This document shows, in pieces, positions 1-64,000 of a stretch of 64,000 bases of DNA (within the stretch, counting starts at the first letter, position 1; every line of letters starts with the position of its first letter). The DNA comes from Mycolicibacterium sp. MU0053 (lineage in GTDB: Bacteria > Actinomycetota > Actinomycetes > Mycobacteriales > Mycobacteriaceae). Location: contig NZ_OY726397.1 in assembly GCF_963378095.1 (NCBI RefSeq), positions 434,001-498,000 of the forward strand, in the 5' to 3' direction. Below the pieces are notes generated by a model. That model saw nothing but the letters and a program-made list of their open reading frames with translations. It was not told the DNA's origin and did not search any database. A program made the position numbers and the translations under genes.

Positions 1-820
1 TGTTGGCCGCCTCCTCGACCTGGGCGCCTTCCAGCAGGCCCATGGTGAGAATCGCCGAATCGGCCATCACCCCTCGGGTCAGCTCCGCGACCGCCGCGGT
101 GGCCTCGGCCATCGACGCGAAAAAGTGGGTGGCGCCGAACTGTAAGGCCTGTGCGCGCTTGGCCTCGACGGGTTCGACGACGACGATCTTCTCGGCGCCC
201 GCGAGGCGGGCGCCCTGGACTGCGCCGCTGCCGATGCCGCCGAATCCGATGACGACGACGGTGTCCCCGGGCCGGACATCGGCGGTGTTGACCGCCGATC
301 CCCAACCGGTGGTGACCCCGCAGCCGAGCAGGCACGCCCGGGACAGCGGGATGTCGTCGTCGATCTTGACGATCGAGGCCTCGGGCACGGTGCCGTACTG
401 CGAAAAGGTCCCGACCAGCGCCATCACCCCGATGTCCTGCCCCCGGGCGTGCCGGCGGTAGGTGCCGTCGAGTTGGGTTCCGGCCATGATCATCGCGCCG
501 AGGTCGCACAGATTCTGGTGGCCCGTCGAACAGAATCGGCACCGGCCGCAGGCGGGCAGAAACGAGGCCACCACGTGGTCGCCGGGGCTGAGATTGGTGA
601 CGCCGGGCCCCACCTCGCGCACGACGCCCGCGCCCTCGTGGCCGCCGATCAGCGGTAGCGGCGCGGGCAGATCGCCGGTGCGAATGTGTTCATCGGAGTG
701 GCACAATCCGGTGGCCTCCCAGGACACCAGCACCTCGCCGTCCTTAGGCGGATCGAGGTCGATTTCCTCGACGGTCCAGTCACCGCCGTACTCCCAGAGA
801 ATTGCCGCGTTGGTTTTCAT
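1..820 (-). CDS. NDMA-dependent-type zinc alcohol dehydrogenase, 3' end cut by the window
   Basis: This is a medium-chain Zn-dependent alcohol dehydrogenase that oxidises alcohols to aldehydes with a nicotinoprotein or NAD cofactor. The frame starts at ATG 820, preceded by a strong AGGAGG, and stays open to base 1, so about 273 codons are visible of a family near 370. Visible features are the catalytic-zinc segment LCHSDE near residue 40, the GHEGAG motif, the four-cysteine structural zinc loop (ACGRCRFCSTGHQNLC), and the Rossmann glycine motif GFGGIGSGAVQGA. The sequence resembles the mycobacterial NDMA-dependent ADH group, but the substrate cannot be read from sequence. It lies 76 bases downstream of the membrane-protein gene on the same strand and could be read through from it. 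Class is confident; sub-class is moderate. Confidence 0.85.
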   Translation of the reverse strand, partial: MKTNAAILWEYGGDWTVEEIDLDPPKDGEVLVSWEATGLCHSDEHIRTGDLPAPLPLIGGHEGAGVVREVGPGVTNLSPGDHVVASFLPACGRCRFCSTGHQNLCDLGAMIMAGTQLDGTYRRHARGQDIGVMALVGTFSQYGTVPEASIVKIDDDIPLSRACLLGCGVTTGWGSAVNTADVRPGDTVVVIGFGGIGSGAVQGARLAGAEKIVVVEPVEAKRAQALQFGATHFFASMAEATAAVAELTRGVMADSAILTMGLLEGAQVEEAAN

Positions 821-896
821 GGTGCCTCCTGAGAGCCGAGTTCCCGATGGCCTGAGTCTAGGAAGCCGGCCGAGGGTTGCAGCGGTTTCGGCGGGA

Positions 897-1628
897 TCAG
901 TGCAGCGCCAACACCAACCCGGCCATCGCGATGAGCCAACTGGCGAAACTGCCCACCAGAAAGTACTCGGTCACCTCGTCGATGCCGGCGCCCTCGTTGG
1001 CGTCTTTACGTTGTGCGTTGAGTTCCGGGAAACGGATGATGCCCTTCGCGGCGACCACTGCGGAGGCCGCCCCGATCTGTCCACCCACTCCCAGTCCGAC
1101 GATCAGTAGCCGCTCCATGGGACCGAGGAGTCGACCGCCCTTGAGCCGGTCCGACGGCTGCGGCTGACCGGCCGGGCGGACCGCGCCGACGGCACCCAGT
1201 ATCAACCGCACCAACTGGTTTGCAGTCACCAGTTGCAGCAGTACGACCGCGAAGATCAGCAGGGCCCGGGTGGGTTCGATGTCGCCGAGGTCGATCCAAC
1301 GCAGCCAGCGGGCGATCACGCCGGCGACCGGGGACGTCCACCCGGCCAGCGCGATCAACACCGCCGCGGTGGCGCCGAACACCGTCAGCGCCCGGCCCTC
1401 GCGGGTGCCGGTGCGCTCGGCCGCCGACCCGAGCCGTACCCAGGCCACCGAGGCCACCGCGGCGATGGTCAGCAGGACGATGTCGCCGAGGCGCCACAGT
1501 CCCGCGAGCAGGGCCGCGACGAGGACGACGAGCGGACCGGTCGCCAACGGCAGCCACCGGTGGGTCGTGAGCTTGCGGCAGATGTCCGCGAGCCCGACGG
1601 CGGTGAGGAACACCGCGAGCGCGCTCAC
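897..1628 (-). CDS. small integral membrane protein coupled to satD-like gene
   Basis: A 243-residue hydrophobic protein with about five to six predicted membrane segments. The C-terminal part (LERLL/MERLL-type segment, a glycine-rich helix, then an AAKGIIRFPEL-like stretch and a final helix) recalls the C-terminal half of DUF3307-type proteins that often accompany SatD-family genes. That link is from memory and only moderate. I place the start at GTG 1628 because it overlaps the TGA of the upstream SatD-family gene (GTGA overlap), and because the longer open frame reaching to 2006 is only a shadow of that gene. The overlap implies translational coupling. No function is assigned beyond membrane location. 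Confidence 0.7.
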   Translation of the reverse strand: MSALAVFLTAVGLADICRKLTTHRWLPLATGPLVVLVAALLAGLWRLGDIVLLTIAAVASVAWVRLGSAAERTGTREGRALTVFGATAAVLIALAGWTSPVAGVIARWLRWIDLGDIEPTRALLIFAVVLLQLVTANQLVRLILGAVGAVRPAGQPQPSDRLKGGRLLGPMERLLIVGLGVGGQIGAASAVVAAKGIIRFPELNAQRKDANEGAGIDEVTEYFLVGSFASWLIAMAGLVLALH

Positions 1629-2275
1629 CGGACCTGCCGAAGTTCCCGGGCGGCCGCGGCGATCAGGTCCAGGCCGTCGCGGCGGGCGCGCTGCGACACC
1701 GCCGAGGCACTGATCCGCTCCGCCATCGCCAACTCCTTCTTCGACTGCCCGGCGCGCAGTCCTCGCAGGATGCGCAGCGCTCGTTCGTCCAGCGATCCAA
1801 GCAAATGGTCCCGACACATCAGCGCGGCGTTGACCGCATTCGGATCGGCGCCGGTGGGGGTGGCGTTGCGAAAGGCCGTCCGCAACCGGGCGAACCCCGA
1901 TTGCTCCTGTTCGGCGGCAACCCACTCGATGGCCTCGCGGGCGGCCCACCAGCCGGGCCCGTCCTGGATGCCGGACTGCGGGTCCAGTTTGGTGACGGCA
2001 CCCCACCCGATGCCGAACCGGATGTCGATCTCGGGTGTCAGGGTCAGCCGCAGCGAGAATGCCGCGTCGATGGCCAGGCCGACGGTCGGGAAGGTGCCCT
2101 GGAACTCGTCGCCGACGGTGAGCGCGGGCGCGTCGGTCGCGGTGTGGGCCAGCGTCGCCAACCCGGCGGCGAGGCGTCGGTGCAGGTCGCGGCGGTCGGG
2201 GAAGTCCCGCGAGCCCACCACGTCACCGATCAGGGTGGCGGCCAGCGATGAAGCTGATCCCTTCGCATCCGGCAT
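1625..2275 (-). CDS. SatD-family protein with C-terminal helix-turn-helix
   Basis: A 216-residue protein. The N-terminal part has the SatD-family pattern: a TLIGDVVGSRDFPDR start, then VGDEFQGTFP near residue 65 and IRFGIGWGAV near residue 95. The last about 50 residues (from DERALRILRGL) look like a winged or simple helix-turn-helix, so a DNA-binding role is plausible. SatD family members are poorly characterised; the name comes from a streptococcal locus affecting growth in acid. The gene starts at ATG 2275 and its stop overlaps the GTG of the downstream membrane protein. The promoter holds three ATGAAGC-type repeats, one of them inside the first codons, which suggests autoregulation. That is inference. 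Confidence 0.75.
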   Translation of the reverse strand: MPDAKGSASSLAATLIGDVVGSRDFPDRRDLHRRLAAGLATLAHTATDAPALTVGDEFQGTFPTVGLAIDAAFSLRLTLTPEIDIRFGIGWGAVTKLDPQSGIQDGPGWWAAREAIEWVAAEQEQSGFARLRTAFRNATPTGADPNAVNAALMCRDHLLGSLDERALRILRGLRAGQSKKELAMAERISASAVSQRARRDGLDLIAAAARELRQVR

Positions 2276-2310
2276 ATGAAGATAATAGCTTCATTTCAGC
2301 CGAATGAAGC
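2248..2310. promoter_or_regulatory. ATGAAG repeat cluster at the satD-like promoter
   Basis: A perfect inverted repeat, ATGAAG-7 nt-CTTCAT, spans 2276-2294, directly before the start codon at 2275. Further direct ATGAAGC half-sites lie at 2248-2254 (inside the 5' end of the gene) and 2304-2310. Four half-sites in 63 bases at the only promoter position of this operon look like an operator, possibly for the helix-turn-helix of the SatD-like protein itself. No regulator binding is demonstrated. Confidence 0.5.
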
Positions 2311-2318
2311 ATATAGGT

Positions 2319-3392
2319 TCAGTCGACGATCAGGTTCGAGGTCGATCGGAGTTGTGCCACCGCCTGGGCCACGATCGAATCGATCAGTTCGGCGCACGAC
2401 GGCAGGTCCTCCAGGATCCCCGCCACCTGCCCCGACGCCAGCACCCCGGCTTCGGTGTTGCCCTCCACCAGGCCGGCCTTGAGCAGCATCGGCGTGTTGG
2501 CCGCCATCACCACCTGCGACCACGTCAGATCTTTGCCGCGCCGCATGGCCAGACCGTCCTTGACGATCGACCGCCAGGTCATGCCCGTCATCTTCTTGAA
2601 CTTCTGGGCGTTTCCGACCGCCGCGGTGAAGCCTCGCACCGGCGAACCGCTCTCGAGCTTTTCCACCAAACCGGTGCGCAACACGCGGTGCGGCATACCG
2701 TCGACGCGGGTGGAGACCACGGTGCCGTCCAGGCCGGCCTGCAGATAGCGCTGCTTGACCTCATCGGGGACGGTCGAATCCGCGGTGAGCAGGAACCGGG
2801 TGCCCATCGCAACACCGGCAGCACCATAGGACAGCGCGGCCGCCAGGCCCCGGCCGTCGAAGAAGCCGCCCGCCGCGATCACCGGCATCCCGGTGTCGGC
2901 GACGGCGTCGAGCACCGACGGCAGCAGCAGCGTGGTGGCGATCGGACCGGTGTGCCCACCGCCCTCGCCGCCCTGCACGATCACGGCGTCGGCGCCCCAC
3001 GCCGCGACCTTCTTGGCGTGCTTGGCCAACCCCACCGACGGGATCACCACGACGCCGGCATCCTTGAGCTTCGCGATCAGATCCGGCTTTGGGGCCAGGG
3101 CAAAGGAGGCGACCTTGACGCCTTCCCGGATGAGCAGGTCGACGCGCTCGCCCGCGTCCCCGGCGTCGGCGCGCATGTTGATGCCGAAGGGCTTGTCGGT
3201 GGCGGCCTTGACCTTGTCGACGGCGGTCTGCAACTCCGCCAGCGTCATCGTCGCCGATGCCAGGATGCCGAGACCGCCCGCGTTGGAGGTGGCCGCCACG
3301 AGCCGGGCGCCGGCCACCCATCCCATCCCGGTCTGGACGACGGGATGTTTGATGCCGACGAGTTCGGTCAGGGGAGTTTTCAAGAAGGTCAC
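2319..3392 (-). CDS. ipdC: IpdC, flavin-dependent dehydrogenase of steroid C/D-ring degradation
   Basis: A nitronate-monooxygenase-like FMN TIM-barrel protein, the ortholog of M. tuberculosis Rv3553. In the HIP pathway IpdC introduces a double bond into the 5-hydroxy-HIC-CoA intermediate before ring opening (established for the family). Visible are the N-terminal HPVVQTGMGWVAGARL segment, the phosphate-binding GGEGGGHTGP near residue 140 and the AAGGFFDGRGLAAAL / GAAGVAMGTRFL flavin motifs. I choose GTG 3392 over the TTG at 3419 because a GAGGA ribosome site sits 8 bases upstream and the protein then starts with the family-typical FLKTPLTEL. It is the last gene of the echA20-ipdA-ipdB-ipdC transcript, 31 bases after ipdB. 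Confidence 0.9.
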   Translation of the reverse strand: MTFLKTPLTELVGIKHPVVQTGMGWVAGARLVAATSNAGGLGILASATMTLAELQTAVDKVKAATDKPFGINMRADAGDAGERVDLLIREGVKVASFALAPKPDLIAKLKDAGVVVIPSVGLAKHAKKVAAWGADAVIVQGGEGGGHTGPIATTLLLPSVLDAVADTGMPVIAAGGFFDGRGLAAALSYGAAGVAMGTRFLLTADSTVPDEVKQRYLQAGLDGTVVSTRVDGMPHRVLRTGLVEKLESGSPVRGFTAAVGNAQKFKKMTGMTWRSIVKDGLAMRRGKDLTWSQVVMAANTPMLLKAGLVEGNTEAGVLASGQVAGILEDLPSCAELIDSIVAQAVAQLRSTSNLIVD

Positions 3393-3423
3393 TCGCTGTG
3401 TCCTCGGCTCTTCGCGCAAGCGC

Positions 3424-4170
3424 TCATCGCACTTCCTTGTCCCGCAGTGACTTCGGGTCGAGCACCTCGCGCAGCAGCTCGAGTTCCTCGACCTCCGGCA
3501 TCCGGGTGACCTCGGCCGTGTCGAGGCCGTGCACGTCGAAAGCGGTGTTGTCGGCGACTTGATCGGCCTCCACCCCGGGATGCAGCGACAGCGCCCGCAT
3601 GGTGCGGTCGGGGCCGCCGAAATCGAACACGCCGAGGTTGCTCACCACGCGGTAGATGTTGGCGAACCGGTACGCCGGATTGTCGGAATCGACCTTGTCC
3701 CAGCCGATCCCGGAGACGATATCCACCGAATCGGTGAAAACCCGCGTCGTATGGTTGCCCACCCAGTAGCTGGTCGCGTGGTTGATGCTGTTGCCGGGTG
3801 CGCCGCGCACGCCGAACATCTGCCGGGTGGGGTGCTGGATCGGACCGAACGCCGACAGGTTCTGGTTGCCGAACCGGTCGATCTGGTTGGCGCCCATCAC
3901 CACATGGCGTCGCCCCCAGGACAGCGTCTCGAAGACCCGCCCGAACGGCATCCAGCCCTCGACCTCCACCGGGGCTCCGATGGCCGGCGTGTTCGCGATC
4001 AGCCGGGCCTCACCGTCGGTCAACAGGATGTCCGGCGAGAAGGTCAACCGGGCCAACCGCGCACCGATCGAGGCAAGCGTTGTCATTGGACTGACCATGA
4101 TCTCGCCCGCGTCGCGGAACAAGTCGGCGCAGGCCACCGCGCAGACATCAGCGCGACTCACGGTAATCAT
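3424..4170 (-). CDS. ipdB: IpdB, beta subunit of the COCHEA-CoA ring-cleaving hydrolase
   Basis: A 248-residue class I CoA-transferase-fold protein, ortholog of Rv3552. With IpdA it forms a heteromer that opens the last steroid-derived ring of COCHEA-CoA by hydrolysis (known for the family), rather than transferring CoA. Family markers include the N-terminal VCAVACADLFRDAGEIM segment, GWMPFGRVFETLSWGRRHVVMGANQIDRFGNQN in the middle and SYWVGNHTTRVF. ATG 4170 is the start: it overlaps the TGA of ipdA by four bases (ATGA). Longer upstream extensions of the frame are shadows of ipdA. Confidence 0.93.
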   Translation of the reverse strand: MITVSRADVCAVACADLFRDAGEIMVSPMTTLASIGARLARLTFSPDILLTDGEARLIANTPAIGAPVEVEGWMPFGRVFETLSWGRRHVVMGANQIDRFGNQNLSAFGPIQHPTRQMFGVRGAPGNSINHATSYWVGNHTTRVFTDSVDIVSGIGWDKVDSDNPAYRFANIYRVVSNLGVFDFGGPDRTMRALSLHPGVEADQVADNTAFDVHGLDTAEVTRMPEVEELELLREVLDPKSLRDKEVR

Positions 4171-5069
4171 TTCTTCCCCTCCTTGGCGGCCGCAGTGAAC
4201 TTCTCGACCGCGGCCTGGTAGTCGGCTTCGCTGCCCGACAGGTACGTCGTGACGAACTGTTGCCACGTCTCTTCGGAACCGGCCGCCTCGGCGTAGTGCC
4301 GCTGGAACCTCTCGTCGCGGCGGTAATCCGGCTCGGCGGTGGTGAAGTGGGCGCCGCCGGGCGCCTCTACGACGGCATCCACCATCATTCGATTCACCAG
4401 GAGGGCCTGGGGTGGAACGGCTTTCACCAGCTCCTCGGTGGAAACCACCTGCTCCACCGAGAGCAGGCGGCGTTCGGCGGACATCAGGAACAGATCGTCG
4501 AAGTACGGGTCGATCCCGGTGTAGGCGGCGTTGCCCTGCGCGTCGCCGAGGTTGAGGTGCACGAATGCGACGTCGAGGTTCAACGCCGGCATGGCCAGCA
4601 GCTCCTCGTGACCGGCAGCGGCGCCGGAACCGGTGGGGTAGGGCGAGCGCACGGTCTTGAGCTCGTCGCCCCAGAAGCGGCGCACATCGCTGCCGAGCCC
4701 GGCCCGAATGGGCAGGAAGGGCAGGCGTTGTGCGGCGGCCTGCAGCCCGCAGCGCAGCATGCCCTCGTCCATCTCGCGGGCTTCGATCGCACCGGAGGTA
4801 CGGGCCTTGGCGAACCACGGGTCATAGAACGGCGGTGAGTCCAGGGACACGAACCCGTAATAGGCCCGCTTGACCTTGCCGGCCGAGCAGAGCAGGCCGA
4901 GATCGGGACCGCCGTAGGTGACCACGGTCAGATCGGTGATGTCGGTGCGCAGCAGGGCGCGCACGAACGCCATCGGCTTCCGTCGCGATCCCCAGCCGCC
5001 GATGCCGATGGTCATGCCGCTCTCGACGGACGCGACGGCGTCATCGAGAGTTGTTGTCTTGTCTGTCAT
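4167..5069 (-). CDS. ipdA: IpdA, alpha subunit of the COCHEA-CoA ring-cleaving hydrolase
   Basis: A 300-residue CoA-transferase-fold alpha subunit, ortholog of Rv3551 and partner of IpdB. The start TTTLDDAVASVESGMTIGIGGWG shows the glycine-rich N-terminal motif of the family, followed by VTYGGPDLGLL and the EAREMDEGMLRCGLQAAA segment, which contains the conserved glutamate region. Its ATG overlaps the end of echA20 by four bases and its end overlaps ipdB, so the three are translationally coupled, as expected for a stoichiometric complex. Expression should follow the KstR2 box upstream of echA20. Confidence 0.93.
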   Translation of the reverse strand: MTDKTTTLDDAVASVESGMTIGIGGWGSRRKPMAFVRALLRTDITDLTVVTYGGPDLGLLCSAGKVKRAYYGFVSLDSPPFYDPWFAKARTSGAIEAREMDEGMLRCGLQAAAQRLPFLPIRAGLGSDVRRFWGDELKTVRSPYPTGSGAAAGHEELLAMPALNLDVAFVHLNLGDAQGNAAYTGIDPYFDDLFLMSAERRLLSVEQVVSTEELVKAVPPQALLVNRMMVDAVVEAPGGAHFTTAEPDYRRDERFQRHYAEAAGSEETWQQFVTTYLSGSEADYQAAVEKFTAAAKEGKK

Positions 5070-5821
5070 TTCGTCCCCTTGTCGGTGCCGGCGAAGGCGT
5101 CGCGGTGCTCATCGGACACGCCGGCCAGGTTCAGTTCGAACGTAAAGCCCTGCTCCATGCGGTACCTGGCGTTGACCGGTTGCACGTCGATGAAGTTCAG
5201 GGCCTCCTTGGCGGCCCGGATCACCCGGGTGTCCTTGGCGGCGATGTCGCGGGCCACCCGCAGCGCGGCCTCGTCGAGGTCGGCACGTGGCACCACCTCG
5301 TGCACCGAACCGAAGTGGTGCAGCGTGGCCGCGTCGACGGTGGCGGCGGTGAAGAACAGTCGGCGCATCATGTGTTGCGGCACCAGACGGGACAGATGGG
5401 TGGCCGCGCCGAGGGCGCCGCGTTCGACCTCGGGCAGCCCGAACGTCGCATCGTCGGAGGCGACGATCACATCGGAGTTGCCCACCAGGCCGATCCCGCC
5501 GCCGACGCAGAAGCCGTTGACCGCCGCCACCACCGGAACGGCACATTCATAGACCGCCCGGAATGCCTCGTAGCAGCCACGATTCGCATCGATCAGGGCG
5601 GTGAAACCCTCGGTGCGCTGCATCTCCTTGATGTCCACGCCGGCGTTGAAGCCGCGGCCCTCGGCGCGCAGGATCACCACGTGGGTGCTGCGATCGCGAC
5701 CCGCGGCGGTGATCGCGTCGGCGAGTTCGAACCAGCCCGCCGAGGGGATTGCGTTGACCGGTGGATAGTCAACGGTGACCGAGACGATGCCCGGTTCCAG
5801 AGTCTTGGATGTGATCGTCAT
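5066..5821 (-). CDS. echA20: EchA20, crotonase-family hydrolase of HIEC-CoA
   Basis: A 251-residue crotonase-superfamily protein, ortholog of Rv3550. In the pathway it hydrolytically opens ring D of HIEC-CoA to give COCHEA-CoA (known for the family), despite its enoyl-CoA hydratase name. Seen here are the oxyanion-hole segments RAEGRGFNAGVDIKEMQ near residue 55 and NGFCVGGGIGLVGNSDVIVASDDATFGLPEVERG near residue 105. I start at ATG 5821, which puts the KstR2 operator 42 bases upstream. It is the first gene of the minus-strand ipd operon and is divergent from the SDR gene at 5892. Confidence 0.92.
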   Translation of the reverse strand: MTITSKTLEPGIVSVTVDYPPVNAIPSAGWFELADAITAAGRDRSTHVVILRAEGRGFNAGVDIKEMQRTEGFTALIDANRGCYEAFRAVYECAVPVVAAVNGFCVGGGIGLVGNSDVIVASDDATFGLPEVERGALGAATHLSRLVPQHMMRRLFFTAATVDAATLHHFGSVHEVVPRADLDEAALRVARDIAAKDTRVIRAAKEALNFIDVQPVNARYRMEQGFTFELNLAGVSDEHRDAFAGTDKGTK

Positions 5822-5862
5822 TGCGCGTCTCCCTTGGCCCGTCGAACGGGGCCGGTTACCTA

Positions 5863-5876
5863 AGCAAGCACTTGCT
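5863..5876. promoter_or_regulatory. KstR2 operator in the echA20/SDR divergent promoter
   Basis: AGCAAGCACTTGCT is a perfect match to the KstR2 consensus AnCAAGnnCTTGnT. It sits between two divergent starts (5821 minus, 5892 plus), the same position as in M. tuberculosis between echA20 and Rv3549c. It predicts that both operons are derepressed by HIP-CoA. The box lies only 16 bases from GTG 5892, so the SDR transcript has a very short leader. Confidence 0.92.
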
Positions 5877-5891
5877 TGGTACGCTAGCACA

Positions 5892-6671
5892 GTGACCGAT
5901 GAGGCTGACAAGAATCCCATCCGGCTGGGCCTGGCCGGTCGAGTCGTGCTGGTCACCGGCGGCGTACGCGGAGTCGGTGCCGGTATCAGCGCCGTCTTCG
6001 CCGAGCAGGGCGCCACGGTGATCACGTGCGCGCGCCGACCGGTCGACGGGCTGCCCTATGAGTTCCACTCCTGTGACGTCCGCGACGACGAGTCGGTGGC
6101 CGCGCTCATCGCCGCCATCGTGGAACGGCACGGACGCCTCGACGTGGTGGTCAACAACGCGGGCGGCTCGCCCTACGTGCCGGCCGCCGAGGCCTCGGCG
6201 AAGTTCAGCACCAAGATCGTCGAGCTGAACCTGCTTGGCCCCCTGTCGGTTTCGCAACACGCCAATGCCGTCATGCAAACCCAGGACGGTGGCGGTTCGA
6301 TCATCAACATCGGCAGCGTGAGCGGACGGCGGCCGACGCCGGGCACCGCCGCCTACGGCGCCGCGAAGGCCGGGATGGAGAGCATCACCAGCACACTGGC
6401 CGTCGAATGGGCGCCGAAGGTGCGGGTCAACTCCGTGGTGGTCGGCATGGTCGAGACCGAACAGGCCGACCTGTTTTACGGTGACGCCGACTCGATCGCC
6501 GCCATCTCGGCAAACGTGCCGTTGCGCCGGCTGGCTCAACCCTCCGATATCGGTTGGGCGGCAGCCTTTTTGGCATCGGAGGCCGCGTCCTACATCAGTG
6601 GCGCGTCGTTGGAGGTGCACGGCGGGGGCGAACCGCCGCACTACCTGGCCACCACCACCGCGATCAAGTAA
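5892..6671 (+). CDS. short-chain dehydrogenase/reductase, Rv3549c-like
   Basis: A 259-residue SDR oxidoreductase of the KstR2 regulon. Rossmann motif VTGGVRGVGAGI lies near residue 20, NNAG near 93, and the active-site S-x-Y-x3-K set appears as INIGSVSGRR with AAYGAAKAG near residue 160. Its exact substrate in cholesterol C/D-ring degradation is unsettled. I choose GTG 5892, which begins just right of the operator; the open frame to 5775 would run through the operator and into echA20. The next SDR gene follows 29 bases downstream, probably in the same transcript. Confidence 0.85.
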   Translation: MTDEADKNPIRLGLAGRVVLVTGGVRGVGAGISAVFAEQGATVITCARRPVDGLPYEFHSCDVRDDESVAALIAAIVERHGRLDVVVNNAGGSPYVPAAEASAKFSTKIVELNLLGPLSVSQHANAVMQTQDGGGSIINIGSVSGRRPTPGTAAYGAAKAGMESITSTLAVEWAPKVRVNSVVVGMVETEQADLFYGDADSIAAISANVPLRRLAQPSDIGWAAAFLASEAASYISGASLEVHGGGEPPHYLATTTAIK

Positions 6672-6700
6672 CCGCACCACAAACGAAGGAGACACAGGAC

Positions 6701-7606
6701 ATGGGAGTTCTCGACGGCCGCGTCGTCATCGTCACCGGAGCGGGCGGCGGTCTCGGCCGGACCCACGCGCTCGCCGCCGCCGCCGAGGGCGCGCGGGTGG
6801 TGGTCAACGACATCGGCGTGGGCCTGGATGGTTCGCCCGCCGGCGGCGGCAGCGCGGCCCAGAGCGTGGTTGACGAGATCGTTGCGGCCGGCGGCGAAGC
6901 CGTCGCCAACGGGTCCAACGTCGCCGACTGGGAGCAGTCGCAGGCCATGATCCAGACGGCCGTCGACACCTTCGGCGGGCTCGATGTCCTGGTGAACAAC
7001 GCCGGTATCGTGCGCGACCGGATGTTCGCCAACACCACCGAGGACGAGTTCGACGCGGTGGTCGCGGTGCACCTCAAGGGTCACTTCGCCGCGATGCGGC
7101 ATGCCGCCGCGTACTGGCGGGCGAAATCCAAAGCCGGCGAAACCGTCGACGCGCGGATCATCAACACCAGCTCCGGAGCGGGGCTGCAGGGCAGCGTCGG
7201 TCAGGCCAATTACAGTGCCGCCAAGGCCGGAATCGCCGCTCTGACGTTGGTGGCCGCCGCCGAGATGGGTCGCTACGGCGTCACCGTCAACGCGATCGCA
7301 CCGTCGGCGCGCACCCGGATGACCGAGACGGTGTTCGCCGAGATGATGGCGACCCAGGGCGACGAGTTCGACGCCATGGCGCCGGAAAACGTGTCCCCGC
7401 TGGTGGTGTGGCTGGGCAGCCCGCAATCCCGCGACGTCACCGGTCAGGTGTTCGAACTCGAAGGCGGCAAGATTCGGGTCGCCGAGGGCTGGGCGCACGG
7501 CCCGCAGGTGGACAAGGGTGCGCGGTGGGATCCGGCCGAGCTGGGACCGGTGGTCTCCGACCTACTGGCCAAGGCGCGTCCGGCGGTGCCCGTCTACGGG
7601 GCCTAA
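6701..7606 (+). CDS. short-chain dehydrogenase/reductase, Rv3548c-like
   Basis: A 301-residue SDR of the longer type related to the dehydrogenase part of multifunctional beta-oxidation enzymes. It has VTGAGGGLGRTHAL at the N-terminus, a VVVNDIGVGLDG cofactor-selecting segment typical of NAD-linked 17beta-HSD4-like SDRs, NNAGIVRDRMF near residue 105 and the catalytic NTSSGAGLQGS...YSAAKAG set. ATG 6701 follows a clear AAGGAGA. It is the last gene before the strong hairpin at 7636 and is expected to respond to KstR2. A hydroxyacyl-CoA dehydrogenase role on a steroid-derived CoA ester is an inference. Confidence 0.87.
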   Translation: MGVLDGRVVIVTGAGGGLGRTHALAAAAEGARVVVNDIGVGLDGSPAGGGSAAQSVVDEIVAAGGEAVANGSNVADWEQSQAMIQTAVDTFGGLDVLVNNAGIVRDRMFANTTEDEFDAVVAVHLKGHFAAMRHAAAYWRAKSKAGETVDARIINTSSGAGLQGSVGQANYSAAKAGIAALTLVAAAEMGRYGVTVNAIAPSARTRMTETVFAEMMATQGDEFDAMAPENVSPLVVWLGSPQSRDVTGQVFELEGGKIRVAEGWAHGPQVDKGARWDPAELGPVVSDLLAKARPAVPVYGA

Positions 7607-7635
7607 TGGGAGGTCCGGAGACCGCGGAAAGGCAA

Positions 7636-7663
7636 TCGGCCCCCTCGTGCTCGAGGGGGCCGA
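7636..7663 (+). terminator. 12-bp perfect hairpin after the SDR operon
   Basis: TCGGCCCCCTCG pairs perfectly with CGAGGGGGCCGA across a four-base TGCT loop, 29 bases after the SDR stop. There is no T-run, which is usual for mycobacterial intrinsic terminators. It sits between convergent genes and may stop transcription from both sides. Confidence 0.8.
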
Positions 7664-7709
7664 CGCATCTCGTGCTGGCTTAGGGGTCAGGCTGGGCTGA
7701 CGTGCAACA

Positions 7710-7735
7710 GCTCACACCCTGGTCGCTGTGTGAGC
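7710..7735 (-). terminator. 8-bp hairpin downstream of the ddn-like gene
   Basis: GCTCACAC and GTGTGAGC form a perfect inverted repeat with a ten-base loop, about 75 bases beyond the stop of the minus-strand ddn-like gene. It has no T-run, so the terminator role is an inference from position between convergent genes. The remaining bases up to 7810 show nothing else recognisable. Confidence 0.45.
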
Positions 7736-7810
7736 ACCACCACACTAACAAACGCGCACGCCGTTGCGGACGGCACCCCGAGAAGTCCAGCGGAACCTGG
7801 GCGGGATGGG

Positions 7811-8299
<489 letters not shown>

Positions 8300-8688
8300 C
8301 TATCGCGTGAGAAACGGCCGGATACTGGCCCGAATGTGGTGGATCTGCGCTCGTCCGGTCGGACTGTCGGCGGGAATGAGGAATGTCTCGTCGACGCGCG
8401 CGCCGATCTTGCGGCCGAACAACCGCGGTGTGGTCGACAGCTCGAATTGCGCCCGCACCGTGTCGCCGAGGACGGTGAACTCCGGGGTGCTGACCGACTG
8501 GATCACGCGGTACTGCAGACCGCCGTTGAGACTGCGCCGCAGGTGGTTTCCGGAGAACCCGGTCTTGATCCCCAACTCGGTGCGGGTGCAGTCCGGCGCG
8601 AAGGGCACCGCGTCGGCCTGGTGGCTGGCCAATGCCTCGATGTAGGCCCGGGCCGCGGCGATGCGGTCCGCTTCGGGAACCGGGGCCA

Positions 8689-8689
<1 letters not shown>
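8300..8689 (-). CDS. small SnoaL/NTF2-like protein coupled to fadA5
   Basis: A 129-residue protein with the shape of a SnoaL-like (NTF2 fold) protein: an N-terminal helix ADRIAAARAYIEALASHQADAVPFAP, a central LQYRVIQSVSTPEFTVLGDTVRAQFEL strand pair and a C-terminal ARVDETFLIPAD...IHHIRASIRPF strand region. I start it at GTG 8689, which overlaps the TAG of fadA5. The longer frame to 8737 lies inside fadA5. It is nine bases from ddn, so fadA5, this gene and ddn likely form one operon under the KstR box at 9864. Function is unknown; a steroid-binding or isomerase-like role is only a guess from fold and context. Confidence 0.65.
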
Positions 8690-9951
<1,262 letters not shown>

Positions 9952-10029
9952 CTAGACCACGTTGTGTCAGGTTGCCTGCGCAGCCGCTGCTCACGGCGAA
10001 AACCTGCGACCAACACGAGGAGTAAGCAC

Positions 10030-11280
10030 ATGGCCGCCCCGAATATCCCCAGCGACTTCGACTTCCTTGACTCCGACGTCAACCTCGCCGGGGTGCCGGT
10101 CAAACAGCTCGCCGAACTGCGCAAGTCCGAGCCGGTGCACTGGGTGGACGTGCCCGGCGGAACGGGCGGATTCGGCGACAAGGGTTACTGGCTTGTCACC
10201 AAGCACGCCGACGTGCGCGAGGTGTCGCGGCGCAGCGATGTGTTCGCCAGCTCGATCGACGGCGCCATCCCGGTGTGGCCGAAGGACATGACCCGCGAGG
10301 CCATCGATCTGCAGCGCAACGTGTTGCTCAACATGGACGCACCGCACCACACGCGGCTGCGCCGGATCATCTCCCGCGGTTTCACCCCACGTGCGATCGG
10401 ACGGCTCGAGGCCGAGCTCAACGAGCGGGCCCAGAACATCGCCAAGACCGCGGTCGCCGGCGGTATCGGCGACTTCGTCGAGCAGGTGTCCTGCGAACTG
10501 CCGCTGCAAGCCATCGCGGATCTGCTCGGGGTGCCCCAGGACGACCGCGACAAGCTGTTCCGGTGGTCCAACGAGATGACCTCCGGCGAGGATCCGGAGT
10601 ATGCCGACGTCGATCCGGCGATGTCCTCGTTCGAGGTCATCACCTACGCGATGAAGATGGCCGAGGAGCGCACCAAGAACCCCGGTGACGACATCGTCAC
10701 CCAGCTGATCCAGGCCGACATCGAGGGCGAGAAGCTCACCGACGACGAGTTCGCCTTCTTCGTGATCATGCTCGCGGTGGCCGGCAACGAGACCTCGCGC
10801 AACTCGATCACCCACGGCATGATCGCGTTCTCACAGCATCCCGACCAATGGGAGCTGTACAAGCGCGAGCGGCCGCAGACCGCGGTCGACGAGATCATCC
10901 GCTGGGCCACTCCGGTGTCGGCGTTCCAGCGCACCGCCGCCGAGGACACCGAACTCAGCGGGGTGCAGATCAAGAAGGGCGAGCGCGTGGTGATGTCCTA
11001 CCGCTCGGCGAACTTCGACGAAGAGGTCTTCGAAAACCCGGAGACCTTCAACATCCTGCGCGACCCGAACCCGCACGTGGGTTTCGGGGGCACCGGGGCG
11101 CACTACTGCATCGGCGCCAACCTGGCCCGGATGACCGTCGGGCTGATCTTCAACGCGATCGCCGACCACATGCCGGATCTCACCCCGCTCAAGGAGCCGG
11201 AGCGCCTAAAGTCGGGGTGGCTCAACGGTGTCAAGCACTGGCAGGTGGACTTCACCGGTCAGGCCTCGGCCGGGAAGTGA
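10030..11280 (+). CDS. cyp125: CYP125, cholest-4-en-3-one C26/C27 hydroxylase
   Basis: A 416-residue cytochrome P450, ortholog of Rv3545c, which oxidises the terminal side-chain carbon of cholesterol or cholestenone through to the carboxylate. The I-helix oxygen-activation motif is AVAGNETSRN near residue 248, the K-helix E-x-x-R lies in VDEIIRWATP, and the heme-cysteine loop is FGGTGAHYCIGANLAR near residue 355. ATG 10030 follows an ACGAGGAG ribosome site; the frame remains open further upstream only by chance. It begins the side-chain operon running to ltp2. Confidence 0.96.
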   Translation: MAAPNIPSDFDFLDSDVNLAGVPVKQLAELRKSEPVHWVDVPGGTGGFGDKGYWLVTKHADVREVSRRSDVFASSIDGAIPVWPKDMTREAIDLQRNVLLNMDAPHHTRLRRIISRGFTPRAIGRLEAELNERAQNIAKTAVAGGIGDFVEQVSCELPLQAIADLLGVPQDDRDKLFRWSNEMTSGEDPEYADVDPAMSSFEVITYAMKMAEERTKNPGDDIVTQLIQADIEGEKLTDDEFAFFVIMLAVAGNETSRNSITHGMIAFSQHPDQWELYKRERPQTAVDEIIRWATPVSAFQRTAAEDTELSGVQIKKGERVVMSYRSANFDEEVFENPETFNILRDPNPHVGFGGTGAHYCIGANLARMTVGLIFNAIADHMPDLTPLKEPERLKSGWLNGVKHWQVDFTGQASAGK

Positions 11281-11333
11281 GCTCGGGGCGGTTCGCCCGC
11301 ACGCGAGTTTGAGTCGAATCAAGGAGGATTCGG

Positions 11334-12338
11334 GTGGATTTCAGTCCGGACCCGGCGCAGCAGGCTGTCGCCGACGTCGTCACCTCCGCCCTGGGGCGTG
11401 ACAACAACTGGCAGGCGCTCGTGGACGGCGGTGTGACCGCGCTCGGCATCCCCGAGCGACTAGGCGGCGACGGCGTCGGTCTGGCGGAGATCGCGACCGC
11501 GCTCACCGAAATCGGTCGGCACGGCACCGTGAGCCCCGCGTTGGCGACGCTCGGCTGGGGCTTGTTGCCGCTGCTGGACCTGGCCTCCGACGAACAGCAG
11601 GACCGCTATCTGCCCGAGGTGGCCAAGGGCGGTGTGGTGACCGCGGCCCTCAACGAGCCCGGCGCTTCGTTGCCCGAACAGCCCGCCACCACCCTGCGCG
11701 ATGGGCGACTCTCGGGCACGAAAGTCGGTGTGCCCTATGCCGAGCAGGCGCAGTGGATTCTGGTTACCACCGACACCGCGGTGGTGGTGGTCGCCGCCGA
11801 CTCCGAGGGCATCACGGCCACCAAGACACCGACCTCGAACGGGTCCGACGAGTTCGTGCTGGCGTTCACCGATGTCGCGGTGGACGACACCGACGTGCTG
11901 GCCGGAGCGCAGCCCCGCCGGCTCAATGAGCTGGCGCTCGCCGCCACCGGAGCGTTCGCCGCGGGGCTGGTCGCCGGGGCGCTGCGGCTCACGGCCGATT
12001 ACGTGGCCACCCGCGAACAGTTCGGCCGCCCGCTGTCGACGTTCCAGACCGTCGCAGCGCAACTGTCGGAGGTGTACATCGCCTCGCGCACAATCTCGTT
12101 GCTGTCGACCTCGGTGGTGTGGCGGCTCGCCGAAGGTCTCGAGGCCGATGACGATCTGGCCGTCCTCGGCTACTGGTTGACCTCGCAGGCGCCGCCGGCC
12201 ATGCGGATCTGCCACCACCTGCACGGCGGCATGGGGATGGACATCACCTATCCGATGGACCGCTTCTACTCCTCGATCAAGGATCTGACCCGGCTGCTGG
12301 GCGGTCCAACGCATCGTCTCGACTTGGTGGGAGCGTAA
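11334..12338 (+). CDS. fadE28: FadE28 (ChsE1), subunit of steroid propionyl-CoA side-chain dehydrogenase
   Basis: A 334-residue acyl-CoA dehydrogenase-like subunit, ortholog of Rv3544c. With FadE29 it forms an alpha2beta2 enzyme that desaturates the 3-carbon (2'-propanoyl-CoA) side chain (known). Segments seen: MDFSPDPAQQAVADVVTSALG at the N-terminus, a mid-domain NEPGASLPEQPATTLRDG and the C-terminal HHLHGGMGMDITYPMDRFYSSIKDL. It starts at GTG 11334 after AAGGAGG, 53 bases from cyp125. It ends directly against the ATG of fadE29 (TAAATG), fitting a stoichiometric partner. Confidence 0.93.
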   Translation: MDFSPDPAQQAVADVVTSALGRDNNWQALVDGGVTALGIPERLGGDGVGLAEIATALTEIGRHGTVSPALATLGWGLLPLLDLASDEQQDRYLPEVAKGGVVTAALNEPGASLPEQPATTLRDGRLSGTKVGVPYAEQAQWILVTTDTAVVVVAADSEGITATKTPTSNGSDEFVLAFTDVAVDDTDVLAGAQPRRLNELALAATGAFAAGLVAGALRLTADYVATREQFGRPLSTFQTVAAQLSEVYIASRTISLLSTSVVWRLAEGLEADDDLAVLGYWLTSQAPPAMRICHHLHGGMGMDITYPMDRFYSSIKDLTRLLGGPTHRLDLVGA

Positions 12339-13502
12339 ATGTTCATCGACCTGACAGCCGAGCAACGCGCGCTGCAAGCCGAACTGCGCGAGTACTTCTC
12401 GACCCTCATCACCCCCGCTGAGGCCGCGGCCATGGCGTCCGACCGGCACAACGAGGCCTACCGCGCGGTGATCAAGCGGATGGGTTCGGACGGCAAGCTC
12501 GGGGTCGGCTGGCCCAAGGAGTACGGCGGTCTCGGATTCGGTCCCATCGAACAGCAGATCTTCGTCAACGAGGCGAACCGAGCGGATGTGCCGCTGCCGA
12601 TGGTCACGCTGCAAACGGTGGGGCCCACCTTGCAGGTACACGGCACCGAGGCGCAGAAAAATAAGTTCCTGCCCGGAATCCTGTCCGGCGACGTGCATTT
12701 CGCGATTGGCTATTCGGAACCCGAGGCCGGCACCGACCTCGCCTCGCTGCGCACCACCGCGGTGCGCCATGGTGACGAATACATCGTGAACGGGCAGAAG
12801 ATGTGGACCACCGGCGCCCACGACGCCGACTACATCTGGCTGGCGTGCCGCACTGATCCGAGCGCCGCCAAACACAAGGGGATCTCGATCCTCATTGTCG
12901 ACACCAAGGATCCGGGCTATTCCTGGACGCCGATCATCCTCTCGGACGGCGCACACCACACCAATGCGTCTTATTACAACGACGTCCGGGTCCCCGCCGA
13001 CATGCTCGTCGGTGAGGAGAACGGGGGTTGGAAGCTCATCACCACCCAGCTGAACCACGAACGGGTCGGGCTGGGTCCGGCCGGCCGCGTGGCCGGCATC
13101 TACGAACGGGTCCGGGCCTGGGCCGCCACGCCGGGAGGAGACGGTGCCGCGCCACTCGAGCAGGCCGGGGTGCAGCGACTACTGGCCCAGATCAAGGCGA
13201 TCTGGCGGATCAACGAACTGCTCAACTGGCAGGTTGCGGCCGCCGGCGAGACGATCGCCGTCGCCGACGCGGCGGCGACCAAAGTCTTTTCCACCGAACG
13301 GATTCAGGACGTCGGTCGGCTGGCCGAAGAGGTGGTGGGCTGCTACGGCAATCCGGCCGATCCGCACACGGCCGAGTTGCTGGACTGGCTGGACAAGATG
13401 ACCAAGCGCAACCTGGTGATCACCTTCGGTGGTGGTGTCAACGAGGTGATGCGCGAAATGATTGCGGCCGCCGGTTTGAAGGTGCCGAGGGTGCCGCGGT
13501 GA
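12339..13502 (+). CDS. fadE29: FadE29 (ChsE2), partner subunit of steroid side-chain dehydrogenase
   Basis: A 387-residue acyl-CoA dehydrogenase, ortholog of Rv3543c and obligate partner of FadE28. Standard ACAD features are present: GWPKEYGGLGFGPIEQQIF near residue 55, the FAD/substrate segment GYSEPEAGTDLASLRTTA near residue 125 and GQKMWTTGAHDADYIWLACRTD near residue 150. The C-terminal part has FGGGVNEVMREMIAAAGLK. Its ATG abuts the fadE28 stop without spacing. chsH2 follows 28 bases later. Confidence 0.94.
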   Translation: MFIDLTAEQRALQAELREYFSTLITPAEAAAMASDRHNEAYRAVIKRMGSDGKLGVGWPKEYGGLGFGPIEQQIFVNEANRADVPLPMVTLQTVGPTLQVHGTEAQKNKFLPGILSGDVHFAIGYSEPEAGTDLASLRTTAVRHGDEYIVNGQKMWTTGAHDADYIWLACRTDPSAAKHKGISILIVDTKDPGYSWTPIILSDGAHHTNASYYNDVRVPADMLVGEENGGWKLITTQLNHERVGLGPAGRVAGIYERVRAWAATPGGDGAAPLEQAGVQRLLAQIKAIWRINELLNWQVAAAGETIAVADAAATKVFSTERIQDVGRLAEEVVGCYGNPADPHTAELLDWLDKMTKRNLVITFGGGVNEVMREMIAAAGLKVPRVPR

Positions 13503-13530
13503 TCAGGACTCGCGGGAAGAACGGACAACC

Positions 13531-14478
13531 ATGACCGATCTGCAGGCCGGTATCGAACGGCTCACCTCGTTGGGTCGCAGCAAACCGCGGCTGGGGCGCG
13601 ACCCGGTGAACCAGCCGATGATTCACCACTGGGTGGACGCCCTCGGCGACCGCAACCCGATCTACGTCGACGACGACGCGGCCAAGGCCGCGGGACATCC
13701 GGGCACGGTGGCACCGCCGGCGATGATCCAGGTGTGGACCATGTTGGGCCTCAGCGGAATCCGTCCCGACGATGACCCGCTCGGCGACATCATGGACCTG
13801 TTCGACGAGGCCGGCTACGTCGGTGTGGTCGCCACCAACTGTGAGCAGACCTACCACCGCTACCTCCGCCCGGGCGAAGAGGTGGCGATCGCCGCCGAGG
13901 TCACCGACATCGTCGGTCCCAAGCAGACCGCACTGGGCGAGGGTTACTTCGTCAACCAGCGGATCACCTGGACCGTCGGCGACGAAGAGGTCGCCGAAAT
14001 GGACTGGCGAATAATGAAATTCAAGCCGACGGAGGGACCGGCGTCGGCGGTGCCGGCGGACCTCGACCCGGACAAGCTGATGCGACCGGCGTCGTCGAAG
14101 GACACCCAGTTCTTCTGGGATGGCGTCAAGGCCCATGAGCTGCGAATCCAGCGTCGTCCCGACGGCAGCCTGCAGCATCCGCCGGTTCCGGCGGTCTGGG
14201 CCGACAAAGCGGCCCCCGTCGACTACGTCGTCGCGGCCGGGAACGGCACCGTGTTCAGCTACGTCGTGCACCATGCGCCGAAAGTGCCGGGTCGCAGCCT
14301 GCCGTTCGTGATCGCCCTCGTCGAACTCGACGAGGGGGTACGAATGCTCGGCGAACTGCGCAATGTGGACATCGACAAGGTGTCGATCGGAATGCCGGTG
14401 CGGGCCACCTTCATCGACTTCCCGGACAGTGACGTCAGTCCGGCATGGACGCTGTACGCATGGGAGCCCAGGGCATGA
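13531..14478 (+). CDS. chsH2: ChsH2, MaoC-like plus DUF35 subunit of steroid enoyl-CoA hydratase
   Basis: A 315-residue two-domain protein, ortholog of Rv3542c. Residues 1-170 form a MaoC-like hotdog domain. Residues from about 185 form a DUF35 domain, which in this family docks the aldolase Ltp2. ChsH1-ChsH2 hydrates the unsaturated 3-carbon steroid side-chain CoA ester. The hydratase motif is altered here: ALGDRNPIYVDD has Tyr where active hotdog hydratases carry His, agreeing with ChsH1 being the catalytic partner. The stop overlaps the chsH1 ATG (ATGA). Confidence 0.92.
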   Translation: MTDLQAGIERLTSLGRSKPRLGRDPVNQPMIHHWVDALGDRNPIYVDDDAAKAAGHPGTVAPPAMIQVWTMLGLSGIRPDDDPLGDIMDLFDEAGYVGVVATNCEQTYHRYLRPGEEVAIAAEVTDIVGPKQTALGEGYFVNQRITWTVGDEEVAEMDWRIMKFKPTEGPASAVPADLDPDKLMRPASSKDTQFFWDGVKAHELRIQRRPDGSLQHPPVPAVWADKAAPVDYVVAAGNGTVFSYVVHHAPKVPGRSLPFVIALVELDEGVRMLGELRNVDIDKVSIGMPVRATFIDFPDSDVSPAWTLYAWEPRA

Positions 14479-14870
14479 CCGCAGTCGAAGTGGGCACCAA
14501 GCTGCCCGAGCTCGCCATCTACGGTGACCCGACCTTCATCGTTTCCACCGCGATCGCGACCCGTGACTATCAGGACGTGCATCACGACCGGGACAAGGCG
14601 CAGGCCAAGGGGTCCAAGGACATCTTCGTCAACATCCTCACCGACACCGGGTTGGTGCAGCGGTACCTGACGGACTGGGCGGGGCCGTCGGCGCGGATCA
14701 AGTCGATCCGGTTGCGCCTCGGGGTGCCGTGGTACGCCTACGACACCGTCACGTTCGCCGGTGCGGTCACCGAGGTCGACGGCGCGCTGGTGACCGTCAA
14801 GCTGACCGGGGCCAACAGCCTGGGTGATCACGTGATCGCCACCGCCACACTCACTTTGGGGGACCACTGA
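14475..14870 (+). CDS. chsH1: ChsH1, catalytic MaoC-like hydratase subunit
   Basis: A 131-residue single hotdog-fold protein, ortholog of Rv3541c. The intact hydratase motif TRDYQDVHHDRDKA (Asp and His about five residues apart) lies near residue 25, followed by FVNILTDTGLVQRYLTDWAG. It pairs with ChsH2 to hydrate 17-(2'-propenoyl) steroid CoA. I start at ATG 14475, inside the chsH2 stop; the open frame begins slightly earlier but lacks family support. Its TGA overlaps the ATG of ltp2 by one base, so chsH2-chsH1-ltp2 are all translationally coupled. Confidence 0.93.
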   Translation: MTAVEVGTKLPELAIYGDPTFIVSTAIATRDYQDVHHDRDKAQAKGSKDIFVNILTDTGLVQRYLTDWAGPSARIKSIRLRLGVPWYAYDTVTFAGAVTEVDGALVTVKLTGANSLGDHVIATATLTLGDH

Positions 14871-16027
14871 TGCTCTCCGGCAAGGCGGCCATCGCCGGTA
14901 TCGGCGCCACCGACTTCTCCAAGAACTCCGGTCGCAGTGAGTTGCGGCTGGCGGCCGAGTGCGTGCTGGACGCGCTCGACGACGCCGGGTTGGCGCCGTC
15001 GGACGTCGACGGTCTGGTGACGTTCACCATGGACTCGAACCTGGAGACGGCCGTGGCCCGCTCCACCGGCATCGGAGATCTGCGGTTCTTCAGCCAGATC
15101 GGTTACGGCGGCGGCGCGGCCGCCGCGACGGTGCAGCAGGCCGCTCTCGCGGTCGCAACCGGTGTCGCGGAATGTGTGGTGGCCTACCGCGCCTTCAATG
15201 AGCGGTCGGAGTTCCGCTTCGGGCAGGTGTCGACCGGGCTGACGGCTAATGCGGACTCACGCGGCGTGGAGTACAGCTGGTCCTACCCGCACGGGCTGAG
15301 CACGCCCGCGGCGTCGGTGGCGATGATCGCCCAGCGGTACATGCACGAATACGGCGCGACGAGTGCGGATTTCGGTGTGGTGTCGGTGGCCGATCGCAAG
15401 CATGCGGCGACCAACCCGAACGCGCATTTCTACGGTAAGCCCATCACCCTCGAGGACCATCAGAACTCGCGCTGGATTGCCGAGCCGCTGCGGCTGCTCG
15501 ACTGCTGCCAGGAGACCGATGGCGGCGTGGCCATCGTTGTCACCACGCCGGAGCGGGCCAAGGACCTCAAGCACCGGCCGGCGATCATCGAGGGGGCCGC
15601 CCAGGGCGCCGGCGCCGACCAATTCACCATGTACTCGTACTACCGAGACGAACTCGGACTGCCCGAGATGGGGCTGGTGGGTCGCCAGCTCTGGGAGCAG
15701 AGCGGGTTGTCGCCGGCGGACATCCAGACGGCGATCCTCTACGACCACTTCACCCCGTACACCCTCATCCAGCTAGAGGAGCTCGGCTTCTGCGGCAAGG
15801 GCGAGGCCAAGGACTTCATCGCCGACGGCGCCATCGAGATCGGCGGCCGACTGCCGATCAACACCCACGGCGGCCAGCTCGGTGAGGCCTACATCCACGG
15901 GATGAACGGGATCGCCGAGGGGGTGCGGCAGCTGCGCGGAACCTCGGTGAATCAGGTCGACGATGTCGAGCACGTGCTCGTGACCGCCGGCACGGGTGTG
16001 CCGACGTCGGGGTTGATTCTCGGTTGA
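14870..16027 (+). CDS. ltp2: Ltp2, thiolase-fold steroid side-chain aldolase
   Basis: A 385-residue thiolase-like protein, ortholog of Rv3540c. It carries out the retro-aldol step that releases propionyl-CoA from the hydrated side chain and leaves the 17-keto steroid (known for the Ltp2-ChsH2 complex). Markers: KAAIAGIGATDFSKNSGRSELRLAAECVLDALDDAG at the N-terminus, RLLDCCQETDGGVAIVVTT near residue 210 and the C-terminal NTHGGQLGEAYIHGMNGIAEGVRQLRG. It ends the side-chain operon. The following 180 bases to the next gene show no clear terminator. Confidence 0.94.
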   Translation: MLSGKAAIAGIGATDFSKNSGRSELRLAAECVLDALDDAGLAPSDVDGLVTFTMDSNLETAVARSTGIGDLRFFSQIGYGGGAAAATVQQAALAVATGVAECVVAYRAFNERSEFRFGQVSTGLTANADSRGVEYSWSYPHGLSTPAASVAMIAQRYMHEYGATSADFGVVSVADRKHAATNPNAHFYGKPITLEDHQNSRWIAEPLRLLDCCQETDGGVAIVVTTPERAKDLKHRPAIIEGAAQGAGADQFTMYSYYRDELGLPEMGLVGRQLWEQSGLSPADIQTAILYDHFTPYTLIQLEELGFCGKGEAKDFIADGAIEIGGRLPINTHGGQLGEAYIHGMNGIAEGVRQLRGTSVNQVDDVEHVLVTAGTGVPTSGLILG

Positions 16028-16207
16028 GGGTTCTAGCGGGGTACGACGGCAACCCGACCGCGTCCACGCCGGGGAGTTTTCCCGCCGAACGTGAAGAAAT
16101 TTCGGCGCTCGGCGTCGGAGGCCAAGAAACATTCACACTCGCGGGTGGACATGCGGGCCTGTTGATCGTTGTCCGCGGCCGGGGACGCTGGGCGGCAGAC
16201 TGCCGAC

Positions 16208-17044
16208 ATGGCTCAACCATTCATCGGTAGTGAAGCCGTCGCCAATCGCCGCTTGACCACCTACGCGCTGGCCCGCCGATATGACCGACTGTTCCGCGAT
16301 GTCTACTGTCCACGTGACAGCGCTACGGCGCTGGTGCGCGCCAAAGCTGCGTGGTTGTGGTCCAAGCGCCGGGGAGTTGTGGCGGGTTTTTCTGCTTCGG
16401 CGCTGCACGGCAGCAAGTGGATCGACGCCTCCCAAGCGGCGGAACTCATCTATTCGAACCGTCACCCCCAGCCCGGGCTCCTCGTCCACGGCGACCGGCT
16501 GGCTGAGGATGAAGTCCTGGTCATCGACGGTATGAAGGTCACGACACCGGAGCGGACGGCGTTGGACCTGGCCTGTTGGCATTCGTTGTCGCAGGCAGTG
16601 CCGACGATAGACGCACTGATGCGGGCCACCGGCATCAGGGCCGCGGATCTGGAGTTCCCGGTCGCTCGCTACCCTGGGCGACGCGGCATCGTTTCCGCGC
16701 GTGCAGCGATAGGACTCGTCGACGCCGGTGCCCAATCACCCAAGGAGACCTGGCTGCGTCTATTGCTCGTCGACGCGGGATTGCCGCGACCGCATACTCA
16801 GATCCCAGTAGCCAATGAGTTCGGTGAACCGATCGCGTATCTCGACATGGGTTGGCCGGAGCTGAAATTGGCGGTCGAGTACGACGGGGATCACCATCGG
16901 ACTTCACGCTCTCAGTACAGTTACGACCGTCGACGACTGGAGATGCTGCGCCGCAAAGGCTGGCTCGTGGTCGTGGTTACCGCTGACGATCGTCCCGCCG
17001 ATGTCTTGCGGCGCGTGCGCGAGGCGCGGTCAGCGCGAAGCTAG
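16208..17044 (+). CDS. DUF559/AbiEi-like protein with endonuclease-type C-terminus
   Basis: A 278-residue protein of a type common in mycobacteria. The first about 150 residues resemble the AbiEi-like antitoxin layout: a short N-terminal recognition region, ASALHG, and KVTTPERTALDLACWHSL. The C-terminal part (SPKETWLRLLLVDAGLP to the end) resembles a DUF559/Vsr-type restriction-endonuclease fold with YLDMGWPELKLAVEYDGDHH, carrying the acidic residues expected of a PD-(D/E)xK site. ATG 16208 is chosen over the ATG at 16169, which lacks conservation. It stands alone between ltp2 and hsd4B and is not part of cholesterol catabolism; the M. tuberculosis counterpart position holds a PPE gene. Biological role unknown. 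Confidence 0.7.
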   Translation: MAQPFIGSEAVANRRLTTYALARRYDRLFRDVYCPRDSATALVRAKAAWLWSKRRGVVAGFSASALHGSKWIDASQAAELIYSNRHPQPGLLVHGDRLAEDEVLVIDGMKVTTPERTALDLACWHSLSQAVPTIDALMRATGIRAADLEFPVARYPGRRGIVSARAAIGLVDAGAQSPKETWLRLLLVDAGLPRPHTQIPVANEFGEPIAYLDMGWPELKLAVEYDGDHHRTSRSQYSYDRRRLEMLRRKGWLVVVVTADDRPADVLRRVREARSARS

Positions 17045-17119
17045 CTTCACGCTCGGCCTCGAATGTCCAGGTGGGTTCCCGCTCCGACTGGGCCCACTGG
17101 GGACGCCCAGCCCAGCGAA

Positions 17120-17980
17120 CTATCGGGGGGTGAACTCCACACCAGCGAGCACAACTTCGTCCCCACGCTCCGGTGCGGTGACGACGCCGAGGTAGCCGCC
17201 GTCGTTCTTCCACGCGCTGACCCGGAGCGTCTCGCCCGGGAAGACCACCCCGGCCATGCGTGCGCTATAGGAACCGACCGCGGCCACGTCGGCGTCCAGA
17301 ACGCGGTCGACCAGTGCCTTGCAGGTCATGCCGTAGGTGCACAGGCCGTGCAGGATCGGCTTCGGAAAGCCTGCGGCCGCGGCGAACTCGGGATCGGAGT
17401 GCAGCGGGTTGCGGTCGCCGCACAGCCGGTACAGCAGCGCCTGCTGCGGCAGGGTCGCGACGTCGAGTTCTAGATCTGGTGCGCGGTCGGGCGGCGTGTT
17501 CGACGTGGACGGGCCGCGGTCGCCGCCGAAGCCGCCCTCGCCGCGGGCGAAGATGGACCGCTTCTGGGTCCACAACAGTGTCCCGTCGGGCGCGGTGGCG
17601 GTGGTCTCGGACCAGATGACGGCGGCCTTGCCCTTGTCCCAGATCTCGGTGAAGCGGGTGACCGCGGTCGCGGTGCCCGCCGGCGGGATGGGGCCGGGCA
17701 CCGAGATGCCCTCGCTGGCGTGCAGCACCTTGCTCAGTTCGATGTCGATCCCCGGGAACTGGACCGTGGGCGGTTCGGTCAGGTGGAAGCTCTGCGCGAC
17801 GTTGCCGAACGTCGGCAACACCTGCGGGGTGTTGTCGGTCAGGTAGCGCAACTCGCGCGGATCCAGCGGCGCGGCGCCGGCTCCCAGGCCCAGGTGGTAG
17901 AGCTGGATATCGCTACTGGTCCAAGAGAATTCGACGGGGTCGAGTTCGGCGCCGAGGGCCTCGTCGAGGTTGATGGGCAT
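17120..17980 (-). CDS. hsd4B: Hsd4B-type double-hotdog enoyl-CoA hydratase
   Basis: A 286-residue MaoC-like (hydratase-2) protein, ortholog of Rv3538. It hydrates enoyl-CoA intermediates in beta-oxidation of the cholesterol side chain. The C-terminal hotdog carries the hydratase-2 motif YRLCGDRNPLHSDPEFAAAAGF near residue 185 and ILHGLCTYGM. The N-terminal domain (residues 1-130) is the non-catalytic hotdog. It starts at ATG 17980, one base beyond the kstD stop, so it is cotranscribed with kstD under the KstR box at 19705. Confidence 0.9.
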   Translation of the reverse strand: MPINLDEALGAELDPVEFSWTSSDIQLYHLGLGAGAAPLDPRELRYLTDNTPQVLPTFGNVAQSFHLTEPPTVQFPGIDIELSKVLHASEGISVPGPIPPAGTATAVTRFTEIWDKGKAAVIWSETTATAPDGTLLWTQKRSIFARGEGGFGGDRGPSTSNTPPDRAPDLELDVATLPQQALLYRLCGDRNPLHSDPEFAAAAGFPKPILHGLCTYGMTCKALVDRVLDADVAAVGSYSARMAGVVFPGETLRVSAWKNDGGYLGVVTAPERGDEVVLAGVEFTPR

Positions 17981-17981
17981 G

Positions 17982-19703
17982 TCAAGCCTTTCCGGAGTCC
18001 GATGCCGCCGGTCGCGCGGCGCCCGCGAGGTGGAGCGCCGCGAGATAACCGAACGTCATCGCGGGACCGATGGTGCCACCCGGTCCGGGGTAGGTGTGCC
18101 CCATGACCGGCGAACTGACGTTACCGGCTGCGTAGAGTCCCGCGATCACCGAGTCGTCGTCACGCAGCGCCCGGCCGTCGTTGTCGGTGCGGATACCGCC
18201 CTTGGTGCCGAGGTCGCCCGGCACCATCTTCGCGGCATAGAACGGCCCCTGGCTGATCTCGCCCAGGTTGGGGTTGGGCTTGTTGGTCGGGTCGCCGTAA
18301 TAACGGTCGTAGGCGCTCTCCCCGCGGTGGAAATCCTCGTCCACGCCCGTGCGCGCGAACCCGTTGAACCGCTCCACGCTGGCCTTGAACTCGTCCGTGG
18401 GCACCCCGGCCTTGACGGCCAGTTCGTCCAGGGTCGGCGCGGAGATGATCACGCCGGATTCCAGCCACTTCTTCGGAATCCGCTGGCCCGGCTGGAGGCC
18501 GGCAAAAATGTAGCGGTCGCGGTACCGCTGGTCGAAAATCAGCCAGGCCGGGATGTTCTCGCCCGGACCCGATCCCTGTCCGTACTGGCCGCCGTACATG
18601 TGGTGGCAGGCCTCGACGTAGGGCATCGATTCGTTCATGAACCGCTTGCCGGACATGTTGACGATGATGGAGCCCGGTGAGTTGCGTTCGGACAGTGCGA
18701 ACCACGGCGCGTCGATCAGCGGCACGGTCGGGCCCCACCAGGAGTCCTCCATGATCTCCAAAGCCGCCCCGAGCTTCTCGGCGGCCAGGATGCCGTCACC
18801 GGTGTTGGCCTTGGCGCCGACAGTCCACTCCGTGGAAATGGGCGCACGCTGGTACTTCACCCGCATCTGCTCGTTGTGTTCGAAGCCGCCACTGCACAGA
18901 ATCACCCCTCGCCGAGCCCGAATCAGCTGGGGCTCTTCAGATTCTGATGCCTGCGTGTTCCGAACGTAGATGCCCCGGACCACACCGTCCTCGAGGTAGA
19001 GGTCGGTCAGTGCGGTGTTGAGCTGCACCGGGACGCCGGCGTCGCGCAACGCGAGGCGTAACGGAGCAATCAGCGCGCGCCCCATCCCCACCAGGTTCTT
19101 GCCGGTGGCCTGCGCCCACATGGTGCGCGCACCCACCTTCAGGCTGCGCAGCACGCCGCGCGGATGCCGCTTGAGCTGGTTGAGCCGCACATAGTCCTGC
19201 TGCATGACGACGACGTTCAGCGGCACCTTGCCGTACGGCGGCTCCAGGCCGGGCAGGTCCGGGCCGAGCTTCTTGGCGTCGAACGGCTTGGGCTCCACCG
19301 ATCGCCCGCCGGCGCGCCCGCCCGGGGTCTCCGGGTAGTAGTCGGAGTAGTTGGGCACCCAGCACAGCTTCAGCGGCGAGTGCTCGAGGACGAAGTCGAG
19401 CATTTCTGGACCGCGGTCCAGGTACGTGTCGATCTTGTCGGCCGGCACCACGTCGCCGATGATCGCGTGCAGGTAGGTGCGGGCGGCTTCGCGGGTGTCG
19501 TTGACGCCGTCGCGCTTGAGGACCCGGTTGTTCGGAATCCAAACCCCACCACCTGACCGCGCAGTGGAACCCCCATAGTGCGGGGCCTTCTCAACGACTA
19601 CCGTTGAGAGGCCCTGATGGGCAGCGGTGAGGGCAGCAACCATGCCGGCCCCGCCGCTTCCTACCACGACTACGTCAAACACGCCGTACTCCTGACCAGT
19701 CAT
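17982..19703 (-). CDS. kstD: KstD, 3-ketosteroid delta1-dehydrogenase
   Basis: A 573-residue FAD flavoprotein, ortholog of Rv3537. It introduces the C1-C2 double bond into 4-ene-3-ketosteroids, the step that prepares ring B for opening. The FAD-binding motif VVVGSGGAGMVAALTAA is at the N-terminus, followed by GGSTARSGGGVWIPNN near residue 45. The C-terminal flavin and substrate segment is AAGNVSSPVMGHTYPGPGGTIGPAMTFGYLA. I place the start at ATG 19703: the longer frame would include the KstR operator. The operator begins two bases upstream of the start codon, suggesting a leaderless or near-leaderless transcript. Confidence 0.95.
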   Translation of the reverse strand: MTGQEYGVFDVVVVGSGGAGMVAALTAAHQGLSTVVVEKAPHYGGSTARSGGGVWIPNNRVLKRDGVNDTREAARTYLHAIIGDVVPADKIDTYLDRGPEMLDFVLEHSPLKLCWVPNYSDYYPETPGGRAGGRSVEPKPFDAKKLGPDLPGLEPPYGKVPLNVVVMQQDYVRLNQLKRHPRGVLRSLKVGARTMWAQATGKNLVGMGRALIAPLRLALRDAGVPVQLNTALTDLYLEDGVVRGIYVRNTQASESEEPQLIRARRGVILCSGGFEHNEQMRVKYQRAPISTEWTVGAKANTGDGILAAEKLGAALEIMEDSWWGPTVPLIDAPWFALSERNSPGSIIVNMSGKRFMNESMPYVEACHHMYGGQYGQGSGPGENIPAWLIFDQRYRDRYIFAGLQPGQRIPKKWLESGVIISAPTLDELAVKAGVPTDEFKASVERFNGFARTGVDEDFHRGESAYDRYYGDPTNKPNPNLGEISQGPFYAAKMVPGDLGTKGGIRTDNDGRALRDDDSVIAGLYAAGNVSSPVMGHTYPGPGGTIGPAMTFGYLAALHLAGAARPAASDSGKA

Positions 19704-19704
19704 G

Positions 19705-19718
19705 TAGAACACGTTATA
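19705..19718. promoter_or_regulatory. KstR operator between kstD and hsaE
   Basis: TAGAACACGTTATA is a perfect match to TnnAACnnGTTnnA. It lies immediately upstream of the kstD start (19703 minus) and 57 bases from the hsaE start (19775 plus), and can control both divergent operons. Confidence 0.93.
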
Positions 19719-19774
19719 GAATTGCCGGGTCAATGGACAACTGCCCCGGTCACAGAAGCGAGGGGACTTCACAA

Positions 19775-20560
19775 ATGCTCGATGCTGACACCCGTGCCCG
19801 GCTGGCCGCAGATCTGGCCGAGGCAGAGCGCAGCAGGACCGCGCTGGACCCGCTGACCGCGGCCCAGCCGGGTATCGACGTCGTCGACGCCTACGAGATC
19901 CAGCTGATCAACATCCGGCAGCGGGTCGCCGAGGGCGCCAGGGTCATCGGCCACAAAGTGGGGCTTTCCAGCGAAGCCATGCAGAAGATGATGAACGTCG
20001 ACGAGCCGGACTACGGGCACCTGCTCGACGAGATGGAGGTCTTCGAGGACACCCCGATCAAGACCTCGGCGTATCTGTATCCGCGGGTTGAGGTCGAGGT
20101 GGGGTTCATCCTGGCCAGCGATCTGCCCGGCGCCGGTTGCACCGAGGACGACGTCTTGGCGGCCACGGCGGCGTTCGTTCCGTCCATCGAGTTGATCGAC
20201 ACCCGGATCAAGAACTGGCAGATCAAACTGTGCGACACCATTGCCGACAACGCGTCCTCGGCGGGTTGGGTGTTGGGCAAGGAACGGGTGTCCCCCAAGG
20301 ACATCGACATCACCGCCATCGATGCCGTGCTCACCTGCAACGGCGAGGTGGTCGCCGAGGGGCGCAGCGATGCCGTGTTGGGAAATCCGGTCACCGCCGT
20401 GGCGTGGCTGGCCCGCAAGGTCGACAGTTTCGGTGTGCGGTTGAAGGCCGGCGACGTGGTGCTGCCCGGCTCGTGCACCCGTGCGATAGATGCACGTCCG
20501 GGCGACAATTTCGTCGCGGACTTCGCTGGGTTAGGTTCAGTACGACTGACTTTCGAATGA
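19775..20560 (+). CDS. hsaE: HsaE, 2-hydroxyhexa-2,4-dienoate hydratase
   Basis: A 261-residue protein of the fumarylacetoacetate-hydrolase/4-oxalocrotonate-decarboxylase hydratase group, ortholog of Rv3536c. It hydrates the 2-hydroxyhexadienoate formed from ring A/B cleavage to 4-hydroxy-2-oxohexanoate. Markers: [31 protein letters not shown] near residue 65, [12 protein letters not shown] near residue 107 (metal-binding glutamates) and [29 protein letters not shown] 19775 is preceded by AGGGGAC. hsaG follows 55 bases on. Confidence 0.94.
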
Positions 20561-20615
20561 GCTGTGTTTTTCCGAGATTGAGCTTGGGTTTTTCCAGATG
20601 AGCAGGAGTCCACAC

Positions 20616-21527
20616 ATGAAAGCCTCCGTTGCGATTGTCGGGTCGGGCAATATCAGCACCGACCTGCTGTACAAGCTGCTGCGCTCGGATTGGCTCGAGC
20701 CACGCTGGATGGTGGGCATCGACCCGGAAAGCGAGGGCCTGGCCCGCGCCCGCAAGCTCGGCCTGGAAACCAGCCACGAGGGTGTCGACTGGCTGCTGGG
20801 ACTCGACGAGAAACCGGACCTGGTGTTCGAGGCCACCAGCGCCTACGTCCACCGCGAAGCCGCACCGCGCTACGCCGAGGCCGGTATCCGGGCGATCGAT
20901 CTGACCCCGGCCGCGGTCGGGCCGGCCGTGATCCCGCCGGCCAACCTGCACGAACACGTCAACGCGCCGAACGTCAACATGATCACCTGCGGTGGCCAGG
21001 CCACCATCCCGATCGTGTACGCGGTAAGTCGCGTGGTGGACGTGCCGTATGCCGAGATCGTCGCGTCGGTGGCCTCGGCCTCCGCCGGCCCCGGCACCCG
21101 GGCCAACATCGACGAGTTCACCAAGACCACCAGCAAGGGTGTGGAGACCATCGGCGGCGCCAAGCGGGGCAAGGCCATCATCATCCTCAACCCCGCCGAC
21201 CCGCCAATGATCATGCGCGACACCATCTTCTGCGCCATCCCCGAGGACGCCGATCAGGCCGCGATCACGAAGTCCATCAAGGAGGTGGTCGCCGACGTGC
21301 AAACCTACGTGCCGGGCTACCGCCTGCTCAACGAACCGCAGTTCGACCCGCCCTCGATGACCTCCGGCGGGTACGCCACCGTCACCACGTTCATCGAGGT
21401 GGAGGGCGCCGGCGATTACCTGCCGCCCTACGCGGGAAATCTGGACATCATGACCGCCGCGGCGACCAAGGTCGGCGAGGAGATCGCCCGCGAGTTGGTC
21501 TCGGCCGAGAAGGAAGCAGCACGATGA
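20616..21527 (+). CDS. hsaG: HsaG, acylating propionaldehyde dehydrogenase
   Basis: A 303-residue acylating aldehyde dehydrogenase of the DmpF type, ortholog of Rv3535c. It receives propionaldehyde from HsaF by channelling and makes propionyl-CoA. Rossmann motif [13 protein letters not shown] at the N-terminus; the catalytic Cys is in [12 protein letters not shown] near residue 127; [15 protein letters not shown] follows near residue 165. ATG 20616 follows GCAGGAG. The stop overlaps the hsaF ATG (ATGA), consistent with the obligate HsaF-HsaG complex. Confidence 0.95.
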
Positions 21528-22579
21528 GTACTTCAGAGATCTTCTTCAACCCCGTCTGGGATGTCCGGATGACCGACACCTCGCTGCGGGACGGATCGCA
21601 CCACAAGCGGCACCAGTTCACCAAGGACGAGGTGCACAGCATCGTCGCGGCGCTGGACACCGCGGGTGTGCCGGTCATCGAGGTCACCCACGGTGACGGG
21701 CTCGGTGGATCGAGCTTCAACTACGGGTTCTCCAAGACCCCCGAGCAGGAACTGATCAAGTTGGCGGCCGAGACCGCCAAGGAGGCCAAGATCGCCTTCC
21801 TGATGCTGCCCGGGGTGGGCACCAAGGAAGACATCAAGGAGGCGCAGGCCAACGGCGGGTCCATTTGCCGGATCGCCACGCACTGCACCGAGGCCGACGT
21901 CTCCATCCAGCACTTCGGGCTGGCCCGCGAACTCGGACTGGAAACCGTCGGGTTCCTGATGATGAGCCACACGATTTCGCCCGAAAAGCTCGCCAAGCAG
22001 GCCCGCATCATGGCCGATGCAGGCTGCCAGTGCGTATATGTCGTCGATTCGGCCGGCGCGTTGGTGCTCGAAGGGGTCGCCGACCGCGTGGCCGCCCTGG
22101 TGGCCGAACTCGGCGACGACGCCCAGGTCGGTTTTCATGGCCATGAGAACCTCGGTCTCGGGGTGGCGAACTCGGTGGAGGCCGTGCGTGCCGGCGCCAA
22201 GCAGATCGACGGCAGTTGCCGGCGGTTTGGTGCGGGCGCTGGAAACGCCCCGGTGGAGGCGCTGATCGGTGTCTTCGACAAGATCGGCGTCAAGACCGGG
22301 ATCGACTTCTTCGACATTGCCGACGCCGCCGAGGAGGTGGTGGCCCCGGCCATGCCCGCCGAATGTCTGCTCGACCGCAACGCCCTGATCATGGGGTATG
22401 CCGGGGTGTATTCGAGTTTCCTCAAGCACGCCATCCGGCAGTCGGAGCGCTACGGCGTCCCCGCCCACGTGCTGTTGCACCGAGCGGGGCAGCGCAAGCT
22501 GATCGGCGGCCAGGAGGACCAGCTCATCGACATCGCGCTGGAGATCAAGCGGGAACAGGAAGCCGCGCCGGCCGGCTGA
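21524..22579 (+). CDS. hsaF: HsaF, 4-hydroxy-2-oxohexanoate aldolase
   Basis: A 351-residue class II TIM-barrel aldolase of the DmpG type, ortholog of Rv3534c. It splits 4-hydroxy-2-oxohexanoate into pyruvate and propionaldehyde. The divalent-metal and catalytic segments are [19 protein letters not shown] near residue 15 and [15 protein letters not shown] near residue 200, with the C-terminal channel-forming DUF-like domain after about residue 285. It ends the hsaE-hsaG-hsaF operon and is convergent, with only 15 bases between, to the DUF2505 gene. Confidence 0.95.
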
Positions 22580-22594
22580 ACAGTCCTCGGCGCT

Positions 22595-23098
22595 TCAGGC
22601 GTTCGCCTTGATCCAGTCCGCGGTGAACTGCTGGAGAACGGAGATGTTCTGCACCAGCGATCGGCCCATGACGTTTTCGATCTGACCGCCGATCAGCGGC
22701 ACTTTGAACTCCACGGTCGCGTTGCATTTCAGGCGGGAACCGCCCCGAGTCGGAACCAGCAGGGCCGAGCCGGACCCGGAGCCCGGCGCTCCGTGGGACA
22801 TCAGGCGAACCTCACCCCGCACGCGGCCGTCGCCGATGGGACTCCAGGTCTCGCTTTGCACGACTCGCCACTCGCGGGGGAAGAACTTGGCCGCGGGCCC
22901 GGGTAACCCGTCGGGCCTGAGGTCCTTGACGCACACCGCGGTGACCGCGCCATCGTCGTCGACAGTTAACGAATCCAAGTCGCCGAGCCCGCCAAAAGAG
23001 GACAGCCGCGCACGCCAGTAGTCCCTGCTGGCAAACGCAGAATGGATTTGCTCGACACTGGCTGGCGAGTCGACCGTGAAGTCGTATGACCGCGGCAC
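22595..23098 (-). CDS. DUF2505 (START-like) protein
   Basis: A 167-residue protein of the actinobacterial DUF2505 group, with a predicted START/SRPBCC-like helix-grip fold: RSYDFTVDSPASVEQIHSAFASRDYW at the N-terminus, a central run of beta strands and the C-terminal helix SLVQNISVLQQFTADWIKA. The family is thought to bind hydrophobic ligands, but no function is known. ATG 23098. It is divergent from the mbtH-like gene and could lie at the edge of either the steroid or the lipopeptide block. Confidence 0.8.
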   Translation of the reverse strand: MPRSYDFTVDSPASVEQIHSAFASRDYWRARLSSFGGLGDLDSLTVDDDGAVTAVCVKDLRPDGLPGPAAKFFPREWRVVQSETWSPIGDGRVRGEVRLMSHGAPGSGSGSALLVPTRGGSRLKCNATVEFKVPLIGGQIENVMGRSLVQNISVLQQFTADWIKANA

Positions 23099-23134
23099 AG
23101 CAACAGGCTATGCCGGATCGCGGATTTTTACACC

Positions 23135-23147
23135 TCTCTTCAAGAGA
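23135..23147. promoter_or_regulatory. short palindrome in the mbtH/NRPS promoter region
   Basis: TCTCTT-C-AAGAGA is a perfect 6-bp inverted repeat with a one-base centre, about 150 bases upstream of the mbtH-like start and 37 from the DUF2505 start. The 198-base divergent region holds no KstR box. A TATGCT hexamer follows at 23154 and could be a -10 element. Operator function is speculative. Confidence 0.3.
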
Positions 23148-23296
23148 AGTCGCTATGCTGACTGCCAGCAACAAGTAAGTAGCTGGAGCTGGCCACCGAG
23201 GCAGACAACACGGAAGCAAGGCGTGGGGGCGCATTTGCACCGGACCGTCGAACGATCTCACCGGCCGGCTCGAGGCTCTAGGGTGGGGAGGCCCGA

Positions 23297-23524
23297 GTGA
23301 GCGTCAATCCGTTTGACGACGACAATGGCAATTTTGTCGTATTGATCAATGACGAAGAACAACACAGCCTTTGGCCAACCTTTGCCGACGTTCCGGCGGG
23401 TTGGAAGGTTGTCTACGGCGAGGCCGGCCGGACTGAGTGTCTGGAATACATGGAGCAGAACTGGCCCGACATAAGGCCCAGGAGTCTGCGCGAGAGGCTG
23501 GAGAGCCACTTCTCCGACCGATAG
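23297..23524 (+). CDS. MbtH-like NRPS accessory protein
   Basis: A 75-residue MbtH-like protein. These bind A domains and are needed for their solubility or activity. It shows the family pattern NPFDDDNGNFVVLINDEEQHSLWP, then P-x-GW (VPAGWKVVYGEAGRTECLEYM) and WPDIRPRSLRERL; the three conserved tryptophans are present. GTG 23297 follows GGGGAGG. It lies directly upstream of the first NRPS gene, with a 65-base gap containing a G9 tract, and likely serves the nine A domains of both synthetases. Confidence 0.93.
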   Translation: MSVNPFDDDNGNFVVLINDEEQHSLWPTFADVPAGWKVVYGEAGRTECLEYMEQNWPDIRPRSLRERLESHFSDR

Positions 23525-23547
23525 GCAGCTCAACAATTTAAGTGCCC

Positions 23548-23556
23548 GGGGGGGGG
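23548..23556 (+). repeat. G9 homopolymer between mbtH and the first NRPS gene
   Basis: Nine consecutive G bases. With the preferred ATG 23590 the tract is in the leader. If translation starts at GTG 23542 it lies at codons 3-5 and length changes would shift the frame. Such tracts are slippage-prone. Confidence 0.8.
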
Positions 23557-23589
23557 CATGGGGTAGTAAATCCTGCGGTGGGGGAACCA

Positions 23590-26500
23590 ATGCAGCATGA
23601 TGACCGGACGCTGCCCGTAACACGCGCACAGCTCGATATATGGCTGGCGGGGACTACGGCTTACAGCAGCACAGAATGGCAACTCGGCCTCTTCGTGAGG
23701 ATCGAGGGCACGCTAGACCGTGATGCCCTGGAGTGGGCGGTCCGTCGGGCGGTGCGCGAAGCCGAACCGGTTAGGGCCACCTTCTTCGAGAAGGACGGCC
23801 AGATCTTCCAAACGGCGCGCGACTATCCGAATGTCGAACTGGTCTGTCACGACCTGACCGGCTCTTCGGATCCCGTTGCGGACGCGCGCGAGATGGCAGC
23901 GTCGATGCAACGCACGCCGATGCCCTTCACTGGGCCGCTGTTCAAATTTGCGTTGTTTCAGACACAAGCCAATGAATCGTACTTCTTCGGTTGTTGTCAC
24001 CACATTGTCCTCGACGGAACCGGTATTGCCCTGGTAGGCCACCGGATTTCGGCGCTCTACTCTGCGGTCGTTTCCGGGGCGCCCATCCCAACTGCCCTGT
24101 TCGGCTCATTGTCTGATCTGGTTGACTGTGAGTCCCGGTACGAAGCGTCCGACGAGTACGTCGACGATGCCAACTATTGGAAGAACAACCTTCCCCCCGA
24201 CGCCGAATCGCCTCATCGGTTGCCCGACAAAGACAGCGCGGACGACCGACATTGGCCTTCTGCGCCAGCGCCATTGGACCCCGCGGTACTTCGCCGAGTC
24301 GAGGATCTATCCCGCGGTTGGAACGTTCCTCGTTCCTCGATCATCACCGCTGCCTGTGCACTGTTGGTTCGTGGTTGGCACGCCGAGGGTGCGGATGTAG
24401 TGCTCGATTTCCCAGTCAGCCGGCGTGTCAGTCCGGAGTCGAAGACACTTCCCGGGATGGTCGCGGGCGTGGTGCCGCTGGTTCTGAAGGCACGACCGGA
24501 TGATTCGGTGGCCAATTTCTGTGCACACGTCGATCTGCGTATCCGGGAAGCCCTGCGACATCAACGATTCCCGGTCTATTCCCTTGAACGCAAGATCAAC
24601 TCTCGTGCGCCTGGTCGGCTGGCGAGCCGGGTGAGCGTCAATTTCCTTCCATCTACCTTCACCCTGGACTTCGGGGGTCTGGCGGCGACGGCATCGCTGA
24701 CGAATGCCGGGATCGTGGGTGGTTTCGGGCTGGTCTTCTCAGGCATCGGCGACCAGCTTTCGCTCAGCACCATGGGTGCCGGACAACCGTTTTCGAATAT
24801 CGAGGCTCCTGAGCTGGCCCGCCATCTGGAGCGGGTGTTGGTGGCGATGACGGGTGATCCGGGGCGGCGGTTGTCGTCGGTGGATGTGCTCGATGGCGCC
24901 GAGCGGGTGCGGTTGGAGGAGTTCGGTCGGGGGGCGGTGTTGGCGGAGCCGGTGTCGGCGGTGTCGATTCCGGCGGTGTTCGCCGGGGAGGTGGAGCGTG
25001 CCCCGGATGCGGTCGCGTTGGTATCCGGCGATAGCTCGTGGACGTACCGAGAGTTGGATGAGGCGTCGAATCGGTTGGCGCACTTGTTGGCTGGTCTTGG
25101 TGCGGGACCGGGTCGGTGTGTGGCGTTGCTGCTGGAGCGTTCCGCGGCGGCGATCACGGCGATTGTGGCGGTGCTCAAGACCGGCGCGGCGTATCTGCCG
25201 ATCGATCCGGCGCATCCCGAGGCGCGGGTGCGGTTCATGGTGGAGGATGCGGCGCCGATTGCGGCGGTGAGCTCGCCCGGGCTGGTTGACCGGCTGGCCG
25301 GGTGTGCAGTGCTGGTGGTCGAGGTGGGGGATCCCCGCATCGACCACCAGCCCAGCACCGCATTGCCCGGGCCGGGGCCGATGGCCGAGGATGTGGCGCA
25401 CCTGATTTACACCTCGGGCACCACTGGGGCCCCGAAGGGGGTGGCGGTCACGCATGCCAATGTGACGCGGTTGTTCGACGGGCTGGATGTCGGCGTGGAG
25501 ATGGGTCCGGGTCAGGTGTGGACGCAGTGTTCGTCGTTGGCGTTCGACTATTCGGTGTGGGAGATCTGGGGTGCGTTGCTGCACGGGGGCCGGTTGGTGG
25601 TGGTTGCCGAGGACGTGACGCGTTCGCCGCAGGAGTTGCATGCGTTGTTGGTGGCCGAGAAGGTCAGTGTGCTCAGTCAGACCCCGTCGGCGGTCGGGGT
25701 GCTTGCGAGTGAGGGCTTGGAGTCGGCGGCGTTGATGATTGCTGCGGAGCCGTGTCCGGTGGAGGTGGTGGATCGGTGGGCGCCGGGTCGGGTGATGATC
25801 AACGGCTACGGTCCGACCGAGACGACGGTGTATGCCACGATCAGCGCGCCGTTGCAGGCCGGTGCCGGGGTGGTGCCGATCGGTTTCCCGGTTCCGGGGG
25901 CGGCACTGTTCGTGCTGGATCGGTGGTTGCGGCCGGTGCCGGTCGGGGTGGTCGGGGAATTGTATGTGGCCGGTCGTGGTGTCGGGTTGGGGTATGTGCG
26001 CCGGCCGGGGTTGACCGGATCCCGGTTCGTGGCGTGTCCGTTCGGGGCGCCAGGATCGCGCATGTACCGGTCCGGGGATCTGGTGCGTTGGGGTCCTGAC
26101 GGGCAGTTGCAGTATCTGGGCCGGGCCGATGAGCAGGTCAAGATCCGCGGCTACCGCATCGAACTCGGCGAGATCCAGGCGGTGCTGGCCGATCTGGACG
26201 GGGTCGAGCAGGCGGTGGTGATCGCCCGCGAGGACCGACCCGGCGACAAGCGCCTGGTCGGCTACATCACCGAGTCGGTTCCGGGCACCGTCGATCCGGT
26301 CGAGGGCCGGACCGCGCTTTCGGAGCGATTGCCGGCCTACATGGTGCCGACGGCGGTCGTGGTGCTGGATGCGTTGCCGCTGACGGTCAACGGGAAACTC
26401 GATCGCCGGGCCCTGCCCGCGCCGGAGTACTCCGACATCGACCACTACCGGGCACCGGCCAACGCGGTCGAGGAGATTCTGGCCGGTGTCTACGCCGAGG

Positions 26501-29500
26501 TCCTGGGTCTGGAACGCGTCGGGGTCGACGACTCCTTCTTCGACCTCGGCGGCGACTCGTTGTCGGCGATGCGCCTGATCGCCGCGATCAACACCAATCT
26601 CGACGCCGGATTGGCGGTCCGCGCCCTGTTCGACGCACCTACCGTCGCCCAGTTGGCGCCGCACATCGGGGAGAGTGCGGGCACGCGCGCGCCGCTGACG
26701 GCGCAGCAGCGCCCGGAGCGGGTGCCGTTGTCCTACGCCCAGAGCCGGATGTGGTTCCTCAACCGGTTCGAGGGCGGGGTCGCGACCTACAACATGCCTA
26801 CCGCCTTCCGGATCAACGGAAAGCTGGATGCCGAGGCGTTGGGGGCAGCGCTCGATGACGTGATCGCCCGCCACGAGTCGCTGCGCACGGTGTTCCCCGA
26901 CGTCGACGGTGTGCCCGTGCAGCAGGTACTGCCCGCGGCAGCGGGAATGTGGCGCCGCCGCGAAGCGACTGTGGTCTCGGTGTCGGAGCAGGACGTCGCG
27001 GCCGAACTGGTGACGCTGGCACAGTACCGGTTCGACCTATCGACCGAGATTCCGGTACGCGCCCACATCTACCGGGTCGGACCGGAAGAGCACGTGTTGG
27101 GTATTGTCCTGCACCACATTGCCTTTGACGGCTGGTCAATGGCTCCGATGGTCCGCGACGTGAGTGCCGCCTATCGAGCGCGGCGTCAGGGCGAAGCGCC
27201 GGGCTGGTCCCCGCTGCCGGTGCAGTACGTCGATTACACGCTGTGGCAACAGGGTTGGTTGGGAGTCGAGTCCGATCCCGAGAGCGTGATCACCGGACAG
27301 TTGGACTACTGGCGGCGCCAGCTGTCCGACTTGCCCGAGGTGGTGTCCCTGCCCACGGATCGGCCTCGCCCGCCGGTTCCCAGCTACCGCGGCGACGGTG
27401 TCGAACTGCGCATCGATCCGCAGACCTGGGCCGCGGTCAAGGCGCTCGCGGCCGAGCACAATGCCACGGCATCAATGGTGGTGCAGGCCGTGGTGGCGGT
27501 GCTGTTGCACCGGGCCGGGGTGGGTGAGGACGTGGCGATGGGCACGCCGATCGCCGGCCGGATGGATCAGGCCCTCGACGAGTTGGTCGGGTTCTTCGTC
27601 AACACCTGGGTGCTGCGAGTGGGGGTCAATCCCGGATTGCGGTTCACTGACGTGCTGGCGCAGGTGCGTCAGCAGGCCCTGGACGCCTACAGCAACCAGG
27701 ATGTGCCGTTCGAGTTGCTGGTGGAGCGGCTCAACCCGACCCGCTCCCCGTCTCATCACCCGTTGTTCCAGGTGGCCACGGTCTTCCAGAACAACGTGCG
27801 TCCCGAACTGGCATTCGACGGAATCGGCGTGCAACCGGTCGAGGTGGGCACGCGCACCGCCAAGTTCGATCTCGAATTCGATCTGCGTGAAGTGCCGACC
27901 GACGAATCCGACGCGCCCTTCGCCCTGCGGGAGATGCCCAGCGCGGACGCGGGCGCGGCGATGGCCGCCGGGACGCTGACCTATGCCACGGACCTGTTCG
28001 ACCGCGCCTCCATGCAGCGGTTGGTGGGGTGGTTCGGTCGGGTGGTCGAGGCTGTGGTGGCCGATCCCTCGGTGCTGGTGGGTCAGGTGGCGCTGCTGGA
28101 CCGCGGCGAGCGTGAGTTGGTGCTGTCGGATTGGGCCGGTGCGGGTGTGACGGCCCCGGTGGGGTTGGTGCCGGAGTTGTTGGCCGCCGCGGTGGCCGCC
28201 GATCCGGACGCGATTGCGCTCGTCGACGGGGTGCGGCAGTGGTCCTATCGCGCGCTCGACGTGTGGTCGACGCGGTTGGCTCGGGTGCTGATCGACTGCG
28301 GTGTCGGTCCGGAGCGCGCGGTCGGTGTGGTGATGGACCGCTGTGCCGAGTTGGTGGTGGCCTGGTGGGCGGTGCTCAAGGCCGGCGGGGTGTACGTGCC
28401 GGTGGATCGAGCGCATCCGGTCGAGCGGATCGCCACGGTGCTCGATGCTGCGGGTGCGGTGTGCGTGTTGACCTGTGGGGTCGATGTGGTGGCCGGTGCG
28501 GGTGAGCGTCCGGTGTTGCGGGTCGATGAGATGGATTTGTCGGGACGCAGCGCATATCCGATCACGGATGTCGATCGGCTGGCGCCGCTGTCCATCGACA
28601 ATCTGGCGTATGTGATCTTCACGTCGGGGTCGACGGGGACGCCGAAGGGGGTGGCGGTCGCCCACGCCGGTTTGTTGGGTGTGGCTGCGGCGCATCGTGA
28701 TTTGTTCGGGGTGGCTGCGGGGGCGCGGTTGTTGATGGTGGCCGCGCCGACGTTCGATGCCTCGGTGTTCGAGTGGTTGTGGGCGACGGCGTCGGGGGCG
28801 GCGTTGGTGGTGGCGCCGTCGGATTCGTATGCGGGTGAGGCGTTGTCGGCGCTGGTGGCCGAGCAGCGGGTGGATGCGGCGTTGCTGACCCCGACGGTGT
28901 TGGCGACGTTGGATCGGGATCGGCTGCGGGGGCGGTTGGGCACGCTGATCACCGGTGGAGAGGCATGTGCGCCGGAGTTGGTGGCGGGTTGGGCGCCGGG
29001 GCGCCGGATGTTCAATGCGTACGGTCCGACCGAGGTGTCCATCTGGGTGACCTGGAGCGCGTTGTCGGCGGGGCGACCGGTGGGCATCGGTGCCCCGATC
29101 CCGGGTGTGTGCGCGATGGTGCTCGACAGTCGGCTCAATCCGGTGCCGGTCGGGGTAGTCGGTGAGTTGTATCTGGCTGGAACAGGTTTGGCGCGCGGCT
29201 ACGTGGGCCGGCCGGATCTGACGGCGGATCGGTTTGTGGCCAATCCGTTCGGGGCCGCCGGTGCGCGAATGTATCGCAGCGGTGATCTGGTGCGGTGGAC
29301 TGCTACCGGTTCGTTGGAGTATCTGGGTCGTGCCGATGCGCAGGTGAAGTTGCGAGGGCAGCGGCTGGAACTCGGCGAGATCGAGAACACCCTGCTCGCC
29401 TGCCCGCAGGTCAACCGGGCCGCGGCCGCCCTGCACCACAGCGACACCGGCTCCCAACTGATCGCGTACCTGGCACTGGAGCGCACCAGCACCGCTGATC

Positions 29501-32500
29501 ATGAGGCCGAGGTGGTGGATCAGTGGCAGCACATCTATGACGAGTTGTATGACGCCCACCTCGAGGTCGCGGAGTTCGGCAGTGATTTCCGGGGTTGGAA
29601 CAGCAGCTACACCGGGCAGCCGATTCCGCTGCCGCAGATGCAGGAGTGGCGTTCGGCGGCAGTGGAGCGGATCCTGGCCCTGCGGCCGCAGCGGGTACTG
29701 GAGATCGGTGTGGGCTCGGGGTTGGTGCTGGCCCGGGTCGCTCCGGGATCGGTGGAGTATTGGGGGACGGACTTCTCGGCTCCCACCATCGAGACCCTGC
29801 GATCGGCGGTGGCAGTCCAGCCGTGGGGCGACCGGGTGCGGTTGCGGGCACAACCTGCGCACGTCACCGACGGGTTGCCACCAGGCCACTTCGACACCAT
29901 CGTCTGCAACTCGGTCGTGCAGTACTTCCCCAACTCTGGGTATCTGGCCGACGTTATCGGCAAGGCCCTGCAGCTGCTGGCACCCGGTGGCCGGCTTTTC
30001 ATCGGCGACGTGCGCAACTTCAGTCTCCAAGGCGCCTTCCAAACCGGTATCGCCCTGGCGCACACCGGCACCGATGCCGATACCGACGATGTGCGCCAAC
30101 GCGTGCAGCGGGCGATGCTGGGTGAACCCGAATTGCTACTGGCACCGGAGTTCTTCACCAGCCTGCTGGCCGAGCATGCTGAGGCGGCCGGCGTGGACAT
30201 CCAGGTCAAACGGGGAGAGGCCGACAACGAGCTGACCCGGTACCGCTACGACGTCACCATCCACAAGTCGCCGACCGCGGTGTGCTCGCTCGCCGCGGCG
30301 CCCACCTGGCAGTGGGGCGACTGCGCGAGCCTCAGCGGACTGCACGCCGAACTGAGCTCACAGCGCCCGAACCTGGTGCGCATCAGCGGTATTCCGCGTA
30401 GCGGTGTGATCGCCGACGTGCTCATCGAGCAGGCACTGGCCGAAGGGGCGCCGCTGGCGGAGGCGCTGGCACGCGCCGAGGCCACCGACGACACCGCCGC
30501 TCCCGAACAACTGCATCGCCTCGCCGCCACCATCGGATATCGGGTCATGGTCACCTGGGGTGCCGAACCCGGCACGCTCGATGCCGTCTTCCTGGCACGC
30601 GACGCAGGAGGGGATCCGGCGGCGTTCACCGACGTCTACCTACCGGTGACCGGTGCGCTGCAACGCAGCGCCTACGCCAGTGATCCCGATACCAACAGCA
30701 AGGTCAACGCGGTCCGGCAGTGGCTGTCCGCGCGGTTGCCGGAATACATGGTGCCGACGCATCTGATGGTGCTCGACGAGTTCCCGCTGACGACGTCGGG
30801 CAAGATCGACCGCAAGGCGCTACCGGAGCCGGTGCTGGCCGCCACGCAGTTCCGGGCGCCGAAGACACTGACCGAGATCACCGTCGCCGAGGTGTTCGGC
30901 GAGGTACTCGGGCTCGAGCGGGTCGGCCTCGACGACGACTTCTTCGCCCTCGGCGGCGATTCCCTGATCGCGATCCGGGTCAGCTCGCGGCTGCAATCGG
31001 CACTGGACAGAGAAGTGCCGGTGCGGTATCTGTTCGACACGCCGACGGCCGGCGCCCTTGCCGACTACCTGGATCGCAATCAGGGCCGCACAGCCCGCCC
31101 ACCGTTGCGACTGATGACGCGGCCCCCCCAGATCCCGCTGTCCTACGCCCAACAACGGTTGTGGTTCTTGGAGCAGTTGCAGGGGCCGTCGCCGATCTAC
31201 AACATGTCGGTGGCGTTGCAGTTGAGCGGTCCGCTGGAGGTGGACGCACTGGGTGCGGCGCTTGGCGATGTCGTGGGGCGGCACGAGAGTCTGCGTACCG
31301 TCTTTGCCGCTAGTGGGGGTGTGCCCCGGCAGGTGGTGGTACCGGTCGAGCAGGCAGATCTGGACTGGCAGGTGGTAGATGCGCTCGGCTGGTCGGCGGA
31401 CCGGTTGGCGGAGGAAATCGGAGAGGTGGCCCGGCACAGCTTTGACGTGGCCACCGAAATCCCCTTGCGGGCGACGCTGTTCCGGATCGCCGAGGACGAG
31501 CATGTGTTGGCCGCCGTGGTGCATCACATCGCCGCCGACGGCTGGTCAGTCACCCCGCTGGTGCATGACCTCAGTGTGGCGTATGCCAGCCGGTGCGCCG
31601 GGCGGGCGCCCGGCTGGAGTCCGCTGCCCGTGCAGTACGCCGATTATACGTTGTGGCAACAGGATTGGCTGGGCGTCGAGTCCGACCCCGACAGTGCGAT
31701 CGCCGGCCAGCTGTCGTATTGGGAGCAGGCGCTGGCCGGGTTGCCCGAGCGGTTGGAGTTGCCCACCGACCGGCCGTATCCCGCGGTGGCCGACTACCGG
31801 GGTGCCAGTGTGGCCGTCAACTTGCCCGCACAGCTGCAGCAGCAGATCGTGCGGGTCGCTCGCGAGCACAACGCCACCAGCGCCATGGTGGTCCAGGCCG
31901 CGCTGGCGGTACTGCTGGGCAAGCTCAGCGCCAGTCCCGATGTGCCCGTCGGAGTCGCGACCGCCGGACGCGGCGATCCGGCCCTGGACGAGTTGGTGGG
32001 TTTCTTCGTCAACACCCTGGTGCTGCGGGTCGATGCGTCCGGTGATCCCACGATCTCCGAGCTGCTGGATCAGGTGCGTCGGCGCAGCCTTGCCGCCTAT
32101 GAGCATCAGGACGTGCCGTTCGAGGTGCTGGTCGAACGGCTCAACCCGAGCCGGAGCCTGACCCACCATCCCCTGATCCAAGCGATGCTGACCTGGCAAA
32201 ACCTGCCCTGGCGCAGTACCGACCCCGCGGCCGGGCTGTCGCTGGGCTCCGTACGCGCCGTCCCGCTGCCGGCCGAAACCCGGACCGCGCGGATGGATCT
32301 GGTGTTTTCGCTGGCCGAACGCTTCGCCGAGGACGGTGCTCCGGCCGGCATCGAGGGGATCGTGGAGTTCCGCACCGACGTCTATGACGCGGCCAGCATC
32401 GAGACGATGGTTCGGCGCCTGGAGCGGGTGTTGGTGGCGATGACGGGTGATCCGGGGCGGCGGTTGTCGTCGGTGGATGTGCTCGATGGCGCCGAGCGGG

Positions 32501-35500
32501 TGCGGTTGGAGGAGTTCGGTCACCGCTCGGTGTTGGCGGAGGCCGGTTCGGCGGTGTCGATTCCGGAGTTGTTCGCTGAACAGGTGGAGCGCGCCCCGGA
32601 AGCGGTCGCGTTGGTATCCGGCGATAGCTCGTGGACGTACCGAGAGTTGGATGAGGCGTCGAATCGGTTGGCGCACTTGTTGGCTGGTCTTGGTGCGGGG
32701 CCGGGTCGGTGTGTGGCGTTGCTGCTGGAGCGTTCGGCGGAGGCGATCACGGCGATTGTGGCGGTGCTCAAGAGCGGCGCGGCGTATCTGCCGATCGATC
32801 CGGCGCATCCCGAGGCGCGGGTGCGGTTCATGGTGGAGGATGCGGCGCCGATTGCGGCGGTGAGCTCGCCCGGGCTGGCCGACCGGCTGGCCGGGTGTGC
32901 AGTGCTGGTGGTCGAGGTGGGTGATCCCCGCATCGACCACCAGCCCAGCACCGCATTGCCCGGGCCGGGGCCGATGGCCGAGGATGTGGCGCACCTGATT
33001 TACACCTCGGGAACCACGGGCATCCCGAAGGGGGTGGCGGTCACGCATGCCAATGTGACCCGGTTGTTCGACGGGCTGGATGTCGGCATCGAGATGGGTC
33101 CAGGGCAGGTGTGGACGCAGTGTTCGTCGTTGGCGTTCGACTACTCGGTGTGGGAGATCTGGGGTGCGTTGCTGCACGGGGGCCGGTTGGTGGTGGTTGC
33201 CGAGGACGTGACGCGTTCGCCGCAGGAGTTGCATGCGTTGTTGGTGGCCGAGAAGGTCAGTGTGCTCAGCCAGACCCCGTCGGCGGTCGGGGTGCTTGCG
33301 AGTGAGGGCTTGGAGTCGGCGGCGTTGATGATTGCTGCGGAGCCGTGTCCGGTGGAGGTGGTGGATCGGTGGGCGCCGGGTCGGGTGATGATCAACGGCT
33401 ACGGTCCGACCGAGACGACGGTGTATGCCACGATCAGCGCGCCGTTGCAGGCCGGTGCCGGGGTGGTGCCGATCGGTTTCCCGGTTCCGGGGGCCGCACT
33501 GTTCGTCCTGGATCGGTGGTTGCGGCCGGTGCCGGTCGGGGTGGTCGGGGAATTGTATGTGGCCGGTCGTGGTGTCGGGTTGGGGTATGTGCGCCGGCCG
33601 GGGTTGACCGGATCCCGGTTCGTGGCGTGTCCGTTCGGGGCGCCAGGATCGCGCATGTACCGGTCCGGGGATCTGGTGCGTTGGGGTCCTGACGGGCAGT
33701 TGCAGTATCTGGGCCGCGCCGATGAGCAGGTCAAGATCCGCGGCTACCGCATCGAACTCGGCGAAATCCAAGCTGTCCTGGCAGACTTGGACGGCGTCGA
33801 GCAGGCCGTGGTCATCGCCCGCGAAGACCGGCCTGACGACAAGCGCCTCGTTGGCTACCTCACTGGGACCGCGGATCCAGCAGAGGTGCGAGCCACGATG
33901 GCCGACCGGCTCCCGGCCTACATGGTCCCGGCGGCCATCGTGGCGCTCGACGAACTGCCGTTGACGGTCAACGGAAAACTCGACCGCCGCGCGCTGCCGG
34001 CTCCGGAGTATGGCGGGACCGGTGACGGTTACCGCGCGCCGGCAACTCCCACCGAAGAGATCCTGACCGGCATCTACGCGCAGGTCCTGGGTCTGGAACG
34101 CGTCGGGGTTGATGACTCCTTCTTCGACCTCGGCGGCGACTCACTCTCGGCGATGCGGCTGATCGCGGCCGTCAACGCAGCCCTTGACACCGAACTCGGC
34201 GTCCGCACGCTGTTCGACGCGCCCGCCGTGGCGCAACTCGCGCCGCGCGTTGGAGCCGGCAGCGGCCGCCCCGAACCCCTGGTGCCGATGCCCCGGCCCG
34301 CGGAGATCCCGTTGTCGTATGCGCAGCAGCGGTTGTGGTTCCTGGAGCAATTGCAGGGCCCGTCGCCGATCTACAACATGCCGATCGCGCTGCGGCTCAA
34401 CGGACGCCTCGACACCGATGCGTTGGGTCGTGCCCTGGCAGACGTGGTAACCCGGCACGAGAGCCTGCGTACCACCTTCACGGCCAGCGAAGGAGTGCCG
34501 CGGCAGGTGGTGGTGCCTGCCGAGTACGCGGATCTCGGCTGGCAGGTGGTGGACGCCGCGCAGTGGTCCGCCGCCCAACTGGCGGAGGAAGTCGGCGCGG
34601 TGGCGCGTCACAGCATTGACTTGATGAGTGAGATTCCCTTACGGGCCACCCTTTTCCGGCTGGCAGACGACGAGCATGTGCTGGTCGCCGTGGTGCATCA
34701 CATCGCCGCCGACGGCTGGTCGATCACTCCGCTGGTGACCGATCTGAGTGTGGCCTATGCCAGCCGATCCGCAGGCCGGTCGCCGGAGTGGACGCCGCTG
34801 CCGGTGCAGTACGTCGATTACACGCTGTGGCAGCGCGCCTATCTCGGCGATCTCACCGACGAGGGGAGTCGGATCGCGGCGCAGCTGAACTATTGGGAGC
34901 AGGCGTTGACCGGGCTGCCGGAGCGGCTGGAGTTGCCCACCGATCGGCCGTACCCATCCGTAGCGGACTACCGCGGCGCCAGCGTCGCGGTGCAATGGCC
35001 CACCGAGTTGCATCAGCGGATCGCTGGACTCGCCCGCGATCACCACGCCACCAACTTCATGGTGGTGCAGGCCGCACTGGCGATGCTGCTCTCCAAGCTC
35101 AGCGCCAGTTCCGATGTGGCTCTGGGCTTTGCGACCGCCGGCCGTACTGATCCGGCGCTGGATCAGCTGGTGGGATTCTTCGTCAACACCTTGGTGCTTC
35201 GGCTCGAAGTGGACGGCGATCCCACCGTCACCACACTGTTGGACCAGGTGCGCCAACGTGGACTGGCCGCATTCGAACATCAGGACGTGCCCTTCGAGTT
35301 ACTGGTCGACCGCCTCAACCCGGTTCGGTCCCTGACCCATCACCCGCTGGTCCAGGTGATGCTGTCATGGCAGAACTTCGCCGGCGACCCGGCCTCCGAG
35401 TTGACGCTGGGTGAGGCGCGGGCCATCCCGTTGGATACGGAAACCCAGACCGCCCGAATGGATCTGGTGTTCTCGTTGGCTGAACGCTTCGCCGAGGACG

Positions 35501-38500
35501 GTGAGCATGCGGGGATCAACGGCGTAGTGGAGTACCGTACCGACGTCTACGACGCGGCGACAATCGAGACGCTGATCGAGCGACTGCAGCTGGTCTTGGT
35601 CGCGATGACGACGGATCCGGCTCGGCGATTGTCGTCGGTGGATGTGATCGAGCCCGCCGAGCACGTCCTGCTGGATGGATTCGGCAACTTGGCGGTACTG
35701 GCCGAACCCGCCGGCCCGGCGTCGATTCCGGCGCTGTTCGCCGAGCAAGCGCGACGAACCCCGCAGCGCGTGGCGGTGACGTTCGGCGACAAGTCGATGA
35801 CATATCAGCAACTGGACGAGGCTTCGAACAGGTTGGCGCACTACCTGATCGAATACGGCGTGGGTCCGGGGCGGTGTGTGGCGTTGCTGCTGCCTCGATC
35901 GGCGGAGGCGATCCTGGCGATTGTGGCGGTGCTCAAGACCGGCGCGGCGTATCTGCCGATCGATCCGGCGCACCCGGAAGCACGAATCCAGTTCATGGTG
36001 GACGATGCCCTCCCCATCGCGGCGGTTACGTCCTCGACGCTCGCGGATCGGTTGACGGGGTCCGGCGTGCTGGTGGTCGAGGTCGACGATCCGCGCATTG
36101 TCCTTCGGCCCGACGTCGCGTTGCCGGCGCCGGCCGGTGACGATATCGCGCACATCATTTACACCTCGGGCACTACCGGGGCCCCGAAGGGGGTGGCGGT
36201 CACGCATGCCAATGTGACCCGGTTGTTCGACGGGCTGGATGTCGGCGTGGAGATGGGTCCGGGTCAGGTGTGGACGCAGTGTTCGTCGTTGGCGTTCGAC
36301 TATTCGGTGTGGGAGATCTGGGGTGCGTTGCTGCACGGGGGCCGGTTGGTGGTGGTGCCGGATTCGGTCACGCGGATGCCGGACGAGTTGCATGCGTTGT
36401 TGGTGGCCGAGAAGGTCAGTGTGCTCAGTCAGACCCCGTCGGCGGTCGGGGTGCTTGCGAGTGAGGGCTTGGAGTCGGCGGCGTTGATGATTGCTGCGGA
36501 GCCGTGTCCGGTGGAGGTGGTGGATCGGTGGGCGCCGGGTCGGGTGATGATCAACGGCTACGGTCCGACCGAGACGACGGTGTATGCCACGATCAGCGCG
36601 CCGTTGCAGGCCGGTGCCGGGGTGGTGCCGATCGGTGTCCCGGTTCCGGGGGCGGCACTGTTCGTGCTGGATCGGTGGTTGCGGCCGGTGCCGGTCGGGG
36701 TGGTCGGGGAATTGTATGTGGCCGGTCGTGGTGTCGGGTTGGGGTATGTGCGCCGGCCGGGGTTGACCGGATCCCGGTTCGTGGCGTGTCCGTTCGGGGC
36801 GCCAGGATCGCGCATGTACCGGTCCGGGGATCTGGTGCGTTGGGGTGCTGACGGGCAGTTGCAGTATCTGGGCCGGGCCGATGAGCAGGTCAAGATCCGC
36901 GGCTACCGCATCGAACTCGGCGAAATCCAGGCGGTGCTGGCCGATCTGGACGGGGTCGAGCAGGCGGTGGTGATCGCCCGCGAGGACCGACCCGGCGACA
37001 AGCGCCTGGTCGGCTACATCACCGAGTCGGTTCCGGGCACCGTTGATCCGGTCGAGGGCCGGGCCGCGCTTTCGGAGCGATTGCCCGCCTATATGGTCCC
37101 GGCGGCCATCGTGGTTCTCGATGCGTTGCCGCTAACCGTCAATGCGAAGCTGGACCGCCGGGCGCTGCCTGCACCGGAATACAGCCACACCGACGACGGC
37201 TGCCGCCCTCCGACCACCCCCACCGAAGAGATCCTGGCCGGCATCTACGCGCAGGTCCTGGGTCTGGACCGCGTCGGGGTCGACGACTCGTTCTTCGATC
37301 TCGGTGGCGACTCGCTGTCGGCGATGCGGTTGATCGCAGCCGTAAACACCGGCCTCGACGGCGACCTAGGAGTGCGAGCCCTGTTCGACGCGCCCACCGT
37401 CGCGCAACTCGCACCGCACATCGGCGCAGGCGCGGGCCGGCGTGCGCCCTTGAGCCGAGTTCAGCGGCCAGCTGTCATCCCGCTGTCCTATGCCCAGCAG
37501 AGGTTGTGGTTCCTCAATCGGTTCGAGGGCGGGGCGGCGACCTACAACATGCCGATCGCGTTCCGGGTCAACGGAAGACTCGATATCGAGGCGCTGCAGA
37601 CGGCCCTCGACGATGTGATCGCCCGGCACGAATCGCTGCGTACCGTTTTCCCCGACATCGAGGGCGTGGCGTTGCAGAAGGTGCTGCCGGCCGAGGCCGG
37701 CATGTGGCGACGAGGCGGCCCGGTGACGCTGACGGTGTCCGAGCAGGAGGTTGCCGGTGAGCTGATCGCGCTGGCGGGGCATCGATTCGATCTGGCTGCG
37801 GAGATTCCGGTCCGCGCGCAGCTCTATCAGGTCGGACCGGACCGGTATGTGCTGGGGATGGTATTGCACCACATAGCCTTTGATGGCTGGTCGATGGCGC
37901 CGATGGTCCGCGATGTGGCCGTCGCGTACGGGGCACGGCGAAACGGACGGGCCCCAGACTGGATGCCGCTGCCGGTGCAGTACGTCGATTACACGCTGTG
38001 GCAGCGCGCGCACCTGGGTGAGCTGACCGATCCCAACAGCCGCATCAGCGGTCAACTGAACTACTGGCAGAACGCGTTGGCCGGGCTGCCGGAGGTGGTG
38101 TCGTTGCCGACTGACCGGCCTCGCCCGCCGGTGCCCAGTTACTGCGGTGACGGCGTCGAATTGCGCATCGACCCGCAGACCTGGGCCGGGGTCAAGGCGG
38201 TGGCGACCGAGCACAATGCAACCGCCTCGATGGTCCTGCAGGCCGTGATGGCGGTGCTGATGTACCGGGTCGGCGCGGGTGAGGACGTGGCACTGGGCAC
38301 GGCGATCGCCGGCCGGATGGACCCGGCGCTCGAGGAGTTGGTCGGGTTCTTCGTCAACACCTGGGTGCTGCGGGTGGAGGTGAACGCCCAGAAGCGCTTC
38401 GGTGAGGTGCTCGAGGACGTTCGGCACACGGCACTGGATGCCTACAGCAACCAGGACGTGCCGTTCGAGTTGCTGGTGGAGCGGCTCAACCCGACGCGCT

Positions 38501-41500
38501 CCACATCGCATCATCCGCTGTTTCAGGTGGCCCTGGTGTTCCAGAACAACGTCCGCCCCGAGGTGGCACTCGACGGGGTGGGCATCGAGCCGATATCGAT
38601 GGTGACCCGCACGGCCAAGTTCGACCTCGATTTCGACCTGCGGGAACTGCCCGGACAGGATTCCGGCGCGCCGATGGCCGCCGGGGTGGTGACCTACGCC
38701 ACGGATCTGTTCGACCGGTCCACCATCGAGCGGTTGGTCGGATGGTTCGGCCGGGTCATCGACGCCGTGGTGGCCGACTCGTCGGTGGTGGTGGGGGAGG
38801 TGGCGCTCCTCGATGACGCCGAGCGCGATCTGGTGCTGACGCGCTGGTCAGGCGCCGCGATGGCGGCCCCGGAGGGGCTGGCGCCGGAGTTGTTGGCCGC
38901 GGCGGTGGCCGCTGAACCGGACGCGATCGCGCTCGTCGACGGGGTGCGGCAGTGGACGTACCGCGAGCTGGACGAGACGTCGAATCGGTTGGCGCGGAAC
39001 CTGATCCATGCTGGGGTGGGTCCGGAACGTGCGGTGGGCGTGGCGATGGAACGGTGCGCGGAGTTGGTGCTCGCCTGGTGGGCGGTGCTCAAGGCCGGTG
39101 GGACCTACGTACCGGTGGATCGGACTCATCCCGTCGAGCGGATCGCCACGGTGCTCGACGCAGTCGAGGCGGTGTGCGTGATGACCATTGGCGCTGACTT
39201 CATGGTCGGGGTCGGGCAGCGCCCAGTGTTGCGCATTGACGGCCTCGACTTGTCGAGTTGGTCCGAGCAACCGATCACCGACGCCGATCGGTTGGCGCCC
39301 CTGAGGATCGACGACGCCGCGTACATCATCTTCACGTCGGGATCCACCGGCGTCCCGAAGGGAGTGGCCGTCAGCCACGCCGGTCTGCTTGGCGTGGCTG
39401 CGGCGCAACGTGCAACGTTCGAGTTGGAGCGGCGATCGCGGGCGCTGCTGGTCGCAGCACCGACCTTCGATGCGTCGGTCTTCGAGATCATTCTGGCGGT
39501 CGGTTCCGCCGCCGTGTTGGTGGTGGCGCCACGGGACTCCTACGCTGGGGAACCGTTGACCGCCCTGGTGCGCGATCAGCGAGTCGACGCGGCCGTGTTG
39601 ACCCCGACAGTGCTGCTGACGCTGGAACTCGACTGCCTCGAAGGACGGCTTGGCACCCTGATCACCGCGGGCGAGGCGTGCCCGGCTGAGTTGGTGGCCG
39701 CGTGGGCGCCAGGTCGGCGCATGTTCAACGCCTATGGACCCACCGAGTCCACCATCTGGTCCACCTGCACGGCGCCGCTGGTGGCCGGGCAACCGGTGGA
39801 CATCGGCGCCCCGATCACGGGCGTGAGCGCGCTGGTGCTCGACGGCCGGCTCAGCCCCACCCCGATCGGGGTGGTCGGTGAGCTCTATCTCGGTGGTCCG
39901 GCGCTGGCGCGAGGCTATGTGGGCCGAGCCGACCTGACCGCGGACCGGTTCGTGGCCAACCCCTTTGGGGCGGCCGGCACCCGCATGTACCGCACCGGCG
40001 ACCTGGTCCGCTGGACCGCGACCGGCACGCTGGAGTATCTGGGCCGCGCCGATGCCCAGATCAAGCTGCGCGGGCAGCGCCTGGAACTCGGCGAGATCGA
40101 GAACACCCTGCTGGCCTGCCCGCAGGTCAACCGGGCCGCGGTCGCGATGCATCACAGCGACACCGGTGCCCACCTGATTGCCTACGTCGCCCTGGCGCGT
40201 ACCAGCAGTGTCGATCGCGATGCCGAAGTCGTCGATCAATGGCAACAGATGTACGACGAGTTGTATGACGGCGAGGTCGGCATCGCCGAGTTCGGCAACG
40301 ATTTTCGCGGTTGGAACAGTAGTTACACCGGCGAAGCGATTCCGCTGCCGCAGATGCAGGAATGGCGCTCGGCAACCGTGGATCGGATCCTGACCCTGCA
40401 GCCGAGGCGGGTGCTGGAGATCGGTGCCGGGTCGGGTCTCGTCCTGTCCCAGGTCGCCCCGCATTGCGAACACTACGTCGGCACCGACATGTCGGCCGTC
40501 GCGATGGACACGCTGGCCCGCACGCTGGAGCGGCTGCAGATCCCGTGGCGGGACCGGGTGCAACTGCTGGCCCAGCCTGCGCACGTCACGGCGGCATTGC
40601 CGCGGGAGTACTTCGATACCATCATTCTCAACTCGGTGGTCCAGTACTTCCCCAACGCCGATTACCTGGCCGACGTCATCGATCAGGCCGTAGATCTGCT
40701 GGCACCTGGTGGGCGGCTGTTCATCGGAGATGTGCGCAACCACAGTCTGCAGGGTGCCTTTCAAACCGGCGTCGCCCTGGCGCACGCCACGACCGTCGAT
40801 GCCGATGAAGTTCGTCAGCAGGTGCAGCGCGCGGTGCTGGGAGACCCCGAATTGCTGTTGGCTCCACAGTTCTTCAGCTACTGGGTCGCGCAGCATGACG
40901 GCGGAGCGGGCGTGGACATTCAGCTCAAACGCGGTGCGGCCGACAATGAGCTGAGCCGATACCGCTATGACGTCATCATCCACAAGGCGCCGGCCGCGGT
41001 GCGCTCGCTGGCCGCGGCGCCCGCTTGGGCGTGGTCCGATTGCGCGAGCCTCAGCGGGCTGCACTGCGAGTTGACCGAACAGCATCCGAATGTCGTTCGC
41101 ATCACCGGGATTCCTCGAACCGGGGTGATCGCCGATGTATACCTCGAACAGGCCTTGTCCGACGGGCGCCCGCTGGCCGAGGTGCTTGCCAACGCCGGTG
41201 CCACCGCCACCGGCGCCCCCGAAGACACCGCAACCCCCGAACAGTTGTACCGGCTGGGTGAGAGCGCCGGGTACCGCGTCGCGGTTACCTGGGGTGCTCG
41301 GCCCGGCACGCTGGACGCCGTCTTCATCTCCCCCGACGTCGGCCACGTCTCGGCGCTGACCGACCTCTACCTCGCTCCCACGGAGGGCCGCCAGCGGCAT
41401 AGCTACGCCAACGACCCCGACGCCAACGCCAAGGTCAGCGCGATCCGGCAGCAGATCAGCGCGCGGTTGCCCGAATACATGGTGCCCACCCAAATCATGG

Positions 41501-43203
41501 TGCTCGACGAGTTTCCGGTTACCTCCTCGGGCAAGATCGATCGAAAAGCCCTGCCCCAACCGGTGTTTGCGGCCGCGGCTTTCAGGGCGCCGCAGACCCA
41601 GTCCGAAAAGGTCGTCACCGAGGCCTTCGCCGAGGTGCTCGGGCTCGACCGAATCGGGCTCGACGACGATTTCTTCGCCCTTGGTGGGGACTCGCTCACC
41701 GCCACCCGGGTCAGTGCGCGGCTGCAGTCGGCGCTGGGCATGGAGGTGCCGGTGCGGTATCTGTTCGACACGCCCACCGCCGGGGCGTTGGCCGCCTGCC
41801 TGGACCGGCAGCAGGGTGGTACCGCCCGCCCGCCGCTGCAGGTGATGCCGCGCCCGCAACACATCCCGTTGTCCTATGCCCAGCAGCGACTTTGGTTCTT
41901 TGACCAGCTGCAGGGCCCGTCACCGATTTACAACATGGCGGTGGCGCTGCGGCTGAGCGGACGCCTCGACACCGCCGCGCTCGGCCAGGCGCTGGTCGAT
42001 GTGGTGCACCGTCACGAGAGCCTGCGCACCGTCTTCGTCGTGGTCGAGGGGACGCCTCGGCAGGTGGTGGTGCCTGTCGACCGGACACGGCTGTGCTGGC
42101 AGGTTGTTGACGCCACCGGCTGGCCGGAGGAACAGTTGGCGGACGCGATCGGGGCGGTGGCGCGTCATCCGTTTGACCTGGCCAACGAAATACCTTTGCG
42201 AGCAACTCTTCTCCGGATCGGCGAGGAAGAGCACGTGTTGGTGGCCGTCGTCCACCACATTGCCGCCGACGGCTGGTCAATCACCCCGCTGGTGGCGAAT
42301 CTGGGGGCGGCGTACGCCAGCCGGACGGCGGGGCAACTCCCGGACTGGGCTCCGTTGCCTGTGCAATACGCCGATTACACGCTCTGGCAACGCGAACACC
42401 TTGGCGACCTCGACGACAGCAGCAGCCGCATCTCCGCACAGCTGTCCTACTGGGAACAAGCATTGTCCGGGCTGCCCGAGCGGCTGCAGCTGCCCACCGA
42501 CCGACCGTATCCGCCGGTGGCGGATTACCGCGGGGCCAGCGTGGCCGTGGACTGGCCGGCCGAGTTGCAGCAGCAGGTGGCGCGGATGGCCCGCGAGCAC
42601 AACGCGACGAGTTTCATGGTGATCCAGGCCGCCCTGGCGGTGTTGCTGTCCAAGCTCAGCGCGAGTCCCGATGTCGCGGTGGGGATCACGATTGCCGGCC
42701 GCAGCGATCCCGCGTTGGACGAGCTGGTGGGATTCTTCGTCAACACGCTGGTGTTGCGGGTCGATCTGTCCGGCGACCCCACCATCGCCGACCTGATGGC
42801 GCAGGTTCGCCGGTCCGGGCTGGCCGCCTACGAGCACCAGGATGTGCCGTTCGAGGTGCTGGTCGATCGGCTCAAACCGACGCGAAGCCTGGCCCACCAT
42901 CCGCTGGTTCAGGTGGCCCTTTCCTGGCAGAACCTGGACTGGCAGCGCAGCAGCGGTCCCGCGGCCGGGCTGACCCTGGGTGATGTGAAGGTCACCCCGC
43001 TGCCTGCACACACCCAGACCGCCCGCATGGACCTGACCCTCGCCCTGGGTGAGCGTTGGAGTGAGACCGGCGAACCCGCCGGGATTGGAGGGACCGTGGA
43101 GTTCCGTACCGATGTATTCGACACCGAGACCGTCCAAACCCTGATCGAGCGGTTGCGGCGGGTGCTGGTGGCGATCACTGCCGACGCGGAGGACCGGTCA
43201 TGA
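23590..43203 (+). CDS. giant NRPS 1: C-A-T/C-A-MT-T/C-A-T/C-A-T/C-A-MT-T/C
   Basis: A synthetase of about 6,537 residues carrying modules 1-5 and the C domain of module 6. The domain order is read from core motifs: C-domain HHxxxDG at residues 137, 1175, 2645, 3703, 4760 and 6222; carrier serines in GGDS at 990, 2458, 3518, 4575 and 6035; SAM-binding VLEIGxGSGL at 2036 and 5608. No epimerase, cyclisation or reductase domain is seen. The first C domain is in starter position with no A/T before it, as in lipopeptide synthetases that load an acyl chain. ATG 23590, with GGTGGGGG upstream, is preferred; an in-frame GTG at 23542 precedes a G9 tract. The stop overlaps the start of the second synthetase (ATGA), so the two are translationally coupled. 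Five A domains imply five residues here. Confidence 0.93.
23605..26690 (+). other. NRPS module 1: starter C - A1 - T1
   Basis: C1 (about 23605-24900) has HHIVLDG at 23998 and diverges from all other C domains in the window; it probably acylates residue 1 with a fatty acid. A1 (about 24960-26420) has [10 protein letters not shown] at 25411. By alignment to the GrsA pocket I read its code as DYWSMAGVYK. The T1 serine is at 26557. The code is unlike the textbook codes I know; by analogy with fortuitine it would be Val. Confidence 0.75.
24831..26094 (+). repeat. A-domain DNA repeat, copy in module 1
   Basis: One of three long near-identical copies (with 32424-33685 and 49565-50828). By eye, 25182-26094 shows no difference from 49916-50828 over about 910 bases. 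It covers the core A domain including the specificity pocket. Confidence 0.9.
26700..31070 (+). other. NRPS module 2: C - A2 - N-methyltransferase - T2
   Basis: C2 has HHIAFDG at 27112 and begins with the FLNRFEGG variant. A2 (about 28150-29470, TSGSTG type) gives the pocket code DAFLIGAIWK, a hydrophobic pocket (Leu/Val/Ile-like). A methyltransferase is inserted between A8 and A10, with [10 protein letters not shown] at 29695; the A10 GKIDRK segment resumes near 30790. The T2 serine is at 30961. It predicts an N-methylated hydrophobic residue. Confidence 0.8.
31120..34250 (+). other. NRPS module 3: C - A3 - T3
   Basis: C3 has HHIAADG at 31522. A3 (about 32560-33990) is near-identical to A1 and gives the same pocket code, DYWSMAGVYK. 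The T3 serine is at 34141. It predicts the same residue as module 1. Confidence 0.8.
32424..33685 (+). repeat. A-domain DNA repeat, copy in module 3
   Basis: Near-identical to the module 1 and module 8 copies. Bases 32424-32699 match module 8 exactly by eye, including 32522-32607 where module 1 differs. Scattered differences follow, such as GGAACCACGGGCATC for GGCACCACTGGGGCC near 33010. Confidence 0.9.
34290..37430 (+). other. NRPS module 4: C - A4 - T4
   Basis: C4 has HHIAADG at 34696. A4's first part (35730 to about 36160) differs from A1/A3, but from the TSGTTG core onward it becomes near-identical to them and the pocket code is again DYWSMAGVYK. The A10 lysine motif reads NAKLDRR rather than NGKLDRR. 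The T4 serine is at 37312. Confidence 0.8.
36168..37080 (+). repeat. A-domain DNA repeat, partial copy in module 4
   Basis: Near-identical to the module 1 copy from the TSGTTG core through the pocket, A8 and the linker after it, apart from about 40 bases at 36351-36390 and isolated changes. The upstream 400 bases of the A domain are clearly different, so the similarity has a sharp left edge. Confidence 0.85.
37470..41810 (+). other. NRPS module 5: C - A5 - N-methyltransferase - T5
   Basis: C5 (HHIAFDG at 37867) and A5 (TSGSTG type) are of the same lineage as module 2. The pocket code DAFVIAAIWK differs from A2 at two positions and is also hydrophobic. MT motif [10 protein letters not shown] at 40411; T5 serine at 41692. 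It predicts an N-methylated hydrophobic residue. Confidence 0.8.
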
Positions 43204-45080
43204 CCGCGGACCTCAGTCGGCGGTTGTCGTCGATGGATCTGCTGGACGAGGATGAGCACACGCGGTTGTTCGGGTGGGGCAATCTCGCTGCGCTGACCCG
43301 GCCGGTGGGCCCATCGCTGTCGATTCCGGAGTTGTTCGCCGCGCAGGTGGCGCGTGCTCCGGAAGCCGGCGCGGTGACGTTCGAGGGCCGCTCGATGTCG
43401 TACCGCGAGGTTGACGAGGCCGCGAATCAGTTGGCCCACCTATTGATTGGACATGGGGCGGCCCCGGGCCAGTGCGTGGCACTGTTGTGTGCCCGGTCGG
43501 CCCGGTCGGTCGTGGCGATCTTGGCGGTGCTCAAGACCGGCGCGGCGTATCTGCCGATCGATCCGATGCATCCGGCCGCGCGGATCGAATTCATGGTGGC
43601 CGACGCCGCCCCGATCGCGGCGGTCACCACCGCCGAGTTGGCCGACCGGCTTGACGGGTGCGAACTGCCGATCATCGATATCGATGATCCGCGCATCGAC
43701 ACCCAGCCGTGCACCGGCCTTGCGCCGCCGCAAGCCGATGACGTCGCCTATCTCATCTACACCTCGGGTACCACTGGTGTCCCGAAGGGGGTGGCCATCA
43801 CCCATCAGAATGTGGCCGAGCTGCTGAAATCGCTGGACGACCGGCTGGAGCTGGCGGGGCAGGTGTGGACGCAATGGCACTCGTTGGCCTTCGACGTCTC
43901 GGTGTGGGAGATCTGGGGGGCGCTGCTGTACGGCGGGCGTGTGGTGGTCGTGCCGGAATCGGTGGCGCGCGCACCAGAGGACTGCCATGCCTTGCTGGTT
44001 GCTGAACAGATCACCGTCCTGAGCCAGACCCCGTCGGCGTTCTATGCATTGCTGACCGCCGATGAGCTGCACCCTGAGCTGGGACGGCAGCTCAAGCTGG
44101 AGACCGTTGTCTTTGGCGGTGAGGCGCTGGAACCGCAGCGGCTCAGGACGTGGCTGCGTGACCATCCGGGCCTGCCACACATGATCAACATGTATGGCAC
44201 TACCGAGACGACGGTGCATGCCTCGTTCCGCGAGATCGTGGAGGCCGATACCGATAGCAGCGTCAGCCCGATCGGGGTGCCGTTGGCGCATTTGGCGTTC
44301 TTCGTGCTGGACCGGTGGCTGCAGCCCGCGCCGGTCGGTGTGGTGGGCGAGCTGTACGTGGCCGGAACCGGTCTGGGGTACGGGTACTGGCGGCGGCCGG
44401 GATTGACCGCATCACGCTTTGTGGCGTGCCCGTTCGCCGGGTCTGCAGCGCCGGGCGGACGCATGTATCGCACCGGGGATCTGGCGTCTTGGGGCGCCGA
44501 CGGGCAGTTGCAGTATCTGGGTCGCGCCGATCAACAAGTCAAGATTCGTGGCTACCGCATCGAACTCGGTGAGATCCAAACTGCGCTGGCCGAATTGGAT
44601 GGGGTCGATCAGGCCGCGGTGATCGCTCGCGAGGACCAGCCCGGCGACAAGCGCCTGGTCGGCTACATCACCGTATCGAGGGAGGGGGCGGTAAGCCCTG
44701 CGGAGGCGCGGGCCGCATTGGCCGAGCGACTGCCGCCTTATATGGTGCCGGTCGCCGTGGTGGTGCTCGATGCGTTGCCGTTGACGGTCAACGCCAAGCT
44801 CGACAAACGGGCGCTGCCGGCGCCGGAGTACAGCGATGCTGACCAGTATCGTGCCCCGACCACTCCGACCGAGGAGATGCTGGCCGGGATTTACGGACAG
44901 GTGCTGGGGCTGGAACGGGTCGGGGTCGACGACTCGTTCTTCGACCTGGGCGGGGACTCGCTCTCGGCGACGCGGGTGATCAATGCGGTCAACCTGAGCC
45001 TGGGTGGCGGCCTCGCCGTGCGCGCGGTTTTCGAGTCACCCACCGTGGCCCAGCTGGCGCTGCGCATCGGTGAAAGTGCC
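41850..45080 (+). other. NRPS module 6, split between two proteins: C6 | A6 - T6
   Basis: C6 (HHIAADG at 42253) ends NRPS 1; A6 and T6 open NRPS 2. A6 has [10 protein letters not shown] and a [13 protein letters not shown] segment, giving the code DVWSVGMVHK, close to threonine codes of the DFWNIGMVHK type. The T6 serine is at 44958. The C-A linker is interrupted by the ATGA gene junction at 43200. Confidence 0.8.
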
Positions 45081-48000
45081 AGTGGGCGTGTGCCGTTGGC
45101 GGCGCAGCACCGGCCGCCGACAGTGCCGTTGTCGTATGCCCAGCAGCGGTTGTGGTTCCTGGACCAGTTGCAGGGTCCGTCACCGATCTACAACATGCCG
45201 GTGGCTCTGCGGCTGAGCGGCCCCCTGGATGCCGATGCGTTGGGGGCGGCGCTGGGCGACGTGGTGGGCCGTCATGAGAGCCTGCGCACGCTGTTCGCCG
45301 CAGACGAGGGAATCCCGCGGCAGGTTGTCATGCCCGCCGAGCAGGCCGATCTTGGTTGGCGGGTCGTCGATGCCACCGACTGGCCGGCGGACCGGCTGAC
45401 CGCGGCCCTCGAGGCGGCGGTGTGTCACACCTTTGATTTGAGCGCTGAGATCCCCTTGCGTGCAACGCTATTCCGCGTCGGCGAGGACGAGCACGTGTTG
45501 GTGATGGTGGTGCACCACATCGCCGCCGACGGGGGGTCGGTCCGACCGTTGGCGCGTGACCTCGGCGCGGCGTACGCCAGCCGGTGCGCGCAGCGGGAGC
45601 CGGACTGGGCGCCGTTGCCGGTGCAGTACGTCGATTACGCACTGTGGCAACAGGAGTGGCTGGGAGACGAGTCTGATCCCGACAGCGTGATTGCGGCGCA
45701 GTTGGGGTACTGGGAGCACGCGTTGGCCGGGCTGCCCGAGCGGCTGGAGCTGCCCACCGATCGGCCCTATCCTCCGGTGGCTGACTTCCGCGGCGCCACT
45801 GTGACGGTGGACTGGGCGGCCGAGCTGCAACATCAGGTGCGCGAGGTGGGCCGCGAGCACAATGCGACCGGGTTCATGGTGCTGCAGGCCGCGTTGGCGG
45901 TGCTGCTCTCGAAGCTGAGCGCCTGCGATGACGTGGCGGTGGGATTCCCGATCGCGGGCCGCGGCGACCCGGCATTGGAAGAGTTGGTGGGTTTCTTCGT
46001 CAATACCCTGGTGTTGCGGGTCGACCTGACCGACGATCCCAGCTTTGTCGAGCTGCTGGATCAGGTGCGCCAGCGCAGCCTGGCCGCATTCGAGCACCAG
46101 GATGTGCCCTTCGAGGTGCTGGTAGATCGGCTCAACCCGACTCGTAGCCTGACTCATCATCCCCTGGTTCAGGTGATGTTGGCTTGGCAGAACTTTGCCG
46201 AGGACCTCGGCGCCAAGTCGGCATTGGGTGAGGTAGAGGTCAGCGCGCTGCCCACGGACACCCAGGCTGCCCGGATGGACCTGACTTTCGCCCTGTCCGA
46301 GCGCTGGACCAGCGCCGGTGACCCGGCCGGCATCGGGGGCACGGTGGAATTTCGCACCGATGTGTTCGACGCGACCACCATCGAACTGCTCATCGAGCGA
46401 CTCCGGCGGGTCGTGGCGGCGGTGACGGCCGACCCGACCCGGCCGGTGTCGGCAGTGGACTTGGTCGATGACGCGGAGCGCGTCCGGCTGGACGGCTGGA
46501 GCAACCGGGCGGTGCTGGCCACGACCACGAGTCCGATCTCGATACCGGGCCTGTTCGCCGCCCAGGTCGACAGAGCCCCGGACGCAGTGGCGGTGACCTG
46601 TGACGGGCGTTCGATGACGTACCGCGAACTCGACGAGGCCGCAAATCGGCTGGCGCACCTGCTGGCCGCACACGGGGCCCGCCCGGGCCAGTCGGTGGCA
46701 CTGCTGCTTACCCGGTCGGCCGAGGCGGTCGCGGCGATTCTGGCGGTATTGAAGACGGGGGCCGCTTATCTGCCGATCGACCCGACCCTCCCGGCCGCCC
46801 GGGTCGAATTCATGGTGGCCGATGCCGCGCCGATCGCCGCACTGACCACCGCGGGGGCGGCTGAGCGGCTGGACGGATTCGCCCTGACGGTCATCGATAT
46901 CGACGATGAGCGCATCGGCGCTCAGCCCTGCACCGGCTTGCCAACGCCCGCTGCCGATGACGTCGCTTATGTCATCTACACCTCGGGCACCACTGGCACC
47001 CCGAAGGGCGTGGCGATCACCCACCACAACGTGACCCAGTGGTTGGGGACACCGGATGCCGAGCTGCCAGTGCAGGCATGGGCGCAATGGCACTCTTATG
47101 GCTTCGACGCCTCGGTGGAAGAAATCTGGGCTGCGTTGTTCCACGGTGGACGGCTGGTGGTGGTGCCCGAGACGGTCGCGGCCTCGCCCCGGGACCTGCA
47201 GGTGTTGCTGGCTGCCGAGCAGGTCAGCGTGTTGAGTCAAACACCGTCGGCGGTCGGGGTGATATCGCCCGAGGGGCTGGGGTCGGTCGCGTTGTTGGTG
47301 GCCGGTGAGCCGTGCCCGCCTCAGCTGGTGGACCGGTGGGCCCCAGGTCGGGTGATGATCAACGGCTACGGTCCGACCGAGACGACAGTGTGCGCGGCCC
47401 GGAGTGCGCCGTTGGCCGCTGGATCGTCGGTGGTGCCCATCGGTGCCCCGGTGGCGACGGCGGCGTTGTTTGTGTTGGATCGGTGGTTGCGTCCGGTGCC
47501 GGCGGGGGTGGTCGGTGAGTTGTATGTGGCCGGTCGTGGTGTCGGGGTGGGGTATGTGCGGCGGCCGGGGTTGACCGGGTTGCGGTTTGTGGCGTGTCCG
47601 TTCGGGGGTGCGGGTGCTCGGATGTATCGGACCGGGGATCTGGTGCGCTGGGGTGCTGATGGGCAGTTGCAGTATGTGGGCCGGGCCGATGAGCAGGTCA
47701 AGATTCGTGGTTACCGGGTCGAGTTGGGTGAAATTCAGTCCGCGTTGAGTGATTTGGCTGGTGTCGAGCAGGCGGCGGTGATCGCCCGTGAGGACCGTCC
47801 CGGTGACGTGCGCCTGGTCGGCTACATCACCGGGACCGCGCAACTGGGCGAGATCCGTGCTCAGCTCTCCGAACGCCTTCCCGGGTACATGGTGCCCGCG
47901 GCCGTCGTGGTGCTAGACGCAGTGCCATTGACCGCGAACGGCAAGCTGGACCGGCGGGCCTTGCCGGCACCGGAATACACCGAAACGGGTGAGGGGCATC

Positions 48001-51000
48001 GCGCCCCCACCACTTTCACCGAGGAGATCCTGGCCGGAATCTATGCCAAGGTGCTGGGGTTGGACCGGGTCAGCATCGACGACTCGTTCTTCGACCTGGG
48101 CGGCGATTCGTTGTCGGCGATGCGGGTGGTCGCGGCCGTCAACACCGTCCTGGACAGCGATCTGGCGGTGCGCACATTATTCGACGCACCCACGGTGGCA
48201 CAGTTGGCGCCGCGCATTGGCGAAGGTTCCGGCGGGTTACCGCGCTTGACCACCATGGAGCGGCCGACCGTCATCCCGTTGTCCTACGCGCAGAACAGGT
48301 TGTGGTTCCTCAATCGCTTCGAGGGCGAGGCCGCCACCTACAACATGCCGACCGCCTACCGACTCAGCGGGACGCTGGATGCGGCGGCGATGCAGGCGGC
48401 TTTGGGCGATGTGGTGGGCCGCCATGAAAGTCTGCGCACGCTGTTGCCGGCCGTTGACGGTGTGCCTCGGCAGGTTGTGTTGCCCGCCGACCAGGTTGAG
48501 GTGGACTGGCAGGTTGTTGATGCCACCGGCTGGACGATGGAGCGGATCGGCGCGGCCATTGGGAACGCAGTGCGTCACAATTTCGATCTGTCCGTTGAAA
48601 TCCCGTTGCGAGCGTGGCTTTTTCGGCTGGCGGACAACGAACACATCCTGGTGTCCGTCATGCACCATATCGCAGGTGACGGTTGGTCGGTCACCCCGCT
48701 GGTGCATGACCTCAGTGTGGCGTATGCCAGCCGGTGCGCCGGGCGGGCGCCGGACTGGGCCCCGCTGCCGGTGCAGTACGTCGACTACACGCTGTGGCAG
48801 CGGCAGCATTTGGGTGATCTGACCGATCCCGACAGCGCCATCTCGGGACAGTTGTCTTATTGGGAGCAGGCGCTGGCCGGGTTGCCCGAGCGGTTGGAGT
48901 TGCCCACCGACCGGCCGTATCCACCGGTGGCCGACTATCGAGGCGACAGCGTAACCGTGGACTGGCCGGCCGAACTGCAGCAGCAGGTGGCGCGAATCGC
49001 CCGCGAGCACAACGCCACCAGCTTCATGGTGATGCAGGCCGCACTCGCGGTACTGCTGTCACAGTTGAGTGCTAGTTCCGATGTGGCGGTGGGATTTCCG
49101 ATTGCGGGGCGCCGGGATCCGGCCCTGGACGAGTTGGTGGGTTTCTTCGTCAACACCCTGGTGCTGCGGGTCGATGCGTCCGGTGATCCCACGCTGTCCG
49201 AGTTACTGGATCAGGTGCGCCTGCGCAGCCTGGCCGCTTTCGAGCATCAGGACGTGCCGTTCGAGGTGCTGGTCGAACGGCTCAACCCGAGTCGGAGCCT
49301 CAGTCACAATCCCCTGATCCAGGTGATATTCGCTTGGCAGAACCTGCCGTGGGAGGACGACAACGCGGCGACCGCATTGAGCCTGGGCGATCTGCAGGTG
49401 GCACCGCTGGCCGCCGAAACCCACACCGCCCGCATGGATCTGGTGTTTTTTCTCCGGGAACACTGGACCCAGGACGGCGAGCCGGCCGGGATCTGGGGAA
49501 CGGTGGAGTTCCGCACCGACGTGTTCGACGCCGCCAGCATCGACGCGTTGATCCGTCGGTGGCAGCGGGTGTTGGTGGCGATGACGGGTGATCCGGGGCG
49601 GCGGTTGTCGTCGGTGGATGTGCTCGATGGCGCCGAGCGGGTGCGGTTGGAGGAGTTCGGTCACCGCTCGGTGTTGGCGGAGGCCGGTTCGGCGGTGTCG
49701 ATTCCGGAGTTGTTCGCTGAACAGGTGGAGCGCGCCCCGGAAGCGGTCGCGTTGGTATCCGGCGATAGCTCGTGGACGTACCGAGAGTTGGATGAGGCGT
49801 CGAATCGGTTGGCGCACTTGTTGGCTGGTCTTGGTGCGGGACCGGGTCGGTGTGTGGCGTTGCTGCTGGAGCGTTCCGCGGCGGCGATCACGGCGATTGT
49901 GGCGGTGCTCAAGAGCGGCGCGGCGTATCTGCCGATCGATCCGGCGCATCCCGAGGCGCGGGTGCGGTTCATGGTGGAGGATGCGGCGCCGATTGCGGCG
50001 GTGAGCTCGCCCGGGCTGGTTGACCGGCTGGCCGGGTGTGCAGTGCTGGTGGTCGAGGTGGGGGATCCCCGCATCGACCACCAGCCCAGCACCGCATTGC
50101 CCGGGCCGGGGCCGATGGCCGAGGATGTGGCGCACCTGATTTACACCTCGGGCACCACTGGGGCCCCGAAGGGGGTGGCGGTCACGCATGCCAATGTGAC
50201 GCGGTTGTTCGACGGGCTGGATGTCGGCGTGGAGATGGGTCCGGGTCAGGTGTGGACGCAGTGTTCGTCGTTGGCGTTCGACTATTCGGTGTGGGAGATC
50301 TGGGGTGCGTTGCTGCACGGGGGCCGGTTGGTGGTGGTTGCCGAGGACGTGACGCGTTCGCCGCAGGAGTTGCATGCGTTGTTGGTGGCCGAGAAGGTCA
50401 GTGTGCTCAGTCAGACCCCGTCGGCGGTCGGGGTGCTTGCGAGTGAGGGCTTGGAGTCGGCGGCGTTGATGATTGCTGCGGAGCCGTGTCCGGTGGAGGT
50501 GGTGGATCGGTGGGCGCCGGGTCGGGTGATGATCAACGGCTACGGTCCGACCGAGACGACGGTGTATGCCACGATCAGCGCGCCGTTGCAGGCCGGTGCC
50601 GGGGTGGTGCCGATCGGTTTCCCGGTTCCGGGGGCGGCACTGTTCGTGCTGGATCGGTGGTTGCGGCCGGTGCCGGTCGGGGTGGTCGGGGAATTGTATG
50701 TGGCCGGTCGTGGTGTCGGGTTGGGGTATGTGCGCCGGCCGGGGTTGACCGGATCCCGGTTCGTGGCGTGTCCGTTCGGGGCGCCAGGATCGCGCATGTA
50801 CCGGTCCGGGGATCTGGTGCGTTGGGGTGCTGACGGGCAGTTGCAGTATCTGGGCCGCGCCGATGAGCAGGTCAAGATCCGCGGCTACCGCATCGAACTC
50901 GGCGAAATCCAGGCCGTACTGGCCGCCCATCCACGGGTGGCGCAAGCCGTGGTCATCGCCCGCGAAGACCGACCCGGCGACAAGCAGTTGGTGGGTTATG

Positions 51001-54000
51001 CGGTGCCGGATCCGGAGATGAGACTGATCCGGGAGCGGTCGCGGGAAACCCAGCTCGTCGGGCAATGGCAGGAGGTGTACGAGGACCTGTACTCGGGGGC
51101 AGCGTTCACCGGAGGCGCACCGGCCGAGTTGGGGGAGGACTTCGGCGGCTGGAACAGCAGCTACACCGACGCACCGATTCCGCTGGAGCAGATGCGGCAG
51201 TGGCGGTCGGCCGCGGTGGAGCGGATCCTGGCGTTGCGGCCGCAACGGGTGCTGGAGATCGGCGTCGGCTCCGGACTGCTGCTCGCCCATGTGGCGCCCG
51301 GGTGTACCGAGTACTGGGGCACTGACTTTTCGGCGGAGACGATCCAGACGCTGCGGGCCGGGCTGGCCGGACAGCCGTGGGGTGATCGAGTGCGGTTGCG
51401 GGTGCAACCGGCCGATGTGGCCGACGGGTTGCCGGAGGGCCATTTCGATGCCGTGGTGCTCAATTCGGTCGTTCAGTACTTCCCGAGCGCGGGGTATCTG
51501 CTCGATGTGCTGTCCGTGGCGATGCGGTCGCTGGCGCCGGGCGGCGCGGTGTTCATCGGCGACGTGCGCAACCTTTCGTTGCTGCGCGCATTCACCACCG
51601 GGGTCGTCTGCGTCGAGGCCTCTGGTGATCAGTCGGCGGCGGCGGTCCGCGAACGGGTGCGTCGGGAGATGCTGGCCGAGCAGGAACTGTTGGTCGCCCC
51701 GGAGTTCTTCACGGCGCTGCCGCAGCGTATCGGTGAGATCGCCGCGGTCGAAGTGCAGTTGAAGCAGATGCAGGCGGTCAACGAACTCAGCGGATATCGG
51801 TATGAGGTGGTGCTGCATAAGGGGCCGGCCCTGGTGCGCTCGATGGCGGATCTGCCGTCACAACCCTGGGAACGGTTCGGGACTCTCGCCACGATCAGGG
51901 AATACCTGGTGGCGCAGGGGCTGCCACAGCTGCGTGTGACCGGTGTGCCGCACGCCGGGATCTGGTCCGAGGTGGCGCTGGCGGAGGCGCTGGAGCAGGC
52001 CGACGCCCGGGTGAGCCTCGGCGAGTTGCGCGCCGGCCTCACCGCACCCGATGCGGTGCTGCCGCACCAGTGCCAGCTGCTGGGCGAGGAACTGGGGTAC
52101 GACACCGCGGTCACGTTGTCGCCGACCGCTGGGCTGATGGACCTCACCTACATGCACGTCCCGGCCTCGTCGAAAGGCATTCCGCCCCAGGCACTGTCGG
52201 ATCTGTACCTGCCGTCCACGGAGGTCGGATCCCTGGCCGACTACGTCAACGACCCCGCGGCGATCGAACGCGGGGCGGAACTGCGTGACTTTGTGGCTGA
52301 CCGGTTGCCGGAGTACATGGTGCCTGCGGCGATCATGACGATCGAATCGTTGCCCCTGACCGTCAACGGAAAGTTGGACCGCAAGGCGTTGCCGGCGCCG
52401 GAGTTCAACAGCGGCGTCGCCTACCGGGCGCCGCGCGACGAACGCGAACGGGCGTTGGCCGCGCTGTTCAGCGATGTTCTCGGGGTGAGTCAGGTCGGCA
52501 TCGACGACTCGTTCTTCGACCTCGGTGGGCATTCACTGTCCGCGACTCGGCTCATCGCGCGGATTCGGGCGGACTTGGATGTCGACGTTCCGATTCGGGC
52601 CCTGTTCGATGCGCCGACCGTATCCGGGTTGAGCGAATGGATCAACGCGCATGCCGAGCAACGGTCGGGGGCCGTGTTGGCGGCCCGCGAACGGCCGGCG
52701 GTACTGCCCTTGTCGTATGCCCAGCAGCGGCTGTGGTTCCTGGACCAGTTGCAGGGGCCGTCACCGGTGTACAACATGCCGACGGCATATCGGATCAGCG
52801 GGCAGCTCGACGCGGCGGCGTTGGGGGCAGCGCTGGGCGACGTGGTGAGTCGCCATGAGAGCCTGCGCACCCAGTTCCAGGTGGTCGACGGTGTCCCGCG
52901 GCAGGTGGTGGTGCCCACCGAACGGGCCGACTTCGGTTGGAAGATAGTTGATTCCAGCGGTTGGTCGACGGACAGGCTCACGGAAGCAGTAGGCGCGGCG
53001 GTCCGCTATACGTTCGATCTCGCCGCTGAAACCCCCCTCCGGGCAACACTTTTCCGCATCAGTGCAGACCAGCACGTCCTGGTGGTGGTGGTACATCATA
53101 TCGCCGCGGACGGTTGGTCGATCGCTCCGCTGGTGCGTGACCTGGGGCTGGCCTACGTCTGCCGGAGTTCGGGGCGGGCGCCGGATTGGGCGCCGTTGCC
53201 GGTGCAATATGCCGATTACACGTTGTGGCAGCGCGAGCATCTGGGTGACCTGGCCGATCCGGACAGCCGGATCGCGGCACAGCTGGCCTATTGGGAGCAC
53301 GCGTTGGCCGGGCTGCCCGAGCGGCTGGAGTTGCCCACCGACCGGCCGTATCCGCCGGTGGCTGATTATCGGGGCGCCAGCGTGGCGGTCGACTGGCCGG
53401 CCGAATTGCAGCAACAGGTGGCCCGAGTCGCCCGCGAGCATGACGCGACCAGTTTCATGGTGGTGCAGGCCGCTCTGGCGGTACTACTGGCTGAGCTGAC
53501 CGGCAACAGCGATGTGCCGGTGGGGTTCCCGATTGCCGGCCGACGCGAGACGGCACTCGATGATCTGGTGGGCTTCTTCGTCAATACCCTGGTGCTGCGG
53601 GTCGAGTTGGCCGGCGACCTGACGGTGACGGAGTTGCTGGCCCAGGTGCGCCAACGCAGCCTGGCCGCCTACGAACACCAGGACGTGCCCTTCGAGGTGC
53701 TGGTGGATCGACTCAACCCGTCACGAAGCCTGACCCACCACCCCCTGGTTCAGGTGATGCTGGGTTGGCAGAACTTCGGTGGACAGCACGGTGGCGAATC
53801 GACAGCTGGATCCACGATGGGTGATGTGCAGGTCAGCCCATTGGTCGCAGACACTCAGGCCGCCCGCATGGATCTCGCATTCTCCCTCGAGGAACGCTTC
53901 ACCGGGGCCGGCGAACCAGCCGGGATCGGCGGGTCTGTCGAGTTCCGCACCGATGTGTTCGACGCGGCCCGCATAGAAACACTTGTCGGCCGGCTGCAGC

Positions 54001-56696
54001 GCGTGTTGGCGGCGATGACCGCCGACCCGACCCGGCGGCTCTCGTCGGTCGATGCGTTGGATACCGCCGAGCGGGTGCGGCTGGACATGTTCGGCAACCG
54101 GGCGGTGCTGGCCCGGCCCACGACCGAACGATCGGTTCCGGAACTGTTCGCCGACCAGGTCGCACGCGCCCCGCAGGCGGTGGCGATCCGCTGCGACGGC
54201 CACGCGATGACGTACCGGGAGCTCGATGAGACGGCCACGCGGTTGGCGCACTTGTTGATTGACCACGGAGCTGCGCCGGGACAGTGTGTGGCGTTGCTGT
54301 TCGCCCGGTCGACCGAAGCCATCGTGGCAATGCTGGCGGTGCTCAAGACCGGTGCCGCCTATCTGGCGATGGATCCGGCTCATCCCACCGCGCGGATCGA
54401 GTTCATGCTGGCCGATGCCGCGCCGATCGCCGCCGTGACCACCGCAGGCCTGGCCGACCGGCTGAACCAGGGCGACACCACAATCATCGATGTCGAAGAC
54501 CCTCGCCTAGACCGCCAGCCCAGCACCGTCTTGCCGGCACCGACCGCCGATGACATCGCGTACCTGATCTACACCTCGGGCACCACCGGCACTCCGAAGG
54601 GGGTGGCCATCGCGCACCGAAACCTGGTCCACCTGGCGGAGTCCATGCCCCTGGGCCTGCCGGAGACCCAGGTGTGGACGCAGTGCCACTCCTACGCCTT
54701 CGACTTCTCGGTGTGGGAGATCTGGGCGGCCTTACTGACCGGCGGGCGGCTGGTGGTGGTGCCCGAAGTCGTGGCGGGCGCACCGGAGGAGCTACACGCC
54801 TTGGTCGTGCGTGAGCACGTGAACGTGCTCACGCAGACTCCGTCCGCGGTGGGGATGCTGGCGCCGCAGGGCTTGGAGTCCGTGGCGCTGCTGCTCGGCG
54901 GTGAGCCCTGCCCAGTCCAGGTGGTGGATCGGTGGGCACTCGACCGGACGGTGATCAACGCCTATGGTCCGACCGAGGCCACGGTCTACGCCACGATGAG
55001 TGCGCCGTTGGCCGCTGGATCGTCGGTGGTGCCCATCGGTGCCCCGGTGGCGACGGCGGCGTTGTTTGTGTTGGATCGGTGGTTGCGTCCGGTGCCGGCG
55101 GGGGTGGTCGGTGAGTTGTATGTGGCCGGTCGTGGTGTCGGGGTGGGCTATGTGCGGCGGCCGGGGTTGACCGGGTTGCGGTTTGTGGCGTGTCCGTTCG
55201 GGGGTGCGGGTGCTCGGATGTATCGGACCGGGGATCTGGTGCGCTGGGGTGCTGATGGGCAGTTGCAGTATGTGGGCCGGGCCGATGAGCAGGTCAAGAT
55301 TCGTGGTTACCGGGTCGAGTTGGGTGAAATTCAGTCCGCGTTGAGTGATTTGGCTGGTGTCGAGCAGGCGGCGGTGATCGCCCGTGAGGACCGTCCCGGT
55401 GACGTGCGCCTGGTCGGCTACATCACCGGGACCGCGCAACCGGGCGAGATCCGTGCTCAGCTCTCCGAACGCCTTCCCGGGTACATGGTGCCCACCGCAG
55501 TAATGCCGGTGAATGTGCTGCCGTTGACGCCCAATGGCAAACTCGACACCCGCGCCCTGCCTGCTCCCGAATTCGCCGACACCGGACGGGATTACGTCGG
55601 CCCAACCACGTTCACCGAGGAGGTCTTGGCCGGCATCTACGCCGAGGTGCTGGGGCTGGAACGCGTCGGCATCGACGACTCGTTCTTCGACCTGGGCGGC
55701 GATTCACTGTCGGCGATGCGCGTGATCAGCGCGGCCAACAAGGCGTTGGCCTCCCATCTGGCTGTCCGCGCCATCTTCGACGCACCTTCGGTACGAAGCC
55801 TGGCCCACCAGGTGGGCTGCTCCGACGGGGCAGCGGAACTGGTCCCCGTCGAAATCCTCAGGGAGGGCAAGGGCGTCCCGTTGTGTTGCATTCACGATGG
55901 TTTCGGGCTGAGCTGGTCTTATCGGGCGTTGGACGATCAGCTGGACTGCCCGATCATCGGAATCAATCAACTTCCGCAGGATGGCGAAGTCGAACCGGGA
56001 TCGATTCGCAGCATGGCTGCCAACTATGCGGACAGACTCCAAGCGCTTTATCCGGACGGTCCCTACCAGCTGCTTGGCTGGTCGTTCGGTGGCGTGGTTG
56101 CTCACGCGCTCGCGGTCGAGCTGCAGCGACGCGGGTGTGAGGTGCAACGCCTCGTACTCTTGGACGCCGCGCTGAGCGCGAACGTGATGAACAAGATCAG
56201 GATGGGTGCCTACCGGACCATTGCGCGGAATCGCGCTCTCGCCGAAGGGCACGTATTGGAATACATCTTGCGGACCAATCGCATGAGCGTCCCTGCGCAT
56301 TGGCGGCCGATCACGTATCAGCAGGCCGAAGAATTGATCCAGCATCGGGGGATGGACTTCGCCCTGCCGCCCCGGGAATTGGTGGAATTCATGGTTCACA
56401 GCCTGAATACGAACCAGGAGTGCCTGCTCGAGCACGTGCCCGATGTGTACGACGGCGACATCGTCATCTTCTCCGCCGCGCGACGTCGGAATCAGGACCG
56501 AAAGAACCCCGAATCGATCTCGCGGTGGCGGGGACTGCGAAACCGAATGGCGACCCGCTCAAACCTGCAAAGCTGGCGTACCTATGCAACCGGTAATGTC
56601 ACCGCACACTCGGTCGATTGCACGCATTATGAAATGTTCGCGACCAACTCGCTGAGGGAATACGGGGAAAAACTCAAGTCGGCACTCAAGGCGTAA
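43200..56696 (+). CDS. giant NRPS 2: A-T/C-A-T/C-A-MT-T/C-A-T-TE
   Basis: A 4,498-residue synthetase completing the line with modules 6 (A and T only), 7, 8 and 9 and a thioesterase. Carrier serines lie at residues 587, 1637, 3112 and 4169; C-domain HHxxxDG at 772, 1822 and 3299; the SAM motif [10 protein letters not shown] at 2684. The thioesterase (from about residue 4215) has [10 protein letters not shown] with nucleophile Ser4295 and probable Asp4322 (LVLLDAAL) and His4476 (DCTHYEMF). Module 8 alone has the carrier motif GGHS, while the other eight carriers have GGDS. Release may be hydrolytic or by cyclisation; sequence does not decide. The gene begins by overlapping the stop of NRPS 1 and is convergent with an ICMT-family gene 65 bases beyond its end. 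Confidence 0.93.
45110..48230 (+). other. NRPS module 7: C - A7 - T7
   Basis: C7 has HHIAADGGS at 45513, where the other C domains carry HHxxxDGWS or HHIVLDG. A7 has FDASVEE, giving the unusual code DAESLAGVCK with Glu at pocket position 3. T7 serine at 48108. The residue is not predictable by me. The C-terminal A part is shared almost base for base with A9. Confidence 0.75.
47403..47897 (+). repeat. 495-bp A-subdomain repeat, copy in module 7
   Basis: Matches 54999-55493 of module 9 with two differences seen by eye. It begins just after the A5 pocket motif and ends in the A9/A10 linker, so the pockets are not shared. Confidence 0.9.
48260..52650 (+). other. NRPS module 8: C - A8 - N-methyltransferase - T8
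   Basis: C8 opens with the FLNRFEGE signature of modules 2 and 5 but continues as the other C lineage (HHIAGDG at 48663). A8 is near-identical to A1/A3, code DYWSMAGVYK. An MT with [10 protein letters not shown] at 51249 follows, then A10 (NGKLDRK near 52370). T8 serine at 52533 in GGHS. It predicts the N-methylated form of the module 1/3/4 residue. Confidence 0.8.
49565..50828 (+). repeat. A-domain DNA repeat, copy in module 8
   Basis: Mosaic copy: its first about 275 bases match module 3, and the following about 1 kb matches module 1 almost perfectly, apart from AAGAGC near 49911, which is the module 3 form. Confidence 0.9.
52690..56690 (+). other. NRPS module 9: C - A9 - T9 - thioesterase
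   Basis: C9 has HHIAADG at 53094. A9 has FDFSVWEIW and [12 protein letters not shown], giving the code DFWTLGAVYK; residue not assigned. T9 serine at 55704. The TE spans about 55850-56690 with the GWSFGG serine at 56082 and His codon at 56625. Confidence 0.8.
54999..55493 (+). repeat. 495-bp A-subdomain repeat, copy in module 9
   Basis: Partner of 47403-47897 in module 7. The two differences I see are GGGCTATGTG for GGGGTATGTG and CAACCGGG for CAACTGGG. Confidence 0.9.
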
Positions 56697-56761
56697 CCCG
56701 GGCAGTTGGGCCGCCGTTGCCGGGGTTCAGGGCTGATTCGAACTCACTGCGATGCGCCGGT

Positions 56762-57427
56762 TCACCAAACACCCGGCATCATGCGACTCGGAACTTGTCG
56801 CATGTAAGCCTCGTACCCGGCGAGATCGTCCTGGAGCAGTTTTTCTTCGTCGCGGATGCGAAAGGCGAACACCACAAGGGCGGGGATCACAAACACGAGA
56901 CCCCAGTAAGAACCGAGCGCAAGTGGTGTTCCTACCAGCAGGAACACGTTGCACGTGTACATGGGATGGCGCACCAGCCCGTAGAGACCGGTGGAGATCA
57001 GCTGCTGGCCGGGCTCCACTCTGACCGTGACAGCCGCATGGCTGTTCTGCATGAGCACCAGGCCCACCGCACCAATTCCGATCGCGATCAGGGCGGCGCC
57101 GAACAACGAGACCGCCACCGGAACCGTGGACCATCCGTTCCGGTGGTCGAGAGCGCTCACAACGAGCATTGCGGCCCACAACATAAATACGCCGCCCGCG
57201 ATGACCCGCTGCGTGATCCGGGTCTCGGGTACCAGCCTGCGCCGCGCCAGTACTTCGGAATTCGTGCGTAGAAAATAGATGCTCACGAGCCAGCTGGAAG
57301 TTGCAATTACGGCCAGAAACACCCACGCCTGCCAGTAGTCGAACGTGCCGGCGGGCCCGAATATCAGCAATCCCATCAGCGCCATTCCGAGCGAGCCGGA
57401 TAACAACATAGAGAATATATTTTTCAC
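56762..57427 (-). CDS. ICMT/PEMT-family membrane methyltransferase
   Basis: A 221-residue integral membrane protein of the isoprenylcysteine carboxyl methyltransferase / phospholipid methyltransferase group. Four to five membrane segments precede the cofactor region STGLYGLVRHPMYTCN near residue 140, and the family-typical tail EEKLLQDDLAGYEAYMRQVPSRMMPGVW follows. The start is GTG 57427 with GGGGGAAG upstream. Members methylate carboxyl groups or lipids; bacterial substrates are mostly unknown. It faces the NRPS end with 65 bases between stops. If the peptide is released as a free acid, this enzyme could form the C-terminal methyl ester, as in fortuitine. That is inference only. Confidence 0.8.
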   Translation of the reverse strand: MKNIFSMLLSGSLGMALMGLLIFGPAGTFDYWQAWVFLAVIATSSWLVSIYFLRTNSEVLARRRLVPETRITQRVIAGGVFMLWAAMLVVSALDHRNGWSTVPVAVSLFGAALIAIGIGAVGLVLMQNSHAAVTVRVEPGQQLISTGLYGLVRHPMYTCNVFLLVGTPLALGSYWGLVFVIPALVVFAFRIRDEEKLLQDDLAGYEAYMRQVPSRMMPGVW

Positions 57428-57582
57428 GACTTCCCCCTACGCGTACATAACGACGCTCCCATCAATAGCTTACCTCGGCGCTGGCGCAATTCATTCGCCT
57501 TTCCCGGGCTTCGCGGCGCGGAGTTTCCGGCCGTGATTCGGGGGTGGCTTCGCAGCAGAAAGCCGTGCGCCGGGAGCGGGCC

Positions 57583-59526
57583 CTAGACCGTGCGGGCCAG
57601 TCGGTCCGCGAGCAGGCCGGCGAACCTCGCCGGATCTTCCAGCTCGCCGCCCTCGGCGAGAAGAGCTGTGCCATAGAGCAATTCGGCGGTATGGGCGAGG
57701 TCCTCCGGTGTTCTCACGCCGTCACCGAGGTTGTGATGCGCCCGTTGCAGGCCGGCCACCAGCGGATGATCCGGATTGATCTCGAGAATCCGCTTTCCGA
57801 CCGGCAGCACTTGTCCGGATGCACGGTACATGCGCGCGAGTGCCGGGGTGATACCGAAGGTGGGGGTGATCAGGCAGGCCGGGGACTCGGTCAGGCGAGT
57901 CGACAACCGCACCTCCGAAACATGATCACTCAGGGTGTCCTGCAACCAGGCGATCAGGTCGGCGAAATCCTTTTGTTGTTCCTCGCGCTCGGCCTCATGG
58001 GCCGCCTTCTCGTCTTCCGAGTCGAGGTCAACCTCGCCCTTGGCCACCGACTGCAAGGGTTTGCCGTCGAACTCGGTCACCGTCCCCACCCAGATCTCAT
58101 CGACCGGATCGGTGAGCAGCAGCACCTCGTACCCCTTGGCCTTGAACGCCTCCAGGTGAGGCGACTTCAGAAGTCCGGTCAACGATTCCCCGGTGGCATA
58201 GAAAATCTGTTCCTGACCGTCCTTCATGCGTGCGACGTACTCGGACAGGGTGGTGGGTTCCTCGTCGCTGTGCGTCGACGAGAACGAGGCAACTCGCAGC
58301 AGGGCGTCCTGATTGTCGAAATCTGATGTCAGGCCCTCCTTGAGAACCGCGCCGAACTGCGTCCAGAAGGTGCGGTAATCCTGAGGTCGCTCGGCCTGCA
58401 GCTCGCCGATGGTCGTGAGAACCTTCTTGGTCAAGCGGCGTCGGATGGCTGCAATCTGTCGGTCCTGCTGCAGGATCTCGCGGGATACGTTGAGCGACAG
58501 ATCTTGTGCATCGACCAGGCCCTTGATGAAACGCAGGTACGGCGGCATGAGCTGATCACAGTCACCCATGACGAAGACGCGTTTGACATACAGCTGGACC
58601 CCGGTCTTGGCGTCGCGGTTGAACAGGTCGAACGGGGCTTGCGACGGGATGAACAGGAGCGCTTGGTATTCGAAGGTGCCTTCGGCTTTCATCGCGATGA
58701 CCTCGAGAGGGTCGTCCCAGGCGTGCGCGATGTGCTTGTAGAACTCCTTGTACTCGTCGTCTGAGACCTCATCCTTGGATTTGGCCCACAACGCCTTCAT
58801 CGAGTTGAGGGTCTGCGTCTCGACGGTGATGGTTTCTTCGCCACCGTCCGCTGCCGCGGGGCTGCGCCGCTCGACCTGCATCCGGATGGGCCAGGCGATG
58901 AAGTCGGAGTACTTTTTGACCAGTTCCCGGATCTTCCATTCAGCCGTGTAGTCGTGCAGTTCGTCTTCGGCGTCTTCTGGCTTGAGGTGCAGGGTTACGG
59001 ATGTCCCCGTCGGGGCCTGGTCGACCGGTTCAATGGTGTAGGTGCCGTCACCGCTCGACACCCAGCGGGTGGCTCCACTCTCGCCGGCCTTGCGAGTGAG
59101 TAGCTCCACCTTGTCGGCCACCATGAACGTCGAGTAGAAGCCGATGCCGAACTGACCGATCAGCTCTTCCGAAGCCGCCGCATTCTTGGCTTCTTTGAGC
59201 TGCTGACGTAGCTGGCCGGTGCCAGACTTGGCGAGCGTGCCGATCAGATCGACGACTTCCTCGTGCGTCATGCCGATGCCGTTGTCACGAACGGTCAGCG
59301 TGCGTGGATCCTGCCCCACCTCGATCTCGACGTGGAGGTCGGACGCGTCGACGTTCAGCTCCTTGTTCCGCAGTGATTCGAGGCGAAGCTTGTCCAGCGC
59401 ATCGGAGGCGTTCGAGATCAACTCCCGCAGAAAAGAGTCCTTGTTCGAGTAGATCGAGTGGACCAGCAACTCCAGCAGTTGGCGAGCTTCGGCCTGAAAC
59501 TCCAGCTGCTCAACGTGTGCAGTCAT
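57583..59526 (-). CDS. htpG: HtpG, Hsp90-family chaperone
   Basis: A 647-residue Hsp90 chaperone of normal bacterial length. N-terminal GHKL ATPase motifs: SNASDALDKLRLESL near residue 35, VRDNGIGMTHEEVVDLIGTLAKSGT near residue 80 and GQFGIGFYSTFMVAD near residue 120. The middle domain holds the catalytic-loop arginine region NVSREILQQDRQIAAIRRRL near residue 345. I start at ATG 59526 (THVEQLEF-type N-terminus), not at the earlier in-frame codon at 59547. It lies 82 bases downstream of the GAP-family gene on the same strand and may be cotranscribed. Hsp90 proteins are known to support other NRPS/PKS pathways, so the location next to a giant synthetase may matter. Confidence 0.96.
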   Translation of the reverse strand: MTAHVEQLEFQAEARQLLELLVHSIYSNKDSFLRELISNASDALDKLRLESLRNKELNVDASDLHVEIEVGQDPRTLTVRDNGIGMTHEEVVDLIGTLAKSGTGQLRQQLKEAKNAAASEELIGQFGIGFYSTFMVADKVELLTRKAGESGATRWVSSGDGTYTIEPVDQAPTGTSVTLHLKPEDAEDELHDYTAEWKIRELVKKYSDFIAWPIRMQVERRSPAAADGGEETITVETQTLNSMKALWAKSKDEVSDDEYKEFYKHIAHAWDDPLEVIAMKAEGTFEYQALLFIPSQAPFDLFNRDAKTGVQLYVKRVFVMGDCDQLMPPYLRFIKGLVDAQDLSLNVSREILQQDRQIAAIRRRLTKKVLTTIGELQAERPQDYRTFWTQFGAVLKEGLTSDFDNQDALLRVASFSSTHSDEEPTTLSEYVARMKDGQEQIFYATGESLTGLLKSPHLEAFKAKGYEVLLLTDPVDEIWVGTVTEFDGKPLQSVAKGEVDLDSEDEKAAHEAEREEQQKDFADLIAWLQDTLSDHVSEVRLSTRLTESPACLITPTFGITPALARMYRASGQVLPVGKRILEINPDHPLVAGLQRAHHNLGDGVRTPEDLAHTAELLYGTALLAEGGELEDPARFAGLLADRLARTV

Positions 59527-59608
59527 GTGTGATTCCGTTCCGCCCAAACAACCTTCGATTACCGATACCGGGAGATAATACCGAGCGCGCCAGCACGCGG
59601 CACTGCGC

Positions 59609-60418
59609 TCAGAAGCCGCCCAGGCCCCGGACTACGAGCGAGGCGCCGACCAACGCCAAGATGGCTGCCACGAACTTCCGGTGATGAGCCTGCGCCCACT
59701 CGTGCAGCCGGTGAAGTAATGCCTGGGTCCTGGTCGGGGCCACCACATTGCTGGCGAGGATGATCTCTTCGATCAAGAGCACGCCGACCATGTACGCGAC
59801 GACGGCGATGACCTGCGTCCCGAGGGCGGCGCCCGAGGCCACGATGATGGCGAGGGCAAACAGCACTCCGTCGAGTGGCGGCAGCACTATGACCCCGAGG
59901 GTGAACGCGATCCACGGGGACCCGTTCTGCCACGCAGTGCGGGCGCGGCTGAGCAGCCTGCGAAACAGCGACGCATCCGTGGCCGGGGCGCCGTCGGCTG
60001 GGCCCAGCCACCTCGAAATGAAGGGCGGTGTCGTTGAATCCAGCGCCAGTGGCGAGGTGGCCCCGCCCCGATCCGGAGTTGTCTGCCTGACCTCGGCGGC
60101 AGGTGCCTGCGCGAACGAGCGCACTACTATCAGCGCGGCGGCCGCCAACAGAGCCACACCTACGCCGATGGCAGTGCGCTGGGCGGTGGGATTCGCCGTC
60201 GGGTCCGCGAAATCCCTGGCAAACGAGGCCGACGCCGGGTTGGCGTGCAGCAGCACCAGTGGAAGGAGCAGAGTCGCTAAACCCACGATCGCGGCGCCGA
60301 CCCAATAGGCGAGCAGGTTCTGCATGGGCCGCGGTCGGGACAGCACCAGCAGGATGATGCCGAGACGTACGGGATTGATCGTCGTCAAGAGCGCCAGTGC
60401 CAGCAACGAGCCCCACAT
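59609..60418 (-). CDS. GAP/Sap-family lipid-addressing membrane protein
   Basis: A 269-residue protein of the GAP family (glycopeptidolipid-addressing / sulfolipid-1-addressing proteins), small integral membrane proteins needed to deliver complex lipids to the mycobacterial surface. It begins WGSLLALALLTTINPVRLGIILLVLSRPRPMQNLLAYWVG, which is characteristic, and has about six membrane segments; a hydrophilic cytosolic loop lies at about residues 105-160 and SPWIAFTLGVIVLPPLDGVLFALAII follows. ATG 60418 is chosen; the frame continues upstream without family support. Being downstream of the PKS and methyltransferase genes, it likely exports their lipid or lipopeptide product. Confidence 0.85.
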   Translation of the reverse strand: MWGSLLALALLTTINPVRLGIILLVLSRPRPMQNLLAYWVGAAIVGLATLLLPLVLLHANPASASFARDFADPTANPTAQRTAIGVGVALLAAAALIVVRSFAQAPAAEVRQTTPDRGGATSPLALDSTTPPFISRWLGPADGAPATDASLFRRLLSRARTAWQNGSPWIAFTLGVIVLPPLDGVLFALAIIVASGAALGTQVIAVVAYMVGVLLIEEIILASNVVAPTRTQALLHRLHEWAQAHHRKFVAAILALVGASLVVRGLGGF

Positions 60419-60491
60419 CAGCGGAGCCTCGTTGATTGCTTGTTGTTCTCCATCTCGGACCTCCCAGGTTCGCTTCGCACCGGTATCGCTG

Positions 60492-61349
60492 TCAGCGTTT
60501 CTCCGTCGATTCGTCGGACGACGAGGGCCCCCCATCGTCTTTGCTTGCAATGACCACCGTGGGACCCGTTCGACGAGTGCGGAATTCGACCGTGATGGCC
60601 GGGTCGGCGTGCTGGGCGAGCGCCCGGAGTGCCGACGGGCTATAGGCGCGAAGGCCGCTGATGACCGCATCGTGTATCACCGGGACGCGAGCGAACGGCA
60701 GCACTGCCGTCAACATCGCCAAGTGCAGCGGCGGCCGTGGCCTGCGGACGTCGATGATCAACAGCTTCCTGGCGGCCCGCGTTCCTTCGGTGAACACCCG
60801 GGCGGCCAACTCCGGGGGGAGATGGTGCAACGACAACGCGAACACCGCCAGGTCGTAATACCCGTCGGGGGCGTCGATTGCGGTGGCGTCCATCACCCGA
60901 ACCGTGGCGCGGGGGTGACTGCCGAGGTCGCCGGCTCCGATATCGGCGACGAACGAGGGGTCGACGTCGGTGACCGTCACCTCGGTGGTGGGGTGCAACT
61001 CCAGCAACTTGCGGGACAACCCGCCGAGGCCGGACCCGATTTCGAGGATTCTCGGCGCGGGCACCTCGGGCAGTTCGGCGAGCACTATCCGGGCATGCTT
61101 CTCGTAGGTACCGAACCGCGGTCGCCGCCCACCCCGGTCGAGTGCCCGGACCACCTTGCCCTTCAGTTCGTCGACGTCGTCTCGGTCCAGATACTCCAGC
61201 CGGTCGGTCTGCAGGCGTCGGGACAGCCAGGAGGCGTCCGGTCCGCCCCGCGCCATCCCGGCGATATCCACTCCCTCACCGACGACCATGGCCGATCGCG
61301 GCGGTGCGACGCTGAGCACCTGGAGAAGCGTTCGGGGCGACCACGTCAT
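60492..61349 (-). CDS. class I SAM-dependent methyltransferase
   Basis: A 285-residue Rossmann methyltransferase. Motif I is ILEIGSGLGGLSRKLLE near residue 100, followed by VTVTDVDPSFV and a post-motif DLAVFALSLHHLPPELAARVF near residue 165. The region before residue 80 is an extra N-terminal helix set. The ATG at 61349 overlaps the stop of the PKS gene (TGATG), implying coupling and a tailoring role for the PKS product. The acceptor (O- or C-methylation of a lipid or sugar) cannot be read from the sequence. Confidence 0.82.
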   Translation of the reverse strand: MTWSPRTLLQVLSVAPPRSAMVVGEGVDIAGMARGGPDASWLSRRLQTDRLEYLDRDDVDELKGKVVRALDRGGRRPRFGTYEKHARIVLAELPEVPAPRILEIGSGLGGLSRKLLELHPTTEVTVTDVDPSFVADIGAGDLGSHPRATVRVMDATAIDAPDGYYDLAVFALSLHHLPPELAARVFTEGTRAARKLLIIDVRRPRPPLHLAMLTAVLPFARVPVIHDAVISGLRAYSPSALRALAQHADPAITVEFRTRRTGPTVVIASKDDGGPSSSDESTEKR

Positions 61350-64000
61350 CAGACCGCCTCCACGGGTTCGAGCTTCTCGCAGAGGTAGTCCGCCAGCGCA
61401 TGAACTGTGGTGATGTCGGTGGTCGAGATGCGTATCCCTGTTTCGGTCTCTATCCGGGTACGCAGTTCGAGCACGCCCAGCGAATCCAGACCGTACTCCG
61501 GGAGCGCGCGGTCGGGATCGATACTGCGCCGCAGGATCAGGCCCACCTGCTCGGAGACCAGACGTCGTACTCGAACCGGCCACTCGTCGGGGGGCAAGTC
61601 GCTGAGTTCCGCGCGCAATCTCCCCAAGCCCATAGAGTTCTGCCCGTTGGAGCGGAACGCCTGGGCGAATGCGCTCTGCAGGGCGAATGCAGTGAGCCAG
61701 GGGTTAGCCGAAGTCGGCGCGTAGCCGGTGTAGGCCCGGTTGTGGCGCAACAGCGCTTCGAATGCGTATGCGCCCTCCTCGGGAGAGATGGCAACGCCGG
61801 CCCCTTCGGCCAGCGTCACACCGCGCCCGATCTCGGCCCACGGCCCCCACGCTATCGAGGTGGCCGGCAGGCCATGGGACCGCCGCCAGCTGGTGAAGGC
61901 GTCCAGCCAGCTGTTGGCGGCTGCGTAGGCACCTTGGCCGGGAGAACCCACCAGCGCCGCGGCCGAGGAGAATGAGCAGAACCAATCCAACGGCTGGTCA
62001 GCGGTGGCGGCATGCAAGTTCCATGCGCCGTAAACCTTTGGTGCCCAGTCCCGCTCAATCAGTTCGTCGGTGATGTTGGTCAGGATGGCGTCGTCGATGA
62101 CACCGGCCGCATGCAACACTCCCCGCACCGGGAGCCCGGACGCCGTCGCTGTAGCCACCACGCGGTCGGCCGTCTCGGGGGCGGCGATGTCGCCGCACAT
62201 CACGACGACGTCGGCACCGGCAACCCGGATGAGCTCGATCGTTTCCAGCGTCTTGGTATCGGGCTGAGAACGGGAGATGAGGACGATTCGCCCGCACCCG
62301 GCCGCGCCCAGTTTCTCCGCGAAGAACAACCCCAGCCCGCCCAGGCCGCCGGTGATGATGTACGAACCGTCGGCGCGAAACGCCTGAATGTTCTCCGGGG
62401 GCAGCACCACATTGCTGTTTCCCGCATGCGGGATGTCGAGGATGAGTTTCCCGGTGTGTTGAGCCGCGCTCATCTGCCGCAGCGCCGTGGCGGCGTCGGT
62501 GAGCGGGAAGTGCGTGCTTTCGGGCAACGGCAACGTACCGTCGGCGGTGAGTTGGTACACCGTCCTGAGCAGGTCGCGCACCCGCGCGGGATGACTGACC
62601 GACATCAACCCTAGATCGAGGCCGTAGAACGCGAGGTTGCGACGGAACGGGAACAAACCCAGCTTGGTGTCCCCGTAGATGTCACGCTTTCCGATTTCGA
62701 CGAATCGACCTCCGAGAGCAAGCAATTCGATACCGGCGCGCTGGGCAGCACCAATAACCGAGTTCAGCACGATGTCGACGCCGTAGCCGTCGGTGGCATT
62801 GCGGATCTGGTCCGCGAAGTCGACACTGCGGGAGTCGTAAACGTGCGCGATGCCCATGTCGCGCAGCAGTTGTCGGCGCTGCTCGCTGCCGGCGGTGGCG
62901 AATATCTCCGCGCCGGCGGCGCGGGCGATCGCGATTGCCGCCTGGCCGACTCCGCCGGTTGCCGAGTGGATCAGCACCTTGTCGCCGGCCTTGATGCGCG
63001 CCAGGTCATTGAGGCCGTACCAGGCGGTTGCGTGCGCGGTGGTGACCGCCGCGGCCTGATCGTCGGTCAGGCCGGGCGGCAGCGTCACGGCCATCCGACT
63101 GTCGCACGTGACGAACGTGGCCCAGCAGCCCTCTGCAGACAACCCGCCAACATGATCGCCGACCTGGTGCTCGGTGACATCGGGCCCGACCGCGGTCACC
63201 ACCCCGGCGAAATCGGTACCCAGTTGTGGCAGGTGCCCGTCGAACGCAGGGTAACGGCCGAAGGCGATCAGCACATCCGCGAAGTTGATACTGGATGCCG
63301 TGATCGCGACCTCGATCTGTCCCGGCCCGGGTGGAATCCGCTTGCAGGCCACAAGTTCCATCGACTCCAGGTCGCCCGGTGTACGGATCTGCAGACGCAT
63401 CCCATCGCATTCAGGGTGGCTGACTACGGTTTGCCGATCCTCGGGGCGCAGCGGAGTGGCGCGCAGCCGCGCGGTGTACCAGTGTCCGTCCCGCCAGGCG
63501 GTCTCGTCCTCCTCCGACCCGCCGATCAGTTGCTGTGCCAGTTGCTCAGGGTCAGTGGCCTCGTCCAGGTCGATCTGAGTGGCATCCAAATGGGGATGTT
63601 CAGCGGCGATCACCCTGATCAATCCCCACAGCCCGGCCTGCTCGAGGTTTGGCGTTTCGCCGGTCAGCACGCTGTGGGCGTTGCGGGTCACCACGTACAG
63701 CCGCGGTAGCTCGCCCGGCATGTCTGGCAGTTCGCGCGTGATATGCACCAGGTGTCTGACGTACTCGCTGCCCAGCGCCGGGGACCGGTCCTCGGTTGCG
63801 TTGTCGGTGGAGCCGCGCTCCGGTGCGGTGAGAACCACGACGCCGGTGAATGCACCGGTGCGAAGCAGACTTGTCAGTCGTGCGCCGTTCGTGCCGTTGT
63901 CGACATTTGTCGGCCAGTGCAGTGTGTTGCACTGGGCGCCATACCTTTTGAGCCCGCCCGCCACGGCGTCCGCCAGCGCGTCGTCGGTAGGGGCGGAGCT
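61349..64000 (-). CDS. MAS-like type I PKS, C-terminal part (ER-KR-ACP), 5' end beyond the window
   Basis: The 3' about 880 codons of a type I polyketide synthase; the frame is open through the right edge. In protein order there is a structural KR-like remnant, an enoyl reductase ([36 protein letters not shown] loop [15 protein letters not shown]), a ketoreductase ([20 protein letters not shown], active-site [21 protein letters not shown]) and a C-terminal ACP ([12 protein letters not shown]). The ER-KR-ACP end and ER sequence are typical of mycobacterial mycocerosic-acid-synthase-type iterative PKSs, which extend acyl chains with methylmalonyl-CoA. It starts an operon with the methyltransferase and GAP genes. 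KS, AT and DH must lie outside the window, so extender choice is unknown. Confidence 0.88.

Follow-up and report, generated by a model that had tools for sequence, protein, structure and literature searches.

The window analysed here is a 64,000-nucleotide stretch (G000:C1:434001-498000) of the closed, 5.45-Mb genome of Mycolicibacterium sp. MU0053. It holds a gene for an MbtH-like protein followed by two intact NRPS genes, with about 33 kb of open frames (Table 1). We call the two synthetase subunits N1 and N2; their genes overlap by four bases (ATGA). The original prediction began the synthetase at position 23297, which turned out to be the start of the MbtH gene. The N1 frame extends back to a GTG at 23542; the most likely start is the ATG at 23590, since it yields the 'MQ.D' N-terminus of the relatives.

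Table 1. Coordinates of the genes and domains discussed, in positions of the window.
Feature	Coordinates	Strand	Evidence
MbtH-like protein gene, 75 aa	23297..23524	+	Pfam MbtH 1.1e-27
NRPS subunit N1: starter C, modules 1-5 (MT in 2, 5), C of module 6	23590..43203	+	
N-methyltransferase, module 2	29488..30615	+	Match to solved structure 5wmm, 327 bits
N-methyltransferase, module 5	40204..41343	+	
NRPS subunit N2: A-T of module 6, modules 7-9 (MT in 8), TE	43200..56696	+	
A domain, module 7, pocket DAESLAGVCK, Glu at position 239	46608..47702	+	
A domain, module 8, DNA 99.7% identical to module 1's	49770..50876	+	
N-methyltransferase, module 8	51039..52181	+	
A domain, module 9, pocket DFWTLGAVYK	54201..55298	+	
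Thioesterase domain	55815..56693	+	Pfam Thioesterase 2.2e-26; motif GWSFG
ICMT-family membrane methyltransferase, 221 aa	56762..57427	-	Pfam PEMT 43.4 and ICMT 42.3 bits, both above cut-offs

Motif and HMM annotation read N1 as C-A-T, C-A-MT-T, C-A-T, C-A-T, C-A-MT-T and a final C, and N2 as A-T, C-A-T, C-A-MT-T and C-A-T-TE, which makes nine copies each of A, T and C, three MT and one TE. Modules were called with HMMs made of the window's own domains. A core motif was present in every A, T, C and MT match, both frames were open throughout, and Pfam bore out the TE and, in module 2, both the A and the MT domain. The MT domains sit between A8 and the A10 end of their A domains. Thus, the starter C, the nine A/T pairs, the methyltransferases in modules 2, 5 and 8 only and the terminal TE of the original prediction all stood, and N-methylation would be expected at residues 2, 5 and 8. 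A sequencing frameshift as the origin of the division between N1 and N2 was rejected: the four-base overlap recurs in 17 of 18 loci (window counted), the exception being genome G012, with 282 bases between the frames. Members of the family as delimited here split after the C of module 6, save for G020.

An epimerase had been reported as absent, and we likewise found none in the NRPS of the window, nor any doubled C domain. When 60 C domains were placed in a tree, the eight internal ones of the window all fell within the LCL part. None of them (0/8) joined the clade of C domains that, in other synthetases from mycobacteria, come after an E domain or a gap the size of one, a clade identified by the position of its members because the script skipped short E hits. 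This placement of the internal C domains would point to an all-L peptide.

The pocket codes were aligned on a GrsA template. They are identical in modules 1, 3, 4 and 8 (DYWSMAGVYK), alike in modules 2 (DAFLIGAIWK) and 5 (DAFVIAAIWK), and DVWSVGMVHK in module 6. These readings agree with the earlier ones, including the repeat of the module 1 pocket beside a methyltransferase in module 8 and the Thr-like pocket of module 6. For the latter, the similar code DFWSVGMVHK is placed in the Thr section of PMC12283262.

The locus had been likened to that of fortuitine from M. fortuitum, which is acyl-Val-MeLeu-Val-Val-MeLeu-Thr(Ac)-Thr(Ac)-Ala-Pro-OMe. That it is an acylnonapeptide methyl ester was confirmed by the title of a 1965 paper cited in PMC3509699. 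In the open-access literature searched, we found no paper on genes for fortuitine or on these pocket codes.

A search with the module 1 DNA retrieved the same kind of locus in relatives. The starter C had 137 relatives in named genomes, and among the 80 of them listed all but one, an uncultured actinobacterium (L052), were titled Mycobacterium, Mycolicibacterium or Mycobacteriaceae; no locus under the name M. fortuitum was among these 80 of 137 matches. Viral contigs yielded no relative. Of 396 genomes from the genus, 117 gave a TE match at <=1e-60, and the genome of the window contains a single TE match at 1e-60. An MbtH match lies upstream of subunit 1 in the related loci listed.

We read 15 nine-module loci in full (window counted), which were picked as relatives and not randomly. 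Seven carry MT domains at 2, 5 and 8: the window, G021 (taken as M. peregrinum 852002-51209), G044 (M. frederiksbergense), G047, G051, G302 (taken as Mycolicibacterium sp. YH-1) and G169. Five combine MT domains at 2 and 5 with the full fortuitine series of codes: G046 (M. houstonense, L102-L104), G174 (taken as M. lutetiense, L151-L152), G346, G398 and G377. MT domains at 2 and 5 are also present in G323, with eight of the nine fortuitine codes, and in G012, with a terminal reductase in place of the TE; G020 has them at 2, 5, 8 and 9, and its subunits split after C7. Outside the 15 are G064, whose subunit 1 occupies two overlapping frames, G041, a draft in which subunit 1 is broken or incomplete, G073 and G043 (eight modules each), and G045 (two loci), G049, G057, G061, G060, G042, G062, G068 and G059, with other module numbers or incomplete stretches.

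The five matching loci share one pocket at positions 1, 3 and 4, DYWSMAGVYK (DFWSMAGVYK in G398), and at positions 2 and 5 an MT with alike pockets (DAFLVGAIWK, DAFLAGLIWK, DAFIAGLIWK). Positions 6 and 7 read DYWS[VI]GMVHK, position 8 DVWSVAAVYK and position 9 DVWNVAG-YK (DVWNVAGWYK in another alignment); in M. houstonense, the last three pockets are DYWSVGMVHK, DVWSVAAVYK and DVWNVAG-YK. This pattern of equal and unequal residues is that of the fortuitine sequence at nine of nine positions, and by sequence these five loci are likely fortuitine synthetases. Position 9 is called Pro from the Pro of fortuitine, the one ground for that call; its pocket differs from the frequent Pro type Val236-Gln239 given in PMC12283262.

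A WS/DGAT-like acyltransferase of at least 56% identity adjoins the NRPS in 8 of 18 genomes, namely in the seven with a Thr-Thr-Ala-Pro second subunit and in G012; G043, outside that 18-genome search, also has one at the locus. The match to the WS/DGAT family is weak, and one of three proteins tested had no Pfam match. We consider this enzyme a candidate for Thr O-acetylation in fortuitine. It is absent beside the NRPS in the other 10 of the 18 genomes, that of the window included, with the best matches (39-43%) located elsewhere. Because it is absent at the window, Thr6 is predicted to be unacetylated there.

Could the window itself be the fortuitine synthetase, with misleading pocket readings in modules 7-9? 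It shares with the matching loci their family and genomic place, the starter C, the nine modules, the split after C6 with its four-base overlap, the MbtH gene upstream and the TE. The first six positions also agree, with MT in modules 2 and 5, a Val-type pocket at 1, 3 and 4 and a Thr-type one at 6, as originally claimed, although the module 5 pocket is alike and not identical. However, module 8 of the window adds a third MT, there is a single second subunit, the window's pockets at 7, 8 and 9 differ from those of all five loci, and no acyltransferase like theirs adjoins it (the best match in its genome, 40%, lies elsewhere). The departure of modules 7-9 that had been noted is thus real: module 7 is basic-like, module 8 is Val-type with an MT, and module 9 lacks the pocket found at the Pro position. 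We therefore rejected the fortuitine synthetase itself, which we regard as highly improbable. Of the two possibilities first raised, fortuitine's own locus or a new variant, the second was retained: a variant inside the family, in which three residues are predicted to be N-methylated.

By transfer from fortuitine, and with the help of general codes, residues 1, 2, 3, 4, 6 and 8 would be Val, MeLeu, Val, Val, Thr and MeVal. The other three are the least sure. Residue 5 is predicted as an N-methylated branched aliphatic one (Leu, Ile or Val), residue 7 as basic and Lys-like and residue 9 as hydrophobic (Xaa), residues 7 and 9 being read from their codes. The module 7 code resembles a Lys code of bacitracin; a search of the open-access literature did not find that Lys code in print. 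In PMC12283262, Glu239 occurs in Arg, Orn and Lys codes (DVESIGGVTK, DMEDVGSVDK and DGEDHGTVVK). Among solved structures, the module 7 A domain came closest to those of linear gramicidin synthetase, which is not a Lys enzyme; epsilon-poly-lysine synthase ranked far lower. A sequencing error in this pocket was rejected, as the identical code is found in both second subunits of G302 and in P0002. At the same site, seven of the other fetched loci of the 2, 5, 8 layout (G021, G044, G047, G051, G064, G073 and G169) have DVWTMAAMGK or DVWTVAAMGK, and P0009 and P0011 have an Ala-type pocket.

At the DNA level, the window's module 1, 3 and 8 A domains share 98.0-99.7% identity with one another and 88.8-89.7% with that of module 4, whereas the same-pocket A domains of seven relatives reach 72.8-83.7% against those of the window. 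Modules 1 and 3 are 91-100% identical along the A domain and 70-82% after it; the drops in identity before the A domain (and after it, for module 8) say less, since the flanking domains are of different types. A patch of 99-100% identity is common to modules 7 and 9, and in G398 and G302 all three Val pockets of the first subunit have Phe for Tyr at 236. These sequence comparisons fit A-domain copying within a genome, and the 99.7% identity of modules 1 and 8 would give a clear picture of a residue change by such a copy. Copying is not universal: same-pocket copies are 73.5-77.2% identical in G021 and 77.8-83.9% in G346.

Relatives also differ in their second subunits. Seven genomes (G041, G046, G302, G323, G346, G377 and G398) carry a further N2-type gene after the first, and in the six of them compared its N-terminus resembles that of the first N2. 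Since these N-termini are alike, the two N2 subunits may dock to one N1.

Regarding genomic place, genes for a P450, acyl-CoA dehydrogenases, a ChsH2-type protein, a thiolase, an FAD oxidoreductase, an FAA hydrolase, an acetaldehyde dehydrogenase and an aldolase lie to the left of the locus, a set of the cholesterol-catabolism type. To the right are the ICMT-family methyltransferase, htpG, a Sap-type protein and part of a Pks2-like polyketide synthase, so that the locus sits between cholesterol-catabolism-type genes and htpG. Among 20 fetched related stretches, several of which stop short of these genes, htpG adjoins the NRPS in 10, and the gene for acetaldehyde dehydrogenase flanks it on the other side in 7.

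Members of the ICMT family are membrane methyltransferases that esterify a carboxyl. The ICMT-like gene of the window, on which the original prediction was silent, lies 65 bases past the NRPS stop, and its product matched the solved ICMT 4a2n at 1.6e-7 and the NCBIfam isoprenylcysteine methyltransferase model at 55 bits, below the cut-off of 160. The 12 best matches outside the window, among 396 genomes (58-69% identity), all lie near a TE of the fortuitine family, at 17-372 bases in 11 and at 2956 in G174; the next two (G196 and G331) are away from such a TE. No homologue was found in the fetched stretch of G012, whose genome has one match, its place not listed; the terminal reductase there would leave a product with no carboxyl. 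We suggest that the enzyme probably methylates the C-terminal carboxyl of the window's product.

The methyl ester is the weaker part of this proposal, because four loci of the 2, 5, 8 layout lack the gene at the site. Considering the nine genomes with a third MT in the first or only second subunit, an intact ICMT gene is at the locus in the window and G302 only. G169 has a fragment; in G021, G047, G051 and G064 there is none at the site and htpG directly follows the TE, and G044 and G073 have none in the fetched stretches. The ester would thus either not be general or come from an unlinked homologue, and a TE with an adjoining carboxyl methyltransferase does not define the family, being present in the window yet missing from some relatives.

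In lipopeptide synthetases, the TE domain frequently cyclises the product, so the TE of the window could instead close a ring, for example a lactone on Thr6, with the ICMT-like enzyme serving another substrate. Besides the four loci without the gene, the presence of ICMT homologues in 335 of 396 genomes at 1e-30 speaks for this. Against it, the 12 best matches all neighbour TEs of this one family, and methyl esters are on record for fortuitine (the 1965 title) and for the C-terminus of L5P (PMC8103206). On balance, we find ring closure unlikely, and favour a TE that would free the linear acid.

Altogether, this intact assembly line probably makes a linear acyl-nonapeptide that belongs to the fortuitine family but is not fortuitine. 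The starter C would acylate Val1, and the chain would grow as Val-MeLeu-Val-Val-Me(branched aliphatic)-Thr-(basic, Lys-like)-MeVal-(hydrophobic), all L. After release by the TE, the adjoining ICMT-like membrane enzyme would probably methylate the carboxyl. An intact locus whose product is not made under ordinary conditions is a further alternative, to which we give little credence: the frames stay open over about 33 kb, their core motifs are intact and other species have kept the layout, all of which suggests that the locus is in use or was so until recently.

More tentatively, we propose that the product is a cationic, tri-N-methylated and undescribed acyl-Val-MeLeu-Val-Val-Me(Leu/Ile/Val)-Thr-Lys-MeVal-Xaa-OMe, and that the family evolves by copying of whole A domains and by alternative second subunits. 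Under this proposal, copying between modules would keep one Val pocket alike across a line, and one N1 with two alternative N2 subunits, as in the relatives, would let one strain make two nonapeptides that share residues 1 to 5.

The comparison nominates genes for fortuitine in the M. fortuitum group, so that an old orphan product becomes testable. It also nominates candidate tailoring enzymes, the ICMT-like one for the methyl ester and the WS/DGAT-like one for the Thr acetyl groups, and the window adds a predicted new lipopeptide.

Compared with characterised systems, the ICMT-like gene of the window resembles 4a2n and the ICMT family by sequence, while its proposed substrate is a lipopeptide and its score is far below the NCBIfam cut-off. 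The module 2 methyltransferase resembles 5wmm, also inside an A domain, with a different pathway and substrate; 5wmm is the interrupted A-MT-A domain of the thiocoraline synthetase TioS. Mps1/Mps2, with GplH, is likewise a mycobacterial lipopeptide NRPS with an MbtH-like gene upstream and makes the GPL core D-Phe-D-alloThr-D-Ala-L-alaninol (PMC3537567). It has four modules with epimerases and reductive release, whereas the nine-module line of the window lacks an E and ends in a TE, and we rejected a GPL locus on these grounds. L5P of M. avium subsp. paratuberculosis is D-Phe-MeVal-Ile-Phe-Ala (PMC8103206). In Mycobacterium sp. 4858, which we used for calibration, modules 1-5 follow this residue order with an E after module 1; another E after module 5 and more modules beyond it make the calibration only partial. 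Like the predicted product of the window, L5P is a mycobacterial N-acyl, N-methylated linear peptide, but it has five residues, one of them D-Phe, whereas the window would specify nine and encodes no epimerase.

In seven genomes, an alternative C-terminal NRPS subunit, a second one of the N2 type, comes after the first (fetched stretches L102, L105, L142, L146-L147, L148, L154-L155, and L158). Its N-terminus resembles that of the first N2 in the six of the seven for which the two were compared. Since the N-termini are similar, one N1 (the first subunit) could serve either partner, and these strains may each produce two nonapeptides.

The related nine-module line of G012 terminates in a thioester-reductase domain in place of the thioesterase (TE), and thus its product is predicted to carry a C-terminal amino alcohol. 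In G169, another related nine-module locus, the ICMT fragment is likely a relic of the methyltransferase gene. The lipid genes adjoining the window's NRPS make up a lipid-export locus, which might serve the lipopeptide.

Features in the window and related loci
Feature	Location	Remarks
Thioester-reductase domain (NAD_binding_4)	L014:17554-18852 (G012)	198.6 bits
Sap-type protein, methyltransferase, Pks2-like polyketide synthase, AMP-binding FadD-type enzyme, two MmpL transporters	window 59609-63964 and L139	
ICMT fragment, C-terminal part	G169, L157 about 15250-15480	between NRPS and htpG
Second lipopeptide-type NRPS	G000:C1:2104154-2137271 (L140-L141, L161)	window's own genome
Giant ORF, about 16,070 aa	G006:C1, near 173-225 kb (L006 covers part of it)	ends in a TE of the same family as the window's

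The second NRPS of the window's genome comprises a starter C, eight A domains, and gaps of E size. It is preceded by an MbtH match, and an ICMT-like gene lies at its end; a GT28-type glycosyltransferase gene and a P450 gene are located nearby. The giant frame of G006 displayed many A-domain matches at even spacing.

Finally, modules 1-5 of the Mycobacterium sp. 4858 line (L136-L137) follow the residue order of L5P, the lipopentapeptide of M. avium subsp. paratuberculosis (Phe-MeVal-Ile-Phe-Ala), with an E domain after module 1, but this line continues beyond module 5 with further modules.
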